Positions 1 to 64,000 of a stretch of 64,000 bases of DNA are shown piece by piece. The stretch lies in the NCBI RefSeq assembly GCF_001552785.1, contig NZ_KQ959487.1:1-64000 (forward strand), given 5' to 3'. Numbering within the stretch: position 1 is the stretch's first letter; every line of letters begins with the position of its first letter. The notes under the pieces were generated by a model. The model saw nothing but the letters and a program-made list of their open reading frames with translations, was not told where the DNA came from and searched no databases. This stretch comes from Atopobium deltae. Its GTDB lineage: Bacteria > Actinomycetota > Coriobacteriia > Coriobacteriales > Atopobiaceae. Position numbers and translations under genes: made by a program.

Positions 1-65
1 AATTTGATCTAAATTCATATTTCAAACACATACAGAGAACCCTCAGACAAAAAAGAGAGCTATAG

Positions 66-93
66 GACAAAAAAGAGCCCCTTGCGGGGCTCT
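66..93 (-). terminator. Rho-independent terminator of the cold-shock gene
   Basis: An 8-bp perfect stem (AGAGCCCC at 74-81, GGGGCTCT at 86-93) with a 4-nt loop is followed, on the minus strand, by a run of T (A-run at 66-74 on the plus strand). It lies just downstream of the stop of the csp gene. Confidence 0.85.
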
Positions 94-119
94 TGGCATT
101 GGTTTATGTATACCGTGCC

Positions 120-323
120 TTATGCTTTGCGGACGTTAGAAGCCTGCAGCTTACCATTTTGACCAGTAGTGATGTCGAATTCGACAGCCTGGCCCTCATC
201 AAGAGTTTTAAAACCATCCATATGAATCTCGGAGAAGTGTACGAACAAATCATCGCCATCTTCGCGAGAGATGAAACCATAACCCTTGTCTGGATTGAAC
301 CATTTAACCGTACCTTGAGCCAT
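120..323 (-). CDS. csp: Cold-shock protein, CspA family
   Basis: A 67-residue single cold-shock (OB-fold) domain. It begins [18 protein letters not shown], carries the RNP1-like KGYGFI and RNP2-like LFVHFSEI segments, and ends in a typical short GKLQASNV tail. The family binds single-stranded RNA and DNA as an RNA chaperone. A longer frame opens at 377, but the ATG at 323 gives the family's usual length and has an AGAAAGG ribosome site upstream. The gene has a long untranslated leader region (about 324-480), as is usual for cold-shock mRNAs, and a strong terminator behind it. Which paralogue it is cannot be told from sequence alone. Confidence 0.93.
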
Positions 324-548
324 GACGTGCCTTTCTTTCTTTGCTCCTACGAGCATAACGGAGCGCTTGGTGCGCAATACAAAATAGTCATATGACTACT
401 CGTCCTAGTGACTACCCATCATAGTTTACGCTATAGCGCTTAAAAAAAAGTATAAAAGCGCTCAACGGTCAAATGCATCGTTAAACGGAGTCTTATATTC
501 GCTTAAAGAAGACTGTTAGATTCTCAAACGGCGATGTGCGCAAGGATG

Positions 549-959
549 TTAGACTTCATCATCTACGGGTTTAAGGTCGCTGTCGAGAAGTTCAAGCCCC
601 TGCGGAACATCCGAAGGACGCCAGTTAAAAGCAACACCAACGGCACGCGCTTGATCGTAACGAATCTTTGCAAGTTCAGGATTTTTCATGCGACAATACG
701 AGTCACCTAGCTTATTAAGGGCATAGCACACATATCCAGCGGTAGCATCACCAATGCCCGAAAGCTGCATCATCGTTACCAGCGAGGCTGGCGATAAGAA
801 CAACGCCGAACGCACGTCCATTTCCATAAGCTCAGCTATAGCTTCTTCCGTTTGCTTCGCCTCGCTCACGCTGTGGCGTAAATAAGCCCCACGCAAGGTA
901 AAAGATACCGTATCGATAAAATTACGAACAATCTCAACGATATAGTCGTGCTCAAGCAT
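549..959 (-). CDS. Conserved-looking hypothetical protein, helical
   Basis: A 136-residue acidic, soluble, mainly helical protein with no signal peptide or membrane segment. It starts MLEHDYIVEIVRNFIDTV, and the C-terminal part (from about residue 78) looks like a tetratricopeptide-type helical pair (YALNKLGDSYCRMKNPELAK). I do not recognise a catalytic motif. It stands alone between csp and the ruv operon, with about 170 bp of non-coding DNA on each side, so it probably has its own promoter. A domain-of-unknown-function assignment is likely but I cannot name one safely. Confidence 0.7.
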   Translation of the reverse strand: MLEHDYIVEIVRNFIDTVSFTLRGAYLRHSVSEAKQTEEAIAELMEMDVRSALFLSPASLVTMMQLSGIGDATAGYVCYALNKLGDSYCRMKNPELAKIRYDQARAVGVAFNWRPSDVPQGLELLDSDLKPVDDEV

Positions 960-1125
960 GTGTTCCTCGTATTCTCAAAAGCACCCGCACTATGCACGCC
1001 CGTATGGCGTGTCTGCATAGCATGCCCGTATACATCGTATATGTTATATCACGTTTATAGAGCGCAGGCGATCTGCTTTGGATGAGCGGCATCGAAGAGG
1101 GGTCTGGAACTAGCTTTTAAACGAG

Positions 1126-2184
1126 CTAGACCTCCCGCGGAGCTTGCAAGGACAGATGTTCAAAGGCAGCAAGGGTTGCCTTACGCCCCTGTGGAGTGCG
1201 CACTAATAATCCTCGTTGTAAGAGATACGGCTCATATACATCTTCAATGGTTGCAGCATCTTCCCCGACGGCGCTTGCAATGGCCGAAAGACCAACAGCA
1301 CGACCTCTAAAGGTCTCGCAGAGCACGCTCAGGATTTTAAGATCCATCCAGTCAAGACCAAGTTCATCAATCTCGAAGAAACTCAAGGCCTGTGCAGCAA
1401 CATCCCAGGTAATCGTCCCATTAGCACGTACTTGTGCATAATCGCGCACACGCTTCAAAAGGCGGTTTGCCAAACGTGGAGTACCTCGGCTGCGGCTTGC
1501 AATTTCCAAAGCAGCCTGCTCATCAATATCGACATCCAAAATTCCTGCCGAACGTCCCACAATATCAGCCAGCTCAGGCACCGTGTAGTAATCCAAGCGA
1601 AAACCAATGCCAAAGCGATCACGCAACGGACCTGTTAAAAGACCGGCGCGCGTGGTGGCACCTACAAGCGTAAATTTTGGAATCTCCAAGCGAATAGAAC
1701 GAGCAGCGGGACCTTTCCCAATCACAATGTCGAGGAAAAAATCCTCCATGGCGGGATACAACACTTCCTCGACCATATGATTCAAACGATGAATCTCATC
1801 AATAAAGAGGACATCGTTTGCTTCTAAATTCGTTAAAATCGCAGCTAGATCACCTGTACGCTCGATGGCAGGGCCACTAGTTGTATGCAATTTTGAATTC
1901 ATCTCATTCGCAAGAATGGTGGCCAAAGTTGTTTTACCTAAGCCTGGGGGTCCCGAGAAAAGTACGTGATCCAGAGGTTCTTCTCGAGATTTTGCTGCTT
2001 CAATTAAAACACGCAAATTATCACGCACGCGCTGCTGACCTACATATTGGTCAAGGGTTTTTGGGCGTAGAGTTCGATCTACCTCAAGATCTTCCTCGTG
2101 AAGCGTGCCCGAGACATTTCGAGAAGAGGTATGATTTTGCTCAGAGTCGGCAAAAATATCACCCAAGGCATCTGCTTCCCACAT
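1126..2184 (-). CDS. ruvB: Holliday junction branch migration helicase RuvB
   Basis: 352 residues, close to the family norm. The AAA+ ATPase core shows Walker A (GPPGLGKTT, residues 78-86) and Walker B (DEIH, 129-132), the arginine-finger region [16 protein letters not shown], and the C-terminal winged helix ending in [15 protein letters not shown]. RuvB hexamers pump DNA through the RuvA-bound Holliday junction. Its ATG overlaps the ruvA stop by one base (TAATG), so it is translationally coupled. It is the last gene of ruvC-ruvA-ruvB. The N-terminal 35 residues before the first conserved block are longer than in E. coli. Confidence 0.97.
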
Positions 2185-2816
2185 TAGGCTTTACCTCCCA
2201 AACGATGCAACGCATAGGACAACATATGCTCTGGCGTCGAAGACTCGTCTTGCGTATAACCCTCAAGGGCAAGACGGATTTCTTCGGAAGTAAATCCCAT
2301 CGACAGAAGCGCCGTTTTGACATCATTTTGCATATCAGACACCTGGACAGGTCCCGCCTGAGCACCAGAAGAAGCATCAAGCGTGCCCACAAGACTACGA
2401 AGCTGTGTATCGGACGAGAAAACACTTTGCATCTCGACAAGTATACGATTAGCGGTCTTTTTACCAACACCTGGTACTGTTGCCATTCTTGGTGCATCTT
2501 GTGCTTGCACTACTGAGGCAAAAGCCTCGGGTGTAAAGGTCGATAAGATCGACAGTGCGACCGCAGGCCCAATGCCCGAAATAGCGATAAGGCGATCAAA
2601 CAACGCACGTTCTGAACGAGAAGCAAAACCAAAAAGCGACAGAGCGGTTTCGCGAACACACATCCGAGTATAAATGCTTACTTTTGCAGCGTCCTTTTGT
2701 GAAAGTGCGGCACAAGTTATGGATGAGCAGCGCATTTCATATCCAACGCCGCCAACATCAAGCACCACAACACCAGGCTGTAAATCTATGATTGATCCAG
2801 TGAGTTGAACTATCAC
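2184..2816 (-). CDS. ruvA: Holliday junction DNA-binding protein RuvA
   Basis: 210 residues with the three RuvA domains: an N-terminal OB fold ([20 protein letters not shown]), two helix-hairpin-helix motifs ([13 protein letters not shown] and [16 protein letters not shown]), and a C-terminal three-helix domain ([14 protein letters not shown]) that contacts RuvB. It binds the four-way junction and loads RuvB. The start is GTG at 2816, overlapping the ruvC stop by four bases (GTGA). The linker between domains II and III is rich in Ser, Gly and Ala, as expected for this flexible region. Confidence 0.97.
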
Positions 2817-3319
2817 GAAATCGCCTCCTTACGCTTCGTACGCTGCATCGTGTGTACTGTGTGTACATGACAAATTGCAGCTGCAAGCGCATCTGCACAG
2901 TGATCAGGCTTGGGATCATGATCGAGCTTCAAAACATGACGGACCATATAGGTCACCTGGTTTTTATCGGCAGAACCCGTACCCACAACCGCTTGCTTAA
3001 TTTGCATGGGGGTGTATTCACCCACAAAAATACCTGCGTAAGCGCATGCTGCAATGGCGGCCCCTCTTGCATGAGCAGTCCAAATAGCAGCACTGGTATT
3101 GACACCAAAATAAATAGACTCAATGGAGACGGCTTCGGGATTAAATTCGCGAATTGCAAAACCGATGCGATTAAAGATAAGACCCAGTCGATGATCCAGG
3201 CTATCCTTTGCGTCAGTGTGAATGCAGTCGTAGGCGCGAGCACGTATGAGCGAGCCTCGTGTTTCCACGATTGCCCACCCCGTATTCGCCAAACCAGGGT
3301 CAATGCCCAAAACAATCAT
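2813..3319 (-). CDS. ruvC: Crossover junction endodeoxyribonuclease RuvC
   Basis: 168 residues with the RNase H-like resolvase fold. The acidic active-site residues are visible: Asp in GIDPGLANTGW, Glu in SIESIYF, and the Asp pair in PDHCADALAAA. It cuts Holliday junctions made during recombination repair. An upstream TTG (3325) could extend the frame by two codons, but the AGGAG site sits 7 nt before the ATG at 3319, so I place the start there. First gene of the ruvCAB operon. Confidence 0.96.
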   Translation of the reverse strand: MIVLGIDPGLANTGWAIVETRGSLIRARAYDCIHTDAKDSLDHRLGLIFNRIGFAIREFNPEAVSIESIYFGVNTSAAIWTAHARGAAIAACAYAGIFVGEYTPMQIKQAVVGTGSADKNQVTYMVRHVLKLDHDPKPDHCADALAAAICHVHTVHTMQRTKRKEAIS

Positions 3320-3434
3320 CCACAAGCTCCTTACATCAGAACGTGTGTTCTAGTTTAGCACATTGCGGGTGGACGTGTACGAGAAGTTTGACTTGCTCGA
3401 GAAATTTTGGCTCACGCAAGAAGTTTAGGCGCGG

Positions 3435-3444
3435 CGAGAAGGTC
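3435..3444 (+). repeat. Copy of dispersed word CGAGAAGGTC, intergenic
   Basis: One of two close copies of the CGAGAAG core in the 151-bp gap between ruvC and the next gene; the other is at 3380-3386. They are useful because no coding constraint explains them. See the finding on the dispersed word. Confidence 0.6.
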
Positions 3445-3470
3445 ATACGTGATGCTTGTACGTAAGAACG

Positions 3471-5276
3471 CTAATTGTTCGAGAAGAATCCTGAGGCCCA
3501 GTGTTTGTGCTCATCCAACTCTTCTGGAGCAGCACTCATCATGTCACGCAAAAGCTCAAATGCTTCGTTGATATTCTCGTCAGATGCTTTCTCGAGAGAA
3601 AGCTGCGAAAGCTTCGCGCTTACCTGCTGATAAAAGCGCTCGACCGCTTGGATATCTGCCACACTGCGCGGGCGATCTTCCCAAGCACTATCGATGGGGC
3701 GAGAAAATTCGCTCAGGCTGCACGACGAAATAACTGGGTAGGACGGCAACGCGCGACGGGCAATTTCGCCTTGCGCTAAACGGCCGATGAGCGCCTTGAT
3801 GAGGTGGTAATCCTGTACGTTGCTGACGAGCTCGCCGATGGGCATGTCTTGCTCGATGTAGGAGTACAAAAAGTGGTCGATTTGCGTGAGTTGCGCCTGA
3901 GTCGGCTTTTGCGAAGACAGGCCGCCGAAGCCCGCAACGCGCATGTTCGAGAGCTCAAAGCGTGTGAGCACCGAGGCAGGCAACGATGACGATATGCTTG
4001 CGCGATAGCGGCCCAACCCCATTAACTGACTGCGATACACGTCTCCAAACGGCATCATGGAAGCCATGGATGCGGTCATGCGTCCCGTTTGCGGTAACTC
4101 AAGTGCGAGCGCGGTCTTATCGACAGGCGAAAGCACGAGTCCTCCGTGTTCAGAGGCCAAATTTTGCAGACGGATACCCACAAGCGCATCGATCACGTTG
4201 GTATCGTTCGCATCGAGCTGCAGGGCACGGGTGGCCATACGAACCTGTCGCCCGCTGAGCACGTCAGCCTTTAGATGCAGGTTGCGAGCCAGCTTTTTGG
4301 CATCACGAAACGCAGCAGCATCGCCCTTATCGACGATAAGAGCACGTGTGCGCGCGGGGCCAACCGCATCAATGGTCAGCGCCGCAAGGACGCTTGTTGC
4401 CATCGTGCCATCAAGGTTGAGCACCGCATCGTGCATGCGACCATCGAATTGCAAAAAATTGCGCGTTGCCATCACGAGGGCATCCCACATGAGCTGGGGC
4501 TCTACGTAGTCAGGCGGTTGTTGTGGATTCGCGACGGGGCCTTCGAAGGCGGGGTCTACCTCGACAATGCGAAAATCTTCCTCAAAGTTGGGAAACACTT
4601 CCGTGAGCTCGCCCCAAGGGGTCATCACAAAACTGCCTCCGGCATGTACCACGTCATCGTAGCCACCGACTCCGCCAATACCCACCAGCCAAGCGTTGAG
4701 CTCGGAAGCCTCTTTGGTAAAGAAACCGCGCGAGATGGCGGGCGCGAGCGTCGTTGATTCGTCGTGCGTCGTAAAGCGACCATTTTGCAAATACAGCACG
4801 ACGTCGGCGTCGACCTGCGCTTTTGTGGCAGCTTTGAGCTGGTCTTGCGTGCAGACGACCATAAAATTGATGTCATCAAAGCAAAAACCAATGTTTTCGT
4901 GAGTAGCTGTCGTTATCCATGTGCGTGGATCTTGCTGCGCAAGCATCGACTGAAATGTATAACGTAGGGGTATTAATTCTTTATTTTTAATAAAGACAAC
5001 CTCTTGAAAACTGCCAAACGGTGCGGGGAGCAGCAGCGGCACAAGGGCTGGAAGCGCGAGTTTTTGCGTCAGGCTTGCCTGCGCAAGCACAATATCAACG
5101 CCAAAGGAATCGGTTTTACCAATGCCGCCAAGGTCAGGACCCGTCAGCGCAGGAAAAGGGAAAATGATCAGCTCGGCACCCTGATCGCGAGCAAGCTGCG
5201 ATTGCGCCACCATACGCGCAATGGTCGCCTCGTAATTGGCCGAACGTGTACACATTTGCGAAATAGCAAGCTTCAT
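3471..5276 (-). CDS. NAD+ synthetase-like protein with degenerate active sites
   Basis: 601 residues with the two-domain layout of glutamine-dependent NAD+ synthetase: an N-terminal nitrilase-type glutaminase domain (about 1-250) and a C-terminal adenylating synthetase domain (about 265-540). The overall match is clear (start MKLAISQM, AALTIDAVGPARTRALIV, GDVYRSQL). Key residues look lost. The segment that is normally FPELALTGY reads FPFPALTGP (39-47), removing the catalytic Glu. The ATP-binding SGGxDS loop reads LDGTMATS (288-295). The Cys of the ICED motif may survive as FCFDD (C132). So it is probably a pseudoenzyme or a strongly changed paralogue. It is a single gene with a GGGAGTAGGGT ribosome site. 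I infer that a true NadE is encoded elsewhere. Confidence 0.75.
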   Translation of the reverse strand: MKLAISQMCTRSANYEATIARMVAQSQLARDQGAELIIFPFPALTGPDLGGIGKTDSFGVDIVLAQASLTQKLALPALVPLLLPAPFGSFQEVVFIKNKELIPLRYTFQSMLAQQDPRTWITTATHENIGFCFDDINFMVVCTQDQLKAATKAQVDADVVLYLQNGRFTTHDESTTLAPAISRGFFTKEASELNAWLVGIGGVGGYDDVVHAGGSFVMTPWGELTEVFPNFEEDFRIVEVDPAFEGPVANPQQPPDYVEPQLMWDALVMATRNFLQFDGRMHDAVLNLDGTMATSVLAALTIDAVGPARTRALIVDKGDAAAFRDAKKLARNLHLKADVLSGRQVRMATRALQLDANDTNVIDALVGIRLQNLASEHGGLVLSPVDKTALALELPQTGRMTASMASMMPFGDVYRSQLMGLGRYRASISSSLPASVLTRFELSNMRVAGFGGLSSQKPTQAQLTQIDHFLYSYIEQDMPIGELVSNVQDYHLIKALIGRLAQGEIARRALPSYPVISSCSLSEFSRPIDSAWEDRPRSVADIQAVERFYQQVSAKLSQLSLEKASDENINEAFELLRDMMSAAPEELDEHKHWASGFFSNN

Positions 5277-5402
5277 ACCCTACTCCCGAACGTATGGCAT
5301 TCGTGCGACGGTCACATGAGCAGACCACTTACGGCCGCAGGCACCAACGTAGACACCAACCGTGTCATAACGAATACCGCGCTTCGAATGCCGTGCTTGC
5401 TT

Positions 5403-6368
5403 CTATAATAACCGTTGTTGCTCGCCGCTATTCGTGCTGTGATGAGGCTTCGTAAAATCTAGCTCGCTCCAGTCGGGCGATGCCGAGAAGGTCGTGCCAA
5501 CGATGATAAGCACACAGCACAGCAAAGCCCAAGGCGACGGCACCGCACGCATCACCAGTGCCGAGATAAGCACAGCCCAGGCAGCATACGAAATGTTGAG
5601 TGCCATACCGCGAGCAGCACCAATGCAATTAATGGCCTTGTAGTACGCCAAATACGAAGCTACACCCGCAAGCGCCGCGAGCGCCACCACGCCATTCTCG
5701 GGCGTAAACGCAATACGGATGCATGATGCCACCGAGCCCGTCAGAGGCACAACAATAAGCGCATACGTCAACGCTGATGTCGTCTCGCGGATCTGCAGGG
5801 CAATGTCGGGGTCGACGTCGGTGCCCTTCATGCCCCACGCGAGCAGTACAGCTTCCGATCCCCAGCCAACCACGCACAGACTTGCACACGCAATGCCGAT
5901 GAGTGGGTTTCCCGAGGTGTCGAACGAGGTCGTAAGCCAGCCCATAAACACAATGGCAAACAGGGCCACAAGCAGCATCACTACCTGCTTTGGCTTCATT
6001 TTTTCTTTGAGAATCACGACCGCTAAAAACGCGCCCACCGCAGGATAAAAGGCCGAAATTGCCGCCGTATATCCCGCGCCAATATGCTCGATGGCTGCCA
6101 AGTAACCACTCATGCCAATCGGCCCACCGAGAAGGGCGCCGAGCATGACCATCTTGCCGTTAGGCGTTTTAATCGCACCCACGGTTTGCGCAAGGCGTCC
6201 ACGCGCGGACATATATACGAGCAGAATAAGCGCCGCAAACACATCATGAAAGGTTGCCGAAACAAGCGCGGCATGCACATTGGTGGCATAGATACCCATC
6301 GACAAAGCAACACCCAAAATGACGGTATCGATGGCCCACAAAATGCCGCTCATCAAACCATATTTCAT
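5403..6368 (-). CDS. licB: LicB-like choline permease (EamA/DMT family)
   Basis: 321 residues with about ten hydrophobic helices in the two-repeat EamA drug/metabolite transporter pattern (second half starts near GNPLIGIACASLCVVGWGSEAVL). LicB-type members import choline for phosphocholine decoration of cell-surface glycans. Context supports that role: the gene directly follows, by 79 bp and on the same strand, a fused phosphocholine cytidylyltransferase-choline kinase. Start ATG at 6368 has an AGCGAGG site. Substrate is inferred from neighbours; any other EamA solute is possible from the sequence alone. Confidence 0.82.
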   Translation of the reverse strand: MKYGLMSGILWAIDTVILGVALSMGIYATNVHAALVSATFHDVFAALILLVYMSARGRLAQTVGAIKTPNGKMVMLGALLGGPIGMSGYLAAIEHIGAGYTAAISAFYPAVGAFLAVVILKEKMKPKQVVMLLVALFAIVFMGWLTTSFDTSGNPLIGIACASLCVVGWGSEAVLLAWGMKGTDVDPDIALQIRETTSALTYALIVVPLTGSVASCIRIAFTPENGVVALAALAGVASYLAYYKAINCIGAARGMALNISYAAWAVLISALVMRAVPSPWALLCCVLIIVGTTFSASPDWSELDFTKPHHSTNSGEQQRLL

Positions 6369-6447
6369 TGCTCTGGCCTCGCTTTAACTTTAGGATTCAC
6401 GGAAACCGCTTCGGATAGCGTATACATCATGCTTTATCCTTTATGCA

Positions 6448-8307
6448 CTATTTTGTTTCAGCCTGATCGTACCAACCCAAGACTTTATCGATATAGTCGA
6501 CCGCATAGCGATAGTAAATAAAGAGCCACTCACCGACGCTAGCGCCTTCAGCCTCCTTAACCAGCGACCAGATGTACCAGCACCAACCAGCCATAACAAC
6601 CAGGCCCCAGAAGTGACGGTGCTCTTCGGAGGTGGCGTGACGATCAAAATAAAAGTCCAGTGCCTTGTTGCCCTGTGCCTCATCATATTGTGAGCATACG
6701 ACAAAGGTACCGAAGTCGTTTGCTACATCCGACATACCCGCATATTCCCAGTCGATAAGATCCATGTGGTGCTGCGCATCAACGAGGAAATTCAACGCGA
6801 AAAAGTCGTTGTGCGACACCACCTTGGGATAACCATCTTCGACAAGCAGCGCGTTGAGACGGAAAATTTTGTTACGCAATTCGTAGTACTGGGGCACTTC
6901 AATGGGGCCGTGCTCAAGCAAGAGCTTCTCGTAAAAAAGACCCATGTCGTAAAAATTAAAGTCGTACGTCAGTGTTGCCTTTGATTCGTGCAGCTTACGG
7001 CACATGCTCATAGCCTGCTTGACCTGCTCGTCATTGTTGATGTCGAGCGGATGCACATTGGGAACAAAGCGAGAGATTTTCCAACCGAACTGCGGATCAG
7101 CATAGATAAAGGTAGAATCAAGCCCAATCTTGGAAGCAAGTTGCATAGCGTTAAGCTCGCTCGCGCGATTGATCATTTTTTCGGTGCCGATGCCAGGGTG
7201 ACGATACACATATTCCTTTGTGCCGTCGGCGTTCGTGACCGAAAAGTGGCACGAAAGATTCGTTAAGCCTTTCTTCAAAGGCCAGAACCCATGAATCTCT
7301 GACTTTTTACAATGCAAAATGGTAACAATGTTATCCAAAATCTTGGAGTCAACGTTTTCTATAAAGTACTGATCGAAGTTGCGCAGCTCATCAAGGGAGT
7401 CAAACTCATTAATGACGCCCTTCTCGTAAGGGCGAGCAACCATGGAAAGCTCATCAAGGTGGTCGATATAGATCGATTCCCAGAGCTTATCGACCGTCTC
7501 GTCGAGGTCATACTCCGCTTCCAGAATGTGCACAAAGCGCTCAGAGAAGGTCTTATCGAAATAAACATGTCCCAGCATAATAAGCGAATCTTGACCGCCC
7601 ACCGTCACGTCAATAATGCGATTATTGGCACCCGTGGTAATGCACCACTCGTTTGTCGGGCCGTCGAACTTCTCGCACGCGTAATAGGCTTCATACACAT
7701 GCGACTCAAAAGGATTGCTCGTAAAATAGTTGTCCGACGAGCAGATGTAGGTATTCGAAAGCCTGTCACGCACGCGCCACAGGGTGCCATTGTTGTTTCG
7801 GGTGGCGTACTCGATATTCACCACGATATCGACGCCATACTTTTCGCGCAGGTAGAAAAAGAGCTCCTTTTTGTAGCCAACCACCAGCGTGATGTTGGTA
7901 ATGCCTACTTGATGTAACTGCTCTATTTGGCGCTCGATAAGCACTTCCCCACGAACGCAAAGCAGGCCCTTGGGACGCTCATACGAAATTGGCGCAAAAC
8001 GAGAAGACAGACCTGCTGCCATAATAACGGCATTTGCAACTTTATAGGGTTCAAGCGCCTGAATTGCCTGGCGCGTAAGCTGCCCGTTTGCAAGATAGCC
8101 CTGTGTTTCGCAACTTTTGACGGTCTGGTTCACGGTGCCGAGTGCCAGCCCACAGCGCTTAGACAGGGCGCGCTGGCTGAGCGTTTTTGGTGCTTCCGAG
8201 GCGGGTTGTGCCTCTGCTGCGGATTGCGCTCCTGAGGCGGATTGCGCCTCATGCTGCACTTTGTAGAGTTCATACAATACCGAAAACTCGTTGCGAGTCA
8301 ATGCCAT
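6448..8307 (-). CDS. licCA: Fused HTH - phosphocholine cytidylyltransferase - choline kinase
   Basis: 619 residues, three parts. Residues 1 to about 95 hold a winged-helix DNA-binding segment (LSQRALSKRCGLALGTVNQT) interrupted by a low-complexity Ala/Gln/Ser stretch. About 96-330 is a LicC-type nucleotidyltransferase (VIMAAGLSSRFAPISYERPK, the CTP-binding signature; LVVGYKKELFFYL). About 350-610 is a LicA/choline-kinase fold with the catalytic SHNDFFALNF and the metal-binding IDWEYAG. Together it would phosphorylate choline and activate it to CDP-choline. It lies upstream of, and probably in one operon with, licB; no licD transferase is in the window. ATG 8307 has an AGGAG site at 5 nt. The HTH suggests self-regulation at the palindrome just upstream. 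Confidence 0.9.
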   Translation of the reverse strand: MALTRNEFSVLYELYKVQHEAQSASGAQSAAEAQPASEAPKTLSQRALSKRCGLALGTVNQTVKSCETQGYLANGQLTRQAIQALEPYKVANAVIMAAGLSSRFAPISYERPKGLLCVRGEVLIERQIEQLHQVGITNITLVVGYKKELFFYLREKYGVDIVVNIEYATRNNNGTLWRVRDRLSNTYICSSDNYFTSNPFESHVYEAYYACEKFDGPTNEWCITTGANNRIIDVTVGGQDSLIMLGHVYFDKTFSERFVHILEAEYDLDETVDKLWESIYIDHLDELSMVARPYEKGVINEFDSLDELRNFDQYFIENVDSKILDNIVTILHCKKSEIHGFWPLKKGLTNLSCHFSVTNADGTKEYVYRHPGIGTEKMINRASELNAMQLASKIGLDSTFIYADPQFGWKISRFVPNVHPLDINNDEQVKQAMSMCRKLHESKATLTYDFNFYDMGLFYEKLLLEHGPIEVPQYYELRNKIFRLNALLVEDGYPKVVSHNDFFALNFLVDAQHHMDLIDWEYAGMSDVANDFGTFVVCSQYDEAQGNKALDFYFDRHATSEEHRHFWGLVVMAGWCWYIWSLVKEAEGASVGEWLFIYYRYAVDYIDKVLGWYDQAETK

Positions 8308-8337
8308 GATGTCTCCTCATGTTCATTTTTATGAGTA

Positions 8338-8381
8338 AAGGTATTATAAATGAACATTATTCCGTTCACTTACAATACCTT
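8338..8381. promoter_or_regulatory. Large imperfect palindrome, probable operator of the lic genes
   Basis: Two 18-bp arms, AAGGTATTATAAATGAAC (8338-8355) and, on the other strand, AAGGTATTGTAAGTGAAC (8381-8364), match at 16 of 18 positions around an 8-bp centre. A further half-site TGTTCATTT lies at 8320-8328, forming a perfect 9-bp inverted repeat with AAATGAACA at 8348-8356. A TATAAT-like minus-strand -10 (8348-8343) lies inside. This is suited to control by a dimeric HTH protein, plausibly the HTH of the adjacent fusion protein. Confidence 0.65.
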
Positions 8382-8473
8382 TTTCTGCATAAGAACAACA
8401 TATTGACGCGCAAACATAAAAACACAACATTCGAACAGAACTGCACCAAGAGGAACGAAACCCCAAGAAAAAC

Positions 8474-8908
8474 TTACTGCGCGTCTTCGACTCCCATGAG
8501 CTCAATATCAAAAATAAGGTTTTTACCAGCAAGTTCGTGGTTCGCGTCAACTTGGATGGTCGTATCGCTTAGCTCGGTTACCTGCGCGGGAATGGGCATA
8601 CCCTGTGCAGTCGAAAGCTGTACATGATCGCCGAGCTGTAATTTTTCGGCCCCTGGTACAAGCGAACGGTCAAACGAGAAGACCAATGCTTCGTTGCGCT
8701 CACCGTAGGCCTCATGCGGCTGCAAAATAACGCGTTTTTTCTCGTTAATTTGCATATCTTCGACGGCTTTATCGAAGCCCGAAATCATTTGTCCCGCACC
8801 GCAGACAAACGAAAGTGGCTCGTCGCGGTCGTAGGAACTATCAAACTGAGTACCATCTTCAAGCGTTCCGCGATAGTGAACCGAAAGTTTTTTACCTTTG
8901 TTGGACAT
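8474..8908 (-). CDS. FKBP-type peptidyl-prolyl isomerase, SlyD-like
   Basis: 144 residues. An FKBP domain (LSVHYRGTLEDGTQFDSSYDRDEPLS and the C-terminal strand NLIFDIELMGV) is split by an insert-in-flap chaperone domain with the SlyD hallmark PHEAYGERN. The His- and Cys-rich nickel-binding tail of E. coli SlyD is absent. These proteins speed proline isomerisation and assist folding in the cytoplasm; there is no signal peptide. It has its own short leader and an AAGGAG ribosome site. It stands between the lic genes and dnaE with no obvious functional link. Confidence 0.92.
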   Translation of the reverse strand: MSNKGKKLSVHYRGTLEDGTQFDSSYDRDEPLSFVCGAGQMISGFDKAVEDMQINEKKRVILQPHEAYGERNEALVFSFDRSLVPGAEKLQLGDHVQLSTAQGMPIPAQVTELSDTTIQVDANHELAGKNLIFDIELMGVEDAQ

Positions 8909-9005
8909 ACTGCTCCTTTTTGTAAGGGGTGACGAGCTATATGGCTTTGTTAGCGAGGTCTGCTACTAAAACCTTGCGCTGATAGCCTGTCAGGACTTCT
9001 TGATG

Positions 9006-12000
9006 TTACCCAATAACGACTTTGCCATACCCGTAGAGTAAGTCATTGAGTTCGGCTTGTAGTACTACGTTGTTTGCATCGACAAGCGTCGGTAGCTCGA
9101 TGCGCATCATGTCACCCGAAGCAAGTTCCATGCGCATCTCGACCCGATCCATCCCCTCGTAGTTCGCCAAGGTTGCATTGAGGCGCTCCATAAACGCGCG
9201 AGAAAAAACGTCGCTACTCAATACAAGTTCGATGACCTGCGGTTTGTTGGCATCGCCCTGCAGATCGAGTGCTTCGAACTCCTGTGCAATAAGTTGCATG
9301 CCACGGTCGCTGCGCTCAAGTTTGCCCTTAATGCGCACAAACGCCTCACCCGAGGTTTGTCCTGTCACGGGATCAACCCGCGGCGCGAGCGCAGCGCCTG
9401 ACTTTTTATAGAGCTTCGGGAAAACCACAACGCTGACTTCCCCGCCCATGTCCTCAACCGTGACTACGGCCATGGGGTCGCCCTTTTTCGTCGCTTTTCT
9501 CTGCACACTGGAGACCATGCCCGCAATCCAAATGGTGGCACCATCGGCAATTTGATACTGCGTCACCGTTGCGCCACTGATGGGATCAACCTCGTCAGTC
9601 GACTCTTCAAGTGCGTCCAAAGTGCAGGTACGGGCCTTTGCAAGCGCGTACTCGTACGGCGTCAAGGGATGGTCCGAAACGTAAATGCCCAGCACGTCCT
9701 TCTCGAGCGCAAGCTTCATCAGACGGTCCCACTCAATGCCCGTTGGCGCGGGCACTTCGCTCTTAAAGCCATCCATGTTGGAAAACATGTCAAACATGGA
9801 GATTTGCCCCGTCGCACGCTCCTTTTGGTGGCGCACGGCAGCGTCGACGATATTCTCGGGATTATTTTTATCGATAAATGACATGCACTGCATGCGTGTA
9901 TAGCCCGTCGAATCATAAGCACCTGCTTTGACCAGCGCTTCAATAACGCGGCGGTTAGCTTGACTCGCATCAACGCGGTCGACAAAGTCGTGGATATTCT
10001 TAAAGGGGCCGCCCTGCGCGCGCTCGGCAATGATGCAGTCAGCTGCACCCTCACCCACGCCACGGATGCCCGCAAAGCCAAAGCGAATACCACCCTCGAC
10101 AGCAGTAAACTCGCGACCCGACTCGTTGATGTCAGGCGGCAGTACCTGGATGCCCTCGCGGCGGCAGGCGTTAACATAGTGGACGATCTTATCGGTCTTA
10201 CCTACGTGAGAGCTCAACACACTGGCCATGTATTCTTTGGGGAAATAGGCTTTTATCCAGGCTGTTTGCATAACCAGAATAGCGTAGCCCGCCGAGTGCG
10301 ACTTGTTAAACGCGTAGGACGCAAACTCCAGAACGTCTTCCCAAATTTTTTGTGCGGTCTCTTTTTTGTAGCCATTCTCGATAGCACCGTTCATCCAGTG
10401 CTCGTAGGTGGTCTCTTCTTTACCGTTATCCCAGCGGAAACGCGTGGAAGTCAGCAGCTTGATCTTCTTTTTTGCCACTGGCTTACGAATGCGCGAGTCC
10501 GATTCGCCCGCCGAGAAGTTACTCATCTTAACGGAGATTTGCATAACCTGCTCTTGATACACAATCGTGCCATAGGTCTCATTGAGGATGTCGCCCAAGC
10601 GATCGTCGTAAAACACGATGGGTTCGCGGCCGTTCATACGGTTAATGTAGCTGGTAACCATGCCTGCACCGAGCGGACCTGGGCGGTACAAGGCGATAAG
10701 AGCGACGATTTGGCTATATTTTTTGGGCTGCATGTTTTTGATCGTCGCGGTCATGCCCGCCGACTCGACCTGAAATACGCCCGCCGTATGGCCCGAGCCG
10801 AGAAGTTCGTAAATCTTGGGATCCGAAAAATCAATCGCATCGACGTCGATTGCAACGCTTGTTGCCCCAGGTTTTAAGGCTTTTTTGACGCCAGCAGGCA
10901 TACGGTCGATATCCTGCGGGTTTGGATAGGCTGCCTCGATATTGCGCAATGCTTTGTTGATAACAGTCAGCGTGCGCAGACCCAAAAAGTCCATCTTCAA
11001 CAGGCCCATGTCGGCGACAGAGTGGCCTTCGTACTGGGTAATAGTGACGTTTCCCTTGGTATCGACCTTGGTGGGAACGTGATCGGTGACGGGTGTCGGC
11101 GTAATCAGGGTTGCGCAGGCATGCACGCCCTCACCACGTGTTAAGCCCTCGATCGAAAGCGCAGCGTCGATAATAGCGCGCGAGGTTTCGTCTTCTTTGT
11201 AGACCTTCTCGAAATCGGGCGAATACTGCTCGGGATGCTTGTCGTTGCGATGCAAGGCATACTCAAGCTGCAGTTTTGGATCTGCCGATAACATCTTCGA
11301 GAGGCGCTGACCCATAAACACAGGCTGTCCAAGAACGCGTGCAGCGTCGTTAATGGCTTGCTTTGCCTTAATGGTTGAGTAAGTAATGACCTTGCAGACG
11401 TGATCTTCTCCGTAGACTTTGCGAACGTGCGCCAATACGTCTTGGAGATGCTCATCCTCGAAGTCCATATCGATATCGGGCATCTCGGAGCGCTGTGGGG
11501 ACAGAAAACGCTCGAACATAAGGCCATTCTCGAGTGGATCGAAGGTGGTAATGTTCATAGCGTAGGCGACAATAGCGCCTGCTGCCGAACCACGACCAGG
11601 GCCCACACCGATGCCATTATCTTTTGCCCACTGCACATAGTCCTGTACAATCAAAAAGTAGTTAGCAAAGCCCTTATCGCAAATAATTTTGTACTCGTAC
11701 TCAAAGCGTTCCTGCACGTTAATGCCATTAATAACACGCGTGCGCCAATCGGCACCGTAACGCTTGGCCAGGCCTTTTTCGCACTCCTCACGGAAGCGCT
11801 CCTCGGCGCTTTCGCCCTCGCGCAGACCTGGGTACTGTGGCAAGTAAATATGGGACCAGTCGAGTTCGAAGTCGCATTTTTGCGCCACCTCGAGGGTATT
11901 CTCGATAGCTTCGGGGCACCAATCGAAGAGCTCGCGCATCTCAGCTTCGCTCTTAAAATAAAATTCCGAACCCTCGAGCTTCTTGCGGTTCGTATCATCG

Positions 12001-12899
12001 AGGTGGGCGCCACTACCGATGCAACTTAAGATGTCCTGTACCTGTGCATCGTCGCGGGTGAGGTAGTGCACGTCATTGGTTGCAACCACCTTAATGTCAC
12101 AGCGCGCGGCAAGTTTGACCAGCTGTTCTGACAGCGTGCGATCGCTAAAACCATTCCAGTCGGCGGGCTGCAGACCGTGGTCTTCAATCTCGATGTAAAA
12201 GTCGTCGCCAAAAAGCTCCTTAAATTGGAGTGCCCACTGCTGTGCCTCGTCAAAGTTACCATTGCGAATGTGCCACGGGATAATACCTTGCGCGCAAGCG
12301 CTCAGGCAGATAAGACCTTCGTGGTAGGTCTTCAACATCTCCCAGGTAATGCGCGGTTTGTAATACATCATGGTGTGGCCTGCGGCAATGGACATGCATT
12401 TGAGCAGGTTAGCATAGCCAGTCGCATTTTTTGCAAGCAGTATGAGATGGAAGCGCAGCTGTTTGGCACCACGCTCGATGCAATCGTCTTTGATGAAGTA
12501 ACCTTCGCAGCCAAAAATGGGCCTGATACGCACGGGTGGTTTATTTTGTTTTACCGCGTCAAGCGAGCCTGTTTGTTGCCATGACGCAAGATCGGCTTCC
12601 CACTGCGCATGGGCATGAGCATAGGCGGGCTCTGCGGGATTATCGGCAGGAGGCTCTTCGGGAAGTTCGTTATTTTTGAAGCAGTCAATGTTGTGCAGAT
12701 GCTGCTTAGCTGCAGGAGTCTGGCTATTGTATTTGCGGCACTCCAGGTCGAAGGTAGGAATACCAAACAGATAGCCACGGTCGGTTAGGGCAACAGCGGG
12801 CATCTGGTCGTCAACCGCAGTTTTTACCAGATCGGCAATACGCGTTGAAGCGTCCAGAATCGAAAAATCGGAATGGTTATGTAAATGCACAAACGCCAT
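9006..12899 (-). CDS. dnaE: DNA polymerase III alpha subunit
   Basis: 1297 residues from the ATG at 12899, which has a GAGGGGAG site at 8 nt; an in-frame start at 12980 would add 27 unlikely residues. The order is typical of DnaE: N-terminal PHP domain (HLHNHSDFSILDAS), polymerase palm with the catalytic aspartates PDIDMDFED and the loop GVGPGRGSAAGAIVAYAM, helix-hairpin-helix region (IRGVGEGAADCI), and a C-terminal OB fold (IWIAGMVSSVQRKATKKGDPMAVVTVED). It is the main replicative polymerase. An insertion of about 50 residues rich in Pro, Ala and Glu interrupts the PHP domain before IRPIFGCEGYF. The addA gene lies directly upstream. Confidence 0.97.
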   Translation of the reverse strand: MAFVHLHNHSDFSILDASTRIADLVKTAVDDQMPAVALTDRGYLFGIPTFDLECRKYNSQTPAAKQHLHNIDCFKNNELPEEPPADNPAEPAYAHAHAQWEADLASWQQTGSLDAVKQNKPPVRIRPIFGCEGYFIKDDCIERGAKQLRFHLILLAKNATGYANLLKCMSIAAGHTMMYYKPRITWEMLKTYHEGLICLSACAQGIIPWHIRNGNFDEAQQWALQFKELFGDDFYIEIEDHGLQPADWNGFSDRTLSEQLVKLAARCDIKVVATNDVHYLTRDDAQVQDILSCIGSGAHLDDTNRKKLEGSEFYFKSEAEMRELFDWCPEAIENTLEVAQKCDFELDWSHIYLPQYPGLREGESAEERFREECEKGLAKRYGADWRTRVINGINVQERFEYEYKIICDKGFANYFLIVQDYVQWAKDNGIGVGPGRGSAAGAIVAYAMNITTFDPLENGLMFERFLSPQRSEMPDIDMDFEDEHLQDVLAHVRKVYGEDHVCKVITYSTIKAKQAINDAARVLGQPVFMGQRLSKMLSADPKLQLEYALHRNDKHPEQYSPDFEKVYKEDETSRAIIDAALSIEGLTRGEGVHACATLITPTPVTDHVPTKVDTKGNVTITQYEGHSVADMGLLKMDFLGLRTLTVINKALRNIEAAYPNPQDIDRMPAGVKKALKPGATSVAIDVDAIDFSDPKIYELLGSGHTAGVFQVESAGMTATIKNMQPKKYSQIVALIALYRPGPLGAGMVTSYINRMNGREPIVFYDDRLGDILNETYGTIVYQEQVMQISVKMSNFSAGESDSRIRKPVAKKKIKLLTSTRFRWDNGKEETTYEHWMNGAIENGYKKETAQKIWEDVLEFASYAFNKSHSAGYAILVMQTAWIKAYFPKEYMASVLSSHVGKTDKIVHYVNACRREGIQVLPPDINESGREFTAVEGGIRFGFAGIRGVGEGAADCIIAERAQGGPFKNIHDFVDRVDASQANRRVIEALVKAGAYDSTGYTRMQCMSFIDKNNPENIVDAAVRHQKERATGQISMFDMFSNMDGFKSEVPAPTGIEWDRLMKLALEKDVLGIYVSDHPLTPYEYALAKARTCTLDALEESTDEVDPISGATVTQYQIADGATIWIAGMVSSVQRKATKKGDPMAVVTVEDMGGEVSVVVFPKLYKKSGAALAPRVDPVTGQTSGEAFVRIKGKLERSDRGMQLIAQEFEALDLQGDANKPQVIELVLSSDVFSRAFMERLNATLANYEGMDRVEMRMELASGDMMRIELPTLVDANNVVLQAELNDLLYGYGKVVIG

Positions 12900-13019
12900 T
12901 ACGTTAACTCCCCTCGTTGGCTTTTTGGACCGTGCCTTGCGGTGGTGGCGTACTCGGTGGCGTGCGTCCTGCAGCCACATACGCAGCTTGTTGTAATCGC
13001 GTACCTTGAGCCGTACTCT

Positions 13020-16000
13020 TTAAGAAAAAGTATACTGTACTACGATCGGTTGACCCTGACCGTCGTCGCGTTCGACACAAACAAACGCACACTCAACGGA
13101 TGTGAATCCTTGGCGCAACAAGACGTCAGCATAGAGCTTGGCCTGCAGTTCATGTGTGTCGTAGAGCTGCTGTGGCGTTTTTTGTGCATCACCCGTTTTA
13201 TAGTCGATGACCAGCGCTTCTTTTTTGTTGTGTTCGTTACGTGAGGTGCACAGCAGGTCGATGGCACCCTCGATGTAACGACCAAAATCACTGAGACGCT
13301 CGCAGAAAAATGGTGCTTCAGCAATGACTCGATCGTACGAAAGCGCACGACGGCGAATGTCCGAGTTTGTCCAACGCTGCAGCGCTTCCTTCAGGCGCAG
13401 CGTTTGGCGCTTGGTACAATCCCAACTGCGAGCCAGACGCTCAATGGTTGGGTCGTCCACGGGTTTGCCTGTCTGAATCATCATTTGTGCAAGCTCGTGG
13501 AAGGCTGAACCTAGATTGGTAGCACACGGGTTTTCGTCATCGAGATCGTCATCATGGGTGGGTGTCACTTCCTCGCAAAACAGCGCATCGTCAGGCTTTG
13601 TTTGCATGTAGCTGTACTCATAGGTTTCTGGAATCTTGCCAGCGGGTGTCTTTTTGCGTGCCGATGCTTTGTTATGCGAGCTCGATCGCGAGTCTTCAGA
13701 TGCGCCCTCACCTTGCGCGTCCAAGAGCGCATGCATGGATGAATAGCTGTAAATTCCCTGGTGAAGCCCATAAGGGAGTTGCGTGGGTTCGGGTGTACTT
13801 ACAGGCTCGTAATGTGTAAAGTCAAAAGCTGCGCTGCGAGTTTGCGCTTGGTCATCTTGCGTTGCAGTGACTGGCTCTGGCGCGCGCGGGGGCGCAGTCG
13901 TGTCCTCTTGCCCGTCATCCGAAAGTGAATCAACCGGCAACAATGGCTGCAAAGCCTCCTCGACACCACAGTTTGCAGGATCGTCGATAAGGACGTTTAC
14001 CAGTTTGTTATTCTTTTTTTCGCCCGCTAGCGCCACCGAACGAAGCACCACTGGTACCGAACCAAGCTCGAGTCTTATAGTGGGCATTCCTACCAGTTCC
14101 ATCGGTGTGGGGTCCACGATGCGTGCGACCTTCTGGGCAAACTCGGGCGAAATGCCATCCTTTTTAATTTTAAAGGCGACCTGCAAGATAAGGGCTTCCT
14201 GAGCACGGGTAAGCGCGACATACAGCAAGCGGATTTTTTCTTCCATTTCTTGTTGATAATCCCGTTGCTCTATAAACGCTCGATACTCAGCAAGGCTTTT
14301 GCAGTCCTCAAACGCTTCGGGCGCCTCAAAACTGCCGGACGGTCTTGTACTTGATGGACGGAGAGCAGCGTATAAGTTGCCGGCTTCGTACATCGTCTTG
14401 ATGCCTTGTTCTGCTGCTGTGTTGTGAGGATCAAGCACCGAATCGGCTACCGCGACCACAGGGAATTGCAGGCCTTTTGAAGCATGAATGGTCATGACCG
14501 ATACGGCATTGAGTTTTTGTCCAATGAGCATGGCGGGCGGTGTTTTTGCCTGCGAAAGCCAGGTTTCGAACGCGGGAGCAATTTGGCTGATGCCCAGTTT
14601 TTGCTCGTCGGCAATCTCGCGAATATAGCGCACACAGGCCAAAAGATTGGCAGCTACAACCTCATTTGCAGCGGTTGTATGCTCGAGGCGCGCGAGCCAT
14701 CCCGATTGATGAAATACCTGTTGTACCACACGATACACGGGTTCACGCACCATGTCTTGCCAGGCGCGGCGCAACACACGAAGCGCGTTTTGCAGGCGAG
14801 CCGACGGCATAAAGGAATCGTCGCCCGAGACGGCAGGGTTCTCGTTAAAGGCATCGTCCAGAAGGCCCATATGAATCGGATAGCGACACCACGCCTGCGT
14901 CTGCGGATCGCGCATGGTGCCGAGGAGCAACAAATCGTCAGCATCGAGCGCAAACAAATCGCTGGTCAAGACGTTAAACAGCCGTGTTGAATCGTGGGGG
15001 TTTGCGAGCACGCACAAAAGATCAGAGACGATACGAACCTCGAGCGCCTGTGCAAAACCCGAGCCTCCCGTGATCACGCTTTCGATGTGGCGTTTTTGCA
15101 AGGCATCAACAAAGAGCTGGCTATTCGTGAGCCGCCCCATGAGCAGGCAAATATCTGCAGGCGCGACGCCCTTCTTATGCACAAACCACGCAATGCGATC
15201 CGCAAGTTGCTCCGCGGCGGCGTGCTGCACCATGGAGTTGGTGACCGCATAATTATGTTTTACCAGTTCAACATATACGCGAGGCGATCCGTCCGCTTTA
15301 AAGGGATGCTCAGCGCGGATTTTTTCTTCGTCGCGGCTGGCGATAAGATCCATGAAGTTGTCGATCATACCGTCGGCACCGCAGACAGCCTTCACGAAGC
15401 GCAAGATGTCATCGTGACTGCGGAAATTATCGAACAAGACGGGCTTATGCTCGTCCGAAAGCTCCTGCTGACGGCGACGGAACACATCCACGTCAGCGCC
15501 TCTAAAACGATAGATCGATTGCTGCGCGTCGCCCACTGTCGTTAAGTGGCAAGCATCCTTACCTGCGAGCAACTTGATCATTTGTACCTGTTGCTCTGAG
15601 GTATCCTGAAACTCGTCGACCATCACAAGCTTGAACTTATCGGTATAACAGCGTGCAATTTCGGGATGCGTCTTGAGCGCATCGTAGGCCATCGTGAGCA
15701 AGTCATCGTTATCCAAGCAGCTCAAACGTGCCTTTTTGGCAGCATACACCTGCTGAATGCGCTGGGCAATCTCGACCAGCAAGGGGCTGAGTGAATGCTC
15801 TTGCGCCAAGGCGGCATCAAATGCAGCATCTTCGAGTGCGTGCTGCAACTCGCGGCACAAATCGCGGCAGGCCGCACCCGCCCACCTCGTGCCATTGGGA
15901 CGCACAAGCGTCGATAAGAGCTCCAACAGCGCCTCGGGTGTTTGCTCGTGTGGCGCATGTTGCAAAGGCCACCGCGTCAGCGCCTCGATGCTCGGGGTGA

Positions 16001-16763
16001 GTTCGTCGATAAGATCGACGGGTTTATCGGCAGTTCTACCTGCCTCGGCAAGCTGGACATACGCGTTTAACAGCTCCTGACACCAGCCACTCGGATCCTT
16101 GCCCGCACGGCCAGGAAACAACAACTTATCAAACCCAACGGGCGAATTTGTGATGGCAACCAGCAAATCGCGCGCCATACCCGCCACCGACTGACCTGAA
16201 TCATCTCGCACGGCCTGGCGAGAAGATCCCGCAACACCAGGCATCGCTCCAAACGATTGCTTGTCGCGCGCAGGATGGGCGGCAAACAGGGGGGCGAAAT
16301 ACTCTTTTTGCTGTTCGTCGGTCTCGATCGCTTTGAGGACTTCTTCGATGGCGGCGTCACGCAGCTGTACCTGCGGCAAATCGCCCAACATCGTAAAATC
16401 AGGATCAAGGCCCAGGGTCAACGCGTGGGTACGCAAAATACGAGCACACATGCCATGAATGGTCGAAATCCATGCACTGTCAACCGCATACGACGCCTGC
16501 ACAAGGCCGTAGTTTGCAAGGGTGGAACGAACGCGCTCCTTAATTTCGGCAGCGGCGGCATTCGTAAAGGTTATGATAAGCACCTGGTCAAGCGAGTCCA
16601 AAAATGGCTTGCCATCCTTGCCCGAGCCCTCCATCAAAGCCCAGGCCACCCGCTGGGTAAGCGTAAAGGTTTTGCCCGAACCCGCGCCAGCAGCGACAAA
16701 CAGGGTTTTATCCAAGGTGGTAATCGTCTGCTTTTGGCCTGGTTTAAATTTCGAGAAGTCCAT
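13020..16763 (-). CDS. addA: AddA-type helicase/nuclease
   Basis: 1247 residues, a UvrD-like superfamily 1A helicase fused to a RecB-type nuclease. Walker A is AAGAGSGKT (24-32 or so), Walker B is DEFQDTSEQQ, and a GDAQQSIYRFRGAD motif follows. The C-terminal PD-(D/E)XK nuclease shows GAIDLLC and IDYKTGDAQ. With AddB it resects double-strand breaks for RecA loading. The start is set at 16763, where the ATG overlaps the addB stop by one base (TAATG), not at the longer 16784 start. The region before the nuclease (about 14,000-13,550) is a long low-complexity linker rich in Pro, Ser and Glu. Confidence 0.93.
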   Translation of the reverse strand: MDFSKFKPGQKQTITTLDKTLFVAAGAGSGKTFTLTQRVAWALMEGSGKDGKPFLDSLDQVLIITFTNAAAAEIKERVRSTLANYGLVQASYAVDSAWISTIHGMCARILRTHALTLGLDPDFTMLGDLPQVQLRDAAIEEVLKAIETDEQQKEYFAPLFAAHPARDKQSFGAMPGVAGSSRQAVRDDSGQSVAGMARDLLVAITNSPVGFDKLLFPGRAGKDPSGWCQELLNAYVQLAEAGRTADKPVDLIDELTPSIEALTRWPLQHAPHEQTPEALLELLSTLVRPNGTRWAGAACRDLCRELQHALEDAAFDAALAQEHSLSPLLVEIAQRIQQVYAAKKARLSCLDNDDLLTMAYDALKTHPEIARCYTDKFKLVMVDEFQDTSEQQVQMIKLLAGKDACHLTTVGDAQQSIYRFRGADVDVFRRRQQELSDEHKPVLFDNFRSHDDILRFVKAVCGADGMIDNFMDLIASRDEEKIRAEHPFKADGSPRVYVELVKHNYAVTNSMVQHAAAEQLADRIAWFVHKKGVAPADICLLMGRLTNSQLFVDALQKRHIESVITGGSGFAQALEVRIVSDLLCVLANPHDSTRLFNVLTSDLFALDADDLLLLGTMRDPQTQAWCRYPIHMGLLDDAFNENPAVSGDDSFMPSARLQNALRVLRRAWQDMVREPVYRVVQQVFHQSGWLARLEHTTAANEVVAANLLACVRYIREIADEQKLGISQIAPAFETWLSQAKTPPAMLIGQKLNAVSVMTIHASKGLQFPVVAVADSVLDPHNTAAEQGIKTMYEAGNLYAALRPSSTRPSGSFEAPEAFEDCKSLAEYRAFIEQRDYQQEMEEKIRLLYVALTRAQEALILQVAFKIKKDGISPEFAQKVARIVDPTPMELVGMPTIRLELGSVPVVLRSVALAGEKKNNKLVNVLIDDPANCGVEEALQPLLPVDSLSDDGQEDTTAPPRAPEPVTATQDDQAQTRSAAFDFTHYEPVSTPEPTQLPYGLHQGIYSYSSMHALLDAQGEGASEDSRSSSHNKASARKKTPAGKIPETYEYSYMQTKPDDALFCEEVTPTHDDDLDDENPCATNLGSAFHELAQMMIQTGKPVDDPTIERLARSWDCTKRQTLRLKEALQRWTNSDIRRRALSYDRVIAEAPFFCERLSDFGRYIEGAIDLLCTSRNEHNKKEALVIDYKTGDAQKTPQQLYDTHELQAKLYADVLLRQGFTSVECAFVCVERDDGQGQPIVVQYTFS
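16215..16228 (+). repeat. Extended dispersed word CTGGCGAGAAGATC
   Basis: Exact copy of the 14-base form CTGGCGAGAAGATC, lying antisense within addA. Other exact copies are at 30674, 32711 and 33755. Confidence 0.6.
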
Positions 16764-19700
16764 TATGCGCGCCTTTCTCCACAAGCCAACGATTCACAAA
16801 ATGCGCAGGAGGTATCGCCTGAGGCATGCGTATGGATGTCTCCCGCTTTGAGTGCCTCAATGCGCTCGGCGATGAGCTGCTCGCAAGTATCCAAGTACGC
16901 ATAGAAGTCCTCAATGGTTTTACCTGCGGTAACGGCGCCAGGCGTACGCAGGGTGTGCGCACCCCATACACGATCGCACATCGAAGCGGGCACCGCGCCC
17001 GACAATTCGCATTCACGGCGAATGCCGAAGTAGACGGCTCCCGCCGCAACAAGATTTTGCTGTTCAAGATATTTACGCACCACTTGCGCATAAATCAGTG
17101 ACTGCACGTGACGGGGCAAAACATGTAAATCAACCTGTTTTCCGCGCTCCGCAAGTTTGTATTCGCTAAAGAGATGGCTCTTGAGTTTATAGTCGATGAT
17201 AAGTGCATGACCGGCCTCGTCCACATCTATGCGGTCAATGCTTCCCACAAAATTCACGCCCGCGTACTTCACAGGAATACCTGTCGACCCGCCAAAACGT
17301 AGCTCAAAAAAGCGCGGTTCAAAGCCCTCAAAGAGGTCCTTCTCGTACTCCAGAGCAGCAAAAACATCCTGCTTGAGCTGCTCAAGTTGCACGCGTTCGG
17401 AGGCCATGTGGGCGATAAGTGCCTGATCGCGGAAATTCTCGGCACGCTGCAATTGATGCGTATAATGCGCATCAAATTCGATCAGAGCCTGCTGCTGAAC
17501 ATACTCAAGATTTTCATCCGTGACGCGCGAGAGACGCAGGCGCGTTCGCGGATCGAGACCATCAAGCTCATGCTTGTCACCAAATGGATCAAGCCCTGCG
17601 GCTTCGCGCAGCAGTGCGCGGTGTACCACTTCAAGAACGCGGTGGGCAAAGCTGCCCTTCTCGAGATTCGAAAAACCAGCATCGATGCTTGACAATCCAA
17701 GACGGCGCTGCGTAAACCACTTGTAGGGGCACTCGAGGTACGTCTCGATTTGCGAGGCCGAAAGCGTGATGTCATCATCTGGTTTATGCCCTGGTCCACC
17801 TGCGCAAACAAGGGGCAAAAGTTCGTGGCTTACGGCTCCTACAGGTTTGAGCGTTTCGTGCGCGGCGGGCTTATCGGCCTGGCTTGTGGACGAAAGATTT
17901 TGCGTGACATCCTGCTCCCCGTGCGTGTAGGTCTTTTGGGGAAACTTTGGAACGGGCTGTGTTTGTTGTTCCTGCAAAAATTCATTCAGCAGTAACGCCG
18001 GGAAGCTTTCCTTTGCAGTCTCGTTATAGAGCACGCGCTGCAGACCAACCACCTGCCGCGTTGCCATAAGCGCTGCTACAAATTGGTGGCGCATGTGCTC
18101 AAGCGAAGTGCGGGGCTTGTAGATTCCCAGCTTTGTTTCGAGCGCGGCAAGTGCGCCATCATCGACGGGCACCGCCATCTGCTCGTTAGTCATATCCATG
18201 TAGATAAGACCGTCGATGCTGGCAGGTTCAAGCTGAGATGCTTGCTGCGCTGACATGATGTATACGACGGGTGTAGTCTTGTCGAGTCTGAAGGCTTTTT
18301 CGCGAGCGGCGACCTTCTCGACAGCGTTGGGTTTCTCGTTCTCAGTGGGCTTCTCGAGCTCGGCGACCTTCTCGACAGACGTGACGTGCACTCGCCCATT
18401 TGAGGCTTGTACCTGTAGCTGGATAGCAACGTTTTGCACCAGCGTATGCAAAATGCGCAGCGTCCTGATCAGTTTGTCGGAAACCTTTTGCCTTGAAAGC
18501 GCCCCTTCGATGGTGCGGGTAATCTGCACGAAGCGCTGCAACAAGCTCAGGCGTTTCTCGTACTCAAGAATATTTTCGTTGGTAGGCTTTTTGCGGGCGT
18601 AGGCCTTGGCAAACAAGTCAAACGCAAGCGACAGTTTTTGAGAACGCATGGCTCGAACGGCAGAAGCAACAGGCGTTGACGTCAGCGAGGCACGCGTGAG
18701 GTCGCGCAGCACTTTTTCGGGCGTTAAAATGCGATTCCCGCGCCATTTGCGATCCAGCCTCCAAGCTGCATCCACTTTGACGCCTGAGACGTCGCAGAGT
18801 AAAAAGTCGATAAGACCGCGCGGTGGCCACCACGCCATGGACCCGAGCTGAGGAGCTTCTCCCCATCGTGTTTCTTGCGGGGCAGGCCAAGTTTTTTCCA
18901 GTTGTATAAGGCGGATGACGTCTTCGCAAAACGTCATAAGGCTTACTAAAAGCGAATCGGAATCAAGCGAGGTGGTGACGTAGGCGCGCACCGCAAACTG
19001 CGAGCTTACGAGCTTGGGCATAAGCTCTTGCCACGCCTGGTAGCTATCAGATGTACACACCGCAAGCGCGTGCAATTTTTTATCTTCTACCTGCGCTTGT
19101 ATATACTTTTGCACCAGTTCCCACTGCGCCAGGGGCCCGGCGGCCTGAAGCAAATCGTAGCTCGTTTGCGGAAGAAGCGCTTGCCCCGATGGAGGAAGCT
19201 CGTACTGAACGAGCACAGGTGAGATACGTGCTTGCAAAGCCTCAAGAAGCACATCGTCGGTTCGCGATGTCTGAGAAAACCCAACAAAACAGATCGTCTG
19301 TTCCAACACAGATTCGGGAAGACGAGCTATGATCTGCTGCAAGACATCGCAGTATTCAATATACCCCTGCTCAGAGATGAGCTCTTTATAGCGTCGCAAA
19401 ATAGTAAGAGCTTCGTGCTCTCCAGCGCTGATGTCAGTTTTAGCACATGTAAGCTCGGCAAGCTGCTCGGAGCACACGACATCAAGGCCGTCTTTGGCAA
19501 GTTGTGCAAGAAGTTGCAGGGTTCCATCATTGGCGCGCAGCACCGATGCCTGCGGCGATGTTGGTTGCGCTTTCGGCGCGTCTTCTTTAAACGCTGCAGG
19601 ATAGCAGAGCTCAAAGGCCTGATACAAAAAGGTCATGCGGGAAACCACGTCGATGATCTTTTGGCCTGTGCCGTACAGACGCCACAAATCACCAACCCAT

Positions 19701-19897
19701 CCAGCAGGCGTCGCAACACTAACTCCCAGGCCAAGACCAATGTGGGAAGCGAGCTTTTTTTGGCAGGCAATTTGCTGCTCATAACTTGGCACGAGTATCG
19801 TCGCTGTGCCACAACGTTCAACGGAGGCCTGGCAAGCCTGCGCCACAGAGGTTGGAAGTATTTGATATGACGTACAAAGTGTTTGTATTACAGACAT
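16763..19897 (-). CDS. addB: AddB-type exonuclease subunit with iron-sulfur nuclease domain
   Basis: 1044 residues from ATG 19897, which has an AGGA site at 5 nt. The C-terminal nuclease is clear: CPYKWFTQRR, then GSIDRIDVDE and IIDYKLKSH, then CAFCESLAC. The first Cys plus the C-x2-C-x5-C group form the expected 4Fe-4S clamp. The N-terminal part matches AddB only loosely (ILVPSYEQQIACQKKL) and shows no GxGKT Walker A loop, so this half is probably not an active motor. A Glu-Lys-rich insert near 18.3 kb contains three copies of the dispersed CGAGAAG word. First gene of addB-addA. In this enzyme family AddB is the subunit that reads Chi. Confidence 0.88.
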   Translation of the reverse strand: MSVIQTLCTSYQILPTSVAQACQASVERCGTATILVPSYEQQIACQKKLASHIGLGLGVSVATPAGWVGDLWRLYGTGQKIIDVVSRMTFLYQAFELCYPAAFKEDAPKAQPTSPQASVLRANDGTLQLLAQLAKDGLDVVCSEQLAELTCAKTDISAGEHEALTILRRYKELISEQGYIEYCDVLQQIIARLPESVLEQTICFVGFSQTSRTDDVLLEALQARISPVLVQYELPPSGQALLPQTSYDLLQAAGPLAQWELVQKYIQAQVEDKKLHALAVCTSDSYQAWQELMPKLVSSQFAVRAYVTTSLDSDSLLVSLMTFCEDVIRLIQLEKTWPAPQETRWGEAPQLGSMAWWPPRGLIDFLLCDVSGVKVDAAWRLDRKWRGNRILTPEKVLRDLTRASLTSTPVASAVRAMRSQKLSLAFDLFAKAYARKKPTNENILEYEKRLSLLQRFVQITRTIEGALSRQKVSDKLIRTLRILHTLVQNVAIQLQVQASNGRVHVTSVEKVAELEKPTENEKPNAVEKVAAREKAFRLDKTTPVVYIMSAQQASQLEPASIDGLIYMDMTNEQMAVPVDDGALAALETKLGIYKPRTSLEHMRHQFVAALMATRQVVGLQRVLYNETAKESFPALLLNEFLQEQQTQPVPKFPQKTYTHGEQDVTQNLSSTSQADKPAAHETLKPVGAVSHELLPLVCAGGPGHKPDDDITLSASQIETYLECPYKWFTQRRLGLSSIDAGFSNLEKGSFAHRVLEVVHRALLREAAGLDPFGDKHELDGLDPRTRLRLSRVTDENLEYVQQQALIEFDAHYTHQLQRAENFRDQALIAHMASERVQLEQLKQDVFAALEYEKDLFEGFEPRFFELRFGGSTGIPVKYAGVNFVGSIDRIDVDEAGHALIIDYKLKSHLFSEYKLAERGKQVDLHVLPRHVQSLIYAQVVRKYLEQQNLVAAGAVYFGIRRECELSGAVPASMCDRVWGAHTLRTPGAVTAGKTIEDFYAYLDTCEQLIAERIEALKAGDIHTHASGDTSCAFCESLACGERRA

Positions 19898-19985
19898 ATT
19901 GATCCTGTCAGACTCACGATACCACTCACGCATAAAGCGCCCACGCAACCATCGCGCTTCCAAGCGCTTCTACAAAAAGCTATCT

Positions 19986-20198
19986 CTATGGTAACCGCTT
20001 GGCCTGACAGTTCTTATCCACAACTTGGCGGCTGGATACACCAATTTCAAAAGGAAAGGTCCCCGCTTTATTAAAAGCCGAGATAAACATACGAATTGCA
20101 TTAGAGGGAGTAGTGCCAATTTGTTCGGTCGCTTCAAAAAATCTGTCTTTTTCAGAAGGCAAAATTTTAGCTACCACAGGTGTCATTTTTTCTTGCAT
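19986..20198 (-). CDS. Orphan RelB/DinJ-like antitoxin
   Basis: 70 residues. The N-terminal part fits the RelB/DinJ ribbon-helix-helix pattern: a short strand (VVAKILPSEKD), then helix-loop-helix TTPSNAIRMFISAFNKAGTFPFEI, very close to the family's TPSxAINxF...GxxPFEL. Such proteins dimerise, repress their own promoter and neutralise a YafQ/RelE toxin through the C-terminal tail. The tail here is short, and no toxin gene follows: 88 bp downstream addB begins on the same strand. It may be a remnant of a toxin-antitoxin pair, or an antitoxin acting on a distant toxin. The ribosome site is weak. Confidence 0.75.
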   Translation of the reverse strand: MQEKMTPVVAKILPSEKDRFFEATEQIGTTPSNAIRMFISAFNKAGTFPFEIGVSSRQVVDKNCQAKRLP

Positions 20199-20264
20199 GT
20201 GCGTCTCTACTTTGTTTTTTGTATTACTTAGTATGATTAAAGTATCCCTCTAGACACAAATAAT

Positions 20265-20294
20265 AACACGGCTGGCGAGAAGACCAACCGTGTT
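20265..20294 (-). terminator. Terminator hairpin downstream of asnS carrying the dispersed word
   Basis: An 11-bp stem with one mismatch (AACACGGCTGG at 20265-20275 with CCAACCGTGTT at 20284-20294). T-rich DNA follows on both strands, so it may work both ways. The loop and adjoining stem bases contain CTGGCGAGAAGACC (20272-20285), an extended copy of the dispersed word. Uptake words sitting at terminators are known in Neisseria; here the word is in loop plus stem. Confidence 0.65.
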
Positions 20295-20400
20295 TTTCAA
20301 ATTCTTATAACGATTCGGTGAGCGGATAATCGGCAGGTAAACAGCAGCGAGCGGACGATTTTCTCGGCAGTCTGCAGTCAACTAGACACCAAGCGCTCAT

Positions 20401-21804
20401 TTAAAAGTCGGCGTTACCCACTGTACGTGGATGCGGCAAGACATCGCGAATGTTATCGATACCCGTCAAATACATGACCAGGCGCTCGAAGCCAAGACCA
20501 AAGCCAGCATGGCGGCAGGTTCCGTAACGGCGCAGATCACAGTAGTAGCGATACTCCTCGGGATCCATGCTCAATTCTTTAATGCGCTTCTCGAGAAGCT
20601 CAAGGCGCTCTTCACGCTGCGAACCACCAATGATTTCACCGATGCCAGGGACGAGGCAGTCCGTTGCAGCAACCGTTTTTTTATCGTCGTTGAGACGCAT
20701 GTAAAAGGCTTTGATCTCGACGGGATAATCGTACACGAAGGTTGGGCGCGCAAAATGCTGCTCGCAGAGGTAACGCTCGTGCTCCGTCTGCAGGTCAACG
20801 CCCCAACTCACGGGGTACTCAAAGCTGTGGCCAGCCTTGACAGCATCTTCCAAAATCTGGATGGCGTCGGTATAACTCACGCGTGCAAAATCGGAAGCAA
20901 CCACGTGCTCGAGGCGCGCTTTGAGACCCTTATCGACAAAGCTGTTAAGCATGGCAAGCTCGTCAGGACATTTTTTCATAACCTGATCGATAGTATATTT
21001 AAGCATGGCCTCCGAACACTCCATGACATTGCCAAGGTCGGCAAAGGCCATCTCGGGCTCAAGCATCCAAAACTCCGCCGCGTGGCGACGCGTGTTGGAG
21101 TTCTCGGCACGAAACGTGGGACCAAAGGTGTACACATCACCAAAGCTCATCGCAAAGTTTTCGGCCTGCAACTGGCCCGAAACAGTCAGATTGGTAGGCT
21201 TGCCAAAAAAGTCCTGCGACCAGTCGATACTTCCGTCCTTCAGGCGTGGCGGATCTTGCAGGTCAAGCGTGGTGACGCGAAACATCTCGCCTGCGCCCTC
21301 GGCATCCGAGGCGGTAATAATGGGTGTGTTGACATAAACAAACCCGCGCTGCTGGAAAAACTCATGCAATGCAAAGGCAGCGACCGAGCGCACGCGAAAG
21401 ACGGCGCGGAACAAGTTCGTGCGGCTGCGCAGGTGCTGCTGCGTACGGAGGAATTCGCGAGAAGCTCGTTTCTTTTGCATGGGATAGTCGGGTGACGACT
21501 CACCTTCCACCACAATTGAGGTTGCTTGCAGCTCAAAGGGCTGCGGGCGCTCGGGAGTAAGCACAAGCGTACCCGTGATGATAAGGGCGGCACCAACGCT
21601 TTGCGCAACAATATCGTCATAGCACGCAAGCGCATCGCGGTTCATAACAACCTGCAGATCCTTGAAGCAGCTGCCGTCATTGAGCATGACAAAACCAAAG
21701 TTTTTCATGTCACGCACCGAACGAATCCAGCCTGCTACCGCTACCTGTTGGTCACCGTAGTGCTGAGGGTCTTTATAAAGCGAAGCAATAGTTGTACGAT
21801 CCAC
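20401..21804 (-). CDS. asnS: Asparaginyl-tRNA synthetase
   Basis: 467 residues, a class IIb synthetase. The N-terminal anticodon-binding OB fold ([24 protein letters not shown]) is followed by the catalytic core with motif 2 ([24 protein letters not shown]) and motif 3 ([15 protein letters not shown]). It charges tRNA-Asn with asparagine. The start is GTG at 21804, preceded by a strong AGGAGG site. It appears to be a single-gene unit with a terminator hairpin at 20265-20294. Confidence 0.97.
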
Positions 21805-21885
21805 GCAAGCCTCCTGTCATTAAGCGTATGGGCGTCTTTAGGTAGCAGGCGTCCTTAAGCCGCGGGCGCGCCAGCGTCCTAGCGC

Positions 21886-22217
21886 CTAACGTAGCAGATA
21901 GTATATATCATCAAAGTTTTCTTCGAGAATTTCCGTCGCGCAAAAAACAGCACCATTGTACTCGTAATGAATAATCGATGCATTTGACGGCCACTCGTTG
22001 CGTGAGACATTCGCAGCTTCTGCATGTTGTGCCGACTCATAAAAAAGCATGCTTATCGCGCCATGACTGATGGCAAGCACCGTGTGGTGGTCGGGTTTTT
22101 GCATGATCTGTGTAAGGCAACTGCAAATGCGCTGTTGAGCGTCGCGGTCACGCTCTCCACCAAATGCAACGAGCGTATCACCAACAGACGCATATCGACT
22201 GTATAAGAGCTTCGAAC
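21886..22217 (-). pseudogene. Remnant of a histidine phosphatase (phosphoglycerate mutase-like)
   Basis: The minus-strand reading frame is open from a stop at 22266 to the stop at 21886, but only the C-terminal half of a histidine phosphatase is present. Translated without a start it reads RYASVGDTLVAFGGERDRDAQ, then VLAISHGAISML, the family's second catalytic His block. The N-terminal RHG phospho-histidine motif is missing. The first ATG (22104) falls after the GGE block and would give a 72-residue fragment. Upstream the sequence runs into the sufC promoter, so the 5' half was probably deleted. It is followed closely by asnS. Confidence 0.72.
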
Positions 22218-22231
22218 TTAGGAATAATAAT

Positions 22232-22314
22232 CCTAGTAGATTACTAGGTTTTATAGAATTTTTTCATCTACACCGCCTGGCTCAACTCGCTCTCTATAAT
22301 ACCTAAGTACTTAG
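22232..22314 (+). promoter_or_regulatory. suf operon promoter with two palindromic operators
   Basis: A -10 box TATAAT lies at 22295-22300, with no good -35. CTAAGTACTTAG (22303-22314) is a perfect 12-bp palindrome lying over the expected start of transcription. CCTAGTA-GAT-TACTAGG (22232-22248) is a second, perfect inverted repeat upstream. Both share a CCTA(A)GTA half-site. They are natural candidates for the Rrf2 regulator encoded at the end of the operon. Confidence 0.65.
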
Positions 22315-22349
22315 AGCAAGTGCGAATCGGCGGGCGTGAGGAGTTTAGT

Positions 22350-23132
22350 ATGGCACAGCCCTTATTACAAGTAAGAAACCTCGATGCAGGCACCGAGGAG
22401 AAGACCATCCTGCATAACATCGATCTTGATATATCCGCTGGACAAACCCATGTGTTGATGGGTCATAACGGCGCTGGTAAATCAACCCTTGGTCACGTGT
22501 TGATGGGCGATCCTGTGTACGAAGTGCAAGGCGGCTCCATCGTATTTGACGGCGAAGACATCACCGAGATGCCAACAGACAAGCGCTCGCTTGCGGGTAT
22601 GTTCTTGTCGTTTCAGGCTCCCGTCGAAATCGAAGGTGTTCCTCTGAAGAGCTACTTGCGCACGATTGTCGATAAGCGCCCCGAGCTGCATATGAAAGCC
22701 AAAGAGTTCCGTGGACGCGTGGCTGAGCTTGCGAAGCAGCTCGACATGGATCTTTCCTACCTCGATCGTGAGCTCAACGTTGGTTTTTCGGGTGGCGAAA
22801 AGAAAAAGGTCGAAATGCTCCAGCTTTTGTTGCTTAGACCAAAGCTTGCTATTCTCGACGAAACTGACTCAGGCCTTGACGTTGACGCGCTGGGCGTTGT
22901 TTCGCGAGGTATTGAGGCTTATCGCGAGCAGTGCAATGGTGCGCTTTTGGTCATTACGCACAACACGCGTATTCTGGAGCGCTTGGATGTCGATACCACG
23001 CATGTCATGATTCGCGGTCACATGGTTGCTGAAGGCGACGCAAGTCTTATCGATAAGATCGATCATGAAGGCTTCGAGCAATTTGAGAAATATTTTGAGG
23101 AGCACGGTATCGACACGAAGGCAGCTAAATAA
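22350..23132 (+). CDS. sufC: Fe-S assembly ATPase SufC
   Basis: 260 residues from the ATG at 22350, preceded by GAGGAG at 6 nt; a frame opening at 22320 is too far from a ribosome site. It is an ABC-type ATPase with Walker A GHNGAGKST, signature FSGGEKKKVEM, Walker B LAILDETDSGLD and the switch His in VITHNTRIL. SufC drives assembly of clusters on the SufBCD scaffold. It is the first gene of sufC-sufB-sufD-sufS-sufU-rrf2, and its TAA overlaps the sufB ATG by one base. Confidence 0.97.
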   Translation: MAQPLLQVRNLDAGTEEKTILHNIDLDISAGQTHVLMGHNGAGKSTLGHVLMGDPVYEVQGGSIVFDGEDITEMPTDKRSLAGMFLSFQAPVEIEGVPLKSYLRTIVDKRPELHMKAKEFRGRVAELAKQLDMDLSYLDRELNVGFSGGEKKKVEMLQLLLLRPKLAILDETDSGLDVDALGVVSRGIEAYREQCNGALLVITHNTRILERLDVDTTHVMIRGHMVAEGDASLIDKIDHEGFEQFEKYFEEHGIDTKAAK

Positions 23133-24535
23133 TGGCAGAACAGGTTAACGACATCGATCGTAGCCTTTATGACTTTGTGAAATCTGAGGAAGGCTACGAG
23201 CGCTACGAAGATGGCTTAACGCCCGAAATTGTTGAGTCCATCTCAAAAAAGAAGAATGAACCCGCGTGGATGCTCGACTTGCGCTTAAAGTCACTGGAGC
23301 TATACCACCAGCTGGATATGCCCACTAACTGGGGTCCGTCGATTGATGGTTTGGATATGGATCACATTTCAACCTACGTGGCGCCAAAGACAAAGCAGGC
23401 AAGGACCTGGGAAGATGTGCCAGAAGAGGTGCGTGACACCTTCGAGCGCCTAGGTATTCCACAGGCAGAGCGCTCGTATCTTGCGGGCGTTGGTGCGCAA
23501 TATGACTCTGAGCTGGTGTACCACAACATGCAAACGAGCGCTGCTCGCATGGGTGTTGTGTACTCGGGCATTGAAGAGGCGTTGCATGGCGAGTACGCCG
23601 ATCTTATCCGTGAAAAATTTATGTCCCTCATACCCCCCAACGACCACAAGTTTGCAGCGTTACATGCTGCCGTTTGGTCGGGCGGGTCGTTTGTCTACGT
23701 TCCCGAAAATGTGGAAGTGCAATTTCCTTTGCAGAGCTACTTCCGCTTGAATGCAGCGGGTGCGGGACAATTTGAGCACACGCTTATTATTGTTGAGCCA
23801 GGCGCAAAGCTCCACTTCATTGAGGGCTGCTCCGCGCCGAAGTATAACGTGGCAAACCTGCACGCTGGTGCCGTTGAGCTCTTTGTTGGTAAGGGTGCCT
23901 CGCTGCGCTATTCGACCATCGAAAACTGGTCCAAAAACATGTACAACCTCAACACCAAGCGCGCGCTGGTTGAAGAAGACGCCAATATGGAATGGATCTC
24001 GGGTAGTTTTGGAAGCCACGTCGGCTTTTTGTACCCGACCACGATTCTTAAGGGTGACCGTTCAACCTGCGAATTTACAGGTATTTCCTTTGCGGGTGCG
24101 ACGCAGGATCTCGACACGGGCTGCAAGGTCATTATGGCGGGATCTGACACCAACGCCTCGCTGACGACCAAATCGCTTTCGAAGGGTGGCGGCATTAACA
24201 CCTTCCGCTCTTCCATTGAAGTAAAACCCAAAGCAGAGCGCGCAAAAGCTACCGTGAGCTGCGCCTCTCTGATGCTTGATGACATCAGCAGGTCCGACAC
24301 CATCCCCGCGATGGATGTCCGTTGCGAAAGCGCCTCGGTTGGTCACGAAGCGACCATCGGACGCATTTCGGATGACACTATCATGTACTTGATGAGCCGC
24401 GGCATTGGCGAGGAAGAAGCGCGCACGATGGTGGTTAACGGCTTTGCCAATCCCATTTCGAAGGAGCTTCCTTTGGAGTATGCCGTCGAGATGAATAACC
24501 TCATTAAACTCGAGATGGAAGGAGCTATTGGATAA
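23132..24535 (+). CDS. sufB: Fe-S cluster scaffold protein SufB
   Basis: 467 residues, the usual SufB length. Conserved blocks include the N-terminal helical part (GLTPEIVESISKKKNEPAWM), the beta-helix core (SGGSFVYVPENVEVQFPLQSYF), and the C-terminal GRISDDTIMYLMSRGIGEEEAR helical region that binds SufC. SufB receives sulfur and builds the cluster with SufD and SufC. The order SufC-SufB-SufD with one-base overlaps on both sides points to stoichiometric, coupled translation. Confidence 0.97.
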   Translation: MAEQVNDIDRSLYDFVKSEEGYERYEDGLTPEIVESISKKKNEPAWMLDLRLKSLELYHQLDMPTNWGPSIDGLDMDHISTYVAPKTKQARTWEDVPEEVRDTFERLGIPQAERSYLAGVGAQYDSELVYHNMQTSAARMGVVYSGIEEALHGEYADLIREKFMSLIPPNDHKFAALHAAVWSGGSFVYVPENVEVQFPLQSYFRLNAAGAGQFEHTLIIVEPGAKLHFIEGCSAPKYNVANLHAGAVELFVGKGASLRYSTIENWSKNMYNLNTKRALVEEDANMEWISGSFGSHVGFLYPTTILKGDRSTCEFTGISFAGATQDLDTGCKVIMAGSDTNASLTTKSLSKGGGINTFRSSIEVKPKAERAKATVSCASLMLDDISRSDTIPAMDVRCESASVGHEATIGRISDDTIMYLMSRGIGEEEARTMVVNGFANPISKELPLEYAVEMNNLIKLEMEGAIG

Positions 24536-25797
24536 TGAAAGCAACTTCCAAACAGCGTCTTGTGAAAGCAGACGCCAGCCACGTGGACGGTGGCGTTCAC
24601 ACGCTTCACGACGTCAATGTTCCTCCTTCACCAACGTGGAACTATTTGAATATCAACGGCTTGACGATCCAGATACAGGCGCCAGAGGACGCAATGACTG
24701 CTACGTCGGGCACGACCACCGAGACATCGCCCGCGGTGTTGGCGCAAGCTCGCGCACACGGACACATGTCTCCCGGTATGGTCGAGGCATTTAAGGGTGT
24801 CGAGCTTGGCTGCGGCGAAGATACCAGCAACTGGATTGACGCTCATGCAGACGCATACAAATTTATACATATCGATAAGGGTGCCACACAGACGCTTACC
24901 CTTGCCATTGATGACGAGAATCTCGTGGCGACGAGTAACGTTTACGTGGACGAGAGCGCAACTCTCGATCTATGCATCATCGAGTCGGTCGGCTTTAATG
25001 CCCAGGCACTGACAAACGCTGCGGTAGAGCCCACGGCTGGCCAAGCGACTGAGCCCACGAGGGCGTCCACCACTTTGGACAGCAAAAAATCCGCAGGTCA
25101 CAACCTGCGCCTCATCATCGGCGCCGACGCAAAAGTAACACTTCGCGCCTTTATCACAGGAACTTCTCGCACGTATTTGCACAACACAGGCATCAAGCTG
25201 CTGGATGGCGCTAAACTTGAAGCGCACACCTACTTGTTATCGGGAGACATGACCTGCGTTGGCTGCGTTCCCGATTTGTATGGCACGCACTCCCAAGCAG
25301 AGCTCACAGCGCGCTATTTGGTCGGCGACAAGGAGCATCTCGACATGAACTATGTTGCTCGCATGCGCGGTCATAATTCGCAGTGCGACATGAGCTTCTC
25401 GGGCGTTTTGCAAGACGGTGGTGAGAAGACCTTGCGCGATACCATCGATTTGATCCACGGTGCTAAAGGTGCCGCGGGCATCGAGGACGAAACCGTTGTT
25501 CTTGCAGGAAAAAACCTGATTAACCGCAGCATGCCCGTCGTGTTGTGTAACGAAGATGACGTTGCTGGCAACCATGGCTCCACTATTGGTGCTATTTCGC
25601 CCGAACAGCTTGTCTACCTCACCACGCGCGGCCTGACCGAGGCTGACGCTATTGAGCTTGTCTCCCGTGCGGTCTGCGACGACGCATATCTGCATGCCAA
25701 TCGCGAGCTTGCGCAGGAACAAGTATTGGCAACCACGCGCCGCGTTTTTGGCGAGAAGGCCGTCAATGACCTACTGCTGGACACCGCTGACGAATAG
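24535..25797 (+). CDS. sufD: Fe-S assembly protein SufD
   Basis: 420 residues, SufD/SufB family beta-helix. It shares the C-terminal block seen in SufB (GNHGSTIGAISPEQLVYLTTRGLTEADAIEL cut short here: see 25,560-25,660) and the scaffold region around YVARMRGHNSQ. It pairs with SufB in the SufBC2D complex. A stretch of about 45 residues near 25,000-25,090 (Thr, Ala, Glu and Lys rich) looks like a loop insertion. The start overlaps the sufB stop by one base. Confidence 0.93.
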   Translation: MKATSKQRLVKADASHVDGGVHTLHDVNVPPSPTWNYLNINGLTIQIQAPEDAMTATSGTTTETSPAVLAQARAHGHMSPGMVEAFKGVELGCGEDTSNWIDAHADAYKFIHIDKGATQTLTLAIDDENLVATSNVYVDESATLDLCIIESVGFNAQALTNAAVEPTAGQATEPTRASTTLDSKKSAGHNLRLIIGADAKVTLRAFITGTSRTYLHNTGIKLLDGAKLEAHTYLLSGDMTCVGCVPDLYGTHSQAELTARYLVGDKEHLDMNYVARMRGHNSQCDMSFSGVLQDGGEKTLRDTIDLIHGAKGAAGIEDETVVLAGKNLINRSMPVVLCNEDDVAGNHGSTIGAISPEQLVYLTTRGLTEADAIELVSRAVCDDAYLHANRELAQEQVLATTRRVFGEKAVNDLLLDTADE

Positions 25798-25835
25798 CTC
25801 ATTACGAAGAGCAGCTAATCACGTAAGGTACTTTT

Positions 25836-27098
25836 ATGACTCAGAGCACGACATCTTTAATGGAGCTTCTTACAGAAGACATTAGTCGCAACCCCTACAA
25901 GCAGGATTTTCCACTTCTTGCGAACAATCCGCAGTTGGCATTTTTGGACAGCGCCGCAACCGAGCAGCGCCCTGCCGCTGTCATTGAGGCTCAGAAACGT
26001 TTTTACGAAACGCTTAACGCCAATCCCCTACGTGGCTTGTATCGTCTGTCGGTGCAAGCAACACAGGCTATCGAGAAGGCCCGCGAGCACGTCGCTCGCT
26101 ACATAGGAGCTGCGCGACCCGAAGAAATTATCTTCACGCGTAACGCCTCCGAATCCCTCAATTTGGTGGCCAAAACACTGGGCGAACAAGTGGTAGAAGC
26201 GGGTGACCAGGTGGTTGTTTCCATCATGGAGCACCACTCCAACATCATTCCGTGGCAGCAAGTATGCGCGCACAAAGGCGCCGAACTTATTTACCTGCGT
26301 CCTGATAAGGACGGTACGATCACCGACGAGCAAATAAAGGCTGCAATTGGCCCCAAGGCAAAAATCGTTTCGATCACACAGGTATCCAACGTTTTGGGCG
26401 TACAAACTCCCACAAAAAATATTGTCGAGCACGCGCACAAGATGGGCGCCTACACCATTGTTGACGGTGCACAAAGCGTGCCGCATGTGGCCGTTGATGT
26501 GCAGGATCTTGGTTGCGACTTGTTGGCCTTCTCGGCACACAAACTTGGCGGTCCCATGGGCATTGGCGTGCTGTGGGGTAAGTTCGATATCCTCAACGAT
26601 ATGCCCGTCTTTTTAACGGGCGGCGAGATGATCGATTCCGTCAGTGAGACAGGTGCCAAATGGGCGCCGCTGCCGTACAAATTTGAAGCTGGCACCCAAG
26701 ATGCCGCCGGTATGTATGCCTTTGATGCGGCGCTGACCTATTTGGAAGGCGTGGGCATCAAGACGCTCGAAACTCGTGAACAAGCGTTGGCGAGCTATTT
26801 GTGCGAGCAGTTGCAGACGCTTGATTTTATCGATCTGTACGGACCCGCTGAGCCAAGCCGTCACGTAGGTGTGGCCTCCTTTAACGTGCATGGCGTGCAC
26901 CCTCACGACGTGTCATCGGTACTCGATATGTCAAATGTCGCCATTCGCGCTGGTCATCACTGCGCGCAGCCGCTACTCACCTGGCTTGGTATTGATAGCT
27001 GCTGCCGCGCATCAATCGCTTTCTACAATGACAAACACGATATCGACGAACTTATCGCCGCGCTACAACAAGTAAGGACGCTTTTTAATGCTTCATAA
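25836..27098 (+). CDS. sufS: Cysteine desulfurase SufS
   Basis: 420 residues, class II aminotransferase-type cysteine desulfurase. PLP-binding Lys lies in SAHKLGGPMGIG, the conserved His in IMEHHSNIIPW, and the persulfide-forming Cys in RAGHHCAQPLL. It takes sulfur from cysteine and passes it to SufU. Thirty-eight bases separate it from sufD; its 3' end overlaps the start of sufU by 11 bases. Confidence 0.97.
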   Translation: MTQSTTSLMELLTEDISRNPYKQDFPLLANNPQLAFLDSAATEQRPAAVIEAQKRFYETLNANPLRGLYRLSVQATQAIEKAREHVARYIGAARPEEIIFTRNASESLNLVAKTLGEQVVEAGDQVVVSIMEHHSNIIPWQQVCAHKGAELIYLRPDKDGTITDEQIKAAIGPKAKIVSITQVSNVLGVQTPTKNIVEHAHKMGAYTIVDGAQSVPHVAVDVQDLGCDLLAFSAHKLGGPMGIGVLWGKFDILNDMPVFLTGGEMIDSVSETGAKWAPLPYKFEAGTQDAAGMYAFDAALTYLEGVGIKTLETREQALASYLCEQLQTLDFIDLYGPAEPSRHVGVASFNVHGVHPHDVSSVLDMSNVAIRAGHHCAQPLLTWLGIDSCCRASIAFYNDKHDIDELIAALQQVRTLFNAS

Positions 27099-27633
27099 TG
27101 CCATGCCCCACGGTAGCGCGTCGTCCCAAGGTGGCGCCATGCCCCAAGGCAATATTTATTCGGAAGCGCTCATGGAGCATGTTACGCACCCCGACTACAA
27201 CTATGTGCTCGACGATGCGACCTGCACTCACGAGGGCATTAACCCTTCCTGTGGCGATGATTTGACCTTACATGTACGTCTAGCTGCCGATAAGACCATC
27301 GATGAGACAAGCTGGACTGGTTCGGGCTGTGCAATTAGCCAAGCAAGTGCGGACATCATGAGCGAAGTTCTGGAAGGAAAAACCATTGCGGAGGCCCGTG
27401 ATGCCTGTGCGCTGTTCGTGCGTATGATTCGCGGCGAAGAAACCGACACGGCTGCCTTGTCGCAGCTCGAAGATGCCAGCTGCTTTCAGAGCATCTCGTA
27501 CATGCCCGCACGTGTGAAATGTGCTGAACTTGCCTGGCGAACCCTCGATGAAATGCTCAAACAACAACTTGCCGATAATAGCGCTGCTAAGAAGATCGAC
27601 GAGGCTGCTGCTAACAGCCCCGCAGGTAGATGA
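27088..27633 (+). CDS. sufU: SufU-type sulfur transfer protein
   Basis: 181 residues, IscU-like fold. The three Cys and one Asp of the zinc-binding SufU site are present: NPSCGDDL, SGCAISQAS, and RVKCAELAW. The insertion between second and third Cys typical of SufU (against IscU) is present. The N-terminal 25 residues (Ser, Gly, Gln, Met rich) and the C-terminal tail exceed the usual 150-residue length. ATG 27088 has an AAGGA site at about 8 nt and overlaps the sufS end; a later in-frame Met at 27103 or 27139 cannot be excluded. Confidence 0.93.
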   Translation: MLHNAMPHGSASSQGGAMPQGNIYSEALMEHVTHPDYNYVLDDATCTHEGINPSCGDDLTLHVRLAADKTIDETSWTGSGCAISQASADIMSEVLEGKTIAEARDACALFVRMIRGEETDTAALSQLEDASCFQSISYMPARVKCAELAWRTLDEMLKQQLADNSAAKKIDEAAANSPAGR

Positions 27634-28088
27634 CGCACATGCACGGAATGTTTTCGACCAAAGGCCGCTATGCGCTGCGTGTTATGGCAGACTTGGCTAC
27701 TCATGATGGTTGGGTTTCGTTGGGTGACGTATCCAAGCGTCAGGGCATTTCTCGCAAGTACTTAGAGCAGGTCACTGCCGTATTGGTAAAAGGTGATCTC
27801 GTCGAGAGCCAGCGCGGCAAAGGCGGCGGCTATAAGCTCAACCGCGATCCGCACAACTACACCTTAGGAGAAATTCTTCGCGTGGCAGAAGGTGGCAGCC
27901 TCGCTCCCGTGAACTGCCTTGATTGTAAAAAGGGCACGGTCTGCTCTCACATTAAGACCTGCACCACGCTGCCGATTTGGCGTGAATTAGGTATGATTAC
28001 CAGCCAATTTTTGGATAGCAAGCACTTGAGTGATCTTATCGTTTCCAAAAATCCTGAGGCTGATATTGAAGCGCTCGCGTCAATTTAG
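27630..28088 (+). CDS. Rrf2-family transcriptional regulator
   Basis: 152 residues or slightly fewer. Winged-helix Rrf2 core: MFSTKGRYALRVMADLA, VSLGDVSKRQGISRKYLEQV, and the wing QRGKGGGYKLNRDP. A Cys cluster CLDCKKGTVC plus KTC could hold an Fe-S cluster, as in IscR and SufR, so the protein may sense cluster supply and control the operon in which it sits. The ATG at 27630 overlaps the sufU stop (ATGA); Met 27639 or 27648 would match family N-termini more closely. It is the last gene of the operon, followed by a shared hairpin terminator. Confidence 0.93.
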   Translation: MTHMHGMFSTKGRYALRVMADLATHDGWVSLGDVSKRQGISRKYLEQVTAVLVKGDLVESQRGKGGGYKLNRDPHNYTLGEILRVAEGGSLAPVNCLDCKKGTVCSHIKTCTTLPIWRELGMITSQFLDSKHLSDLIVSKNPEADIEALASI

Positions 28089-28167
28089 AGCACTGTGATG
28101 ATGCAAGGCGTCACCCTGCAAGGAGCATCTCGCGTAACGCGAGAAAAGCAATACAGATACAAATCAA

Positions 28168-28204
28168 AAAACAGACGCCCCACGCTCTGCGAGACGTCTG
28201 TTTT
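28168..28204. terminator. Bidirectional terminator between rrf2 and the NlpC/P60 gene
   Basis: A 10-bp stem (AAAACAGACG at 28168-28177 with CGTCTGTTTT at 28195-28204). A-runs before and T-runs after suit both converging transcripts. Confidence 0.85.
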
Positions 28205-28237
28205 CATAATCCCTTGTAATAAACTACAGCTCAAGCT

Positions 28238-29362
28238 TTAAATAGGTGAACCTGCGCGAACGAAGCTGCTCAACGAACCATAGGTAATTCCCCTCGACGG
28301 ATTCATGGCTTCAATCGTCGCACCATTGCCAATGTACAAACCAACATGACCAGGGCGCCACAAAATGTCGCCAGGAACAGCCTGCGATGCTGGCTTCGTA
28401 CAGAACGATGCCTGCGACCACGAACTGTGAGGAATGTTTACCCCGATGGTACGGTACACATGCTGCGTCAAACCAGAACAGTCATAGGCACCTGGTCCCT
28501 CTGCACCCCATACGTAGGGCAAACCAATGCATCTGGTGGCTTCCGCAATAACGGCATTACGCCAGTTCGAAGGAGTCTTACCTGGCGCTGGCGGATTTAC
28601 CGCAGGATCAGACGGACGCGAGGGTGTGTGGTTGCCGTTGTTGCCGGGACGATAGTAATTACCGTTGTTGCGCGCAGCCGCACGACGTGCAGCTTCTGCA
28701 CGAGCGCGAGCGGCGGCCTCAGCAGCGCGACGCTCCTCTTCCATCTTATCTTTAACCTGCTGGTCAAGATTCTTGACGTAATCTTCCGCTTTTTTGGATT
28801 CATCGGCAAGCTTGGCCTGCTGATCTTTTTGCTGCGCCAAGAGCTGCTCTTGCTGTTGCTTTTTCTCGGTGAGGTGCGCATGCTTGGCATTTAAGTCAGC
28901 CTGCGCGCTTTTGACATCATGAATGGCCTTCTCGTCAGATTTACTGACTTTTTGCGCATAGTAGATGTTGTTTGCAAGCTCTTCAAAGTTGGAGGAGCTC
29001 AAAATAATCTCGAGTATGGAAGTTGAGCCACTCTTATAATTAGCGGCAACACGACCCGAAAGCACTTTTTGAGCTTTTGCAAGCTCTTGTTTCTTGGTGC
29101 CGATGTCCTTTTTTGTTTGCTCCATGTCGTTTTTGGTATTGGTGAGCTGTACCTCGGTCTCGTTAAGACGCTCGCCAATTTGCTCAGCCTTTGCATACAG
29201 CTGATTGAGCTCTTGCTTTGCGGTATCTAATTTTGCCTTGAGTTGCGCAGAAGTTGGGTCTGCCAGTGCTGGAGAAGGAGGGAGAATCAAACCAACCGTA
29301 GCAACTGACAACGACGTCGTCAAAACTGCAGCTACTACTTTTTGAGCTATCTTTCGCGTCAT
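28238..29362 (-). CDS. Secreted NlpC/P60 peptidoglycan hydrolase
   Basis: 374 residues from the ATG at 29362, which has an AGGAAGG site; the longer frame from 29512 has no support. N-terminal signal peptide (KIAQKVVAAVLTTSLSVATV, cut after about ALA-DP). Residues about 36-240 form long coiled coils rich in Lys, Glu and Gln (CwlO/RipA style), then a Gly/Asn/Pro linker, then a C-terminal NlpC/P60 domain with the catalytic Cys in GAYDCSGLT and His in PGHVGLYIG. These D,L-endopeptidases cut stem peptides during cell separation. Coiled coils in this family hold the enzyme inactive or bind FtsEX-type partners. Confidence 0.93.
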   Translation of the reverse strand: MTRKIAQKVVAAVLTTSLSVATVGLILPPSPALADPTSAQLKAKLDTAKQELNQLYAKAEQIGERLNETEVQLTNTKNDMEQTKKDIGTKKQELAKAQKVLSGRVAANYKSGSTSILEIILSSSNFEELANNIYYAQKVSKSDEKAIHDVKSAQADLNAKHAHLTEKKQQQEQLLAQQKDQQAKLADESKKAEDYVKNLDQQVKDKMEEERRAAEAAARARAEAARRAAARNNGNYYRPGNNGNHTPSRPSDPAVNPPAPGKTPSNWRNAVIAEATRCIGLPYVWGAEGPGAYDCSGLTQHVYRTIGVNIPHSSWSQASFCTKPASQAVPGDILWRPGHVGLYIGNGATIEAMNPSRGITYGSLSSFVRAGSPI

Positions 29363-29556
29363 AATGGCCCTTCCTATTAGGGTACAGATATGCAGCGAGC
29401 CTATCGCCAAAAGAATACATACATCATACCCAGCACAAGCTTCCGTTACCACTCTTTTTTGATGCGTACATATCCGCAGGTAGATGGCAACAAAATTATG
29501 AAGTTCGCCCACAAGGCTAGGTCTAGACTTACTTGAGCTTCAGGGTTACTTTAAAC

Positions 29557-29595
29557 AACGAAGACCTGCAGCTTACGGTCGCAGGTCTTCGTTTT
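29557..29595 (-). terminator. Terminator of the aldolase gene
   Basis: A perfect 12-bp stem, ACGAAGACCTGC at 29558-29569 with GCAGGTCTTCGT at 29581-29592, with T-rich ends on both strands. It lies between the fba stop and the upstream region of the NlpC/P60 gene. Confidence 0.85.
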
Positions 29596-29640
29596 GTATC
29601 GGCTATGTCTCGTGTAGGACGCGCCTACCAAAAAGATCGT

Positions 29641-30513
29641 CTAGTTCCAGCCCTTGCCGTCAGAACCGAATTGCTCGATCAGTTCCTTGGTGCGTGCCAC
29701 AATAGCCTCGCGACCAGGCTTCAACAGTTTACGAGGATCGTAACCCTTGCCCTGCTGATCAAGGCCTGCCTCGATGTACTTACGAACAGCAGCAGCAAAA
29801 GCAACCTGCAAGTCGGTGTTCACGTTAATCTTCGAGATACCCATCTTGATGGCCTTTTGTACCTGCTCAACAGGAACACCCGTACCGCCGTGCAAAACCA
29901 AAGGCAGAGGACCAACCTCGGCCTTAATAGCGCTCAGCTGCTCGAAGGACAAGCTCTTCCAGTCCTTTGGATACAAACCATGAATGTTACCAATGCCGCA
30001 AGCCAAGAAGTCAACACCAATCTCGGCCATTTCCTTGCACTGCTTTGGATCAGCAAGCTCACCGTCGGAGGTTACGCCATCCTCGGTGCCGCCAATGCCA
30101 CCGACCTCAGCCTCAACCGAAATACCCTTTTTGTGCGCAAGCTTTACAATCTCTTCGGTTCGCTTCAAATTGAGCTCATAGTTATTTTCCTGAGAACCGT
30201 CGTACATAACGGAAGTAAAACCGAGCTTAAGGCACTCAAGCGCCTGCTCGTAGGTGCCGTGGTCAAGGTGCAGTGCCACGGGAACTGTGATGTTCTTATC
30301 CTCCATAAGCTGATGAACCATCAGCGAAACAAGCTTGAAGCTTGTCTGCCACTTAGCTGCACCACCCGTGCATTGAATAATCATCGGCGATTGCGTTTGC
30401 TCTGCAGCATCCAAAATTGATGACGCCCACTCGAGGTTATTGGTGTTAAAGGCACCAATTCCATAGTGACCGCGCTCTGCACTTTGAAGCATTGCTTTTG
30501 CACTAACAAGCAT
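29641..30513 (-). CDS. fba: Class II fructose-bisphosphate aldolase
   Basis: 290 residues, zinc-dependent class II aldolase. Zinc and substrate ligands are visible: HLDHGTYEQA, VEAEVGGIGG, GIGNIHGLYP, VLHGGTGVP and INVNTDLQ. It cleaves fructose 1,6-bisphosphate in glycolysis. Start set at ATG 30513, with GGAGG 5 nt upstream; the ATG at 30525 overlaps that ribosome site. Single-gene unit with a strong terminator. The related tagatose-bisphosphate aldolases share this fold, so the exact sugar is likely but not proven. Confidence 0.92.
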   Translation of the reverse strand: MLVSAKAMLQSAERGHYGIGAFNTNNLEWASSILDAAEQTQSPMIIQCTGGAAKWQTSFKLVSLMVHQLMEDKNITVPVALHLDHGTYEQALECLKLGFTSVMYDGSQENNYELNLKRTEEIVKLAHKKGISVEAEVGGIGGTEDGVTSDGELADPKQCKEMAEIGVDFLACGIGNIHGLYPKDWKSLSFEQLSAIKAEVGPLPLVLHGGTGVPVEQVQKAIKMGISKINVNTDLQVAFAAAVRKYIEAGLDQQGKGYDPRKLLKPGREAIVARTKELIEQFGSDGKGWN

Positions 30514-30525
30514 GAAAGCCTCCAT

Positions 30526-30821
30526 CTAAATAAGAGAAAAACCGACTCGTATAAATAGTACTGTAGTTGCGTTGAAATAGTACGCAAAAATATACATTCT
30601 ATTGCAATTCTGTCGCATTTCTCGTCAGTTTTTGAGCATAAAAATAGAAATGACTTATATACTGAGCACTCAGCTGGCGAGAAGATCGTCCGTTTGCCGC
30701 CATCTGCCAACACGCTACCGAAAAAGAGCCTCCACAAAGCCGCCATCTCATGAATAACTCTTGAAAAACGCTCAGAAATCATTTATGCAGCTTTTAGATT
30801 AGCTCGTAGGCGTATGATAGA
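30526..30821. other. Intergenic region upstream of fba and purL
   Basis: About 300 bp of AT-richer DNA between divergent genes. A TATGAT box at 30813-30818 probably serves as -10 for the purL leader; no convincing -35 is seen. The rest must hold the fba promoter. An extended dispersed word lies at 30674-30687. Confidence 0.5.
30674..30687 (+). repeat. Extended dispersed word CTGGCGAGAAGATC, intergenic
   Basis: Exact 14-base copy in non-coding DNA between fba and purL; the same 14-mer occurs inside purL at 32711-32724 and 33755-33768 and in addA at 16215-16228. Confidence 0.7.
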
Positions 30822-30915
30822 TGTGGCGGAAAACCCCAAGCAAGCGGCTTAAAAGCAACCCCGAGGCGCGGCTGAGAAAAAGCCATACAGGCGGTCTCAC
30901 GCAAGCCTTGCCACA
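30822..30915 (+). promoter_or_regulatory. Candidate structured leader (cis-regulatory RNA) of purL
   Basis: About 94 nt that can close on a 6-bp stem TGTGGC (30822-30827) with GCCACA (30910-30915). Inside are hairpins AAGC/GCTT (30838-30841 with 30847-30850) and GGCT/AGCC (30870-30873 with 30881-30884), and a purine-rich joining segment. It begins right after a -10-like box and ends about 36 nt before the purL ATG. It does not match riboswitch consensus sequences I can recall (TPP, ZTP, PRPP/ykkC, purine, c-di-GMP). The fold is by eye, so moderate support only. Confidence 0.4.
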
Positions 30916-30951
30916 GCTTACAAGCGGCTCAACCTCAGAAGGGCACTGAAG

Positions 30952-33900
30952 ATGGTCTTACGTGTTTTTGTGGAAAAGCGTCCCGAATTTGCTGGAAAAG
31001 CCCATGCGCTCCTCGGCGAATTACAAACCATTCTTGGTATACACCAGCTCAAGGATCTACGCATCATTAATCGTTACGATGTCGAGGGCATTTCTCAAGA
31101 ACTCTTTGAGCGCTGTATCCCGCTTGTCTTTAGTGAACCTCAGGTTGACGTAGCGACAACGGCGCTGCCCGCCACCGCACACGAAGCCGATGCCAGCTTT
31201 GTCGTCGAGTTTTTACCTGGTCAATTTGACCAACGTGCAGAGTCGGCCAGCGAGTGTATTCAGCTCATTAGCCAAGGTGAGCGCCCGTCCGTGCGCTCGG
31301 CAAAACTGTATTTACTCTTTGGCGACCTCACGGGCGAAGACATTCGCGCGATCAAACATTATGTCATTAACCCCGTTGAAGCACGCGAAGCTCCGCAACA
31401 GCTACCACACACACTACAAATGCAGGTCAAGCAGCCCCAACCGATCAAAGTGCTCGACGACTTTTGCGACCTCAACGCATCGCAGCTCGCCGATTTTCTC
31501 GACAGGCATGGACTTGCAATGGACCTAGCCGATCTCGAGTTTTGTCAAGCCTATTTCAAAGAAGAGCATCGAGCGCCGACCATCACCGAGATCAAGGTTA
31601 TCGATACCTATTGGTCCGATCACTGCCGACACACCACTTTTAACACCCAGCTTGACGAGGTTGCCTGTGACGATCCGCGCGTGGAGGCGGCTTTCAAAAA
31701 GTATTTGGAGCTGCGCCGTGAGCTGGGGCGCGACAAAAAGCCCGTATCGCTCATGGACATGGGAACCATTGGCGCCAAGTATTTAAAACACACAGGGCAA
31801 CTTCGCGGCCTCGACGAATCTGACGAGATCAACGCCTGTACCGTGAAGGTTCGCGTGGATGTGAACGGCCACGACGAGGACTGGCTTTTTCTCTTCAAAA
31901 ACGAAACCCACAATCATCCGACCGAAATCGAGCCTTTTGGAGGCGCGGCGACCTGCATCGGAGGCGCCATTCGTGATCCATTGAGCGGGCGTAGCTACGT
32001 CTATCAGGCTATGCGCATCACAGGCGCGGGCGATCCCTTCACTCCTGTCGAGAAGACCTTGCCGGGCAAGCTTCCCCAACGAAAAATTGTCACCACTGCG
32101 GCGGCGGGCTACTCCTCCTACGGCAATCAAATCGGCCTTGCCACAGGAGAAGTGCATGAGCTGTATCACCCAGGGTATGTGGCCAAACACATGGAGCTCG
32201 GTGCAGTCGTAGGAGCCACACCCCAAGATCATGTTCGTCGAGAAGAGCCCGCGCCAGACGACTGCATCATTTTACTGGGCGGTCGCACGGGTCGCGACGG
32301 GATTGGCGGCGCGACGGGTTCCTCGAAGGCGCACACCCACGAGTCCTTGGAGGATTGTGGCGCTGAAGTGCAAAAGGGCAACGCTCCGATCGAACGCAAG
32401 CTACAGCGTCTATTTAGGCGCAAAGATGCCTGTCAGCTCATCAAGCGCTGCAACGACTTTGGCGCGGGCGGCGTAAGCGTAGCCATAGGCGAGCTGGCCT
32501 GTGGCCTTCTCGTCAACCTTGACGCCATCCCGAAAAAGTACGAGGGTCTCGATGGCACGGAGCTCGCTATCAGCGAGTCGCAGGAGCGCATGGCCGTGGC
32601 GCTGGATCCGCGCGACATCGACGAGTTTATGCACTATGCCCACGAAGAGAACCTCGAAGCCACCGTGGTGGCCAAGGTCACGCAGGAAAAACGCCTTGTC
32701 ATGCAGTGGGCTGGCGAGAAGATCGTCGACATTAGCCGCGCCTTCTTGAACAGCAACGGTGCTCCCAAGCATCAAAACGTGCACGTGGCAGCGCAAAAAG
32801 CATATCGTCCAGCGTGGAGCGGTGCTGCAGACGCTGGCGAGGATACGTCCACCACTGGCAAGCGCTGCTTTGCTGAGCGCATGGAGGCACTCGTGCAGGA
32901 TCTTAACGTGGCTTGCAACAAAGGCCTGGCGGAGCGCTTCGACTCCACCATTGGCGCCGCAACGGTCCTTATGCCTTATGGTGGCTCGCAGCAACTCACA
33001 CCCGCCCTTGCCATGGTGGCAAAGCTGCCTGTCGACGGAATCACCAACAGCTGCTCGGGCATGAGCTGGGGCTTTAACCCGTATCTTTCTGAGGCTGATC
33101 AATATGCAGGCGCCTATTGTGCGGTTGCTGAATCGCTAAGCAAGCTTGTTGCCTCAGGTTTTAAGCGCGAGAACGCCTACTTGACCTTCCAGGAATACTT
33201 CGAGCGACTTGGCGAAGATCCTGCGCGCTGGGGCAAGCCTACGGCATCGGTACTTGGTGCGCTGATGGCGCAGCTCGATCTTGGTGTTGGTTCGATCGGC
33301 GGCAAGGACTCCATGTCGGGATCCTTCGAGGACCTCGACGTCCCTGCTACCCTTGTGTCGTTTGCGGTTGCGACGGGCAAGGTTGACCACGTCACCTCCC
33401 CCGAGTTTAAAGCTGCGGGACACCACGTCATCGCTGTTGTCCCCTCCTATCAGGCTGATGGCATTACTCCCGAAGGATCATCGCTGGTACAGGCACTTGA
33501 CTTTGTGCAAAAACTTATCGAGAAGGGCGTGGCACGCAGCGTCTCGACCCCAGGCTATGGCGGTGTTGCAGAAGCGCTCTTCAAGATGTGCGTCGGCAAT
33601 CGTGTGGGCATGAGCGTTGACGAGCACTACAGTGCGAACGCGTTACTGCATGCTGCCTACGGAAGCTTTTTGGTTGAACTCAGCGATGAAGCGATGGGCG
33701 CAGCTGGAGATGAAGTGGCGAGCACAGATGGACATGAGCTGAAACTTCCCGAAGCTGGCGAGAAGATCACAATCGCCAAGCTTGGTATGACGACGCAAAG
33801 CTATTGCCTTAAGGCCGCGGGCTCGAGCATCGACTTGGCACACCTGCAAGAACTGTGGGAAGGCGCGCTCGAGAATGTGTATCCGTACCGCAGCCAGACC

Positions 33901-34779
33901 CAAACGACCAAAATCATACGCTATAAAGCCGCAGCCACACCCAAAGCGGCACCCACACTCGCGCTTGGTGCCTTCACAAAACCGCGCGTCATTATTCCTG
34001 TTTTTCCAGGTACCAACTGCGAATATGACTCGGCACAAGCCTTTATACGTGCGGGAGCTGCCCCGCAGACCTTTGTGATTAATAACCTCACTCCGCAGGC
34101 GGTAGCCGCATCAAGCAAAGCCCTCGCACAACACATTCGTGAATCACAGATCATCATGCTTCCCGGTGGTTTTTCGGGCGGCGATGAACCCGACGGATCA
34201 GCAAAATTCATCACGGCCTTTTTCCGCGCACCCGAGGTGACCGAAGCCGTGCGCGAACTCTTGCAAAAGCGTGACGGTCTTATCCTCGGCATTTGCAACG
34301 GCTTCCAGGCGCTTATCAAACTCGGCTTGGTCCCGTATGGCGACATTATCGACATCACTAACGACTGCCCCACGCTGACCAATAACGTGATTGGTCGTCA
34401 CCAATCGAGGCTGGTACACACGCGTATTTGTTCCACCAAATCCGTCTGGCTTTCGCGCTGTGCGCTTGATGAGGTGCACACCATTGCCATAAGTCACGGT
34501 GAGGGTCGCTTTGTTGCTTCAGATGAACTCGTGGCGCGCCTTGAATCCGCGGGGCAAATCGCAACACAGTATTGTGACGAGAAAGGCACTCCAGGCATGG
34601 GCCTTGACGTTAATCCCAACGGATCGGTCTTTGCTATTGAGGGCATTACCAGCCCTGATGGACGCATCTTGGGCAAGATGGGCCACAGCGAGCGCGCTGG
34701 TAAGGTCCTGTATAAAAATGTAACGGGTAATCGCTATCAACCACTGTTTGAGGGTGGCGTGAGTTACTTCAGCGATTAG
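30952..34779 (+). CDS. purL: Phosphoribosylformylglycinamidine synthase, single-chain
   Basis: 1275 residues, the long PurL that joins the synthetase and glutaminase in one chain, as in Gammaproteobacteria, not the PurLQS set. The linker and FGAM-synthase domains contain SDHCRHTTFN, ETHNHPTEIEPFGGAATCIGG and GVGSIGGKDSMSGSF. The C-terminal class I glutaminase (from about residue 1005) shows PGTNCEYD, nucleophile LGICNGFQ and SHGEGRF. It makes FGAM from FGAR, the fourth step of purine synthesis. Start ATG with AGAAGGG at 8 nt. Its stop overlaps the convergent ppc stop by four bases. Confidence 0.96.
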   Translation: MVLRVFVEKRPEFAGKAHALLGELQTILGIHQLKDLRIINRYDVEGISQELFERCIPLVFSEPQVDVATTALPATAHEADASFVVEFLPGQFDQRAESASECIQLISQGERPSVRSAKLYLLFGDLTGEDIRAIKHYVINPVEAREAPQQLPHTLQMQVKQPQPIKVLDDFCDLNASQLADFLDRHGLAMDLADLEFCQAYFKEEHRAPTITEIKVIDTYWSDHCRHTTFNTQLDEVACDDPRVEAAFKKYLELRRELGRDKKPVSLMDMGTIGAKYLKHTGQLRGLDESDEINACTVKVRVDVNGHDEDWLFLFKNETHNHPTEIEPFGGAATCIGGAIRDPLSGRSYVYQAMRITGAGDPFTPVEKTLPGKLPQRKIVTTAAAGYSSYGNQIGLATGEVHELYHPGYVAKHMELGAVVGATPQDHVRREEPAPDDCIILLGGRTGRDGIGGATGSSKAHTHESLEDCGAEVQKGNAPIERKLQRLFRRKDACQLIKRCNDFGAGGVSVAIGELACGLLVNLDAIPKKYEGLDGTELAISESQERMAVALDPRDIDEFMHYAHEENLEATVVAKVTQEKRLVMQWAGEKIVDISRAFLNSNGAPKHQNVHVAAQKAYRPAWSGAADAGEDTSTTGKRCFAERMEALVQDLNVACNKGLAERFDSTIGAATVLMPYGGSQQLTPALAMVAKLPVDGITNSCSGMSWGFNPYLSEADQYAGAYCAVAESLSKLVASGFKRENAYLTFQEYFERLGEDPARWGKPTASVLGALMAQLDLGVGSIGGKDSMSGSFEDLDVPATLVSFAVATGKVDHVTSPEFKAAGHHVIAVVPSYQADGITPEGSSLVQALDFVQKLIEKGVARSVSTPGYGGVAEALFKMCVGNRVGMSVDEHYSANALLHAAYGSFLVELSDEAMGAAGDEVASTDGHELKLPEAGEKITIAKLGMTTQSYCLKAAGSSIDLAHLQELWEGALENVYPYRSQTQTTKIIRYKAAATPKAAPTLALGAFTKPRVIIPVFPGTNCEYDSAQAFIRAGAAPQTFVINNLTPQAVAASSKALAQHIRESQIIMLPGGFSGGDEPDGSAKFITAFFRAPEVTEAVRELLQKRDGLILGICNGFQALIKLGLVPYGDIIDITNDCPTLTNNVIGRHQSRLVHTRICSTKSVWLSRCALDEVHTIAISHGEGRFVASDELVARLESAGQIATQYCDEKGTPGMGLDVNPNGSVFAIEGITSPDGRILGKMGHSERAGKVLYKNVTGNRYQPLFEGGVSYFSD
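32045..32058 (+). repeat. Extended dispersed word CTGTCGAGAAGACC
   Basis: One of five exact copies of this 14-mer in the window (others at 37326, 42277, 62626 and 63106 on the minus strand). In this copy the word is in the purL reading frame as Val-Glu-Lys-Thr. Confidence 0.7.
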
Positions 34780-37604
34780 CCCGTGTTTTGCAGACCCGCT
34801 GCGACACCCGACACGGTGCACAAAATCAAATAAATGAAGCGCTCGCGCTCCTCGGGCGTCAAGTGATCGGTCTTCTCGCGAAGTGCCTTTAAGGCATGTA
34901 CCTGCGTAAGCGACAGCGCGTTCACGTATGGCAGACGCGTGCGAATGACAGGGCCCAAAACGCGACGATGCTGAAGCGGCCACGCATTGCCCGTAATGGC
35001 AAGCACCCACTTGCGTGTCAGGGCCATCTCGTTGAGAACGAGCTCGTTGAGGTCACTCCGGTCACCAAGATGTAAATACATGGTGGCAATGCTTTGGTCG
35101 GTCTTCGAGAGGCTCATCTCGATATTATCGATAAAGGTGGTAAAGACGGGCCACTCGGCATACGCGCGCTTGAACAGTACAAGGTCACCGATGCGCTGGC
35201 AGGCAGAGCCTAGGCCATACCATGCGGCCAGATTAATGCGCGCCTGCGACCACGAGAAGATCCACGGAATAGTGCGCAGGTCATCGAGGGATTTTGCACC
35301 AAGGCCGCGCTTTGCTGGACGCGAACCAATGGGCATCAGACCAATCTCGGTCAACGGCGTGACGCACGAGAACCACTCGGCAAAATCTTTTGTGTTGAGC
35401 AATGCGCAGTAGTGCTCGCGAGAATACTGATCGAGCTTGGAGGCCAAATCGGTGTAAAGCTGCGTGGTGGATGTGTTGATCTCTTCGATGGAAGGCGCTG
35501 ACTGCAGCAGTGTTGCGCCAGCAACGGACTCAATGTGGCGGCGCGTAAGTGTAGGATCGCCGTAGCGTGCAAAAATAACTTCGCCCTGTTCGGTCAGCTT
35601 AAAGTGGCAGTTAACCGAGCCTTTTGGCTGTGCCAATACTGCACGGTTTGCAGGACCGCCGCCGCGACCAACAGCGCCACCGCGTCCGTGCATCAACACG
35701 AGGTCGAGGCGATTTTTTTCCGCCCACTGCGCAATGGCTTGCTGTGCCTGATGAAGCACCAAGGTTGCCGAGGTAGGGCCTGCATCTTTAGACGAGTCGG
35801 AGTAGCCGAGCATAACTTCAAGACGGCGATTTGTTTGCTGCAGACGGCGCTGGACCTCGGGAAGCGTGATCATCTTATCCAGAATAGGCACGGCATTGTT
35901 AAGGTCCTCTACCTGCTCAAATAGCGGAATGACATCCAGAACAGGAATATCTGATTCATGCGCAAAGGCCATGCGTGCAAGTTCGTACACGTCGGCCACA
36001 TTTTGCGCACTCTGCGAAAACGAAATAATATAGCGGCGAGCAGCATTAATGCCATTGCGCCGCTGAATGCTGCCGATGGCGCGGAAAGTATCGAGCACTT
36101 CGCGTGTCATGGGCGCCAAGGCGCCGCGCTCTCCACGACGACCGTGCTCGTGAATATCGGCAAGCGCACGTGAATGCACGAGCGAGTGCTGACGAAATTC
36201 CATCTCGACCAAATTGAAACCAAAGGATTCAACCTGCCAAATTAACTTTTGGACGGGACCATAGGCTTCACGCACTGCACCAGCTTGTGCTAAGGATTCC
36301 TGCACAAGACGCAGTTCCGCCAAAAATTGCTCGGCTGAGGTATACATGTAGTCGGCCGTGCGATCAATCGTTGATTGCAAGCGATACGACATAACGATCA
36401 TGACGGCGCGATGCAGCTCAGAAGCGCTTATTGTTTCGGCGCGAGCGGTCATCGCTTCGCTCATCTCAACCTGGTGATTCCACAGGTTTACCAGCGCCGC
36501 AGATGGCTTGGTATACTTCGCATCCAGCGTCAGGTTGCGACCCACATAATAGGTGCGCTGCTTTACGGCAGCCAACACGTGCACTCGGAACTTCTCGGCC
36601 ACCTCACGGCTGACCTTCGCGGTCACATTAGGATTGCCATCGCGGTCGGAGCCGATCCACGAGCCGGGATGGAAAAATGCGGGACAGACGGGTGGCACGC
36701 AGCCGGCCTTCTCGCCCAGTTGCCAATCGTCGAAGCGGCGATACACCTCGGGCACCATGTCAAAGAGGGTGTTATCAAAAATATCAATAATAGTGTCGGC
36801 TTCCTCCACCGGCGTCGGCTTTTTGAGCGCGATGGGCGAAGTGCGGAACATCGCGTCGATTTCTTGCAGCATACGACGCTCATTTTCGAGTAGTGATGAC
36901 CCTCCGAGCGAGGGGCGCTGCTTTAGGAGCTCGGCAATGCGCCTGATTTTGCCCTCGATACCGCGGCGACGTGCTTCGGTGGGGTGCGCGGTAAACACGG
37001 GATGAAATTCCAGTCGCGCCAGAAGACTTTGCGCCTTGGCTTGCCCGCACTCGTCCACCAAGCAATGGTAAGCACGGGTCAGGTCATTCGTGGGGTCAAA
37101 GCTTGCGCCAGGGGTGACCGATTGCTCGCGCTTGCGCAGCGCATGGACGCGGTAATTCTCTTCGCAAATGTTCGCAAGATGAAAATATGTGGTGAAGCCT
37201 CGCATCAAAAGGGTGGCTTGCTCCACAGGAAGGCTGGCGATAAGTTCGACGGCGGCGTCGAAGCTTTCGTGGGTGAAAAGGGCAGCGGGGGTTGCATCGG
37301 CTGCGTCGGTTACGTCGAGGTTGGTGGTCTTCTCGACAGCTTCATCGGGGTTCTCGTCGGTAACCTTGTCCGACTCGACGCTGCTTGGTGTTGTCGTTTG
37401 CTTTGCGTGCGCTAGGGTGTATGCCAGCAAATCATCGAAAGTTTGACACAGCTGCACATCGTATTCCGAAATGACCTTACGCACGAGGCGCAAAAAAAGC
37501 GCCATATTGCCGCGCAGCTCATCGGGGATGCCTGCTTTCGCAAAAAGCGCTTCATCCGCAGGAGATTCGTTGGTAATTGTGTTGTGTGCCGTCAATGAGC
37601 TCAC
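34776..37604 (-). CDS. ppc: Phosphoenolpyruvate carboxylase
   Basis: 942 residues, bacterial-type PEP carboxylase. Signature blocks are VFTAHPTEARRR (catalytic His), GSWIGSDRDGNPNVTA, MLGYSDSSKDAGPTSA, LMHGRGGAVGRGGGPANRA, and the C-terminal GSRPAKRG and LQNTG end. It fixes bicarbonate onto PEP to give oxaloacetate and phosphate, refilling the TCA branch. Start is GTG at 37604 with AGGAGG just upstream. The N-terminal region holds an extra acidic, Thr-rich stretch (about residues 75-105, DNA near 37,280-37,400) in which one dispersed-word copy sits. Convergent with purL with overlapping stops. Confidence 0.96.
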   Translation of the reverse strand: MSSLTAHNTITNESPADEALFAKAGIPDELRGNMALFLRLVRKVISEYDVQLCQTFDDLLAYTLAHAKQTTTPSSVESDKVTDENPDEAVEKTTNLDVTDAADATPAALFTHESFDAAVELIASLPVEQATLLMRGFTTYFHLANICEENYRVHALRKREQSVTPGASFDPTNDLTRAYHCLVDECGQAKAQSLLARLEFHPVFTAHPTEARRRGIEGKIRRIAELLKQRPSLGGSSLLENERRMLQEIDAMFRTSPIALKKPTPVEEADTIIDIFDNTLFDMVPEVYRRFDDWQLGEKAGCVPPVCPAFFHPGSWIGSDRDGNPNVTAKVSREVAEKFRVHVLAAVKQRTYYVGRNLTLDAKYTKPSAALVNLWNHQVEMSEAMTARAETISASELHRAVMIVMSYRLQSTIDRTADYMYTSAEQFLAELRLVQESLAQAGAVREAYGPVQKLIWQVESFGFNLVEMEFRQHSLVHSRALADIHEHGRRGERGALAPMTREVLDTFRAIGSIQRRNGINAARRYIISFSQSAQNVADVYELARMAFAHESDIPVLDVIPLFEQVEDLNNAVPILDKMITLPEVQRRLQQTNRRLEVMLGYSDSSKDAGPTSATLVLHQAQQAIAQWAEKNRLDLVLMHGRGGAVGRGGGPANRAVLAQPKGSVNCHFKLTEQGEVIFARYGDPTLTRRHIESVAGATLLQSAPSIEEINTSTTQLYTDLASKLDQYSREHYCALLNTKDFAEWFSCVTPLTEIGLMPIGSRPAKRGLGAKSLDDLRTIPWIFSWSQARINLAAWYGLGSACQRIGDLVLFKRAYAEWPVFTTFIDNIEMSLSKTDQSIATMYLHLGDRSDLNELVLNEMALTRKWVLAITGNAWPLQHRRVLGPVIRTRLPYVNALSLTQVHALKALREKTDHLTPEERERFIYLILCTVSGVAAGLQNTG
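37326..37339 (-). repeat. Extended dispersed word CTGTCGAGAAGACC
   Basis: Exact 14-mer copy inside the low-complexity N-terminal insert of ppc, read as Ala-Val-Glu-Lys-Thr in that frame. Confidence 0.65.
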
Positions 37605-37873
37605 GATGCCTCCTTTGGCAAGTCTATCTTTGGCAAATCTATACCACGCACGTAAATGCCGTATAAATCCACTCTCTACTTTAGTAGGATAAAACTTTTT
37701 TTGAGGGGCTCTGACTATTCACCACTTTTGCAGATATACGAAATACAATATCAACAATATCCGTATGCCAGCGCTTTTGTATCCTTCGCGGTGTCGCGAT
37801 TGGGTGCTTCAGCAATCGTCGTGTGACGCGTCAGTCGTACGCCGCGGCACCCGTCGCATGTTAGGAGTTGTTT

Positions 37874-38815
37874 GTGAACCTTCGCTTTATTATTTCCCCT
37901 GCTAAAAAGATGCAGATTACCGATGATATTCCTCATGCAACTTCAGTGCCCGTTTATCTCGAGCGGGCGCTCGCGATGGCGAAAATTCTTAATGCGTGCG
38001 ACACGAGCCAACTCAAAACGCTTTGGAAATGCTCTGACGCTCTCGCTCAGCAGAATGTTCAAAATTTACCTGCGCTGGTAGACAGTCTGCAAAAACTTGC
38101 TACGCAACTCGCCGAGAAGGGCACGGCTGCTGACGGGCAAATATCGCAGCGCGAGCTGCTTACCACCTGCGGCCTTAGCGTACAAAGCGCTGCTATTATC
38201 AGCTATAACGGCATTCAATACCAGCATATCGCCGCAAGTGTTATGCAAGCGCATGAGCTTGCGTGGCTGCAAGAACATCTGCGCATTTTATCGGGTTTGT
38301 ATGGCATACTTCGGCCACTTGATACCGTGTTTCCGTATCGCCTTGAAATGCGGGCGCAATTTGGTCCAGCCCACATTTCGGTAACACGAGAGGCTACGAT
38401 TGGACGAGAAGACAAACTGCTTCGTGAGCAACAAGCACGCGATCAAGGTCTGCAAGGGCAACAGCTGCGCGATGTCTACGAAGGGTGGGGCACTACCCTA
38501 GCCCAAGCGCTCACGAACGAAGCTAAAGACGTGCATATCATGAACCTCGCCTCGCAAGAATATGCAAAAGCGATCACGCCCTATGTAGCAGCCGAAGCAG
38601 TAACCACCTGCCTGTTTATGACTCACGATGCGCGGACGGGTCGTCTGGTGCAACGCTCGCCCGAAATTAAGGCTGCACGCGGGAGTTTTATCCGTTGGTG
38701 TGCAGAACAGGGCGTCAGCACGACTGAAGATTGTAAACATTTTGCCGACAGACAGTACTTTTTTGATAAGGTCTTATCGGACGAGAAAACCATGGTGTTT
38801 GTAAAGCGCGCGTAA
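37874..38815 (+). CDS. yaaA: YaaA-family peroxide stress protein
   Basis: 313 residues, UPF0246/YaaA family. Conserved blocks: RFIISPAKKMQ, SYNGIQYQHI, LSGLYGILRPLD, PYRLEM, and near the end KAARGSFIRWC. E. coli YaaA lowers free iron and limits Fenton damage; DNA binding has been shown for the family. The chain is about 50 residues longer than usual, mainly through an Arg/Gln-rich insertion after the PYRLEM block (near 38,390-38,480). The start is GTG at 37874 with AGGAG at 6 nt; a TTG at 37868 is too close to that site. Confidence 0.9.
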   Translation: MNLRFIISPAKKMQITDDIPHATSVPVYLERALAMAKILNACDTSQLKTLWKCSDALAQQNVQNLPALVDSLQKLATQLAEKGTAADGQISQRELLTTCGLSVQSAAIISYNGIQYQHIAASVMQAHELAWLQEHLRILSGLYGILRPLDTVFPYRLEMRAQFGPAHISVTREATIGREDKLLREQQARDQGLQGQQLRDVYEGWGTTLAQALTNEAKDVHIMNLASQEYAKAITPYVAAEAVTTCLFMTHDARTGRLVQRSPEIKAARGSFIRWCAEQGVSTTEDCKHFADRQYFFDKVLSDEKTMVFVKRA

Positions 38816-38865
38816 TGCACGACGCAGTGCGTTATGTCTTACAAACGCCTCAAGAAAGGATTCCT

Positions 38866-39213
38866 ATGCTTCTTGCTATTCCTTACGAAAACAATGAACT
38901 CTACCAGCACTTTGGCAATACTCCAGAATTTAAGCTCTACCATATTGAAGATAAACAGATTACGAGTACGGAGCTTTTGCCGACCAATGGTCAAAGCCAT
39001 GTGCAGCTTATTGGAATTTTGCTCGATGCGCATATTACTGCCTTAGCAGCAGGAGAAATTGGAAGTTTAGCGATTTGCCTGTTGAATGATCAAGATGTCA
39101 ACGTCTACACGGGCCTTCACGGGAACCCCGATGACATTGCACAAACTATTGCAAAAGGTGAGTTGCAGCCCAACAATGAGCCAACACATCAGTGTGGCTG
39201 CCAGCACGCATAA
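38866..39213 (+). CDS. NifX/NifB-type dinitrogenase cofactor-like protein
   Basis: 115 residues. RNase H-like NifX fold: LLAIPYENNELYQHFGNTPEFKLY at the start (given here as a description of the strand-turn-strand), HVQLIGILLDAHITALAAGEIG, and a Cys/His tail QCGCQHA that could bind metal. Non-diazotrophs carry such proteins as small Fe-S or metal-handling factors of unclear role. ATG 38866 has AAAGGA at 5 nt; the frame opening at 38815 lacks one. It follows yaaA by 50 bp on the same strand, so an iron-related operon is possible. Confidence 0.85.
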   Translation: MLLAIPYENNELYQHFGNTPEFKLYHIEDKQITSTELLPTNGQSHVQLIGILLDAHITALAAGEIGSLAICLLNDQDVNVYTGLHGNPDDIAQTIAKGELQPNNEPTHQCGCQHA

Positions 39214-39280
39214 GGTACAGCGGGTAGGGCGCAGCATGCGGCACAACGCACTACTGACGCGCGGCAAACGTAACGCGCAA

Positions 39281-39312
39281 CCGACGTGGCGCGCTACCGA
39301 CGTGGCGCGCTA
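39281..39312. repeat. 16-bp tandem duplication at the end of the XRE gene
   Basis: CCGACGTGGCGCGCTA occurs twice back to back (39281-39296 and 39297-39312). The second copy supplies the TAG stop of the XRE regulator on the minus strand. Confidence 0.9.
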
Positions 39313-39564
39313 CTCGTCGTGATGCAGCGGCTTGCCTTTCACATCTTTGGATATAAGCGACACGAGTTTCTCGCCAGACATGCCCAGCGCATCAGCATAC
39401 CAGTACACTTCGTACACGCGAAGCGCACGCTCTCCTATTTCGACCTTGCTCACAAAGGACTGCGGCGTATCGAGCCGCTGCGCGAGTTCGATCTGCGTAA
39501 TGCCCTGCGCGAGTCTGATCGTCTTGAGATTCTTACCGATAACCTGATTGAGTCGTATATCCAT
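39310..39564 (-). CDS. XRE-family helix-turn-helix regulator
   Basis: 84 residues made almost wholly of one Cro/C1-type HTH: IGKNLKTIRLAQGITQIELA, then RLDTPQSFVSKVEIGERALR, and a dimerisation-like tail YEVYWYADALGMSGEKLV. Such small XRE proteins act as repressors. No partner toxin or phage gene adjoins it. It lies between the NifX-like gene and a lysR gene and is transcribed away from lysR. The ribosome site is weak. Its stop codon sits in a 16-bp tandem duplication. Confidence 0.88.
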   Translation of the reverse strand: MDIRLNQVIGKNLKTIRLAQGITQIELAQRLDTPQSFVSKVEIGERALRVYEVYWYADALGMSGEKLVSLISKDVKGKPLHHDE

Positions 39565-39644
39565 AGAAAAATTGTTGACTATGTCTTGCTTTAACCCAAA
39601 ACAGGATATAAGCTACTAGTACTTCCGATATGGAAGAACAACGT

Positions 39645-39680
39645 AAGTAATGGTCGCCTCGTGCGGCCATTACTTTTTTT
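39645..39680 (+). terminator. Strong plus-strand terminator without an obvious upstream gene
   Basis: A 13-bp stem with one mismatch (AAGTAATGGTCGC at 39645-39657, GCGGCCATTACTT at 39663-39675) followed by a T-run to 39680. It lies 78 bp before lysR. On the minus strand there is no T-run. It could end a short RNA starting near 39600 or act as an attenuator in a lysR leader. Confidence 0.75.
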
Positions 39681-39758
39681 GTTTGATGGGGCGCTGGGAG
39701 CAGCTACAATGAGTACAGCGAGTCGTATCCTAAAACTATAAAGGAAATTTGTACTCTT

Positions 39759-40673
39759 ATGAATCTTCAACAACTCCGCTATGTTATCGCCATTGCCGAA
39801 AGCGGCTCCATGAACTCAGTTGCCAAAACGCGTTTCATATCGCAATCAAGCGTGTCGGTAGCGGTCAAAGAGCTCGAGCAGGAGCTGGGTATCACGATTT
39901 TTAAGCGCTCCCCCAAAGGCATTGGCGTCACGCGTGAGGGTGTTGAGTTTTTGGGCTACGCCAGACAGGTCATCGAGCAGGCCGATCTTCTCGCCGGCCG
40001 CTATACGGACCCAAAAAATGCCCATCAGCAGGGCTTATCGATAAGTTCGCAGCACTATGCCTTTGTCGTAAGGGCATTCACGAATTTTGTACGCACGCAG
40101 CACAACGAGTTTTTTAATTTTACCCTGCGCGAGACGCGCACCAATGACATTATTCAGGACGTTGCGCACTTCAGGGCCGATATTGGAATTTTGTTTACAA
40201 GCGCATACAACGAGCGGGCGCTACGGAGCCGCTTTGACGATAATAACCTCAAGTTTACCTCTCTGCATAAGGCAACGCCGCATGTGTTTGTACACAAGGA
40301 TCATCCGCTCGCGAGCTTTAAGAGTATCAAAATTTCGCAGCTGCAAAATTGGCCGCGCTACACCTTTGAGCAAGGCACGCAGAGCTCGCTGTACTTGTCG
40401 GAAGAGCCCTTTGCCTACATTGCACACCCGCAAAATGTCGTCGTCAGTGACCGCGGCACGATGACGAGTTTGCTCGCCAACTATAATGGCTTTTTGATTT
40501 CGTCGGGTATTTTATCGGACGAGATGTCTACGTTGATAAAATCGATCCCGCTGCAAACCGATGAGCTCATGAACATTGGTTATATTACGCATGCGCAGCG
40601 CAAGCTTTCTGATGCAGCGCAGCTGTTTATCGAGAAGCTCAAGGAGCTGATCACGGAAGCTGAGCTAGCGTAG
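39759..40673 (+). CDS. LysR-family transcriptional regulator
   Basis: 304 residues. N-terminal winged helix LQQLRYVIAIAESGSMNSVA with SSVSVAVKELEQELGITIF, then a periplasmic-binding-type effector domain (about 90-300). LysR proteins usually control a divergent neighbour, but the divergent gene here is the small XRE regulator across a 194-bp gap that holds a terminator. The plus-strand downstream region ends at convergent degV. The effector is unknown. AAAGGA ribosome site precedes ATG 39759. Confidence 0.92.
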   Translation: MNLQQLRYVIAIAESGSMNSVAKTRFISQSSVSVAVKELEQELGITIFKRSPKGIGVTREGVEFLGYARQVIEQADLLAGRYTDPKNAHQQGLSISSQHYAFVVRAFTNFVRTQHNEFFNFTLRETRTNDIIQDVAHFRADIGILFTSAYNERALRSRFDDNNLKFTSLHKATPHVFVHKDHPLASFKSIKISQLQNWPRYTFEQGTQSSLYLSEEPFAYIAHPQNVVVSDRGTMTSLLANYNGFLISSGILSDEMSTLIKSIPLQTDELMNIGYITHAQRKLSDAAQLFIEKLKELITEAELA

Positions 40674-40759
40674 TTGTGCGCGCAGTGTAGCAAGACGCAA
40701 CAAAACGGGCGAGCTGGCGTACGGAACGGTGCGCGGATCAGCGTTGTGCGCGCAGCGCC

Positions 40760-41620
40760 CTAGCCTTCCGAAGGATCCTTTGCAAAGAAACCGATAGCGA
40801 TAGTACCAGGTCCCGCATGGGTTCCGATGGTTGGCCCCATTGAATGAAACACCACATCTTGCGTAGCCTGAGCATACAGATCGCGGCTCTCGTCCATATA
40901 TTTTGTCGTAATGCTCATATCGAGACCCGTATAGCCAAGCGCAAAAGGCAGACTAAAGTCGATGCCGCCGCGCTTCTCGATCATTTGATTAAACACTTTG
41001 TTGGCATTTTTGGAGCCTCGTGCCTTGCCAATCAAACTCACGGCACCATTTTTTGCCGTGATGACTGGCTTAATCGAGAGCAAAGTACCCACCATAGCTG
41101 CGGCTTTAAGCAGACGACCGCCGCGCTTTAAAAATTCCAGAGTATCCAGTACCGCTACCACGCGCAGCTGCGATACGCGCTCGCGCAAAGCGGCAGCGAC
41201 CTCGTCAAACAACATGCCCTTATCGATAAGCTGCAGACCATACTCAACCAAGACACGAATGCCGAGTGAAGCATTGAGGCTGTCGATAATAGCGATGTCG
41301 CTGTCATAGGGCTGCGCGGCGCTTATCGCGCTTTCGTACGTGCCCGACAGACGCGAAGAAATCGTAATAACGATGAGCTGCTCGCCAGCTTCGGTGGCCT
41401 GTTTGAACACCTGGTCAAACTGATAGGGCGTGACCTGCCCCGTCTTTGGCACAGCATTGGGATCGGTAAGCATCTCGAAGAAGCGCTTGTGATCAATCTG
41501 TATACCATCGTCAAGGTACACGTCATTACCAAATATAACCGATAAGGGCACCACGCTCAGTGCCTTGTGCTCAAGGTCGGCTACATCTGCTCCCGAATCA
41601 CACACAATGCGAATTGCCAT
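40760..41620 (-). CDS. DegV family fatty-acid-binding protein
   Basis: 286 residues from the ATG at 41620, which has GGAGTT upstream; the longer frame to 41746 is not supported. DegV fold: N-terminal IRIVCDSGADV, then TSRPTP-like region as KTGQVTPYQF, ITISSRLSGTYESA, LDTLEFLKRGGRL and the closing GTHAGPGTIAIGFF. These proteins (FakB-like) bind a fatty acid and, with FakA kinase, feed exogenous fatty acids to phospholipid synthesis. No fakA is in the window. It may share a transcript with the upstream marR gene, 134 bp away. Confidence 0.93.
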   Translation of the reverse strand: MAIRIVCDSGADVADLEHKALSVVPLSVIFGNDVYLDDGIQIDHKRFFEMLTDPNAVPKTGQVTPYQFDQVFKQATEAGEQLIVITISSRLSGTYESAISAAQPYDSDIAIIDSLNASLGIRVLVEYGLQLIDKGMLFDEVAAALRERVSQLRVVAVLDTLEFLKRGGRLLKAAAMVGTLLSIKPVITAKNGAVSLIGKARGSKNANKVFNQMIEKRGGIDFSLPFALGYTGLDMSITTKYMDESRDLYAQATQDVVFHSMGPTIGTHAGPGTIAIGFFAKDPSEG

Positions 41621-41754
41621 AGAGAACTCCTTTAGAAGCGTATAATACAAACATAATAATACAGCGCGGACTTTGGCGCTAGTTACAACGCTATTTGCGC
41701 CGCTCATCGCTGGTTGAAACGCCGCTTGCGCCGCCGTCCCGTCCACAACGCCAG

Positions 41755-42258
41755 CTACAGCGCTGTCAGATTTTCAAGAATTTGTGTAAGCACACGATAC
41801 ATTACTGCCACATCATCTTGTGCAAGATCACGATCTACCTTGTTTACCATCTTGGCGATAATACCATTCACTTGCGTCGCAAGTGCCTTGCCCTTCTCGG
41901 TAAGAAAGACGGGACGGCGGTAGGTACCTGTATCTTCGCGCTCGTCGCTTGCCACAAGCCCTGACGTGCGCAGGCTGTGAATCGAACGTGAGACAAGCGC
42001 GCGGTCAACCGAAATGGAGCGCGCAATATCTGCCGCAGGGATGCCCTCGGGATGTTTGCGCAGGCACACCAGACACATCACATCTGTGCCACGCAGGTCA
42101 AATTGCGCCATATGTTGCGCTTTGAGGCGCTGTATTTCTTTGTTGATCTGGGCGATAAGACCGACGAAGCGTTCGAATCTGCCGGATTGCTGCAGAGCGC
42201 GCTGATCGCGCGGCGCTGCTGCTTCGTTGTGTGACGTGGCGTCTTTGTTGTGTGGCAT
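41755..42258 (-). CDS. MarR-family transcriptional regulator
   Basis: 167 residues from the ATG at 42258, preceded by a strong GAGGAGGTGA site. Winged-helix MarR core: LRGTDVMCLVCLRKHPEG, IPAADIARSISVDRALVSRSIHSL, wing DEREDTGTYRRPVFLTEKGK. MarR dimers repress efflux, stress or lipid genes. An inverted repeat AACAA-CAAG-TTGTT (42371-42384) upstream could be its operator. The gene precedes degV on the same strand, which raises the possibility of control over fatty-acid uptake, as with FabT; this is inference. Confidence 0.92.
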   Translation of the reverse strand: MPHNKDATSHNEAAAPRDQRALQQSGRFERFVGLIAQINKEIQRLKAQHMAQFDLRGTDVMCLVCLRKHPEGIPAADIARSISVDRALVSRSIHSLRTSGLVASDEREDTGTYRRPVFLTEKGKALATQVNGIIAKMVNKVDRDLAQDDVAVMYRVLTQILENLTAL

Positions 42259-42276
42259 GGTCGCTTTCACCTCCTC

Positions 42277-42290
42277 GGTCTTCTCGACAG
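42277..42290 (-). repeat. Extended dispersed word CTGTCGAGAAGACC
   Basis: Exact 14-mer copy immediately upstream of the marR ribosome site, probably in its untranslated leader. Confidence 0.65.
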
Positions 42291-42537
42291 AAAACAACTC
42301 AAAGCTAGAAACTTGAAGTCACTACTATTCGATCTCGAGCTGCTGGACTCAAACCCAAACCTGTTGACCAAACAACAAGTTGTTGAGAAGTCATCATTTT
42401 ACAAAAACCCGTACGAAAAGCAATGCTCACCCAACGCGCGACCCCGCGAACACCATAATCTTCATGATTTATGGACGCTGTCATGAGTTGTGTCTGCCTT
42501 GTTTGCTAGGCTATAGCTAATCTCTTGTGAGGAACTT

Positions 42538-43548
42538 TTGGAATCACAGCGAACAATCGCAACCGCAACCATCGAAGGTGTGCCCATGACTCTTACTGAA
42601 GCACTTGAACATGCGAATTCCCTCGCATTACCTGGATTTTTTGTTGATGACGCGACCCTGACGGCCGACCGAAATGCGCACGAAGATGCCCTCACGCAGC
42701 TGCTGAATGCCTGGAAGGGTGCTATAAAACAGGAGGATCCCTTCCCGTTTGAATGCGTGCGCCTACTTGCGGATCGCAATCGTGCAACCTGTGACAGCTT
42801 TGGCATCGAGCGCCTGCAGCGCTTAAGGACCGTAACCTTAGCTTCTAGGCTTTCGGATCAGGATTTGATTCGCGGTGTTGCAGCGTTGCAGCATCGTCGT
42901 CCAAACGTTGTCGCGAAAGAGGCTGGCCTCGACCTTTCGGAACTTGGTATTGCCTACTTAGCCGCCCCCGTTTCGGGCATGATCGTTGGCATCGATATCG
43001 AGACTACCACGCGCGATCCAGCGCGCGGCTATATCGTGAATGTCGGTCTTGAGTTTATGCAGCTCACCGCTGATGCTGTCCCACAAAATCCCTATGTTGC
43101 ATATTGCGGCCTTCCCGATATGTATCGCACAAAAGGGGTTCCTCTGGCCGAAATTCACCACATTAGCTGGAGTGATATTGACGGTAAAACGCCCTTCCGT
43201 GCCGATAAGAACTTGCAAAAGGTGCTTCTCGAAACGCTCATGCGCTTCCCCTACATGGCTCACAATGCCGCGTTTGAAGATTCGTGGTTTATGCTGCATA
43301 TTGATGGCTACGCCGAGGCGCGCAAAGCGGGAAAAATCATCCCCATTGATACCCGCGATATTTGTAGGCGTTGTGACCCCGAGACAAAAACCTTGCCACA
43401 TGAGCAGCGTCCCGCAGCACTCGAAAGCTGGGCGCGTCGCCGTGGAACTCTGCTTGCGGGCGAAAAGGAAAAGCACCTCGGTCTTGAGGACGTTGATCTG
43501 ATGTTTAAGACCGTACAGGCAGAATTTGCCCTCCGCAACATGTTCTAA
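42538..43548 (+). CDS. DnaQ-like 3'-5' exonuclease family protein
   Basis: 336 residues. The C-terminal half (about 140-336) carries the three Exo motifs of the DEDDh family: GIDIETTT (ExoI), AHNAAFEDSWF (ExoII) and HLGLEDVDLM (ExoIII with His and Asp). The N-terminal 130 residues are helical and unlike any domain I know. Such enzymes trim DNA or RNA 3' ends; this one could be a proofreading, RNase T-like or repair nuclease. The start is uncertain: TTG 42538 has AGGAA 4-5 nt upstream, while ATG 42586 has GAAGGTG. It stands alone, divergent from marR. Confidence 0.8.
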   Translation: MESQRTIATATIEGVPMTLTEALEHANSLALPGFFVDDATLTADRNAHEDALTQLLNAWKGAIKQEDPFPFECVRLLADRNRATCDSFGIERLQRLRTVTLASRLSDQDLIRGVAALQHRRPNVVAKEAGLDLSELGIAYLAAPVSGMIVGIDIETTTRDPARGYIVNVGLEFMQLTADAVPQNPYVAYCGLPDMYRTKGVPLAEIHHISWSDIDGKTPFRADKNLQKVLLETLMRFPYMAHNAAFEDSWFMLHIDGYAEARKAGKIIPIDTRDICRRCDPETKTLPHEQRPAALESWARRRGTLLAGEKEKHLGLEDVDLMFKTVQAEFALRNMF

Positions 43549-43731
43549 ACATGTTCTAACTATGCTCTCAGTGGTATCTTGTAGGTACGCAATTTTCGCG
43601 CTGCAGCACGAAGGGTTGTTGATGGCAACGCGGCGGAGGTTTTGGCGGTTTGTTGATGCCCGCGGCATCAGTGCGTTACTGCGATACGTGCCGTAAAAGC
43701 CCTGATGTTCCACCCGTGATAAGGAGGAACC

Positions 43732-44247
43732 ATGTCTGAATTTCAAAAGCTTGCTCTCGAACGTTTTTCTTGTCGTAAGTTTTCTGATGCATCCGTCGAT
43801 AATGCCCTTATCGAGAAGGTCCTCAAGATTGCACTTGCCGCGCCAACTGCCGTTAACAAGCAGCCCTTCCGCATTTGGGTGCTTTCTGGCGACGTAGCAC
43901 AGCGTTTTGCTGAGCACAATCCCTACCATTTTGGTGTAAAAACGTTCATTTTGGTGGGCACGTCCGCAGAAGAAGCGTGGGTACGTCGCTACGATCAACA
44001 GAACTTTGCCAATGTCGACGGCGCCATTATCGCCACGCACATTATGCTTGCGCTTACCGATTGTGGTTTAAAAACCTGTTGGGTGGCCTCATTTGATGCG
44101 CCAGCCGTGCATGAAGCTCTGCCCGAAACCGCAGCGTATAACCTCATCGCCGCATTTCCCGTGGCATGGCCTGCCGAGGATGCACAGCCCAGCGCATCTC
44201 ATACAAAGTCTCGTTCGTACGACGAGCTCGTACACCACTTGAGCTAA
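43732..44247 (+). CDS. Nitroreductase-family flavoprotein
   Basis: 171 residues, short nitroreductase fold. It has the FMN-binding RFSCRKF start, the AAPTAVNKQPFRIWVLS block and an HIMLALTDCGLKTCWV helix. Members reduce nitro compounds, quinones or other electrophiles with NAD(P)H. A strong AAGGAGG precedes the ATG. It ends 7 bp from the convergent hydrolase gene with no terminator between them. Substrate unknown. Confidence 0.93.
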   Translation: MSEFQKLALERFSCRKFSDASVDNALIEKVLKIALAAPTAVNKQPFRIWVLSGDVAQRFAEHNPYHFGVKTFILVGTSAEEAWVRRYDQQNFANVDGAIIATHIMLALTDCGLKTCWVASFDAPAVHEALPETAAYNLIAAFPVAWPAEDAQPSASHTKSRSYDELVHHLS

Positions 44248-44254
44248 ACGGCGT

Positions 44255-45160
44255 CTAGCTGTCGTGACGAGCCAGCCAATCGCTGACCAAGGCAAGGTAG
44301 CGGGGGTTATCGTCAGCAAAACACATGTGACGGCAGTTCGCGAAGAGCTCCCAGCGCGCGTTGGGAAGCGCGTCAAACATGGTTTTTGCGATAAGCGGCG
44401 TACACAAATCGTCGGTGCCACTGATGATCAACGACGGCGTCGCTATGTCAGGCAGCGCGTCAATATAATTCCACTGCTTCAGCGTGCCCTGCGGCATAAG
44501 CTCATTGGGGCCCCATGCCGTCTCGTATACCTCGTCGCCAAATTTCTTCTCGCGACGAAGGCACTCGGGGGCAGACTCGTCGTAGGTCACATCGCCGCAA
44601 TGCAGCTCCATAAAGTGATCCACTGCCTGCAAATATGCTTCTGACGAGAAGCTCTGCGTTCTTTCGGCCTCTTTCAGTGCTTCCCACTCGTTGGCAGGAA
44701 GCATGCGTGCCATGCGGTGGCATTCGTCTCCCCACAAATACGACGCGGGCAAAGTGCTCGACAACACAAGCGAGCGCAAGCCGGCTGGCTTGTAGTCGGC
44801 TGCAAAATTAATCGCCAGCATACCGCCCCAGGATTGGCCCAGCAGATGATAATTCGAAATGCTCAAGTGCGAAAGCAATGCTTGTAGCTCTTCAAGCCAG
44901 GTTTGTGCCACCCACAACTCAGGGTGATTACCGACATAGGACTTACCGCAGCCCAGTTGGTCGTAGCTGATGACGCTGCGTTTATCGGCAGCTAAATCGT
45001 CCAATAGTTCCATATAATTGTGCGTGGAGCCTGGGCCTCCGTGCAGCAAGATCACGGGTGCCTTGTCATGCTGGTCGACCAAATACTGTGGATTGACAAT
45101 GCGGTAGTACGTCTTATATTCCTTAAAAGGCATGTAGCCTTCGATGATTGAATCTTGCAT
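44255..45160 (-). CDS. Proline iminopeptidase-like alpha/beta hydrolase
   Basis: 301 residues from the ATG at 45160 (AGGA at 6 nt). Peptidase family S33 fold: oxyanion region LLHGGPGSTHNYME, SYDQLGCGKSYV, nucleophile elbow LLGQSWGGML, acid GTDDLCTP and catalytic His in CRHMCF. Family members release N-terminal proline or other residues from small peptides, or hydrolyse amino acid amides. Cytoplasmic. It lies beside a nitroreductase and upstream of nothing coupled. Exact substrate unproven. Confidence 0.9.
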   Translation of the reverse strand: MQDSIIEGYMPFKEYKTYYRIVNPQYLVDQHDKAPVILLHGGPGSTHNYMELLDDLAADKRSVISYDQLGCGKSYVGNHPELWVAQTWLEELQALLSHLSISNYHLLGQSWGGMLAINFAADYKPAGLRSLVLSSTLPASYLWGDECHRMARMLPANEWEALKEAERTQSFSSEAYLQAVDHFMELHCGDVTYDESAPECLRREKKFGDEVYETAWGPNELMPQGTLKQWNYIDALPDIATPSLIISGTDDLCTPLIAKTMFDALPNARWELFANCRHMCFADDNPRYLALVSDWLARHDS

Positions 45161-45225
45161 AATATATCCTTTCTCGCTGCGCATTACGCGCTACGCATCA
45201 CGCGTCACGCCTCTCGGCCTCGCAC

Positions 45226-47743
<2,518 letters not shown>

Positions 47744-49222
47744 CTATCTTCGACGAGGCATATCATCCGACTGATCGGGAATCTGATCGGACGGCTTACC
47801 TGTCGACTGTGCCTTTTGCAGCACCTCATCAGAACCGAGTGTCACTTCAACGGTCTTCTCGGCATCGCCACGTTGTACAGTAACTTTGATCTTATCGCCC
47901 ACTTCGCGGCTGCGAATCGCCAAAATAAGCGCGTCGGCGGAAGAAATTGCCTCATCGTTAATCTTTGTTATGACATCGCCCTGCTTAATGCCGGCCTTAT
48001 CGGCAGGACTACCTGGGGTGACCTTGGCAACGTAAGCGCCCTGGTTGACAGCAAGCTGGCTGTGCGCCGAATTTTCGGGCGTGACCGTTTGGAGCGCCAG
48101 GCCAATGTAGGCATGCAGCACAGGCTTGCCCGAAATGATGGTCTGGGCGACGCGTACCGCATAATTGGACGGAATGGCAAAACCAATACCAGCGTTTGCG
48201 CCCGACTTCGACTCGATAATGGAGTTGATGCCCACGAGCTTGCCCTGCGCATTGACCAAGGCGCCGCCCGAGTTGCCAGGGTTGATAGCGGCATCGGTTT
48301 GGATAAGATTTGCGTAAATGGTATTGCCCGCGGCAGAAGGAAGCATGGTCGAACGGTACAGCGACGACACGATGCCCGAAGAAACGGACTGGTCAAGGCC
48401 ATAGGGGCTGCCAATGCTCATGACCCAATCGCCAACAACCAGCGAACTGGAGTCAGCAATCTCCATGGGCGTGAGGTCTTTTTCCTGCGCTTTAATCTTA
48501 ATAACAGCCAGGTCGCTCGAAGGGTCGGAGCCCACGACTTTTGCCTCGTAACGCTTCTTGCCCAGGGTAACGCTTATCGACTGAGCGCGAGCGACCACGT
48601 GGTAGTTGGTCAGGATGTGGCCCTGCTTGTCCAGAAGCACGCCAGAGCCAACGTATCTGCCGTTGGCAGCGGTCACGTTAAGCGACGCAACCGAGGGCAA
48701 GCACTTCTTTGCGACGGCCTGTGCCACGTCTGCCTTGGTATTCCCCGCGTTGATGGTGATCGTTTTGCCAGCAGAGCTAAAGTTTGGCAATAGTGGTACG
48801 TCGAGAATACCAGCGAACTTGAGCGACAACACCACCAGTAAAGCGCCAATGGTAGCTCCCACAACGCTGCCAAGTATAACGAGCGTGTAGCGGGGTCGGT
48901 GTGCTGCTGGCTTTTTTGTTTTGGAGTCGGGCGAGTTGATTGTTCCCTCGGATGCGGCGGCTTCGGGCGCGGCATCACTGCTAGCTGGAATTGGTTCAAC
49001 TGCTGCGGGCGGGGTTGGACCCGCAGCGTGCGCGGGAGCGGGATTGGCGGGCGCAGCGGGGCTTGTAGGCACAGCAGAGTTCGAAGTGCCCGGCTCGAGA
49101 TAAGCTGCCTCGTTTTCTTGATGCTGCAGCTGATACTCCTGCTGCTCCTGATGATTTTCGGCAGGCACGGTCTTCTCGGTATCGGGGATGTTATTCTCGA
49201 AATCGTTCGTACAATCTGACAT
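47744..49222 (-). CDS. htrA: HtrA/DegP-type membrane serine protease
   Basis: 492 residues. A cytoplasmic N-terminal region of about 110 residues rich in Pro, Ala, Gln and Glu is followed by one membrane helix (TLVILGSVVGATIGALLVVL). The extracellular trypsin-like domain has the catalytic triad NYHVV (His), SSDLAVIK (Asp) and NPGNSGGAL (Ser). One C-terminal PDZ domain (YIGLALQTV to KIKVTVQRG) ends in an Arg-rich tail. It degrades misfolded exported proteins. Single gene with its own terminator. The long proline-rich cytoplasmic tail is common in actinobacterial HtrA. Confidence 0.95.
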   Translation of the reverse strand: MSDCTNDFENNIPDTEKTVPAENHQEQQEYQLQHQENEAAYLEPGTSNSAVPTSPAAPANPAPAHAAGPTPPAAVEPIPASSDAAPEAAASEGTINSPDSKTKKPAAHRPRYTLVILGSVVGATIGALLVVLSLKFAGILDVPLLPNFSSAGKTITINAGNTKADVAQAVAKKCLPSVASLNVTAANGRYVGSGVLLDKQGHILTNYHVVARAQSISVTLGKKRYEAKVVGSDPSSDLAVIKIKAQEKDLTPMEIADSSSLVVGDWVMSIGSPYGLDQSVSSGIVSSLYRSTMLPSAAGNTIYANLIQTDAAINPGNSGGALVNAQGKLVGINSIIESKSGANAGIGFAIPSNYAVRVAQTIISGKPVLHAYIGLALQTVTPENSAHSQLAVNQGAYVAKVTPGSPADKAGIKQGDVITKINDEAISSADALILAIRSREVGDKIKVTVQRGDAEKTVEVTLGSDEVLQKAQSTGKPSDQIPDQSDDMPRRR

Positions 49223-49510
49223 GAAACACCTTTTCTATGTGCTACGTCATATGGCGCGTTGTAGTGCTTTTTCACACGTCTGTGTCATCGCCAGCGCCAC
49301 GCGCGTAGAAGCTTTCTCTTTGTATTGTGCACAAATAGAACTCATGTCAAACACTAACATACCGATTTTGCTAGGTGAACAGACAAGAAACATGCTTACA
49401 AAGCTAAGACTGCATGAAGGCTTTTAGAAAAAAGTTTGAAATTGTGGAATGCGTTGGCCGACAAGCTGGCGCACGAACAGCGAATAGGCAACGTGTTGCT
49501 GCGGCTTACA

Positions 49511-50185
49511 TTAGAGCTTAAACAAGTAGCCAATGCCGCGGACGGTAACAATGTGCGCCGCAATTTGGGGGCCCACTTTTGAACGCACACGACGAATGTG
49601 CACATCAACGGTGCGAGTGCCGCCACAGTACTCAAAGCCCCATACACGGTGCAGCAAAATATCGCGCGAATAGGCACGCGATGGATGCGTTGCCAAAAAC
49701 GAAAGTAGCGAGTATTCCATAAGCGTCAAATCGACGGGTTTATCGTCAACATATACTTGATACGTTGCCAGGTTAATGGTCATATTGTCGATACTCACGA
49801 TGTCCGAAGCGGTGCTCTCTTCCCCAGACCACAGCATCTGAGAAATGCGAACTTCCATCTCGGCCTCGGAGCAATTCGAGACGAGAAAATCGGTCTTGAA
49901 CTGCGTGGGCAGGTGAAGCTCGCCCAACGCCGACTGATCGACAATAAAAATAATAGGCATGGTGCCATTGGAAGAAAGGTATGCTTCGACAGAGCCGAGA
50001 AATTCCTTTGTGATTGCCGCTAAATCGAGGATAACCAAATCAAAATCATGATCGGAAGCGATGGCCTGCGTAAAGGTGTCGGGGGAAGCAATAAGCGCAG
50101 AGGCATCAATGGAGCGCGTGAGCGCCCTTAAGTGATCCCGGTGACGAGCTGTTTTTGATATGTATAAAATATTTCTGTGATGCAC
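49511..50185 (-). CDS. GlnR-like orphan OmpR-family regulator
   Basis: 224 residues from GTG 50185, which has GAGGTGG at 5 nt; a frame start at 50245 overlaps a hairpin and lacks a ribosome site. Receiver-like domain (1-110) keeps an Asp (DFDLVILDLA), but the acidic pair before it is gone (NILYISKTA) and the usual C-terminal Lys is not seen, so ordinary phosphorylation is doubtful. The OmpR winged helix is intact (LTLMEYSLLSFLATHPSRAY, RTVDVHIRRVRSKVG, TVRGIGYLF). There is no kinase gene. It lies 94 bp downstream of glnA, matching actinobacterial GlnR, a nitrogen regulator with an atypical receiver. Confidence 0.8.
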   Translation of the reverse strand: MHHRNILYISKTARHRDHLRALTRSIDASALIASPDTFTQAIASDHDFDLVILDLAAITKEFLGSVEAYLSSNGTMPIIFIVDQSALGELHLPTQFKTDFLVSNCSEAEMEVRISQMLWSGEESTASDIVSIDNMTINLATYQVYVDDKPVDLTLMEYSLLSFLATHPSRAYSRDILLHRVWGFEYCGGTRTVDVHIRRVRSKVGPQIAAHIVTVRGIGYLFKL

Positions 50186-50216
50186 TGCTTCCACCTCTAG
50201 CCGGATGTGGGAAAAT

Positions 50217-50253
50217 AATGCCTGGAGTTGAGGATACCACAGCACCAGGCATT
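50217..50253 (-). terminator. Hairpin between glnA and the GlnR-like gene
   Basis: Perfect 9-bp inverted repeat AATGCCTGG (50217-50225) and CCAGGCATT (50245-50253), followed on the minus strand by ATTTT. It suits a weak glnA terminator or attenuator. A TATAAT-like minus-strand -10 (50256-50251) overlaps it, so it might also serve as an operator for the regulator gene. Confidence 0.6.
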
Positions 50254-50279
50254 ATAGACGCTCAATAGGCGCTCACATA

Positions 50280-51620
50280 TTAAAAGCCAGCATAGTAGCG
50301 CTTTTGTTCCCAATCGGTTACCGCAAGACGGTACTCTTCCCATTCACGTTTTTTCTCGTTGAGCAAGTAGGTAAAGATATGCTCGCCCAAGGCCTCACGC
50401 ATAAGCGTGCTCTTCTCGAACCGCGCAAGTGCTTCGCCCAAGTCGCGAGGCAATGGATTGAAGCGCTTTGCGCGAAGTTGCTCCTCGCTCAACTTGATGT
50501 CCTCAATGGTTGCTTCATCGGGAAGCTCAAGGCCATTTTTGATGCCCCGCATACCCGCAGCTAACGTAACCGCAAACGCAAGATAAGGATTGCAGGTGGG
50601 GTCGGGACTTCTGAGTTCAATGCGCGTGGCCGAAGGTTTGTTGGGCTTATGTATGGGAATGCGCACCAAGGCTGCGCGGTTTTTGCGGCCCCAAGTGGTA
50701 TAACAGGGTACCTCTCCGTGGGGAACCAGGCGCTTATAAGAGTTGACCGATGGATTCGTAATAAGCGAAAACTCGGGCGCATACTTCAAGATGCCTGCAA
50801 TATAGTGCTTTGCCAAATCCGATAAGCCCACACCATTCGCGGAATTCTCTTCATAGAACAAGTTGTTGCCCTCATGATCCATCAGTGACTGATTCACGAA
50901 GAGCGCCGAGCCAGGGATGTCGGTAAAAGGCTTCGGCATAAATGACGCGTAATGCCCCTGATAATGCGCTGCTTCTTTGATAAGAAGACGAGCGGTCAAG
51001 ATATTATCTGCACAGGTACAGGCCTCTGCATAACGCAACTGAATGCCATTTTGAGAAGGAGCCAGCGAGTGGAACGAATACTCCACGGGGATTGACATTT
51101 TCTCAAGTGCCAAGGTGGTGCTGCGTCGCAAGTCCTGTGCATAATCGAACGGCGTCAAATCAAAGTAACCAGCATGGTCAAGAAGCTGAGGAACGACGTT
51201 GTCCTTCAAATAAAAGTATTCGATACCAGCGCCGACATTGAGGATATAGCCGAGCTTCTCGGCATCGCGAAAGACCTTATCGAGACGCGAGCGAGAATCC
51301 CCTGCAAAGGGCTCGCCCGACGGCGTCTTAATGTCGCAAAACATGCGCGCCACGCTGCTTTCGTCCGCGCGCCACGGGAGGAGCTGGAAGGTTTCGGGAT
51401 CGGGAAACGCAAGCATGTCAGACTCTTGCAATGGCACAAAGCCATCGACAGCAGAGCCGTCAAAACCAATGCCTTCCTCAAAGGCCTCTTCCAGATCTTC
51501 GGGAGAAATGGCAAGTGATTTAAGATTTCCGAGCACGTCGGTAAACCAAAGGCGAATAAAACGAATATCGCGCTCTTCTACCGTACGAAGGACAAAATCA
51601 ATATTTTGTTCGTAGGACAT
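50280..51620 (-). CDS. glnA: Glutamine synthetase, type I
   Basis: 446 residues, GSI-alpha length. Conserved blocks: FTDVLGNLKSLAI, GIGFDGSAVDGF, VGAGIEYFYL, NSYKRLVPHGEVPCYTTW and RIELRSPDPTCNPYLA. It condenses glutamate and ammonia with ATP. The short C-terminal half lacks the Tyr adenylylation loop of the beta type (it reads LPRDLGEALARFEK), so control is likely by feedback and transcription. A strong AGGAGG precedes the ATG. It is followed by the GlnR-like gene on the same strand. Confidence 0.95.
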   Translation of the reverse strand: MSYEQNIDFVLRTVEERDIRFIRLWFTDVLGNLKSLAISPEDLEEAFEEGIGFDGSAVDGFVPLQESDMLAFPDPETFQLLPWRADESSVARMFCDIKTPSGEPFAGDSRSRLDKVFRDAEKLGYILNVGAGIEYFYLKDNVVPQLLDHAGYFDLTPFDYAQDLRRSTTLALEKMSIPVEYSFHSLAPSQNGIQLRYAEACTCADNILTARLLIKEAAHYQGHYASFMPKPFTDIPGSALFVNQSLMDHEGNNLFYEENSANGVGLSDLAKHYIAGILKYAPEFSLITNPSVNSYKRLVPHGEVPCYTTWGRKNRAALVRIPIHKPNKPSATRIELRSPDPTCNPYLAFAVTLAAGMRGIKNGLELPDEATIEDIKLSEEQLRAKRFNPLPRDLGEALARFEKSTLMREALGEHIFTYLLNEKKREWEEYRLAVTDWEQKRYYAGF

Positions 51621-51774
51621 GGTTCCTCCTGGCGGATAGCAAAACTGACCATGGTAAGATCTTATTTTCTTACTACATCATAAGCCTGACACAGTGTTGT
51701 TTCACCAGTATTTCGTAACTCTAAGAAAAAAGTGAACCGTCGTAAAAAAATCTGGCAGCGGTAGTGCGCTACGG
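51621..51774. other. glnA upstream region
   Basis: Non-coding, A- and T-rich; probably holds the glnA promoter and any nitrogen-regulator sites. I could not assign -35/-10 boxes or a GlnR box with confidence. Confidence 0.4.
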
Positions 51775-51895
51775 TGCTTGATGACTATCGGCGCACTGCT
51801 CGATGCTTGACGACTATCGTCGCGCAATGCCCAGTGCTTGATGACTATCACGAGCAATGCTCGGTGCTTATTGCGGACTGCTTAATGCCTACTTG
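51775..51895. repeat. Imperfect 30-bp tandem repeats upstream of glnA
   Basis: The phrase TGCTTGATGACTATC starts at 51775, recurs at 51804 (one change), 51835 and, partly, at 51865, a spacing of 29, 31 and 30 bp. GCAATGC or a related segment lies between. Four units in non-coding DNA. Confidence 0.8.
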
Positions 51896-51938
51896 ATGTC
51901 TACTTATCTAAAGAGCCTCTTGTTTGTATGAGAAACTC

Positions 51939-52163
51939 TTATTTATGTGAAGAAACCGCTTGCTTATGCGAGGGGAATTTTGCTTCCATACCTGCAACAA
52001 CCGTTTGTGCAATGGGACACGAACACTCGGTGTCACCAGTTACACAACAATTGGAAGCGCTGGCGCACCCGCTACAATCACCTTTGGAATGTCTAAGTCG
52101 ATAAATCGCACCAATAACTGCAGCAACCACGATCGCAGTAACGGCGACGTCCACGAAGGACAT
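51939..52163 (-). CDS. FeoB-associated Cys-rich membrane protein
   Basis: 74 residues from the ATG at 52163 (AGGAGG at 7 nt). One membrane helix (DVAVTAIVVAAVIGAIYRL) is followed by a Cys-rich tail (GDCSGCASASNCC, TECSCP), the pattern of the small FeoB-associated family that accompanies ferrous iron uptake. No feoA or feoB is present here, so the gene is separated from its usual partners. A 16-bp palindrome in its promoter suggests metal-dependent repression. Confidence 0.85.
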   Translation of the reverse strand: MSFVDVAVTAIVVAAVIGAIYRLRHSKGDCSGCASASNCCVTGDTECSCPIAQTVVAGMEAKFPSHKQAVSSHK

Positions 52164-52190
52164 GTAAAGACCTCCTTGAGCCCAACAAAT

Positions 52191-52206
52191 GTTATACATG
52201 TATAAC
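52191..52206. promoter_or_regulatory. Palindromic operator of the Cys-rich protein gene
   Basis: GTTATACATGTATAAC (52191-52206) is a perfect 16-bp palindrome 28 bp upstream of the start codon, beside a TATAGT-like minus-strand -10. It is a plausible site for an iron-sensing repressor of the DtxR or Fur type; which one cannot be told. Confidence 0.65.
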
Positions 52207-52377
52207 TATACCCGTTTTTTGAAAAGATGACCCCCATAAACATACTTTAGCTGTATATAAAGCCATTCTTTTAATAAGGTCCTCTGTATCAAATCCTTCT
52301 AGCATTTGCTTGAGTGGGAATATTTATACACTATGGGCTTTGCTCATGAGCGCGGGTGATTGATTTTTGAAGCATCT

Positions 52378-52968
52378 TCACGAAATGAGAAAAGAAACTC
52401 CTCCCCACGAGACTTTTGTTCCCCGCGAAAGCTGGATGTCTGCTTCTTGCGCTATGGACGGACGCAGACCCAAAAGCGCTATACCCTGTGGCGTGCAGCG
52501 CAGCATAAGACTCCCCGCTTTTGTTTGTATCGTCAATTTTGGAGCCTGGACAGAAGTTCGCGGGTTGCATACTTGCGGCTCAGGCTCTTGCAGATAAGAG
52601 CTTTGCGGCGATGGCGGTGGCGGTTCTAATGTTTGTGCTCCAGAAACCTCCAACTCAGAAACTTGCAGCTCACGATCGTCCTTGTGTTCAAATGAAACTG
52701 AATCATACACATCAACGGGCACTTCTCCTACCAAAGCGTCTTCCACAACTCCCTTTGAAATTCCTTCTAAGATTCCTTCTAAAACTCCTTCTGAAACTTC
52801 CGCTGAGCAAAGCTGGTTTTGCGGAACTTTTTCTGATGAAAAATCATAGAGGCAGCCGTAACAAATATCCATATCGGCAAAAAGCGTTGCTCCGCAACAG
52901 GGGCATGTTTTGATTTCCGATTCTGGACTTACTGGTGGCTCTAAGCTCGGTATATGCATGTAACTCAT
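52378..52968 (-). CDS. Zinc-ribbon protein at the end of the Tad locus
   Basis: 196 residues. N-terminal zinc ribbon with two CxxC knuckles (CPCCGATLFADMDICYGC). The middle is low complexity: a VLEGILEGISKGVVEDAL repeat and a Pro/Gln/Glu stretch. The C-terminal 60 residues look like beta strands (LTIQTKAGSLMLRCTPQG, SRGTKVSWGGVSFLI), recalling an FHA-like half domain but not identifiable as one. No membrane segment. It follows tadE by 121 bp on the same strand and may be part of the Tad operon. Function unknown. Confidence 0.75.
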   Translation of the reverse strand: MSYMHIPSLEPPVSPESEIKTCPCCGATLFADMDICYGCLYDFSSEKVPQNQLCSAEVSEGVLEGILEGISKGVVEDALVGEVPVDVYDSVSFEHKDDRELQVSELEVSGAQTLEPPPPSPQSSYLQEPEPQVCNPRTSVQAPKLTIQTKAGSLMLRCTPQGIALLGLRPSIAQEADIQLSRGTKVSWGGVSFLIS

Positions 52969-53089
52969 CCTTTCGTAGTTCGCACGGTGTTCCCCATGCT
53001 ATTGCTCACATTGTTGTTTTTGCTGTATTGCAACAGCAACTACGACTACCTTTGCTGTCGCTAGTTTTTGTGCTGTTCTGTTTGCTTTA

Positions 53090-53617
53090 TCACAGCACCA
53101 CCCCACAGCGATAAGGATCTACGACAAGTCGATACTCAAATCGTAAAAAAGCAGGTGGACTCAACGAAACTCCCGCTATGGCAAAATTTGATGGCCACGG
53201 ACGTATTTGCATGGTGCATATGAACTCATCAAATTTTGGAAGCATGCTGAAGATGGCTTGCACTGCTGGCTGTGATGCCTCAAGTCTGTCAAGCTGCTGT
53301 ATTTTCACGTCAACCGTGCCCTTATCGCCCAAATGCATAATTTCGCTCACCTGCTCTTGAACGGCATGCGTGCGCTCATGCGCATTTTGTTCATCAGAAG
53401 CAGTAATGCCAAGATTGACAATGGTGTGCGAGCAAGCCATAGAAAACTTCATCGCAAGACTTATATAACGTGCAAGATTAAAAACAAGCAGAATAACGAT
53501 AAGCACCACGGGTAGCACCACCGCAAGCTCCACACTCATTTGACCAGCTTTTTCGTTATGTAAGCCTCGAAACACATCAAGCAAGGCCTTCCGGAACTGT
53601 GTTTTGCAAAGCATCAT
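53090..53617 (-). CDS. tadE: TadE-like pseudopilin
   Basis: 175 residues. A short basic leader ends in a prepilin-type junction followed by a hydrophobic stem with Glu at the fifth position (GQMSVELAVVLPVVLIVILL). The rest is extracellular. TadE proteins are minor pilins cut by the Tad prepilin peptidase and needed for pilus assembly. Its start overlaps the stop of the preceding tadG-like gene by four bases. Confidence 0.85.
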   Translation of the reverse strand: MMLCKTQFRKALLDVFRGLHNEKAGQMSVELAVVLPVVLIVILLVFNLARYISLAMKFSMACSHTIVNLGITASDEQNAHERTHAVQEQVSEIMHLGDKGTVDVKIQQLDRLEASQPAVQAIFSMLPKFDEFICTMQIRPWPSNFAIAGVSLSPPAFLRFEYRLVVDPYRCGVVL

Positions 53618-55740
53618 ATGAGCCTCACTAATTTACGAATATCGATCGTCAGGGGGATGGTGACATCCGTTCCCGGTATGGGTAATGACGCGATCGTAAA
53701 GTTTGATTCTGGCAGGCTGTCGACAAGAACAGACCCAAACGCTTTAGCTATATCTGTTGGGGTAGGTTGTTCTGGTAGACCCTCTATTTTTTGTCTTACG
53801 CTGTCGGTATTTTGATAACCAGCTTTTGTAAGTATCTTTTGCGTATTGACCAGAACAGGCTTTTTAGCTCGTAAGTCAACAGGCGCAAATCCAGCCTCTT
53901 CTACTATCTTTACAAGTGCATCTTTAAGCATATGGGCAATGTGACTTCCCCCTATTTGATCAAAGCCATCAAAAAAACGAGAGCTTGCCTGACCAATCGA
54001 TTCATAGGCTGTGTTATATGACATCAACAGCCTTCCCCATACTTGGCAAATTTGTTGAGGAATACCTGTAAGGAGACCCTGCTGACCCTGGCTTAACCCA
54101 TCAAAAAGATGCGAGAGCACGTTGCTTTGTGCGTCGGCTTTGTCAAGTGCTAAAACTGCTCCCGAAACAGCGCAGCCCCCTGGCAGCGTTGGTTGTGCCA
54201 AACCAAAGGAAGTAGCCCCCGCCACCTGCGGTTCTGATTGATTTCTGAGGACAACGCCAATGCAACCCCAAGCTCCTGGAGGGCAAAGTTTTGGGCGATC
54301 AACCCTGAGCGCTTCCAATGCCCTTGCAAACACATCCTTCGAAGCATCAGCTGATGACTTCACGGCCTTCTCGGCTTCAATCAATTGGTTCTGGTATGTC
54401 TCGTATCGTGAGGCACAGTCCACAATTTTTGCCCACCAGTGTTCAAAGCCATTTTCAATCGACGTGGACGCTGCGGGAACTTTGCCAACGCTGCTCGTTT
54501 TAAAGCGACAGATAGGACATTCTTCAACACGCCCCGCATCTAAATCTGCAAGCGAGGCAAAGCCTTGTGCCTGCCCCTGCACATGGGGGCAAACCGGCGA
54601 GCAATGCAAAATCTTTTTATTTCCCTGCATAGTCATAGGCCATAAGGCTTGCGTATATAGCGAGGTCGTTTTAAGTTCCTCGGTATTCATTGGAAGCTTT
54701 GGAAGATCTACCCGCACGGTCTTATCGGCATTGACCTGCACACTTCCGCGACTCAGCGTCTCGTATGCATACTGATAAAACGCTTTGCGCGCAGCTGAAT
54801 TGCAAAGTTCTTCTACCCCCTCATGAGCTGGCTTTTCTTGCGCAAGACGCCTTGCATAATAGGTTTGTGCACGGCGCAGAGGCACTTCAAAATTCCAGCC
54901 CTGCGCTGTATCAAACGCAGGATTGTCCTGCTCGGAAATATCCGACAACGTTTTGGCTCGCTGCCACAAACAATAGGGTCGAGCGCCGCAATCGAAAAAC
55001 CAAGCTTCTTCAAGTGCTTTTTGAGCCTCTTGCTTTGCCTCATGGGCCTTATCGGATTGTTTACCAAGCGTAGTTGCACTCTCTTGAAGATCAGTTGTGT
55101 CGGGTAGTGTCTCATCCAGCGCAAATTTGCTTTGCGATTGTAGCGGGAAAGGTATGGTTGTGCCTGCATGCAATACCTGCTTTTGAGAGGCCTGACTTGC
55201 ATTTTTCTTGATGGTGCTTGTGCCATTATGCGCAATGAGCACAGGGAGCGCTTGCTCAAATTTTGCCAAACCCTTATTTGCCGTTTTTGCAAACTTTGCA
55301 CGCGCATCAAAAATTTTGTGTGCCGCATTAACCGTCTCGAGCCCTTGTGCAGAAAGACCAGGCACTATCGATAAGACCAATCCGACGCCGCCGACGAGAG
55401 CGCCTGTTATCCCCATGCTCAAAACGCACGAGTCTAGGGTTTGTGCTACTGTTGTGTATCCAGCAACAACATTTGCGCCTGCAAGCGCCGCTGCATCAGC
55501 CACGGTTTGTGTCTTATTTGAGTGCTGCACATACCACCCAACCAAACTCATACCAAAAAGCAGGCTCACGCTCACAACAAGAGAACACGCCACTGCAATT
55601 GAGGTATAACCTCCTGTTTCAGCCAGAAATAACCAGAGCGGCCCTTTTGAGCCTTTTGATGCCTTCGGATACTGCAGATGCTGCGATCTTCTTTTTGGTT
55701 TTGAAGAGCTATTGTTCCCACAGAGAAACCCATGTCTCAT
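53614..55740 (-). CDS. Large TadG-like pilus protein with a metal-binding insert
   Basis: 708 residues from the ATG at 55740, which has GGAGGG upstream; a frame start at 55815 overlaps the previous gene more deeply. A basic N-terminus and one membrane helix (TSIAVACSLVVSVSLLFGMS) are followed by QTVADAAALAGANV, the hallmark TadG-type (Flp pilus-assembly) segment. The long extracellular part has a coiled-coil region and, near residues 379-411, an HCSPVC ... CPIC pattern like the small metal-binding motif H-x-G-C ... C-x-x-C found beside nucleases and in envelope proteins. Role of that insert unknown. Sits between two TadE-like genes. Confidence 0.8.
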   Translation of the reverse strand: MRHGFLCGNNSSSKPKRRSQHLQYPKASKGSKGPLWLFLAETGGYTSIAVACSLVVSVSLLFGMSLVGWYVQHSNKTQTVADAAALAGANVVAGYTTVAQTLDSCVLSMGITGALVGGVGLVLSIVPGLSAQGLETVNAAHKIFDARAKFAKTANKGLAKFEQALPVLIAHNGTSTIKKNASQASQKQVLHAGTTIPFPLQSQSKFALDETLPDTTDLQESATTLGKQSDKAHEAKQEAQKALEEAWFFDCGARPYCLWQRAKTLSDISEQDNPAFDTAQGWNFEVPLRRAQTYYARRLAQEKPAHEGVEELCNSAARKAFYQYAYETLSRGSVQVNADKTVRVDLPKLPMNTEELKTTSLYTQALWPMTMQGNKKILHCSPVCPHVQGQAQGFASLADLDAGRVEECPICRFKTSSVGKVPAASTSIENGFEHWWAKIVDCASRYETYQNQLIEAEKAVKSSADASKDVFARALEALRVDRPKLCPPGAWGCIGVVLRNQSEPQVAGATSFGLAQPTLPGGCAVSGAVLALDKADAQSNVLSHLFDGLSQGQQGLLTGIPQQICQVWGRLLMSYNTAYESIGQASSRFFDGFDQIGGSHIAHMLKDALVKIVEEAGFAPVDLRAKKPVLVNTQKILTKAGYQNTDSVRQKIEGLPEQPTPTDIAKAFGSVLVDSLPESNFTIASLPIPGTDVTIPLTIDIRKLVRLI

Positions 55741-56179
55741 AATCACCCTCCAACCATTGCGGTCGAACCTTTGATGATGCTTTTTCTTTAAGCACGATGC
55801 CCTGCTCATCAGCATCTACAAACAAACGAAGAGCTCCATAAAACAGCGGCAGTGGCTTTGCATGTCCGCGAATCGTTATTTGGCACACATCAGCCTCTGG
55901 CTTTGCGCAATCCACAACCCAGTCTTGCGCTCCCCCATTATGGAAAAGACTCACCTCGGGGACCATCGCTAAACGGCGTTTTACAAATGCCTGCACCGCA
56001 TTAATATCAGTAGTGGTTTGCAGCGCGCGGATGGCCTGCTGAGAAGTTGAGTACATAATCGCCTTGGTATAAAACAAGCACAGCGTTTGTAATAGGCACA
56101 GGAGGAGCACCGCACAGACAGGAATAATAAAAGCAGCTTCAACACTTGATTGAGCTTGTTTCTCAAAAAAGAAGTGCAT
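55709..56179 (-). CDS. TadE-like pseudopilin
   Basis: 156 residues from ATG 56179. Leader, then a prepilin-like junction and hydrophobic stem with Glu (AQSSVEAAFIIPVCAVLLLCLLQT), then an extracellular part with a likely Cys pair (VVDCAKPEADVCQIT). Second minor pilin of the locus. The start overlaps the preceding gene by 17 bases, and the end overlaps the tadG-like start by 32 bases, so the group is translated as one unit. Ribosome site weak. Confidence 0.8.
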   Translation of the reverse strand: MHFFFEKQAQSSVEAAFIIPVCAVLLLCLLQTLCLFYTKAIMYSTSQQAIRALQTTTDINAVQAFVKRRLAMVPEVSLFHNGGAQDWVVDCAKPEADVCQITIRGHAKPLPLFYGALRLFVDADEQGIVLKEKASSKVRPQWLEGDYETWVSLWEQ

Positions 56180-56453
56180 CTTGCCACGCACCAATATGCT
56201 CGTGCCCCTGAAACGTATGCGTGCACCATGTGATGACATGTGCCAAAAAACTACCCTTTGTCATGGCATGCAGCAGAGCAATAAGACAGAGCATCAGTCC
56301 CGTGCATATCCCTAAGACAAGCGCATATTCCACCGTAGACTGCGCTAGGGCCTCTGATACAAAACCGCTGCAGACAGACAAGGCACACGTCTTCTTAGCA
56401 TGCGTATTCTTAACACGCGTCTTCTTAGCCCTGATACGCCTTACGAACTGCAT
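56163..56453 (-). CDS. Short prepilin-like protein
   Basis: 96 residues if it starts at Met 56453. A Lys/Arg-rich leader contains a small direct repeat (KKTRVKNTHAKKT, from a repeated 12-bp block in the DNA near 56,395-56,430). Then comes QSTVEYALVLGICTGLMLCLIALLHA, a type IV prepilin-like junction with Glu at position 5 and a hydrophobic stem, and a short tail. It resembles Flp or TadE in the N-terminus only. Could be a third minor pilin or an altered Flp. Start uncertain. Confidence 0.65.
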   Translation of the reverse strand: MQFVRRIRAKKTRVKNTHAKKTCALSVCSGFVSEALAQSTVEYALVLGICTGLMLCLIALLHAMTKGSFLAHVITWCTHTFQGHEHIGAWQDALLF

Positions 56454-56964
56454 CTTTTGTAAGTCGCACCGTACTAATGCGACTTGTTTGCTTGCTATGA
56501 CGTGATACAAAAACAATGCTTACTCCCTCCTTCGTTTGAAACGTGCAGCTCCATACATTTCCTTGTAAATCGAGATATCCGTAACGGACTACTATGCTGT
56601 CATTGAGGCGCTGGTAGTGCTTGAGCACTTGGGTAGCAGCCTGTGTAAGATCCCCAGAAACCTCTTTTGTTTCCTGCGAGAAGATCTGGCGAGCATTTTG
56701 TTTTTTCGGGCTTGCTGCATTGGTTTGCGCTTCTGCTTCTAGAGATACGCGCTTAGAAGATAACGATGCCTGCTGCGCTGATCTTCGTTGTGAATACGCC
56801 AACATAAAGGCTAGGGCAACTCCCAGTATGAGGACCAATGCAAGCAGACTGACCACACGAGTCATCCAGTGCGTCCTGCGCATGCGTTTTAAACGCCATA
56901 ACCATCCGCGACGCTTGCACTCCGTACGTCTACCTGCTCTTTGCTGCGCTGCTCGAAAACTCAT
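56425..56964 (-). CDS. Single-pass membrane protein of the Tad locus
   Basis: 179 residues. An Arg-rich N-terminus (cytoplasmic by the positive-inside rule), one membrane helix (VVSLLALVLILGVALAFMLA) and an extracellular domain with a small mixed alpha/beta C-terminus. I recognise no family. Start ATG 56964 overlaps the flp stop (ATGA), so it belongs to the pilus operon. It may be an assembly or anchoring factor. Confidence 0.75.
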   Translation of the reverse strand: MSFRAAQQRAGRRTECKRRGWLWRLKRMRRTHWMTRVVSLLALVLILGVALAFMLAYSQRRSAQQASLSSKRVSLEAEAQTNAASPKKQNARQIFSQETKEVSGDLTQAATQVLKHYQRLNDSIVVRYGYLDLQGNVWSCTFQTKEGVSIVFVSRHSKQTSRISTVRLTKDAVRKAYQG

Positions 56965-57200
56965 AAAGAATTAATGCCTTGCGCAATGGTGTCCCATAAC
57001 TCACTTACCTTGTCCTTAAAGGAAATGATGGCCACAATGGCAATCACCACTAAGACGCCAACTAAAATCGCGTACTCCGTGGTACCTTGCGCGCGCTTCT
57101 CATCTTTGAGAAGTCTCAACAACTGCCTCAATTGTCTTTGAACTATGTTGCAACAGCGTTTTGCGTGGGTTGTTACAACATGAAGCGGAATAATATCCAT
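56961..57200 (-). CDS. flp: Flp-type major pilin
   Basis: 79 residues from the ATG at 57200 (GAAAGGG site). Basic leader, then AQGTTEYAILVGVLVVIAIV, the Flp prepilin site with Glu at position 5 and a Tyr beside it, then a short tail (VSELWDTIAQGINSL). Processed Flp forms the thin adhesive pilus fibre. The leader (about 40 residues) is longer than usual. No prepilin peptidase (TadV) gene is seen in the window, so it must be elsewhere. Confidence 0.92.
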   Translation of the reverse strand: MDIIPLHVVTTHAKRCCNIVQRQLRQLLRLLKDEKRAQGTTEYAILVGVLVVIAIVAIISFKDKVSELWDTIAQGINSL

Positions 57201-57267
57201 AGCTGCCCTTTCTAACGTGGTCATTTGATAACGTGGTTGTTTGATTACTCATATAAAACAGCACCTA

Positions 57268-57981
57268 CTACGAGAATTGCATTGCGGAGCTCAAAAGCGG
57301 GCCCAAAATAGCAAGAAGCATAGCGGGAACAATAAGTGTTCCGAGCGGTATAAGCATTTTGATAGGAACTTTTTCTATCTGCTGCTCAAGCAAGCTGTGC
57401 TGTTCAGCACGAATGGAGGCTGCCTGCACCGAAAGTGCTTGTGCAAGCGGCGTTCCAAAGAGGAGTGCTTCGTCCACCGCATGCGCAAAACAACGAAACG
57501 GCTGCTGTTGCAATTGTTCTGCCAGATCATACAATGCTTCATTTCGAGAGGTCACACCTATTTCCCAGCTCAATAAAGCAGCAGCAAGCTTTCGTGATAA
57601 GGCGTTATCGAAGCGTTCGCAATAGAGACGAAGCGATGCATCAAATGACATATTTGCCGAGAGACCCAAATTGAGAATGTCCAAAAACACGGGAAGTTCT
57701 CGCAAGCACTCCTGCTGCTCTTGTTTACGCTTCTTTTTCCCAGCAAAAAGTTTTGCTTCAAGCCCTTGAATACAAAGCTTTACAAGCAGGTTTTGCACAA
57801 GCTTGCCGCTCGAAGCTGCATGAACGAAGACGCTTCGCTCAAGCGTTTGTCTTTGCTTTTTTGTTGCCGAGAGGACCTTTGGTGATACTGATTTTGACGA
57901 TGCTGATGCACTTATCACGAAGGCCCAAATAAATACCAAGCTACTAAGCAGGGCTCCATGAACGACAAACGCAATGTTCAT
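57268..57981 (-). CDS. tadC: Tad inner-membrane platform protein TadC
   Basis: 237 residues, type II secretion F-domain (T2SSF). An N-terminal helix, a cytoplasmic part with FLDILNLGLSANMSFDASL and EIGVTSRNEALYDLAEQL, and C-terminal helices (VPIKMLIPLGTLIVPAMLLAIL). With TadB it forms the platform that the TadA ATPase turns. The start overlaps the tadB stop by four bases. Confidence 0.9.
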   Translation of the reverse strand: MNIAFVVHGALLSSLVFIWAFVISASASSKSVSPKVLSATKKQRQTLERSVFVHAASSGKLVQNLLVKLCIQGLEAKLFAGKKKRKQEQQECLRELPVFLDILNLGLSANMSFDASLRLYCERFDNALSRKLAAALLSWEIGVTSRNEALYDLAEQLQQQPFRCFAHAVDEALLFGTPLAQALSVQAASIRAEQHSLLEQQIEKVPIKMLIPLGTLIVPAMLLAILGPLLSSAMQFS

Positions 57982-58928
57982 AGCTTTATCACCGCCATCA
58001 TGTGCCGAATGACCAGCAAGGCACAGCCATCAAGCATAAGCGCTATCCCCACGCACAGCATCCCTGGAAACGAACACACTGCCTGCCTAAAATCAAGAGA
58101 AAGCCCACTGAGCAGAAGTAGCATTATCACAGGTAAAGAGCAGACAATTTTTACCGACAGCCGCGCTTGCGCCGTTTTTGTGCGCAAACTTCGTACGAGC
58201 TGCTCGCGCTCTTCCAGCATGCGTGAAGAGGTTGCCAACATATCGCTTAAAGAACCACCTGTACGCTGGGAAATCTCCAAAGCCATACCCAACAACTCTG
58301 AGCCTGGCACGGCAAGCGTCTTATCGAGCGTACGCAATACTTCAGAAAGCCCCATACCGCAACGCAACGACAGTGCCGCGGTCAAAAATGTTGGAGCCAA
58401 ACTATTGCTCGCATCGTTACCGATGTATTCAAACGCCTGAAAGAGCGTTTTGCCAGAACTCAAGGCTGTCGATAAGGAGCGCAAAATTTGTGGCATCTCC
58501 CGAATGTGCTGCTGAACTCTACGCGTACACGCTGCACGGCGAGCGGCACTTACCAGCGCCACACTTACTATCGAAGCAGCTATGAAACCCAGGCTAGGAC
58601 CAAAAAGCAACACGCTCATGCCGCTGAAAGCAGTCCAGCAAACTACCACAAAGCCGCAGGCTTCCTGCGTGTTTACAACGACACCACGGTCTGCCAATAT
58701 GCGAGCACTGGCGGCATATACGGTATTGAGGGAACTGCACTTTGCAAGCCATCGAATCCCACGCAAAGATGCCAAACTTCGTAGCAGAGCTTTTAGACCT
58801 CCCACCTGTGCTCCAAGGTTTTTATGTATCACCGCAGAGCTTTGTTTGTGCGCATTACCAGGTCCAACGAACACAAAAACAGCCCCGCCTGCGAAAAGCA
58901 TTATGAGTATGAAAAAGTAGATTTCCAT
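57978..58928 (-). CDS. tadB: Tad inner-membrane platform protein TadB
   Basis: 316 residues. N-terminal membrane helix, a T2SSF cytoplasmic domain ([34 protein letters not shown]) and C-terminal helices ([20 protein letters not shown]). Pairs with TadC as the pilus platform. ATG 58928 has GAGGTG at 5 nt. The start lies 28 bases inside the tadA end. Confidence 0.9.
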
Positions 58929-60316
58929 TGCTGCACCTCAGCTTGCGTAACAATTCCCTCATACAGAGCTCGATTCATAAAAGGTGGTGTACAACGCAGC
59001 CTCCAACGTCTTCCGCTCATATCGAAGGAGACCAATTCCTCAAGTTTTACCTGGCCATTGGTGGCTTGTTGCACGAGCGACGTTGTGGTAATTACCCTTG
59101 AACCGTCGGGCATACGCGCCGACATGACGATAAGATCGAGTGCTGTAGCAACTTGTTCTTCAATGACATCAACAGGCAAATTCATCCCAAAGCGAGCCAT
59201 AAGCACGAGTCGTAAAATTGCCTCTCGTGCGCTACCCGCATGTAGGGTTGTCAACGAGCCGTCATGCCCCGTATTCATTGCCTGCAGCATGTCAATGCAC
59301 TCTTCTCCACGAACTTCGCCGACAATAATACGATTCGGACGCATGCGCAAAGCATTTTTCATCAGGTCGCGAATACTGACTTCGCCTGTACCCTCGATCG
59401 ACGACTCGCGCATTTCAAGGCGAACGACATGCGGGTGCGTATCAAAACGCAGCTCAGCAGAATCTTCGATGGTAATAATGCGTTCTTGAGGCGAGATTTC
59501 TGATGACAGCGCATTTAACAACGTCGTTTTACCTGATCCCGTACCTCCTGCTACCGCAATGTCTTCTCGGCATTTAACGGCCCACGACAATAATTGTGCA
59601 TACCATGCTGGTAATGATTTGAGCTGCACTAATTGTGCAAGCGAAGCAATGCGGTCCGAAAACTTTCGAATCGTCAGAATGGGGCCATCAAGCGCTACGG
59701 GCGCATTAACCACATTAACGCGATAGCCGTTTGGCAGACGCGCATTCACAAGCGGATGCTGTTCATCAAGGCGTCGACCCAAGGGTGCTAAGATGCGATC
59801 CACCACCATAAGAATCTGCTCTTTTGACTCAAAAATACGGCTGCTCTGACACATCTTTCCAGCGCGCTCAAAAAAGAGTGACGATGTCCCGTTGACCATG
59901 ATTTCGGTAACACTTGCATCATCAAGCAAAGGTTGCAAAGGTCCAAAACCCAATACTTCATCCAAAACCTCTTTGATGAGTTCGGGATGGTTTGCCTCGG
60001 AAAGGCCCTCGTAATGCGAGGTATTAAGGATAGTTTGGCAACTCACCGAAAGCTCATCGTACGCATTATGCAACGTGGCACTGTGGGCAATTCGTGCGAT
60101 GGTATCAAGACCAAGTTCCTTTACTAAATCATGTTTCAAGCGAGAAGTATGCTGGTCATGCAAGCTTTGAACTTCATGGTTAAGCGGCTCGAACACTGCT
60201 GCATCACCAGAAGACCCTTGATCAGAAAAATCCCGCGCGGCAAGCGCCTGTGCAGAAAAGCCCTGCGCGTCCATACTTGCCTTTTGAACGCTTTTAACAC
60301 GAGCGAGTAAACTCAT
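58901..60316 (-). CDS. tadA: Tad secretion ATPase TadA (CpaF family)
   Basis: 471 residues. N-terminal domain (about 45-200) with [21 protein letters not shown], then Walker [10 protein letters not shown] (257-265), Asp box, Walker B-like [14 protein letters not shown] and His box [12 protein letters not shown]. The hexameric ATPase powers pilus extension and possibly retraction. It overlaps tadZ by one base (TGATG). Confidence 0.95.
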
Positions 60317-61641
60317 CAGCTTACCTCTCTCATACGTGCAAAGAAGCCTTTTTGCTTCGTGGGAAATTTAGTATCAAGTGCTTTTTGCGCCTCGGGATGA
60401 TCTGGCAAACACCCAAGTTCTGAAAGTATCTTTGCAATACAAATCTTTGTACTTGTCGAAAATGGATTATCCAACTCGATAAGTTCCTGTAGATGCCCCG
60501 AGTGTAGAAGCTCTCGCAGTTCAGCCCCACCATCAGCAGCACGCAACAAGCGCGCAGCTTCAAGACCCACGTCCGCGCGGTACACATATGCCTCATGAGG
60601 CTTTGCAACGTCATACTTGTTTGTTACACGAATGATCCTTGTACGTGCCACACCAAGACGCACTGCCAAAGCGGCGCAACGCGACAACGAGCCCACCTCA
60701 GCCGAAACATCATCCGCAACAAGGACCAAACGATCGCAGAGCTGCGCTGCAAGAGCAACCGACTCACTCCAAAAAGTAGAAGTATCAACAAGAACGAGAT
60801 CATAGCCATTGGATAGGCTTATAAGCAGATCATTTGCCATCGGTGTAACCGTCTCGGCAAACTCGGGCTTCTCGCAAGGACCCCATAGCTGTATCTGATC
60901 AGAAATTTTAGTTGCTGCTTGCAGCACCGTCTCATCAAATGGCTGTTGAGAAAATCGAGCGAGGTCGCCACTTTTTACGCCAAATAAAGACGCGAGATTG
61001 CCTGTTCCTAAATCTAAATCCACAAGCGCGACGCGCATTCCCCATAACGAAGCATGGGTTGCCATTGCAGCTGTGAGAGAAGTTTTTCCAACACCACCAC
61101 GTCCTGACGCCACCACAATAATAGGTGCACAATCTTTTTTACGAGTCACATGCATGGCGTTTTTAGACAGGTTCTCTAAGCTTGGTAATCCCTCCACTTT
61201 TGCCAACCCATCTGAGCTGGGTAATTCCCCTGGCCTAGACAATCCTTCTGGTTCGTCGAGATCCCCCAACTTGAGAGCAGATGACTTTTGAGCTGCACCC
61301 TGCGCAAAAGCCGTAAATGCTTCAAGAGTATGCACCCGAGAAATGCGCGCCCGCGCAGCTCTTGAACGCAGCGAACCCGAAGGGTTTGCAAGCACTAGCA
61401 CCACTTCATCGGCATATCCATCCTGCACTAATGCAGAAGCAGCGTTAATAGGAGTCACTTCATCAAGTGAAGGGCCAATCAACACTGATGCACGATGTGG
61501 CTCATGCTCTTTAAGACAACTACGCACGCGCCCCGCATCAGGTTCTAAAATAAAAGTGGCTTCAGGATGTATCCCGCGCATGGAACGCACAAGCGCTTCA
61601 CTATACTGCACATCTGAGCATATGTACCAAATATTAGCCAT
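60316..61641 (-). CDS. tadZ: TadZ/CpaE-type localisation ATPase
   Basis: 441 residues. N-terminal receiver-like domain (1-115; no ordinary phospho-acceptor site is clear), a Leu/Gly/Ser/Pro-rich linker with short repeats (about 126-160), then a MinD/ParA-like ATPase. The deviant Walker A reads SGRGGVGKTS (179-188): the signature Lys of MinD (KGGVGKT) is Arg here. TadZ places the pilus machine at a pole or patch. ATG 61641 has a GAGGGA site. Arg for signature Lys may mean weak ATP hydrolysis; many TadZ proteins share such changes. Confidence 0.88.
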   Translation of the reverse strand: MANIWYICSDVQYSEALVRSMRGIHPEATFILEPDAGRVRSCLKEHEPHRASVLIGPSLDEVTPINAASALVQDGYADEVVLVLANPSGSLRSRAARARISRVHTLEAFTAFAQGAAQKSSALKLGDLDEPEGLSRPGELPSSDGLAKVEGLPSLENLSKNAMHVTRKKDCAPIIVVASGRGGVGKTSLTAAMATHASLWGMRVALVDLDLGTGNLASLFGVKSGDLARFSQQPFDETVLQAATKISDQIQLWGPCEKPEFAETVTPMANDLLISLSNGYDLVLVDTSTFWSESVALAAQLCDRLVLVADDVSAEVGSLSRCAALAVRLGVARTRIIRVTNKYDVAKPHEAYVYRADVGLEAARLLRAADGGAELRELLHSGHLQELIELDNPFSTSTKICIAKILSELGCLPDHPEAQKALDTKFPTKQKGFFARMREVS

Positions 61642-61650
61642 CGTATTCCC

Positions 61651-62490
61651 TCACTCTGTTGGGCTTGCATTGCTCGGTTGTATGTCATCAAAATTTTTAA
61701 GAGCCTTTTCGCTGGTATCGGCTCCTCTCGTCGGGCTTGCGTTATTGTTTTTTGACTTATTCGACTGCGGCGAGGTAGGCGTTACGCTGGACAGTGCATC
61801 AGGTTTTGTACTAGACGCCGCGCCAGGCTTACTTGCTGCATCAGACGATGTACCAGAATTGCGTGGTAAAGCCTCAGCGGGAACCACAAAACGCAATTCT
61901 CCTCGCGAACTCACCGCTAAAATCTTTTCAACCTCTGTTTCGGGAACGGCAAGCGTCAACATGCCATTGGCGAGTGTCTGTCCATCCGAAATGGCCAACA
62001 CTAAAATCTCTGAGGTAATACGCTGTGTGGAATCGGCATTGCTTACATAAGCAGCCAGTTTTGTTCCCGCCTGCACATGGGGCGATAAGCCTAATTTCTC
62101 GCTCAAAGGAATGCTGATCGCGACCATCCCTTGCGGTACCGAAAGGCTCTGCCCTGCTTCACGAAAATTAAATTTCGAAAGTGGCGCGCCTGCACAAACA
62201 GGAACACTTACTGATTTGCCGATAATATCGTCAATACGCGTAATTGCCTGTTGCGGCGCGAGTTCGCTCACCCAATCGCGCAGCACAACATCAGCAGCCT
62301 CAATGGGTTTGCCTGCTTCAATCGTATGCGTTGCCACAGCGACGCGCACAATGTCACCGCCATATTTTGCAAGTAATTCCGAGCGCTGAGCCGCAAAACG
62401 AGCCTGCACTGATTGCGTATAGGATAAAAACACTACCCCCACCGCCAGCGCACACGCGCACGAAAAAATGATTCTGAACTTCCGTGACAT
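61651..62490 (-). CDS. cpaB: Flp pilus assembly protein CpaB (RcpC-like)
   Basis: 279 residues from ATG 62490, GGAG at 5 nt. Signal-anchor (IIFSCACALAVGVVFLS), a SAF/beta-clip domain (DIVRVAVATHTIEAGKPIE, VVLRDW) and a second domain with SVPQGMVAISIPLSEKLGL. A Ser/Thr/Pro-rich C-terminal tail follows. CpaB may bind peptidoglycan and scaffold the pilus. It opens the cpaB-tadZ-tadA-tadB-tadC-flp run. Confidence 0.88.
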   Translation of the reverse strand: MSRKFRIIFSCACALAVGVVFLSYTQSVQARFAAQRSELLAKYGGDIVRVAVATHTIEAGKPIEAADVVLRDWVSELAPQQAITRIDDIIGKSVSVPVCAGAPLSKFNFREAGQSLSVPQGMVAISIPLSEKLGLSPHVQAGTKLAAYVSNADSTQRITSEILVLAISDGQTLANGMLTLAVPETEVEKILAVSSRGELRFVVPAEALPRNSGTSSDAASKPGAASSTKPDALSSVTPTSPQSNKSKNNNASPTRGADTSEKALKNFDDIQPSNASPTE

Positions 62491-62625
62491 CACCACTCCG
62501 TACCACGAACTTATCGGTACGTTTATTGTGAAAGGTACACAAGCGGGTAAGGGTCACAATATGAAGTTTTCGATTTTGAACTGTCAGCTTTCTAACAAAA
62601 ATCTAACAGGTTTCTCTGCACATAT

Positions 62626-62639
62626 GGTCTTCTCGACAG
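62626..62639 (-). repeat. Extended dispersed word CTGTCGAGAAGACC, intergenic
   Basis: Exact 14-mer in the 183-bp gap between cpaB and rsgA, so it is free of codon constraint. Confidence 0.75.
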
Positions 62640-62673
62640 CAAGGACAAAAAGGCGCAGCAAGGACACATGAAG

Positions 62674-64000
62674 TTAGGGCAACATCGCGGGATCAATATC
62701 GGGCGCAAGCGAACGAGCGGCGCTTTCCATTTCCTGAGCAAGCGCTGCATACGCCGCAAGACGTTCAGGAGCAATGTGTTCGCTGCATATAGCTTGCATA
62801 ACCTGGCAGCCTGGCTCGTGTGCGTGAGTGCAATCTCTAAATTTGCAGTCCTGCGCGGCATCAACAATGTCAGAAAAGACAAGCGAAAGCCCCTGCTCAT
62901 GACCCATAAGCGCTAAATTGCGCAAGCCTGGGGCGTCGATAATAACGCCTCCGTGAGGAATTTTAACCATGCGGCGGGCGACGGTGGTATGTCTTCCCGC
63001 ATCGTCGGATGCGCGTACCTCAGCGGTTTGCAGGGCCTCGTGACCCAATAAAGCGTTAAGCAAGCTTGATTTACCTGCGCCAGACTCACCGAGCACAAGA
63101 GTGCAGGTCTTCTCGACAGCATAGCTGCGCAGGGCTTCAAGGCCCCACTGCGCAAGGTCGGGCACTTCGGTTTGAGGCTTCGCTGAGAAGGGCGCGGAGG
63201 CCAACGGCGACACTTGCGTGGATGGCTGCCAGGTGGGAGAAGAGCTCGTAACTACGACGGGGATATCGGTACCGACAACGCGACGTAAAAGCAAAATTTG
63301 CTCGATGAGCTGGTCATGTTGGGTAATTCTGTCGGCCTTCGTAAGGACAATAACAGGGCGAGCGGAGCAGTCTCGCGCGATGACGAGTGAGCGTATAATA
63401 CGATTAATATCCAGTGCTGGAGCCGAATTCTGCGCTGCGGGCAAATTCGTCGCCACCGAAGCAGCCGCATCCAACAGTGGCTGCGCAATAAAAACCACGT
63501 CAACATTAGCAGCCAACACCTGCTGAGTGCCTCGGCGAGAACCCCGCCAGCGAGCGAGTTGATTTTTTCGCTTGATCACGGCTTCTATAACACCCATATC
63601 ATGCGCATGCGGACGACGCACAACAACCCAATCGCCCACCGCCACGCCTTCGTAGGCATCTTCTGCTCGAGAAGCGCACGCAGGAACTTTTTTCCCACTA
63701 GAGGGCTGACGAGAAGTTCGTAGCGCAGCATCGCGAGAAGCCCTAGCGGCACTTCGAGAAGATTTGTCAGAATCGCGAGCGACCTGCGCTGCATCGCGAG
63801 AAAACACAGGCGCATACTGCGCTCGAAGCGTGGCGTCCGCGCAACAAACCGCAGGAAATCCGCGGTCAAGACGCACAACACACCCGAGGTGATACTGTTG
63901 TGCGTCTACTCCTGTTTTTTTTGAAAGACGCTTGGTGAGCTGCTCATACTCACGATATTGCTCATCGCTTACAGCCAGCTGATCAAAGCGAGGTGCGGCG
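62674..64000 (-). CDS. rsgA: Ribosome biogenesis GTPase RsgA (partial, start outside window)
   Basis: The minus-strand frame is open from the stop at 62674 through the window end, so the N-terminus lies beyond base 64000; GTG 63876 is inside the coding sequence, not its start. Upstream codons read YEQLTKRLSKKTG and GCVVRLDRGFPAV, matching RsgA N-termini. It has an OB fold, circularly permuted GTPase motifs (LTKAD, GESGAGKSS, DAPGL) and a zinc knuckle (CKFRDCTHAHEPGC). RsgA matures the 30S subunit. An Arg/Ala/Ser-rich insertion of about 45 residues (near 63,660-63,790) splits the OB domain and holds four CGAGAAG copies. Confidence 0.92.
   Translation of the reverse strand, partial: AAPRFDQLAVSDEQYREYEQLTKRLSKKTGVDAQQYHLGCVVRLDRGFPAVCCADATLRAQYAPVFSRDAAQVARDSDKSSRSAARASRDAALRTSRQPSSGKKVPACASRAEDAYEGVAVGDWVVVRRPHAHDMGVIEAVIKRKNQLARWRGSRRGTQQVLAANVDVVFIAQPLLDAAASVATNLPAAQNSAPALDINRIIRSLVIARDCSARPVIVLTKADRITQHDQLIEQILLLRRVVGTDIPVVVTSSSPTWQPSTQVSPLASAPFSAKPQTEVPDLAQWGLEALRSYAVEKTCTLVLGESGAGKSSLLNALLGHEALQTAEVRASDDAGRHTTVARRMVKIPHGGVIIDAPGLRNLALMGHEQGLSLVFSDIVDAAQDCKFRDCTHAHEPGCQVMQAICSEHIAPERLAAYAALAQEMESAARSLAPDIDPAMLP
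63106..63119 (-). repeat. Extended dispersed word CTGTCGAGAAGACC
   Basis: Exact 14-mer inside rsgA, read as Ala-Val-Glu-Lys-Thr directly before the GTPase P-loop strand. Confidence 0.65.

Follow-up and report, generated by a model that had tools for sequence, protein, structure and literature searches.

The genome of the anaerobic actinobacterium Atopobium deltae (Atopobiaceae) carries a dispersed 13 bp word, TGnCGAKAAGnnC (where K is G or T). This is quite probably a DNA uptake word, with a Tad-pilus competence system as its reader. The literature of 2025 names only the Neisseriaceae and Pasteurellaceae as having uptake words, and on balance we favor the view that a DNA uptake language has evolved independently a third time, and that this one, read through a Tad instead of a type IV pilus and with at least three dialects in the Atopobiaceae, is the first in the Actinomycetota and the first in a bacterium with a single membrane.

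The word is conspicuous in the window, the 64 kb stretch of A. deltae DNA analyzed here. A preliminary description of the window reported about 70 copies of CGAGAAG (39 and 35 on the two strands) where about 8 were expected, and we find 75, of which 39 are on the plus and 36 on the minus strand; 8.6 are expected, and 100 dinucleotide shuffles of the window gave at most 16. Near neighbors were said to be rare, which is correct for CGAAAAG (8 copies) and CGACAAG (15), but CGATAAG was overlooked; with 61 copies it is the second commonest 7-mer of the window, and the core is therefore CGAKAAG and not CGAGAAG. Shuffling the ORFs of the window with codons preserved, a test proposed at the outset as a means of refuting the word, fails to do so and gives 15.1 +/- 3.7 copies of CGAGAAG where 70 are observed. 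A plain Markov ranking within the window missed the word, since its sub-words already account for it in models of high order, and codon-preserving nulls were adopted in place of the ranking.

All ten extended copies listed in the preliminary description are exact matches. These correspond to CTGTCGAGAAGACC at 32045..32058 (plus strand) and at 37326..37339, 42277..42290, 62626..62639 (intergenic) and 63106..63119 (all minus), to CTGGCGAGAAGATC at 16215..16228, 30674..30687 (intergenic), 32711..32724 and 33755..33768 (all plus), and to CTGGCGAGAAGACC at 20272..20285 (plus, intergenic). The copies described as non-coding (3380, 3435, 20276, 30678 and 62629) do fall outside the ORF set. The full motif TGnCGAKAAGnnC is present on the plus strand at 581..593, 5481..5493, 25749..25761, 44642..44654 and 63707..63719, and on the minus strand at 18311..18323, 18365..18377, 26525..26537, 28925..28937, 32503..32515, 47852..47864 and 51252..51264. 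In its GATAAG form it is at 789..801, 15338..15350, 22667..22679, 27285..27297, 37235..37247, 43200..43212 and 59125..59137 (plus), and at 4113..4125, 47993..48005 and 54718..54730 (minus).

We examined 464–484 kb of stretches from the same genome, using a strict null that leaves the protein sequence, the use of codons and the dinucleotides at codon junctions unchanged. Under this codon and junction shuffle (464 kb), CGAGAAG occurs 501 times against 129 expected and CGATAAG 305 times against 88, and the two rank first and second in over-representation among all 7-mers. The enrichment of the core in genes is modest, at about 4-fold over the codon null, and that of the full word is about 27-fold (234 in ORFs versus 8.7); in 484 kb there are 272 full words, against 1.8 for uniform composition. 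Genome-wide, CTGNCGAKAAGAYC occurs 84 + 86 times and its reversed control is absent. The core is sharply defined, with single-base variants numbering 0–23 against 150, the one exception being T at the fourth base (59), and the flanking T(-3), G(-2) and C(+9) are all above the codon null. Such over-representation beyond composition and codon use is characteristic of uptake words (DUS/USS).

Uptake words are also expected on both strands, within and between genes and free of replication polarity, and this is what is seen. Each of the six reading frames has an excess of about 3- to 10-fold, and this holds for sense as for antisense frames (484 kb); the sense Glu-Lys/Asp-Lys frame accounts for 425 of the 841 coding copies, and the other five frames together have 416 where 111 are expected. 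Intergenic enrichment, the absence of which had been named as counting against the word, is present, with 89 core words in the intergenic DNA of the 484 kb against 13.5 expected (6.6-fold). The claimed strand neutrality also extends beyond the window, as the core is near leading:lagging parity in six genomes (492:439 in A. deltae, and 82:94, 58:57, 56:57, 53:64 and 44:49 in five relatives), with a mild tilt of the full word in A. deltae (152:120, by GC skew). There is about one core per 500 bp. Even spacing, which the preliminary description had put forward for checking, is not found; the gaps are exponential (CV 1.03), as for random spacing. Overlapping inverted pairs, CTTMTCGAKAAG, number 17 where 1.1 are expected. 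All 17 are within ORFs and nearly all are in one coding frame, so terminators are not the explanation, and a hairpin or terminator role for the word was rejected.

The framework T(-3) G(-2) n CGAGAAR nn C is common to the sister species, Lancefieldella, and the genus g2, and the clades differ at position -1 and in the fourth and seventh bases of the core. At -1, any base is found in A. deltae, G in Lancefieldella and C in g2, in a comparison that rests on 55–484 kb per genome. Dialects conserved within clades are likewise a property of uptake words. High-GC relatives have only about a 2-fold excess, and the Bifidobacterium, Slackia, Collinsella and E. coli controls are flat in the codon-null test, with no enrichment of the word. 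Conservation at orthologous sites, which the preliminary description had suggested checking, is partial: in small samples 12–32% of words are kept in relatives compared to 5–11% of random heptamers, a pattern of turnover with modest retention. Depletion from recently acquired DNA, a further feature of uptake words, is apparent in one foreign island, a 26.8 kb segment with a type III RM system, OLD and a tet(M/W)-type gene, which has 14 core words where 53.7 are expected and a single full word where 15.9 are. The strict codon null, the six frames, the intergenic DNA and the dialects across genera bear out the earlier proposal that the word is one for recognition throughout the genome and more than a codon effect; its more specific suggestion of DNA uptake is the interpretation that we consider probable.

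Competence machinery, a prerequisite for an uptake word, is encoded in the genome in the form of comEA-comEC, dprA and a tad pilus. The tad cluster is in the window, on the minus strand, and is the proposed uptake machine. It includes genes for CpaB/RcpC (61651..62496; PF16976, PF08666), a TadZ/CpaE-like ATPase (60316..61641; PF01656, with CpaE_hom_Actino below its cut-off), the TadA/CpaF ATPase (58901..60316; PF00437, 5.6e-55), and TadB-like (57978..58928) and TadC-like (57268..57981) membrane platform proteins, both matching PF00482. The product of 56961..57224 appears to be a Flp-type major pilin, having a GTTEYAILVG processing motif and a weak match (1.3e-4) to PF04021 Class_IIIsignal that falls slightly short of the curated cut-off. 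A very basic (pI 11.3) single-pass protein encoded at 56425..56964 is a putative receptor lead. There is a second single-pass protein (55709..56239) that is TadE/F-like by look only, from its position and N-terminal hydrophobic stretch, and has no Pfam match, followed by a TadG-like protein (53614..55815; PF13400, 4.5e-5) and a TadE-like minor pilin (53090..53617; PF07811, 1.2e-6). TadA/CpaF is the only type-IV-filament (T2SSE) ATPase over cut-off in the genome, which is 97% complete. At 546 aa, ComEC is short, and the metallo-beta-lactamase domain found in the ComEC of its sister is missing from it, which could reflect altered or decaying competence. We note that ComEC and a T2SSE ATPase are present in essentially all Atopobiaceae, including genera without the word, and gene presence therefore does not discriminate.

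Several features argue for an uptake role: the strand neutrality and length of the word, the pattern of its dialects, its depletion in the island, and the ComEA/ComEC/DprA/Tad set. Double-stranded DNA bearing the word would be bound by the Tad (Flp) pilus, through a component at its surface or tip, or by a partner protein; ComEA and ComEC would import one strand, and DprA and RecA would recombine it. Word-bearing fragments would enter and recombine more often, and the resulting biased gene conversion is proposed to build up the word on both strands, in genic and intergenic DNA, wherever the protein sequence tolerates it. As lineages diverge, the word may drift into dialects. The model predicts that the word is bound, that there is a receptor for it, that uptake is biased and that these bacteria can be transformed. 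Literature searches found no paper linking coriobacteria with natural competence and comEC, no report of transformation of A. deltae, and nothing relevant on the word or on uptake sequences with Atopobium.

The closest parallel for the machinery is the actinobacterium Micrococcus luteus, in which Tad and ComEA/ComEC, with no ComG, are the set required for transformation (PMC4322843, PMC6370729). Two tad clusters are needed there, whereas one ATPase is found in A. deltae, and the searched text of one report (PMC4322843) makes no mention of an uptake word. The Neisseriaceae DUS, GCCGTCTGAA, is also a short, non-palindromic word with dialects tracking phylogeny, and has thousands of copies per genome (PMC3630211). 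However, its sequence is unrelated, with one copy of GCCGTCTGAA in 484 kb where 0.9 is expected, and the Atopobium core allows two bases at one position and has unconstrained positions on its flanks. The DUS functions with a type IV pilus that includes the minor pilin ComP, whereas the sole T2SSE ATPase over cut-off in A. deltae is of the Tad type; the function of the DUS has been shown, and that of the Atopobium word is predicted. Pasteurellaceae USS (AAGTGCGGT and ACAAGCGGT) are similarly dispersed and have a strict core with further flanking positions (PMC12616744), but are unrelated in sequence and at chance level in the 484 kb (2 and 3 copies respectively, with 3.7 expected for each), and the family that carries them is Gram-negative and has a type IV pilus, whereas A. 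deltae has a Tad pilus and no outer membrane.

It seems unlikely that the word is instead a recombination signal of the Chi kind, recognized by the helicase-nuclease AddAB, although AddA and an AddB-like partner are encoded (window 13020–19963). Known Chi motifs are 5–8 contiguous bases, whereas this word has informative positions across 13 bp. The Chi of E. coli is only 2-fold over-represented in the same null (58 versus 28), in contrast to the 27-fold of the 13 bp word, and has a leading:lagging ratio of 42:18. Chi motifs of RecBCD and AddAB, like the word, are over-represented and scarcer in acquired DNA, and are read in recombination, but they are polarized to the leading strand (PMC8022716), which the near-balanced word is not. 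One core per 500 bp is also a high density for Chi, which in E. coli occurs about once per 5 kb (PMC8022716).

Also improbable is that some other genome-wide DNA-binding or modifying protein maintains the word, such as a nucleoid or chromosome-folding protein or a solitary methylase. A solitary methylase is suspected for the cyanobacterial HIP1 (GCGATCGC), a very abundant dispersed word and a precedent for such words not necessarily serving in uptake, and the excess of inverted pairs fits a reader of this kind. However, HIP1 is a palindrome and the Atopobium word is not, GCGATCGC is merely 3-fold above uniform in A. deltae (22 versus 7.4, 484 kb), genomes normally avoid restriction sites instead of accumulating them, and known segregation sites such as KOPS, matS or parS are a poor match for a word this dense and free of strand or position bias. 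It is very improbable that preferred codons or codon pairs (GAG-AAG, for Glu-Lys, following a codon that ends in C) generate the word with no DNA-level reader: about half of the coding copies are in the sense frame and the high-GC relatives have their small excess, but the signal survives the strict null, the five remaining frames are raised as much, intergenic DNA is enriched, the flanks exceed the null and the control genomes are flat, and the explanation is refuted for A. deltae, its sisters, Lancefieldella and g2, being a possible one for the weak signals in high-GC genera.

Uptake words have so far been known in just two unrelated Gram-negative families. If the uptake interpretation is correct, a third example, from a distant phylum and in bacteria that use another pilus and lack an outer membrane, would indicate that uptake languages arise repeatedly. 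It would also provide an independent system in which to ask an old question, namely whether selection favors the words themselves or a biased receptor leaves them behind as by-products. A further prediction would be that Lancefieldella and its kin, oral commensals of humans, can be transformed with self DNA, and the known words and dialects are concrete reagents for testing.

The preliminary description put the number of CGAGAAG copies in the window at about 70, without strand bias; we counted 75 (39 and 36 by strand) against 8.6 in dinucleotide shuffles, and the extended copies it named are all present, each at its coordinate. The second commonest 7-mer is CGATAAG (61 copies), and we write the core as CGAKAAG (K = G or T). 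Further statistics for this genome (1.45 Mb in 35 contigs, 97% complete) come from 484 kb, the window and 21 other stretches, with genes called as longest ORFs without a trained gene finder. Flanks across the 484 kb define a site of ~13 bp in which the core is preceded by T (−3) and G (−2) and has C as the third base past it (consensus TGnCGAKAAGnnC), with weaker preferences further out. Within the context TGn...RnC there are 150 copies of CGAGAAG and 59 of CGATAAG, and all other single-base variants number 0–23 each. The flank matches are found together 272 times, with 210 expected under independence, and this is the pattern of a single extended site. There is about one core per 500 bp, spaced at random and not evenly. 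The 12-bp palindromes CTTMTCGAKAAG, at window positions 20587, 23046, 33514, 40034, 41219 and 43807, are two overlapping inverted words; seventeen such palindromes lie in ORFs of the 484 kb (1.1 expected under the codon null described below), and almost all of them are read as Leu-(Ile/Leu)-(Glu/Asp)-Lys.

A role like that of Chi is disfavoured because of both the strand behaviour and the length of the word. Maintenance of the word by some other DNA-binding protein is a possible, less likely reading. With leading and lagging strands assigned by GC skew, the core is near parity (492:439), as it is in five relatives (82:94, 58:57, 56:57, 53:64 and 44:49); the full word has a mild tilt (152:120) that we attribute to the Glu-Lys frame in mostly co-oriented genes. 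In an E. coli K-12 control (200 kb), Chi is only 2-fold enriched over the codon null and is split 42:18 in favor of the leading strand. We note that the AddB partner of AddA (window 16763–19963), which directly adjoins addA, is a weak match to AddB models (addB_Gpos, 27.8 bits; cut-off 903.7).

Codon use is ruled out as the cause by the excess over a null keeping each protein, pooled codon counts and dinucleotides across codon junctions (CGAGAAG 501 versus 129, CGATAAG 305 versus 88, ranks 1 and 2 among all 7-mers; full word in ORFs 234 versus 8.7), by the excess in all six frames (sense 425/32/20 versus 120/9/2, antisense 194/41/129 versus 66/8/26), such that direction of transcription is irrelevant, and by the intergenic excess (CGAKAAG 89 versus 13.5, first-order Markov; CGAGAAR 89 versus 19.8, second-order).

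The proposal of a genome-wide recognition word beyond a codon effect is therefore established, and the word has clade dialects. Relatives were sampled at 20–140 kb each. The top-ranked 7-mers are CGAGAAG and CGAGAAA in the two sister species of the genus (G201 and G202), and CGAGAAG and GCGAGAA in five genomes (G053, G133, G029, G034 and G049) that we take to be Lancefieldella, G053 presumably being Lancefieldella parvula. Another Atopobiaceae genus, g2 (G004 and G039), prefers TGCCGAGAA. Relative to the codon null, T(−3), G(−2) and C(+9) are common to all three genera, and base −1 is free in the A. deltae genus, usually G in Lancefieldella and usually C in g2. Full-word enrichment is about 10- to 40-fold in these genera and 8-fold in genome G217. 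CGAGAAG is top-ranked yet only ~2-fold enriched in several higher-GC genera (G215, G081, G189, Thermophilibacter and Tractidigestivibacter) and in G172, of another family; confidence in these weak signals at high GC is lower. CGAGAAG is unremarkable in genera g6, g7, g15, g102 and g105, and in Collinsella, Slackia, the Eggerthellaceae-like G038, Bifidobacterium, Gardnerella, Gemmiger and E. coli. The best relatives of the window's PurL protein are in Atopobiaceae and other Coriobacteriales.

Conservation at orthologous codons is above random, with 12–32% of A. deltae words also words in relatives (5–11% for random heptamers); the history of the sites is one of turnover with modest retention. 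A 26.8 kb foreign island on the window's contig (contig 5, about 167.3–194.05 kb; L014 and L015) encodes a type III restriction-modification system, an OLD-family ATPase, an SNF2-like helicase, a Tet(M/W)-type ribosomal protection protein and an ABC-F-like protein. It has 14 core words (53.7 expected) and one full word (15.9 expected).

The genome has dprA, and comEA adjoining comEC. ComEC (L131:9022–10662, contig 25; 546 aa) lacks the C-terminal metallo-beta-lactamase domain present in that of sister species G201 (L147:8808–11240). The sole T2SSE-family ATPase above its curated cut-off is TadA of the window's tad cluster, which also encodes CpaB, TadZ-like, TadB, TadC, Flp-type pilin, TadE and TadG-like proteins. 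A very basic (pI 11.3) single-pass protein of no family, encoded in the cluster (56425–56964), is a possible DNA-binding surface component. Nearly every member of the Atopobiaceae, word-bearing or wordless, has ComEC and a T2SSE ATPase. Full-length PilB/GspE-type ATPases (E about 1e-125) are found in other Atopobiaceae (e.g. genera g11 and g14; genomes G203, G208, G214, G215 and G221), which therefore probably have real type IV pili, unlike Lancefieldella and the A. deltae genus. Transformation in Micrococcus luteus is run by Tad and ComEA/ComEC without ComG (PMC4322843; PMC6370729), the same combination that is known here from genes.

Uptake words are known in two families only (PMC12616744), and we found no report of one for this group in the literature searched, outside which most subscription papers lie. 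The word belongs with neither the neisserial DUS nor the pasteurellacean USS, because those sequences occur no more often than by chance in the 484 kb and the pilus is different. Like both of these, it is dense, shows the same behaviour on the two strands, has an extended anatomy and dialects, and is depleted in the island. Because of these traits and the competence gene set, the best explanation is that it is probably a DNA uptake word.

Follow-up and report, generated by a model that had tools for sequence, protein, structure and literature searches.

A dispersed CGAKAAGNNC word in Atopobium deltae resembles a DNA uptake tag and may be read through a Tad pilus

The DNA uptake sequence (DUS) of Neisseriaceae is read by the minor pilin ComP. 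DUS occurs as related variants in related species and accumulates in core rather than acquired DNA (PMC3630211), and Neisseriaceae and Pasteurellaceae are the only families with known uptake words, the receptor of the uptake signal sequence (USS) of Pasteurellaceae having likewise been suggested to be a minor pilin (PMC12616744). A further point of reference is the actinobacterium Micrococcus luteus, which carries comEA and comEC, Flp/Tad pili and two tad-like clusters with no comG cluster, and for which the review describing it mentions no uptake word (PMC6370729). The 64,000-nt stretch of the A. deltae genome analysed here (the window) had been described in a sequence-only reading as a segment full of an uptake-like word that holds a full Tad core, raising the possibility that the pilus takes up self-marked DNA. 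Our analysis identifies the word as CGAKAAGNNC, whose behaviour is closest to that of an uptake tag and furthest from that of a polar or regulatory site. We tentatively propose, with a confidence that falls a little short of even, that it is a genome-wide self-DNA tag like DUS and USS, plausibly read through Tad and ComEA.

Like DUS, the word is present in thousands of short non-palindromic copies, lies in core rather than acquired DNA, has related variants, and occurs together with competence genes and a type IV filament. It is unlike DUS in being unrelated in sequence, in belonging to a monoderm actinobacterium with a Tad rather than a type IVa pilus, and in being mostly coding rather than intergenic. 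With USS it shares a short core with weaker flanks, occurrence on both strands and a dense presence in the genome, the differences being an unrelated word and phylum and no outer membrane to cross. We know of no ComP homologue for the A. deltae word. The features expected of a DUS/USS-type system that are found here are a high copy number on both strands, absence from recent imports and competence machinery in the genome. As in M. luteus, an actinobacterial comEA/comEC pair accompanies a Tad/Flp locus, and we found no other pilus motor; M. luteus differs in its two clusters and Tad-dependent transformation, transformation of A. deltae being putative.

Because the sequence-only reading gave no spelling for the word, it was sought de novo by k-mer search. 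The top 7-mers of the window are CGAGAAG (75 copies, 9.9 expected) and CGATAAG (61 copies, 11.0 expected), and the CGAKAAG sites are divided between 71 on the forward and 65 on the reverse strand. Their alignment shows C at +9 in 82% of sites and a weak TG upstream, and 2295 genomic sites yield a consensus of approximately YTGNCGAKAAGANCGNCG, in which a strong core and its graded flanks together span about 18 bp. The whole genome (1.45 Mb) contains 2634 CGAKAAG and 2084 CGAKAAGNNC, about one word per 0.7 kb, with an overall CGAKAAGNNC density of about 1.45 per kb. When synonymous codons were shuffled within each gene as a control, window ORFs held 130 CGAKAAG sites against 27.9 +/- 4.8 expected, with each frame and orientation class that contains sites above its own expectation. 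Across 1.25 Mb of the genome, ORFs held 1636 CGAKAAGNNC against about 210 after shuffling, a 7.8-fold enrichment, and the intergenic DNA of the same 1.25 Mb held 178 against 19 of the reversed word. By the same control neither CGACAAGNNC (ratio 1.0) nor CGAAAAGNNC (ratio 0.8) is enriched, so the K position is strict, and CGAKAAG lacking the C at +9 is near expectation (ratio 1.3). Variants with T or A in place of the last G of the word are still enriched 2-4 times, which would fit copies that are decaying or tolerated. The enrichment with strict K and +9 C, extending into intergenic DNA, and the graded character of the motif count in favour of an uptake tag. Codon usage as the whole cause is ruled out by codon shuffling for both A. 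deltae and A. minutum. Terminators and intergenic repeats are likewise ruled out, the majority of words being coding and the intergenic density lower (0.94 versus 1.55 per kb).

The word is evenly distributed along the genome, at 1.55 per kb with an SD of 0.34 per 20 kb against 0.28 for Poisson, and its gaps are approximately exponential (mean 515 bp), indicating a spacing close to random. Relative to GC skew, which served on the draft contigs as a proxy for the replication strand, word orientations are 707:654 (p 0.16), showing no replication-strand bias; E. coli Chi, used as a control for the method, gave a strand ratio of 30:13 and a 2.2-fold enrichment. These values bear on the main alternative, an unlikely one, in which the word is a Chi-type site of an AddAB-like helicase-nuclease, enriched because it protects the chromosome in break repair and with no role in uptake. 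As with the Chi sites of RecBCD/AddAB, the word is over-represented, non-palindromic and missing from foreign DNA, and the enzyme family is encoded in the window, by a strongly matching AddA-like and a weakly matching AddB-like gene at 13020-19963. The lack of a leading-strand bias weakens this explanation, and the word further departs from Chi in its density and enrichment, both above those of the E. coli control, and in being a gapped 10-bp core with graded flanks.

Genome-wide, the word also forms 30 inverted pairs that overlap exactly, CTTMTCGAKAAG (divergent, distance 5; for example at 20587/20592 and 40034/40039 of the window), a pair count far above that at other close divergent spacings. 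Such pairs could suit a dimeric binder, and a second alternative, which we consider distinctly unlikely, holds that an abundant DNA-binding protein, for instance one that structures the chromosome, binds the word, or that the word is a signature of some other origin, in either case with no link to competence. Having no strand bias, the word does not display the polarity along replichores of a KOPS/FtsK-type site, and it shows no regional clustering. In aligned orthologues of A. deltae and A. minutum, both of which are enriched, just 22 of 150 words are common to the two genomes, so that individual sites are replaced while the density persists; this low positional conservation disfavours fixed regulatory sites. 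Mutational context alone is disfavoured by the enrichment of a gapped motif in both orientations and in several reading frames. Strand symmetry, near-random spacing and site turnover are all observations in favour of an uptake tag.

Also in its favour, words are missing from DNA of foreign type: stretches of phage RecT/SSB, TraG-like and restriction type contain 0 words each, where 17.9, 7.9 and 16.2 are expected. The word-free islands are G000:C34 (L098), G000:C33:1-11152 (L097), G000:C8 (L048) and G000:C24 (L089), where G000 denotes the A. deltae genome, and their genes include RecT/SSB of phage type, a helicase with an N6/N4 methylase of restriction type, a TraG-like ATPase and HsdR-like proteins.

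The full Tad core that had been claimed (cpaB, tadZ, tadA, tadB, tadC, flp and minor pilins) is borne out by domains and gene order at 53090-62496 on the reverse strand (Table 1). This gene order is kept in relatives, and a type IV leader peptidase (A24) encoded outside the locus, at G000:C10:31774-32409, completes a Tad/Flp set of cpaB, tadZ, tadA, tadB, tadC, flp, TadE-type pilins and peptidase. In a profile search of the A. deltae genome, no T2SSE or type IV filament ATPase other than TadA passed the family cut-off. The sole match of the leftmost ORF (52378-52968) is to a zinc ribbon and lies below threshold; this ORF probably does not encode a pilus component. Two other Atopobium genomes (G001:C3:1150318-1151304 and G002:C1:27217-28206) encode a further TadA-like ATPase (48-49% identity), which has no counterpart in A. 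deltae.

Table 1. Features of the window, with positions in window coordinates and the basis of each assignment.
Feature	Position	Strand	Basis
Dispersed word CGAKAAGNNC	1..64000	both	136 CGAKAAG sites, 111 with C at +9; genome-wide signature
AddA/RecB-like helicase	13020..16784	-	TIGR02785 2.4e-76, below curated cut-off
AddB-like protein (weak match)	16763..19963	-	TIGR03623 9.3e-12, TIGR02773 4.6e-07, below cut-offs
TadE-like minor pilin, 175 aa	53090..53617	-	PF07811 1.2e-06
Large Tad/TadG-like pilin, 733 aa	53614..55815	-	PF13400 4.5e-05
TadE-like minor pilin, 176 aa (QSSVEAAFIIPV)	55709..56239	-	Sequence; homologues in all Tad loci compared
Minor pilin-like protein, 117 aa (AQSTVEYALVLG)	56163..56516	-	Sequence; counterparts in word-rich and word-poor relatives
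Tad-locus protein, 179 aa, one hydrophobic segment, no family	56425..56964	-	
Flp major prepilin, 87 aa, with QGTTEYAILVGVLVVIAIVAI	56961..57224	-	Sequence; weak class III signal PF04021; conserved in relatives
TadC platform protein	57268..57981	-	T2SSF PF00482
TadB platform protein	57978..58928	-	T2SSF PF00482
TadA/CpaF motor ATPase	58901..60316	-	PF00437 5.6e-55
TadZ/CpaE-like ATPase	60316..61641	-	CbiA/ParA-type domains; position and synteny in relatives
CpaB/RcpC-like Tad assembly protein	61651..62496	-	SAF PF08666, RcpC PF16976

The description of the segment as full of the word stands for the window and the genome, both strongly enriched, but does not extend to the Tad locus itself, where 10 CGAKAAGNNC in 10.1 kb amount to 0.99/kb against 1.73/kb in the window. 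Because the locus is poorer in the word than average, its location provides no link between word and pilus, and co-location of the two is trivial since the word is everywhere in the genome. The proposed link draws on the uptake-tag-like statistics of the word and the Tad-plus-com gene set, with no specific tie between word and pilus emerging from our analysis.

The sequence-only reading had made its case depend on comEA, comEC and dprA, and as all three are present in the genome it does not fall for want of competence genes. ComEA (291 aa, with SLBB and HHH domains) is encoded beside comEC on contig C25, and dprA lies on C2. ComEC is a short form of 546 aa (L036:15022-16662, G000:C25), with the Competence (channel) domain followed by a near-immediate end and by holA directly after; the A. 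minutum protein has 814 aa, and in nearly all relatives the protein runs to about 800 aa, including an additional C-terminal region that is missing in A. deltae, reflecting either a real domain loss or an assembly error. The genome thereby holds the M. luteus-type gene set of comEA and comEC with Tad as the sole filament motor over cut-off. Support for an uptake tag comes from the presence of comEA, comEC, dprA and the leader peptidase, together with a complete Tad locus whose TadA is the only motor over cut-off; the short ComEC counts against such a tag. So does the literature, in that our search of open-access papers found no experimental sign of competence in this group; the search likewise found no report of uptake words there.

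Among genomes of the order that are at least 95% complete, TadA is found in 216 of 218 and ComEC in 215 of 218, and ComEA in 79 of 80. With both gene sets nearly universal (about 99% of the order), comparing Tad/com presence with word presence proved uninformative as a test. One genome of an Eggerthellaceae-side genus (G203, genus g99) lacks TadA, ComEA and ComEC together and is the only one of the 80 without ComEA; the chance odds of jointly lacking TadA and ComEC are about 2 x 3/218. This joint absence, which we count in favour of an uptake tag, hints that the three proteins work together and is suggestive of a joint loss of Tad and com genes. On the other side, G203 is not obviously word-free by raw counts, for which the control is biased. 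Collinsella has Tad and com genes with the word near codon expectation, which shows that the uptake machinery does not need the word and also counts against an uptake tag. No receptor was found, a further point against such a tag: we found no minor pilin confined to word-bearing species, the pilins being common to word-rich and word-poor species. A minor pilin that by BLAST appeared absent from Collinsella ceased to be so on inspection of the loci.

The near-universality of Tad in the order, even in members without the word, implies that Tad has another role, and leaves room for a true uptake tag read by a non-Tad factor such as ComEA or a surface protein, with Tad serving adhesion only. ComEA is itself DNA-binding, with HHH motifs. 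We nevertheless regard this arrangement as improbable, given that no other type IV filament ATPase exceeds the cut-off and that the M. luteus and Liberibacter crescens precedents need Tad (PMC6370729, PMC8513845). If the word is an uptake tag, the Tad pilus would by analogy with these two species be its natural carrier.

We infer that A. deltae may be transformable, with an uptake that may prefer the word, and that the reader of the word may be ComEA or a Tad subunit. Under the proposed uptake tag, natural transformation would favour word-bearing fragments at the cell surface, and the word would therefore accumulate by molecular drive; the Tad/Flp pilus, as the sole candidate filament in A. 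deltae, would pull the DNA in, and ComEA, ComEC and DprA would take it over after the pilus step. More broadly, it is possible, if on balance doubtful, that a third form of DNA self-recognition arose independently in Atopobiaceae, and perhaps in other Coriobacteriales, one in which a monoderm Tad pilus prefers CGAKAAGNNC, molecular drive maintains the word, and Collinsella has lost it. If true, this would be the first self-DNA tag outside Neisseriaceae and Pasteurellaceae, and such tags would have evolved a third time with no outer membrane to cross. Co-evolution of tag and pilus would become directly testable, and placing the word in donor DNA might offer a practical route to transforming bacteria that are hard to manipulate.

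Among named taxa, TadA picks out Atopobium fossor, A. minutum, Lancefieldella and Collinsella as relatives. Measured against codon-shuffled genes, CGAKAAGNNC has a ratio of 7.8 in A. deltae, 5.4 in A. minutum and 7.1 across two more Atopobium samples (36 kb). Lancefieldella reaches 3.5, other Atopobiaceae 2.3-2.7, G108 (18 kb) 3.1 and three samples of other families 2.35. The ratio falls to 1.3 for Collinsella, 0.95 for G184 and 1.1 for E. coli, and 17 kb of G209 holds 0 copies against 2.2 expected. Several of the relatives' ratios are rough, as the samples are small. The fraction of sites with C at +9 splits the relatives in the same way. In Collinsella, codon usage accounts for nearly all copies of the word. 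The word may have an early origin in the order and have since disappeared from some of its members. Order-wide counts against the reversed pattern were not taken as evidence of enrichment, this control being biased across relatives because reversed CGATAAG, with the TAG it contains, is depleted in genes; Collinsella G124, for example, appears about 4-5 times enriched by that control but only 1.2-1.4 times by codon shuffling. In the G184 and G124 samples (L168-L187), further short words, such as AGCTCA/GCTTGA in G184 and GCTCGA/CGGCAA in G124, are above codon-shuffled expectation and perhaps reflect a general context bias or other signatures.
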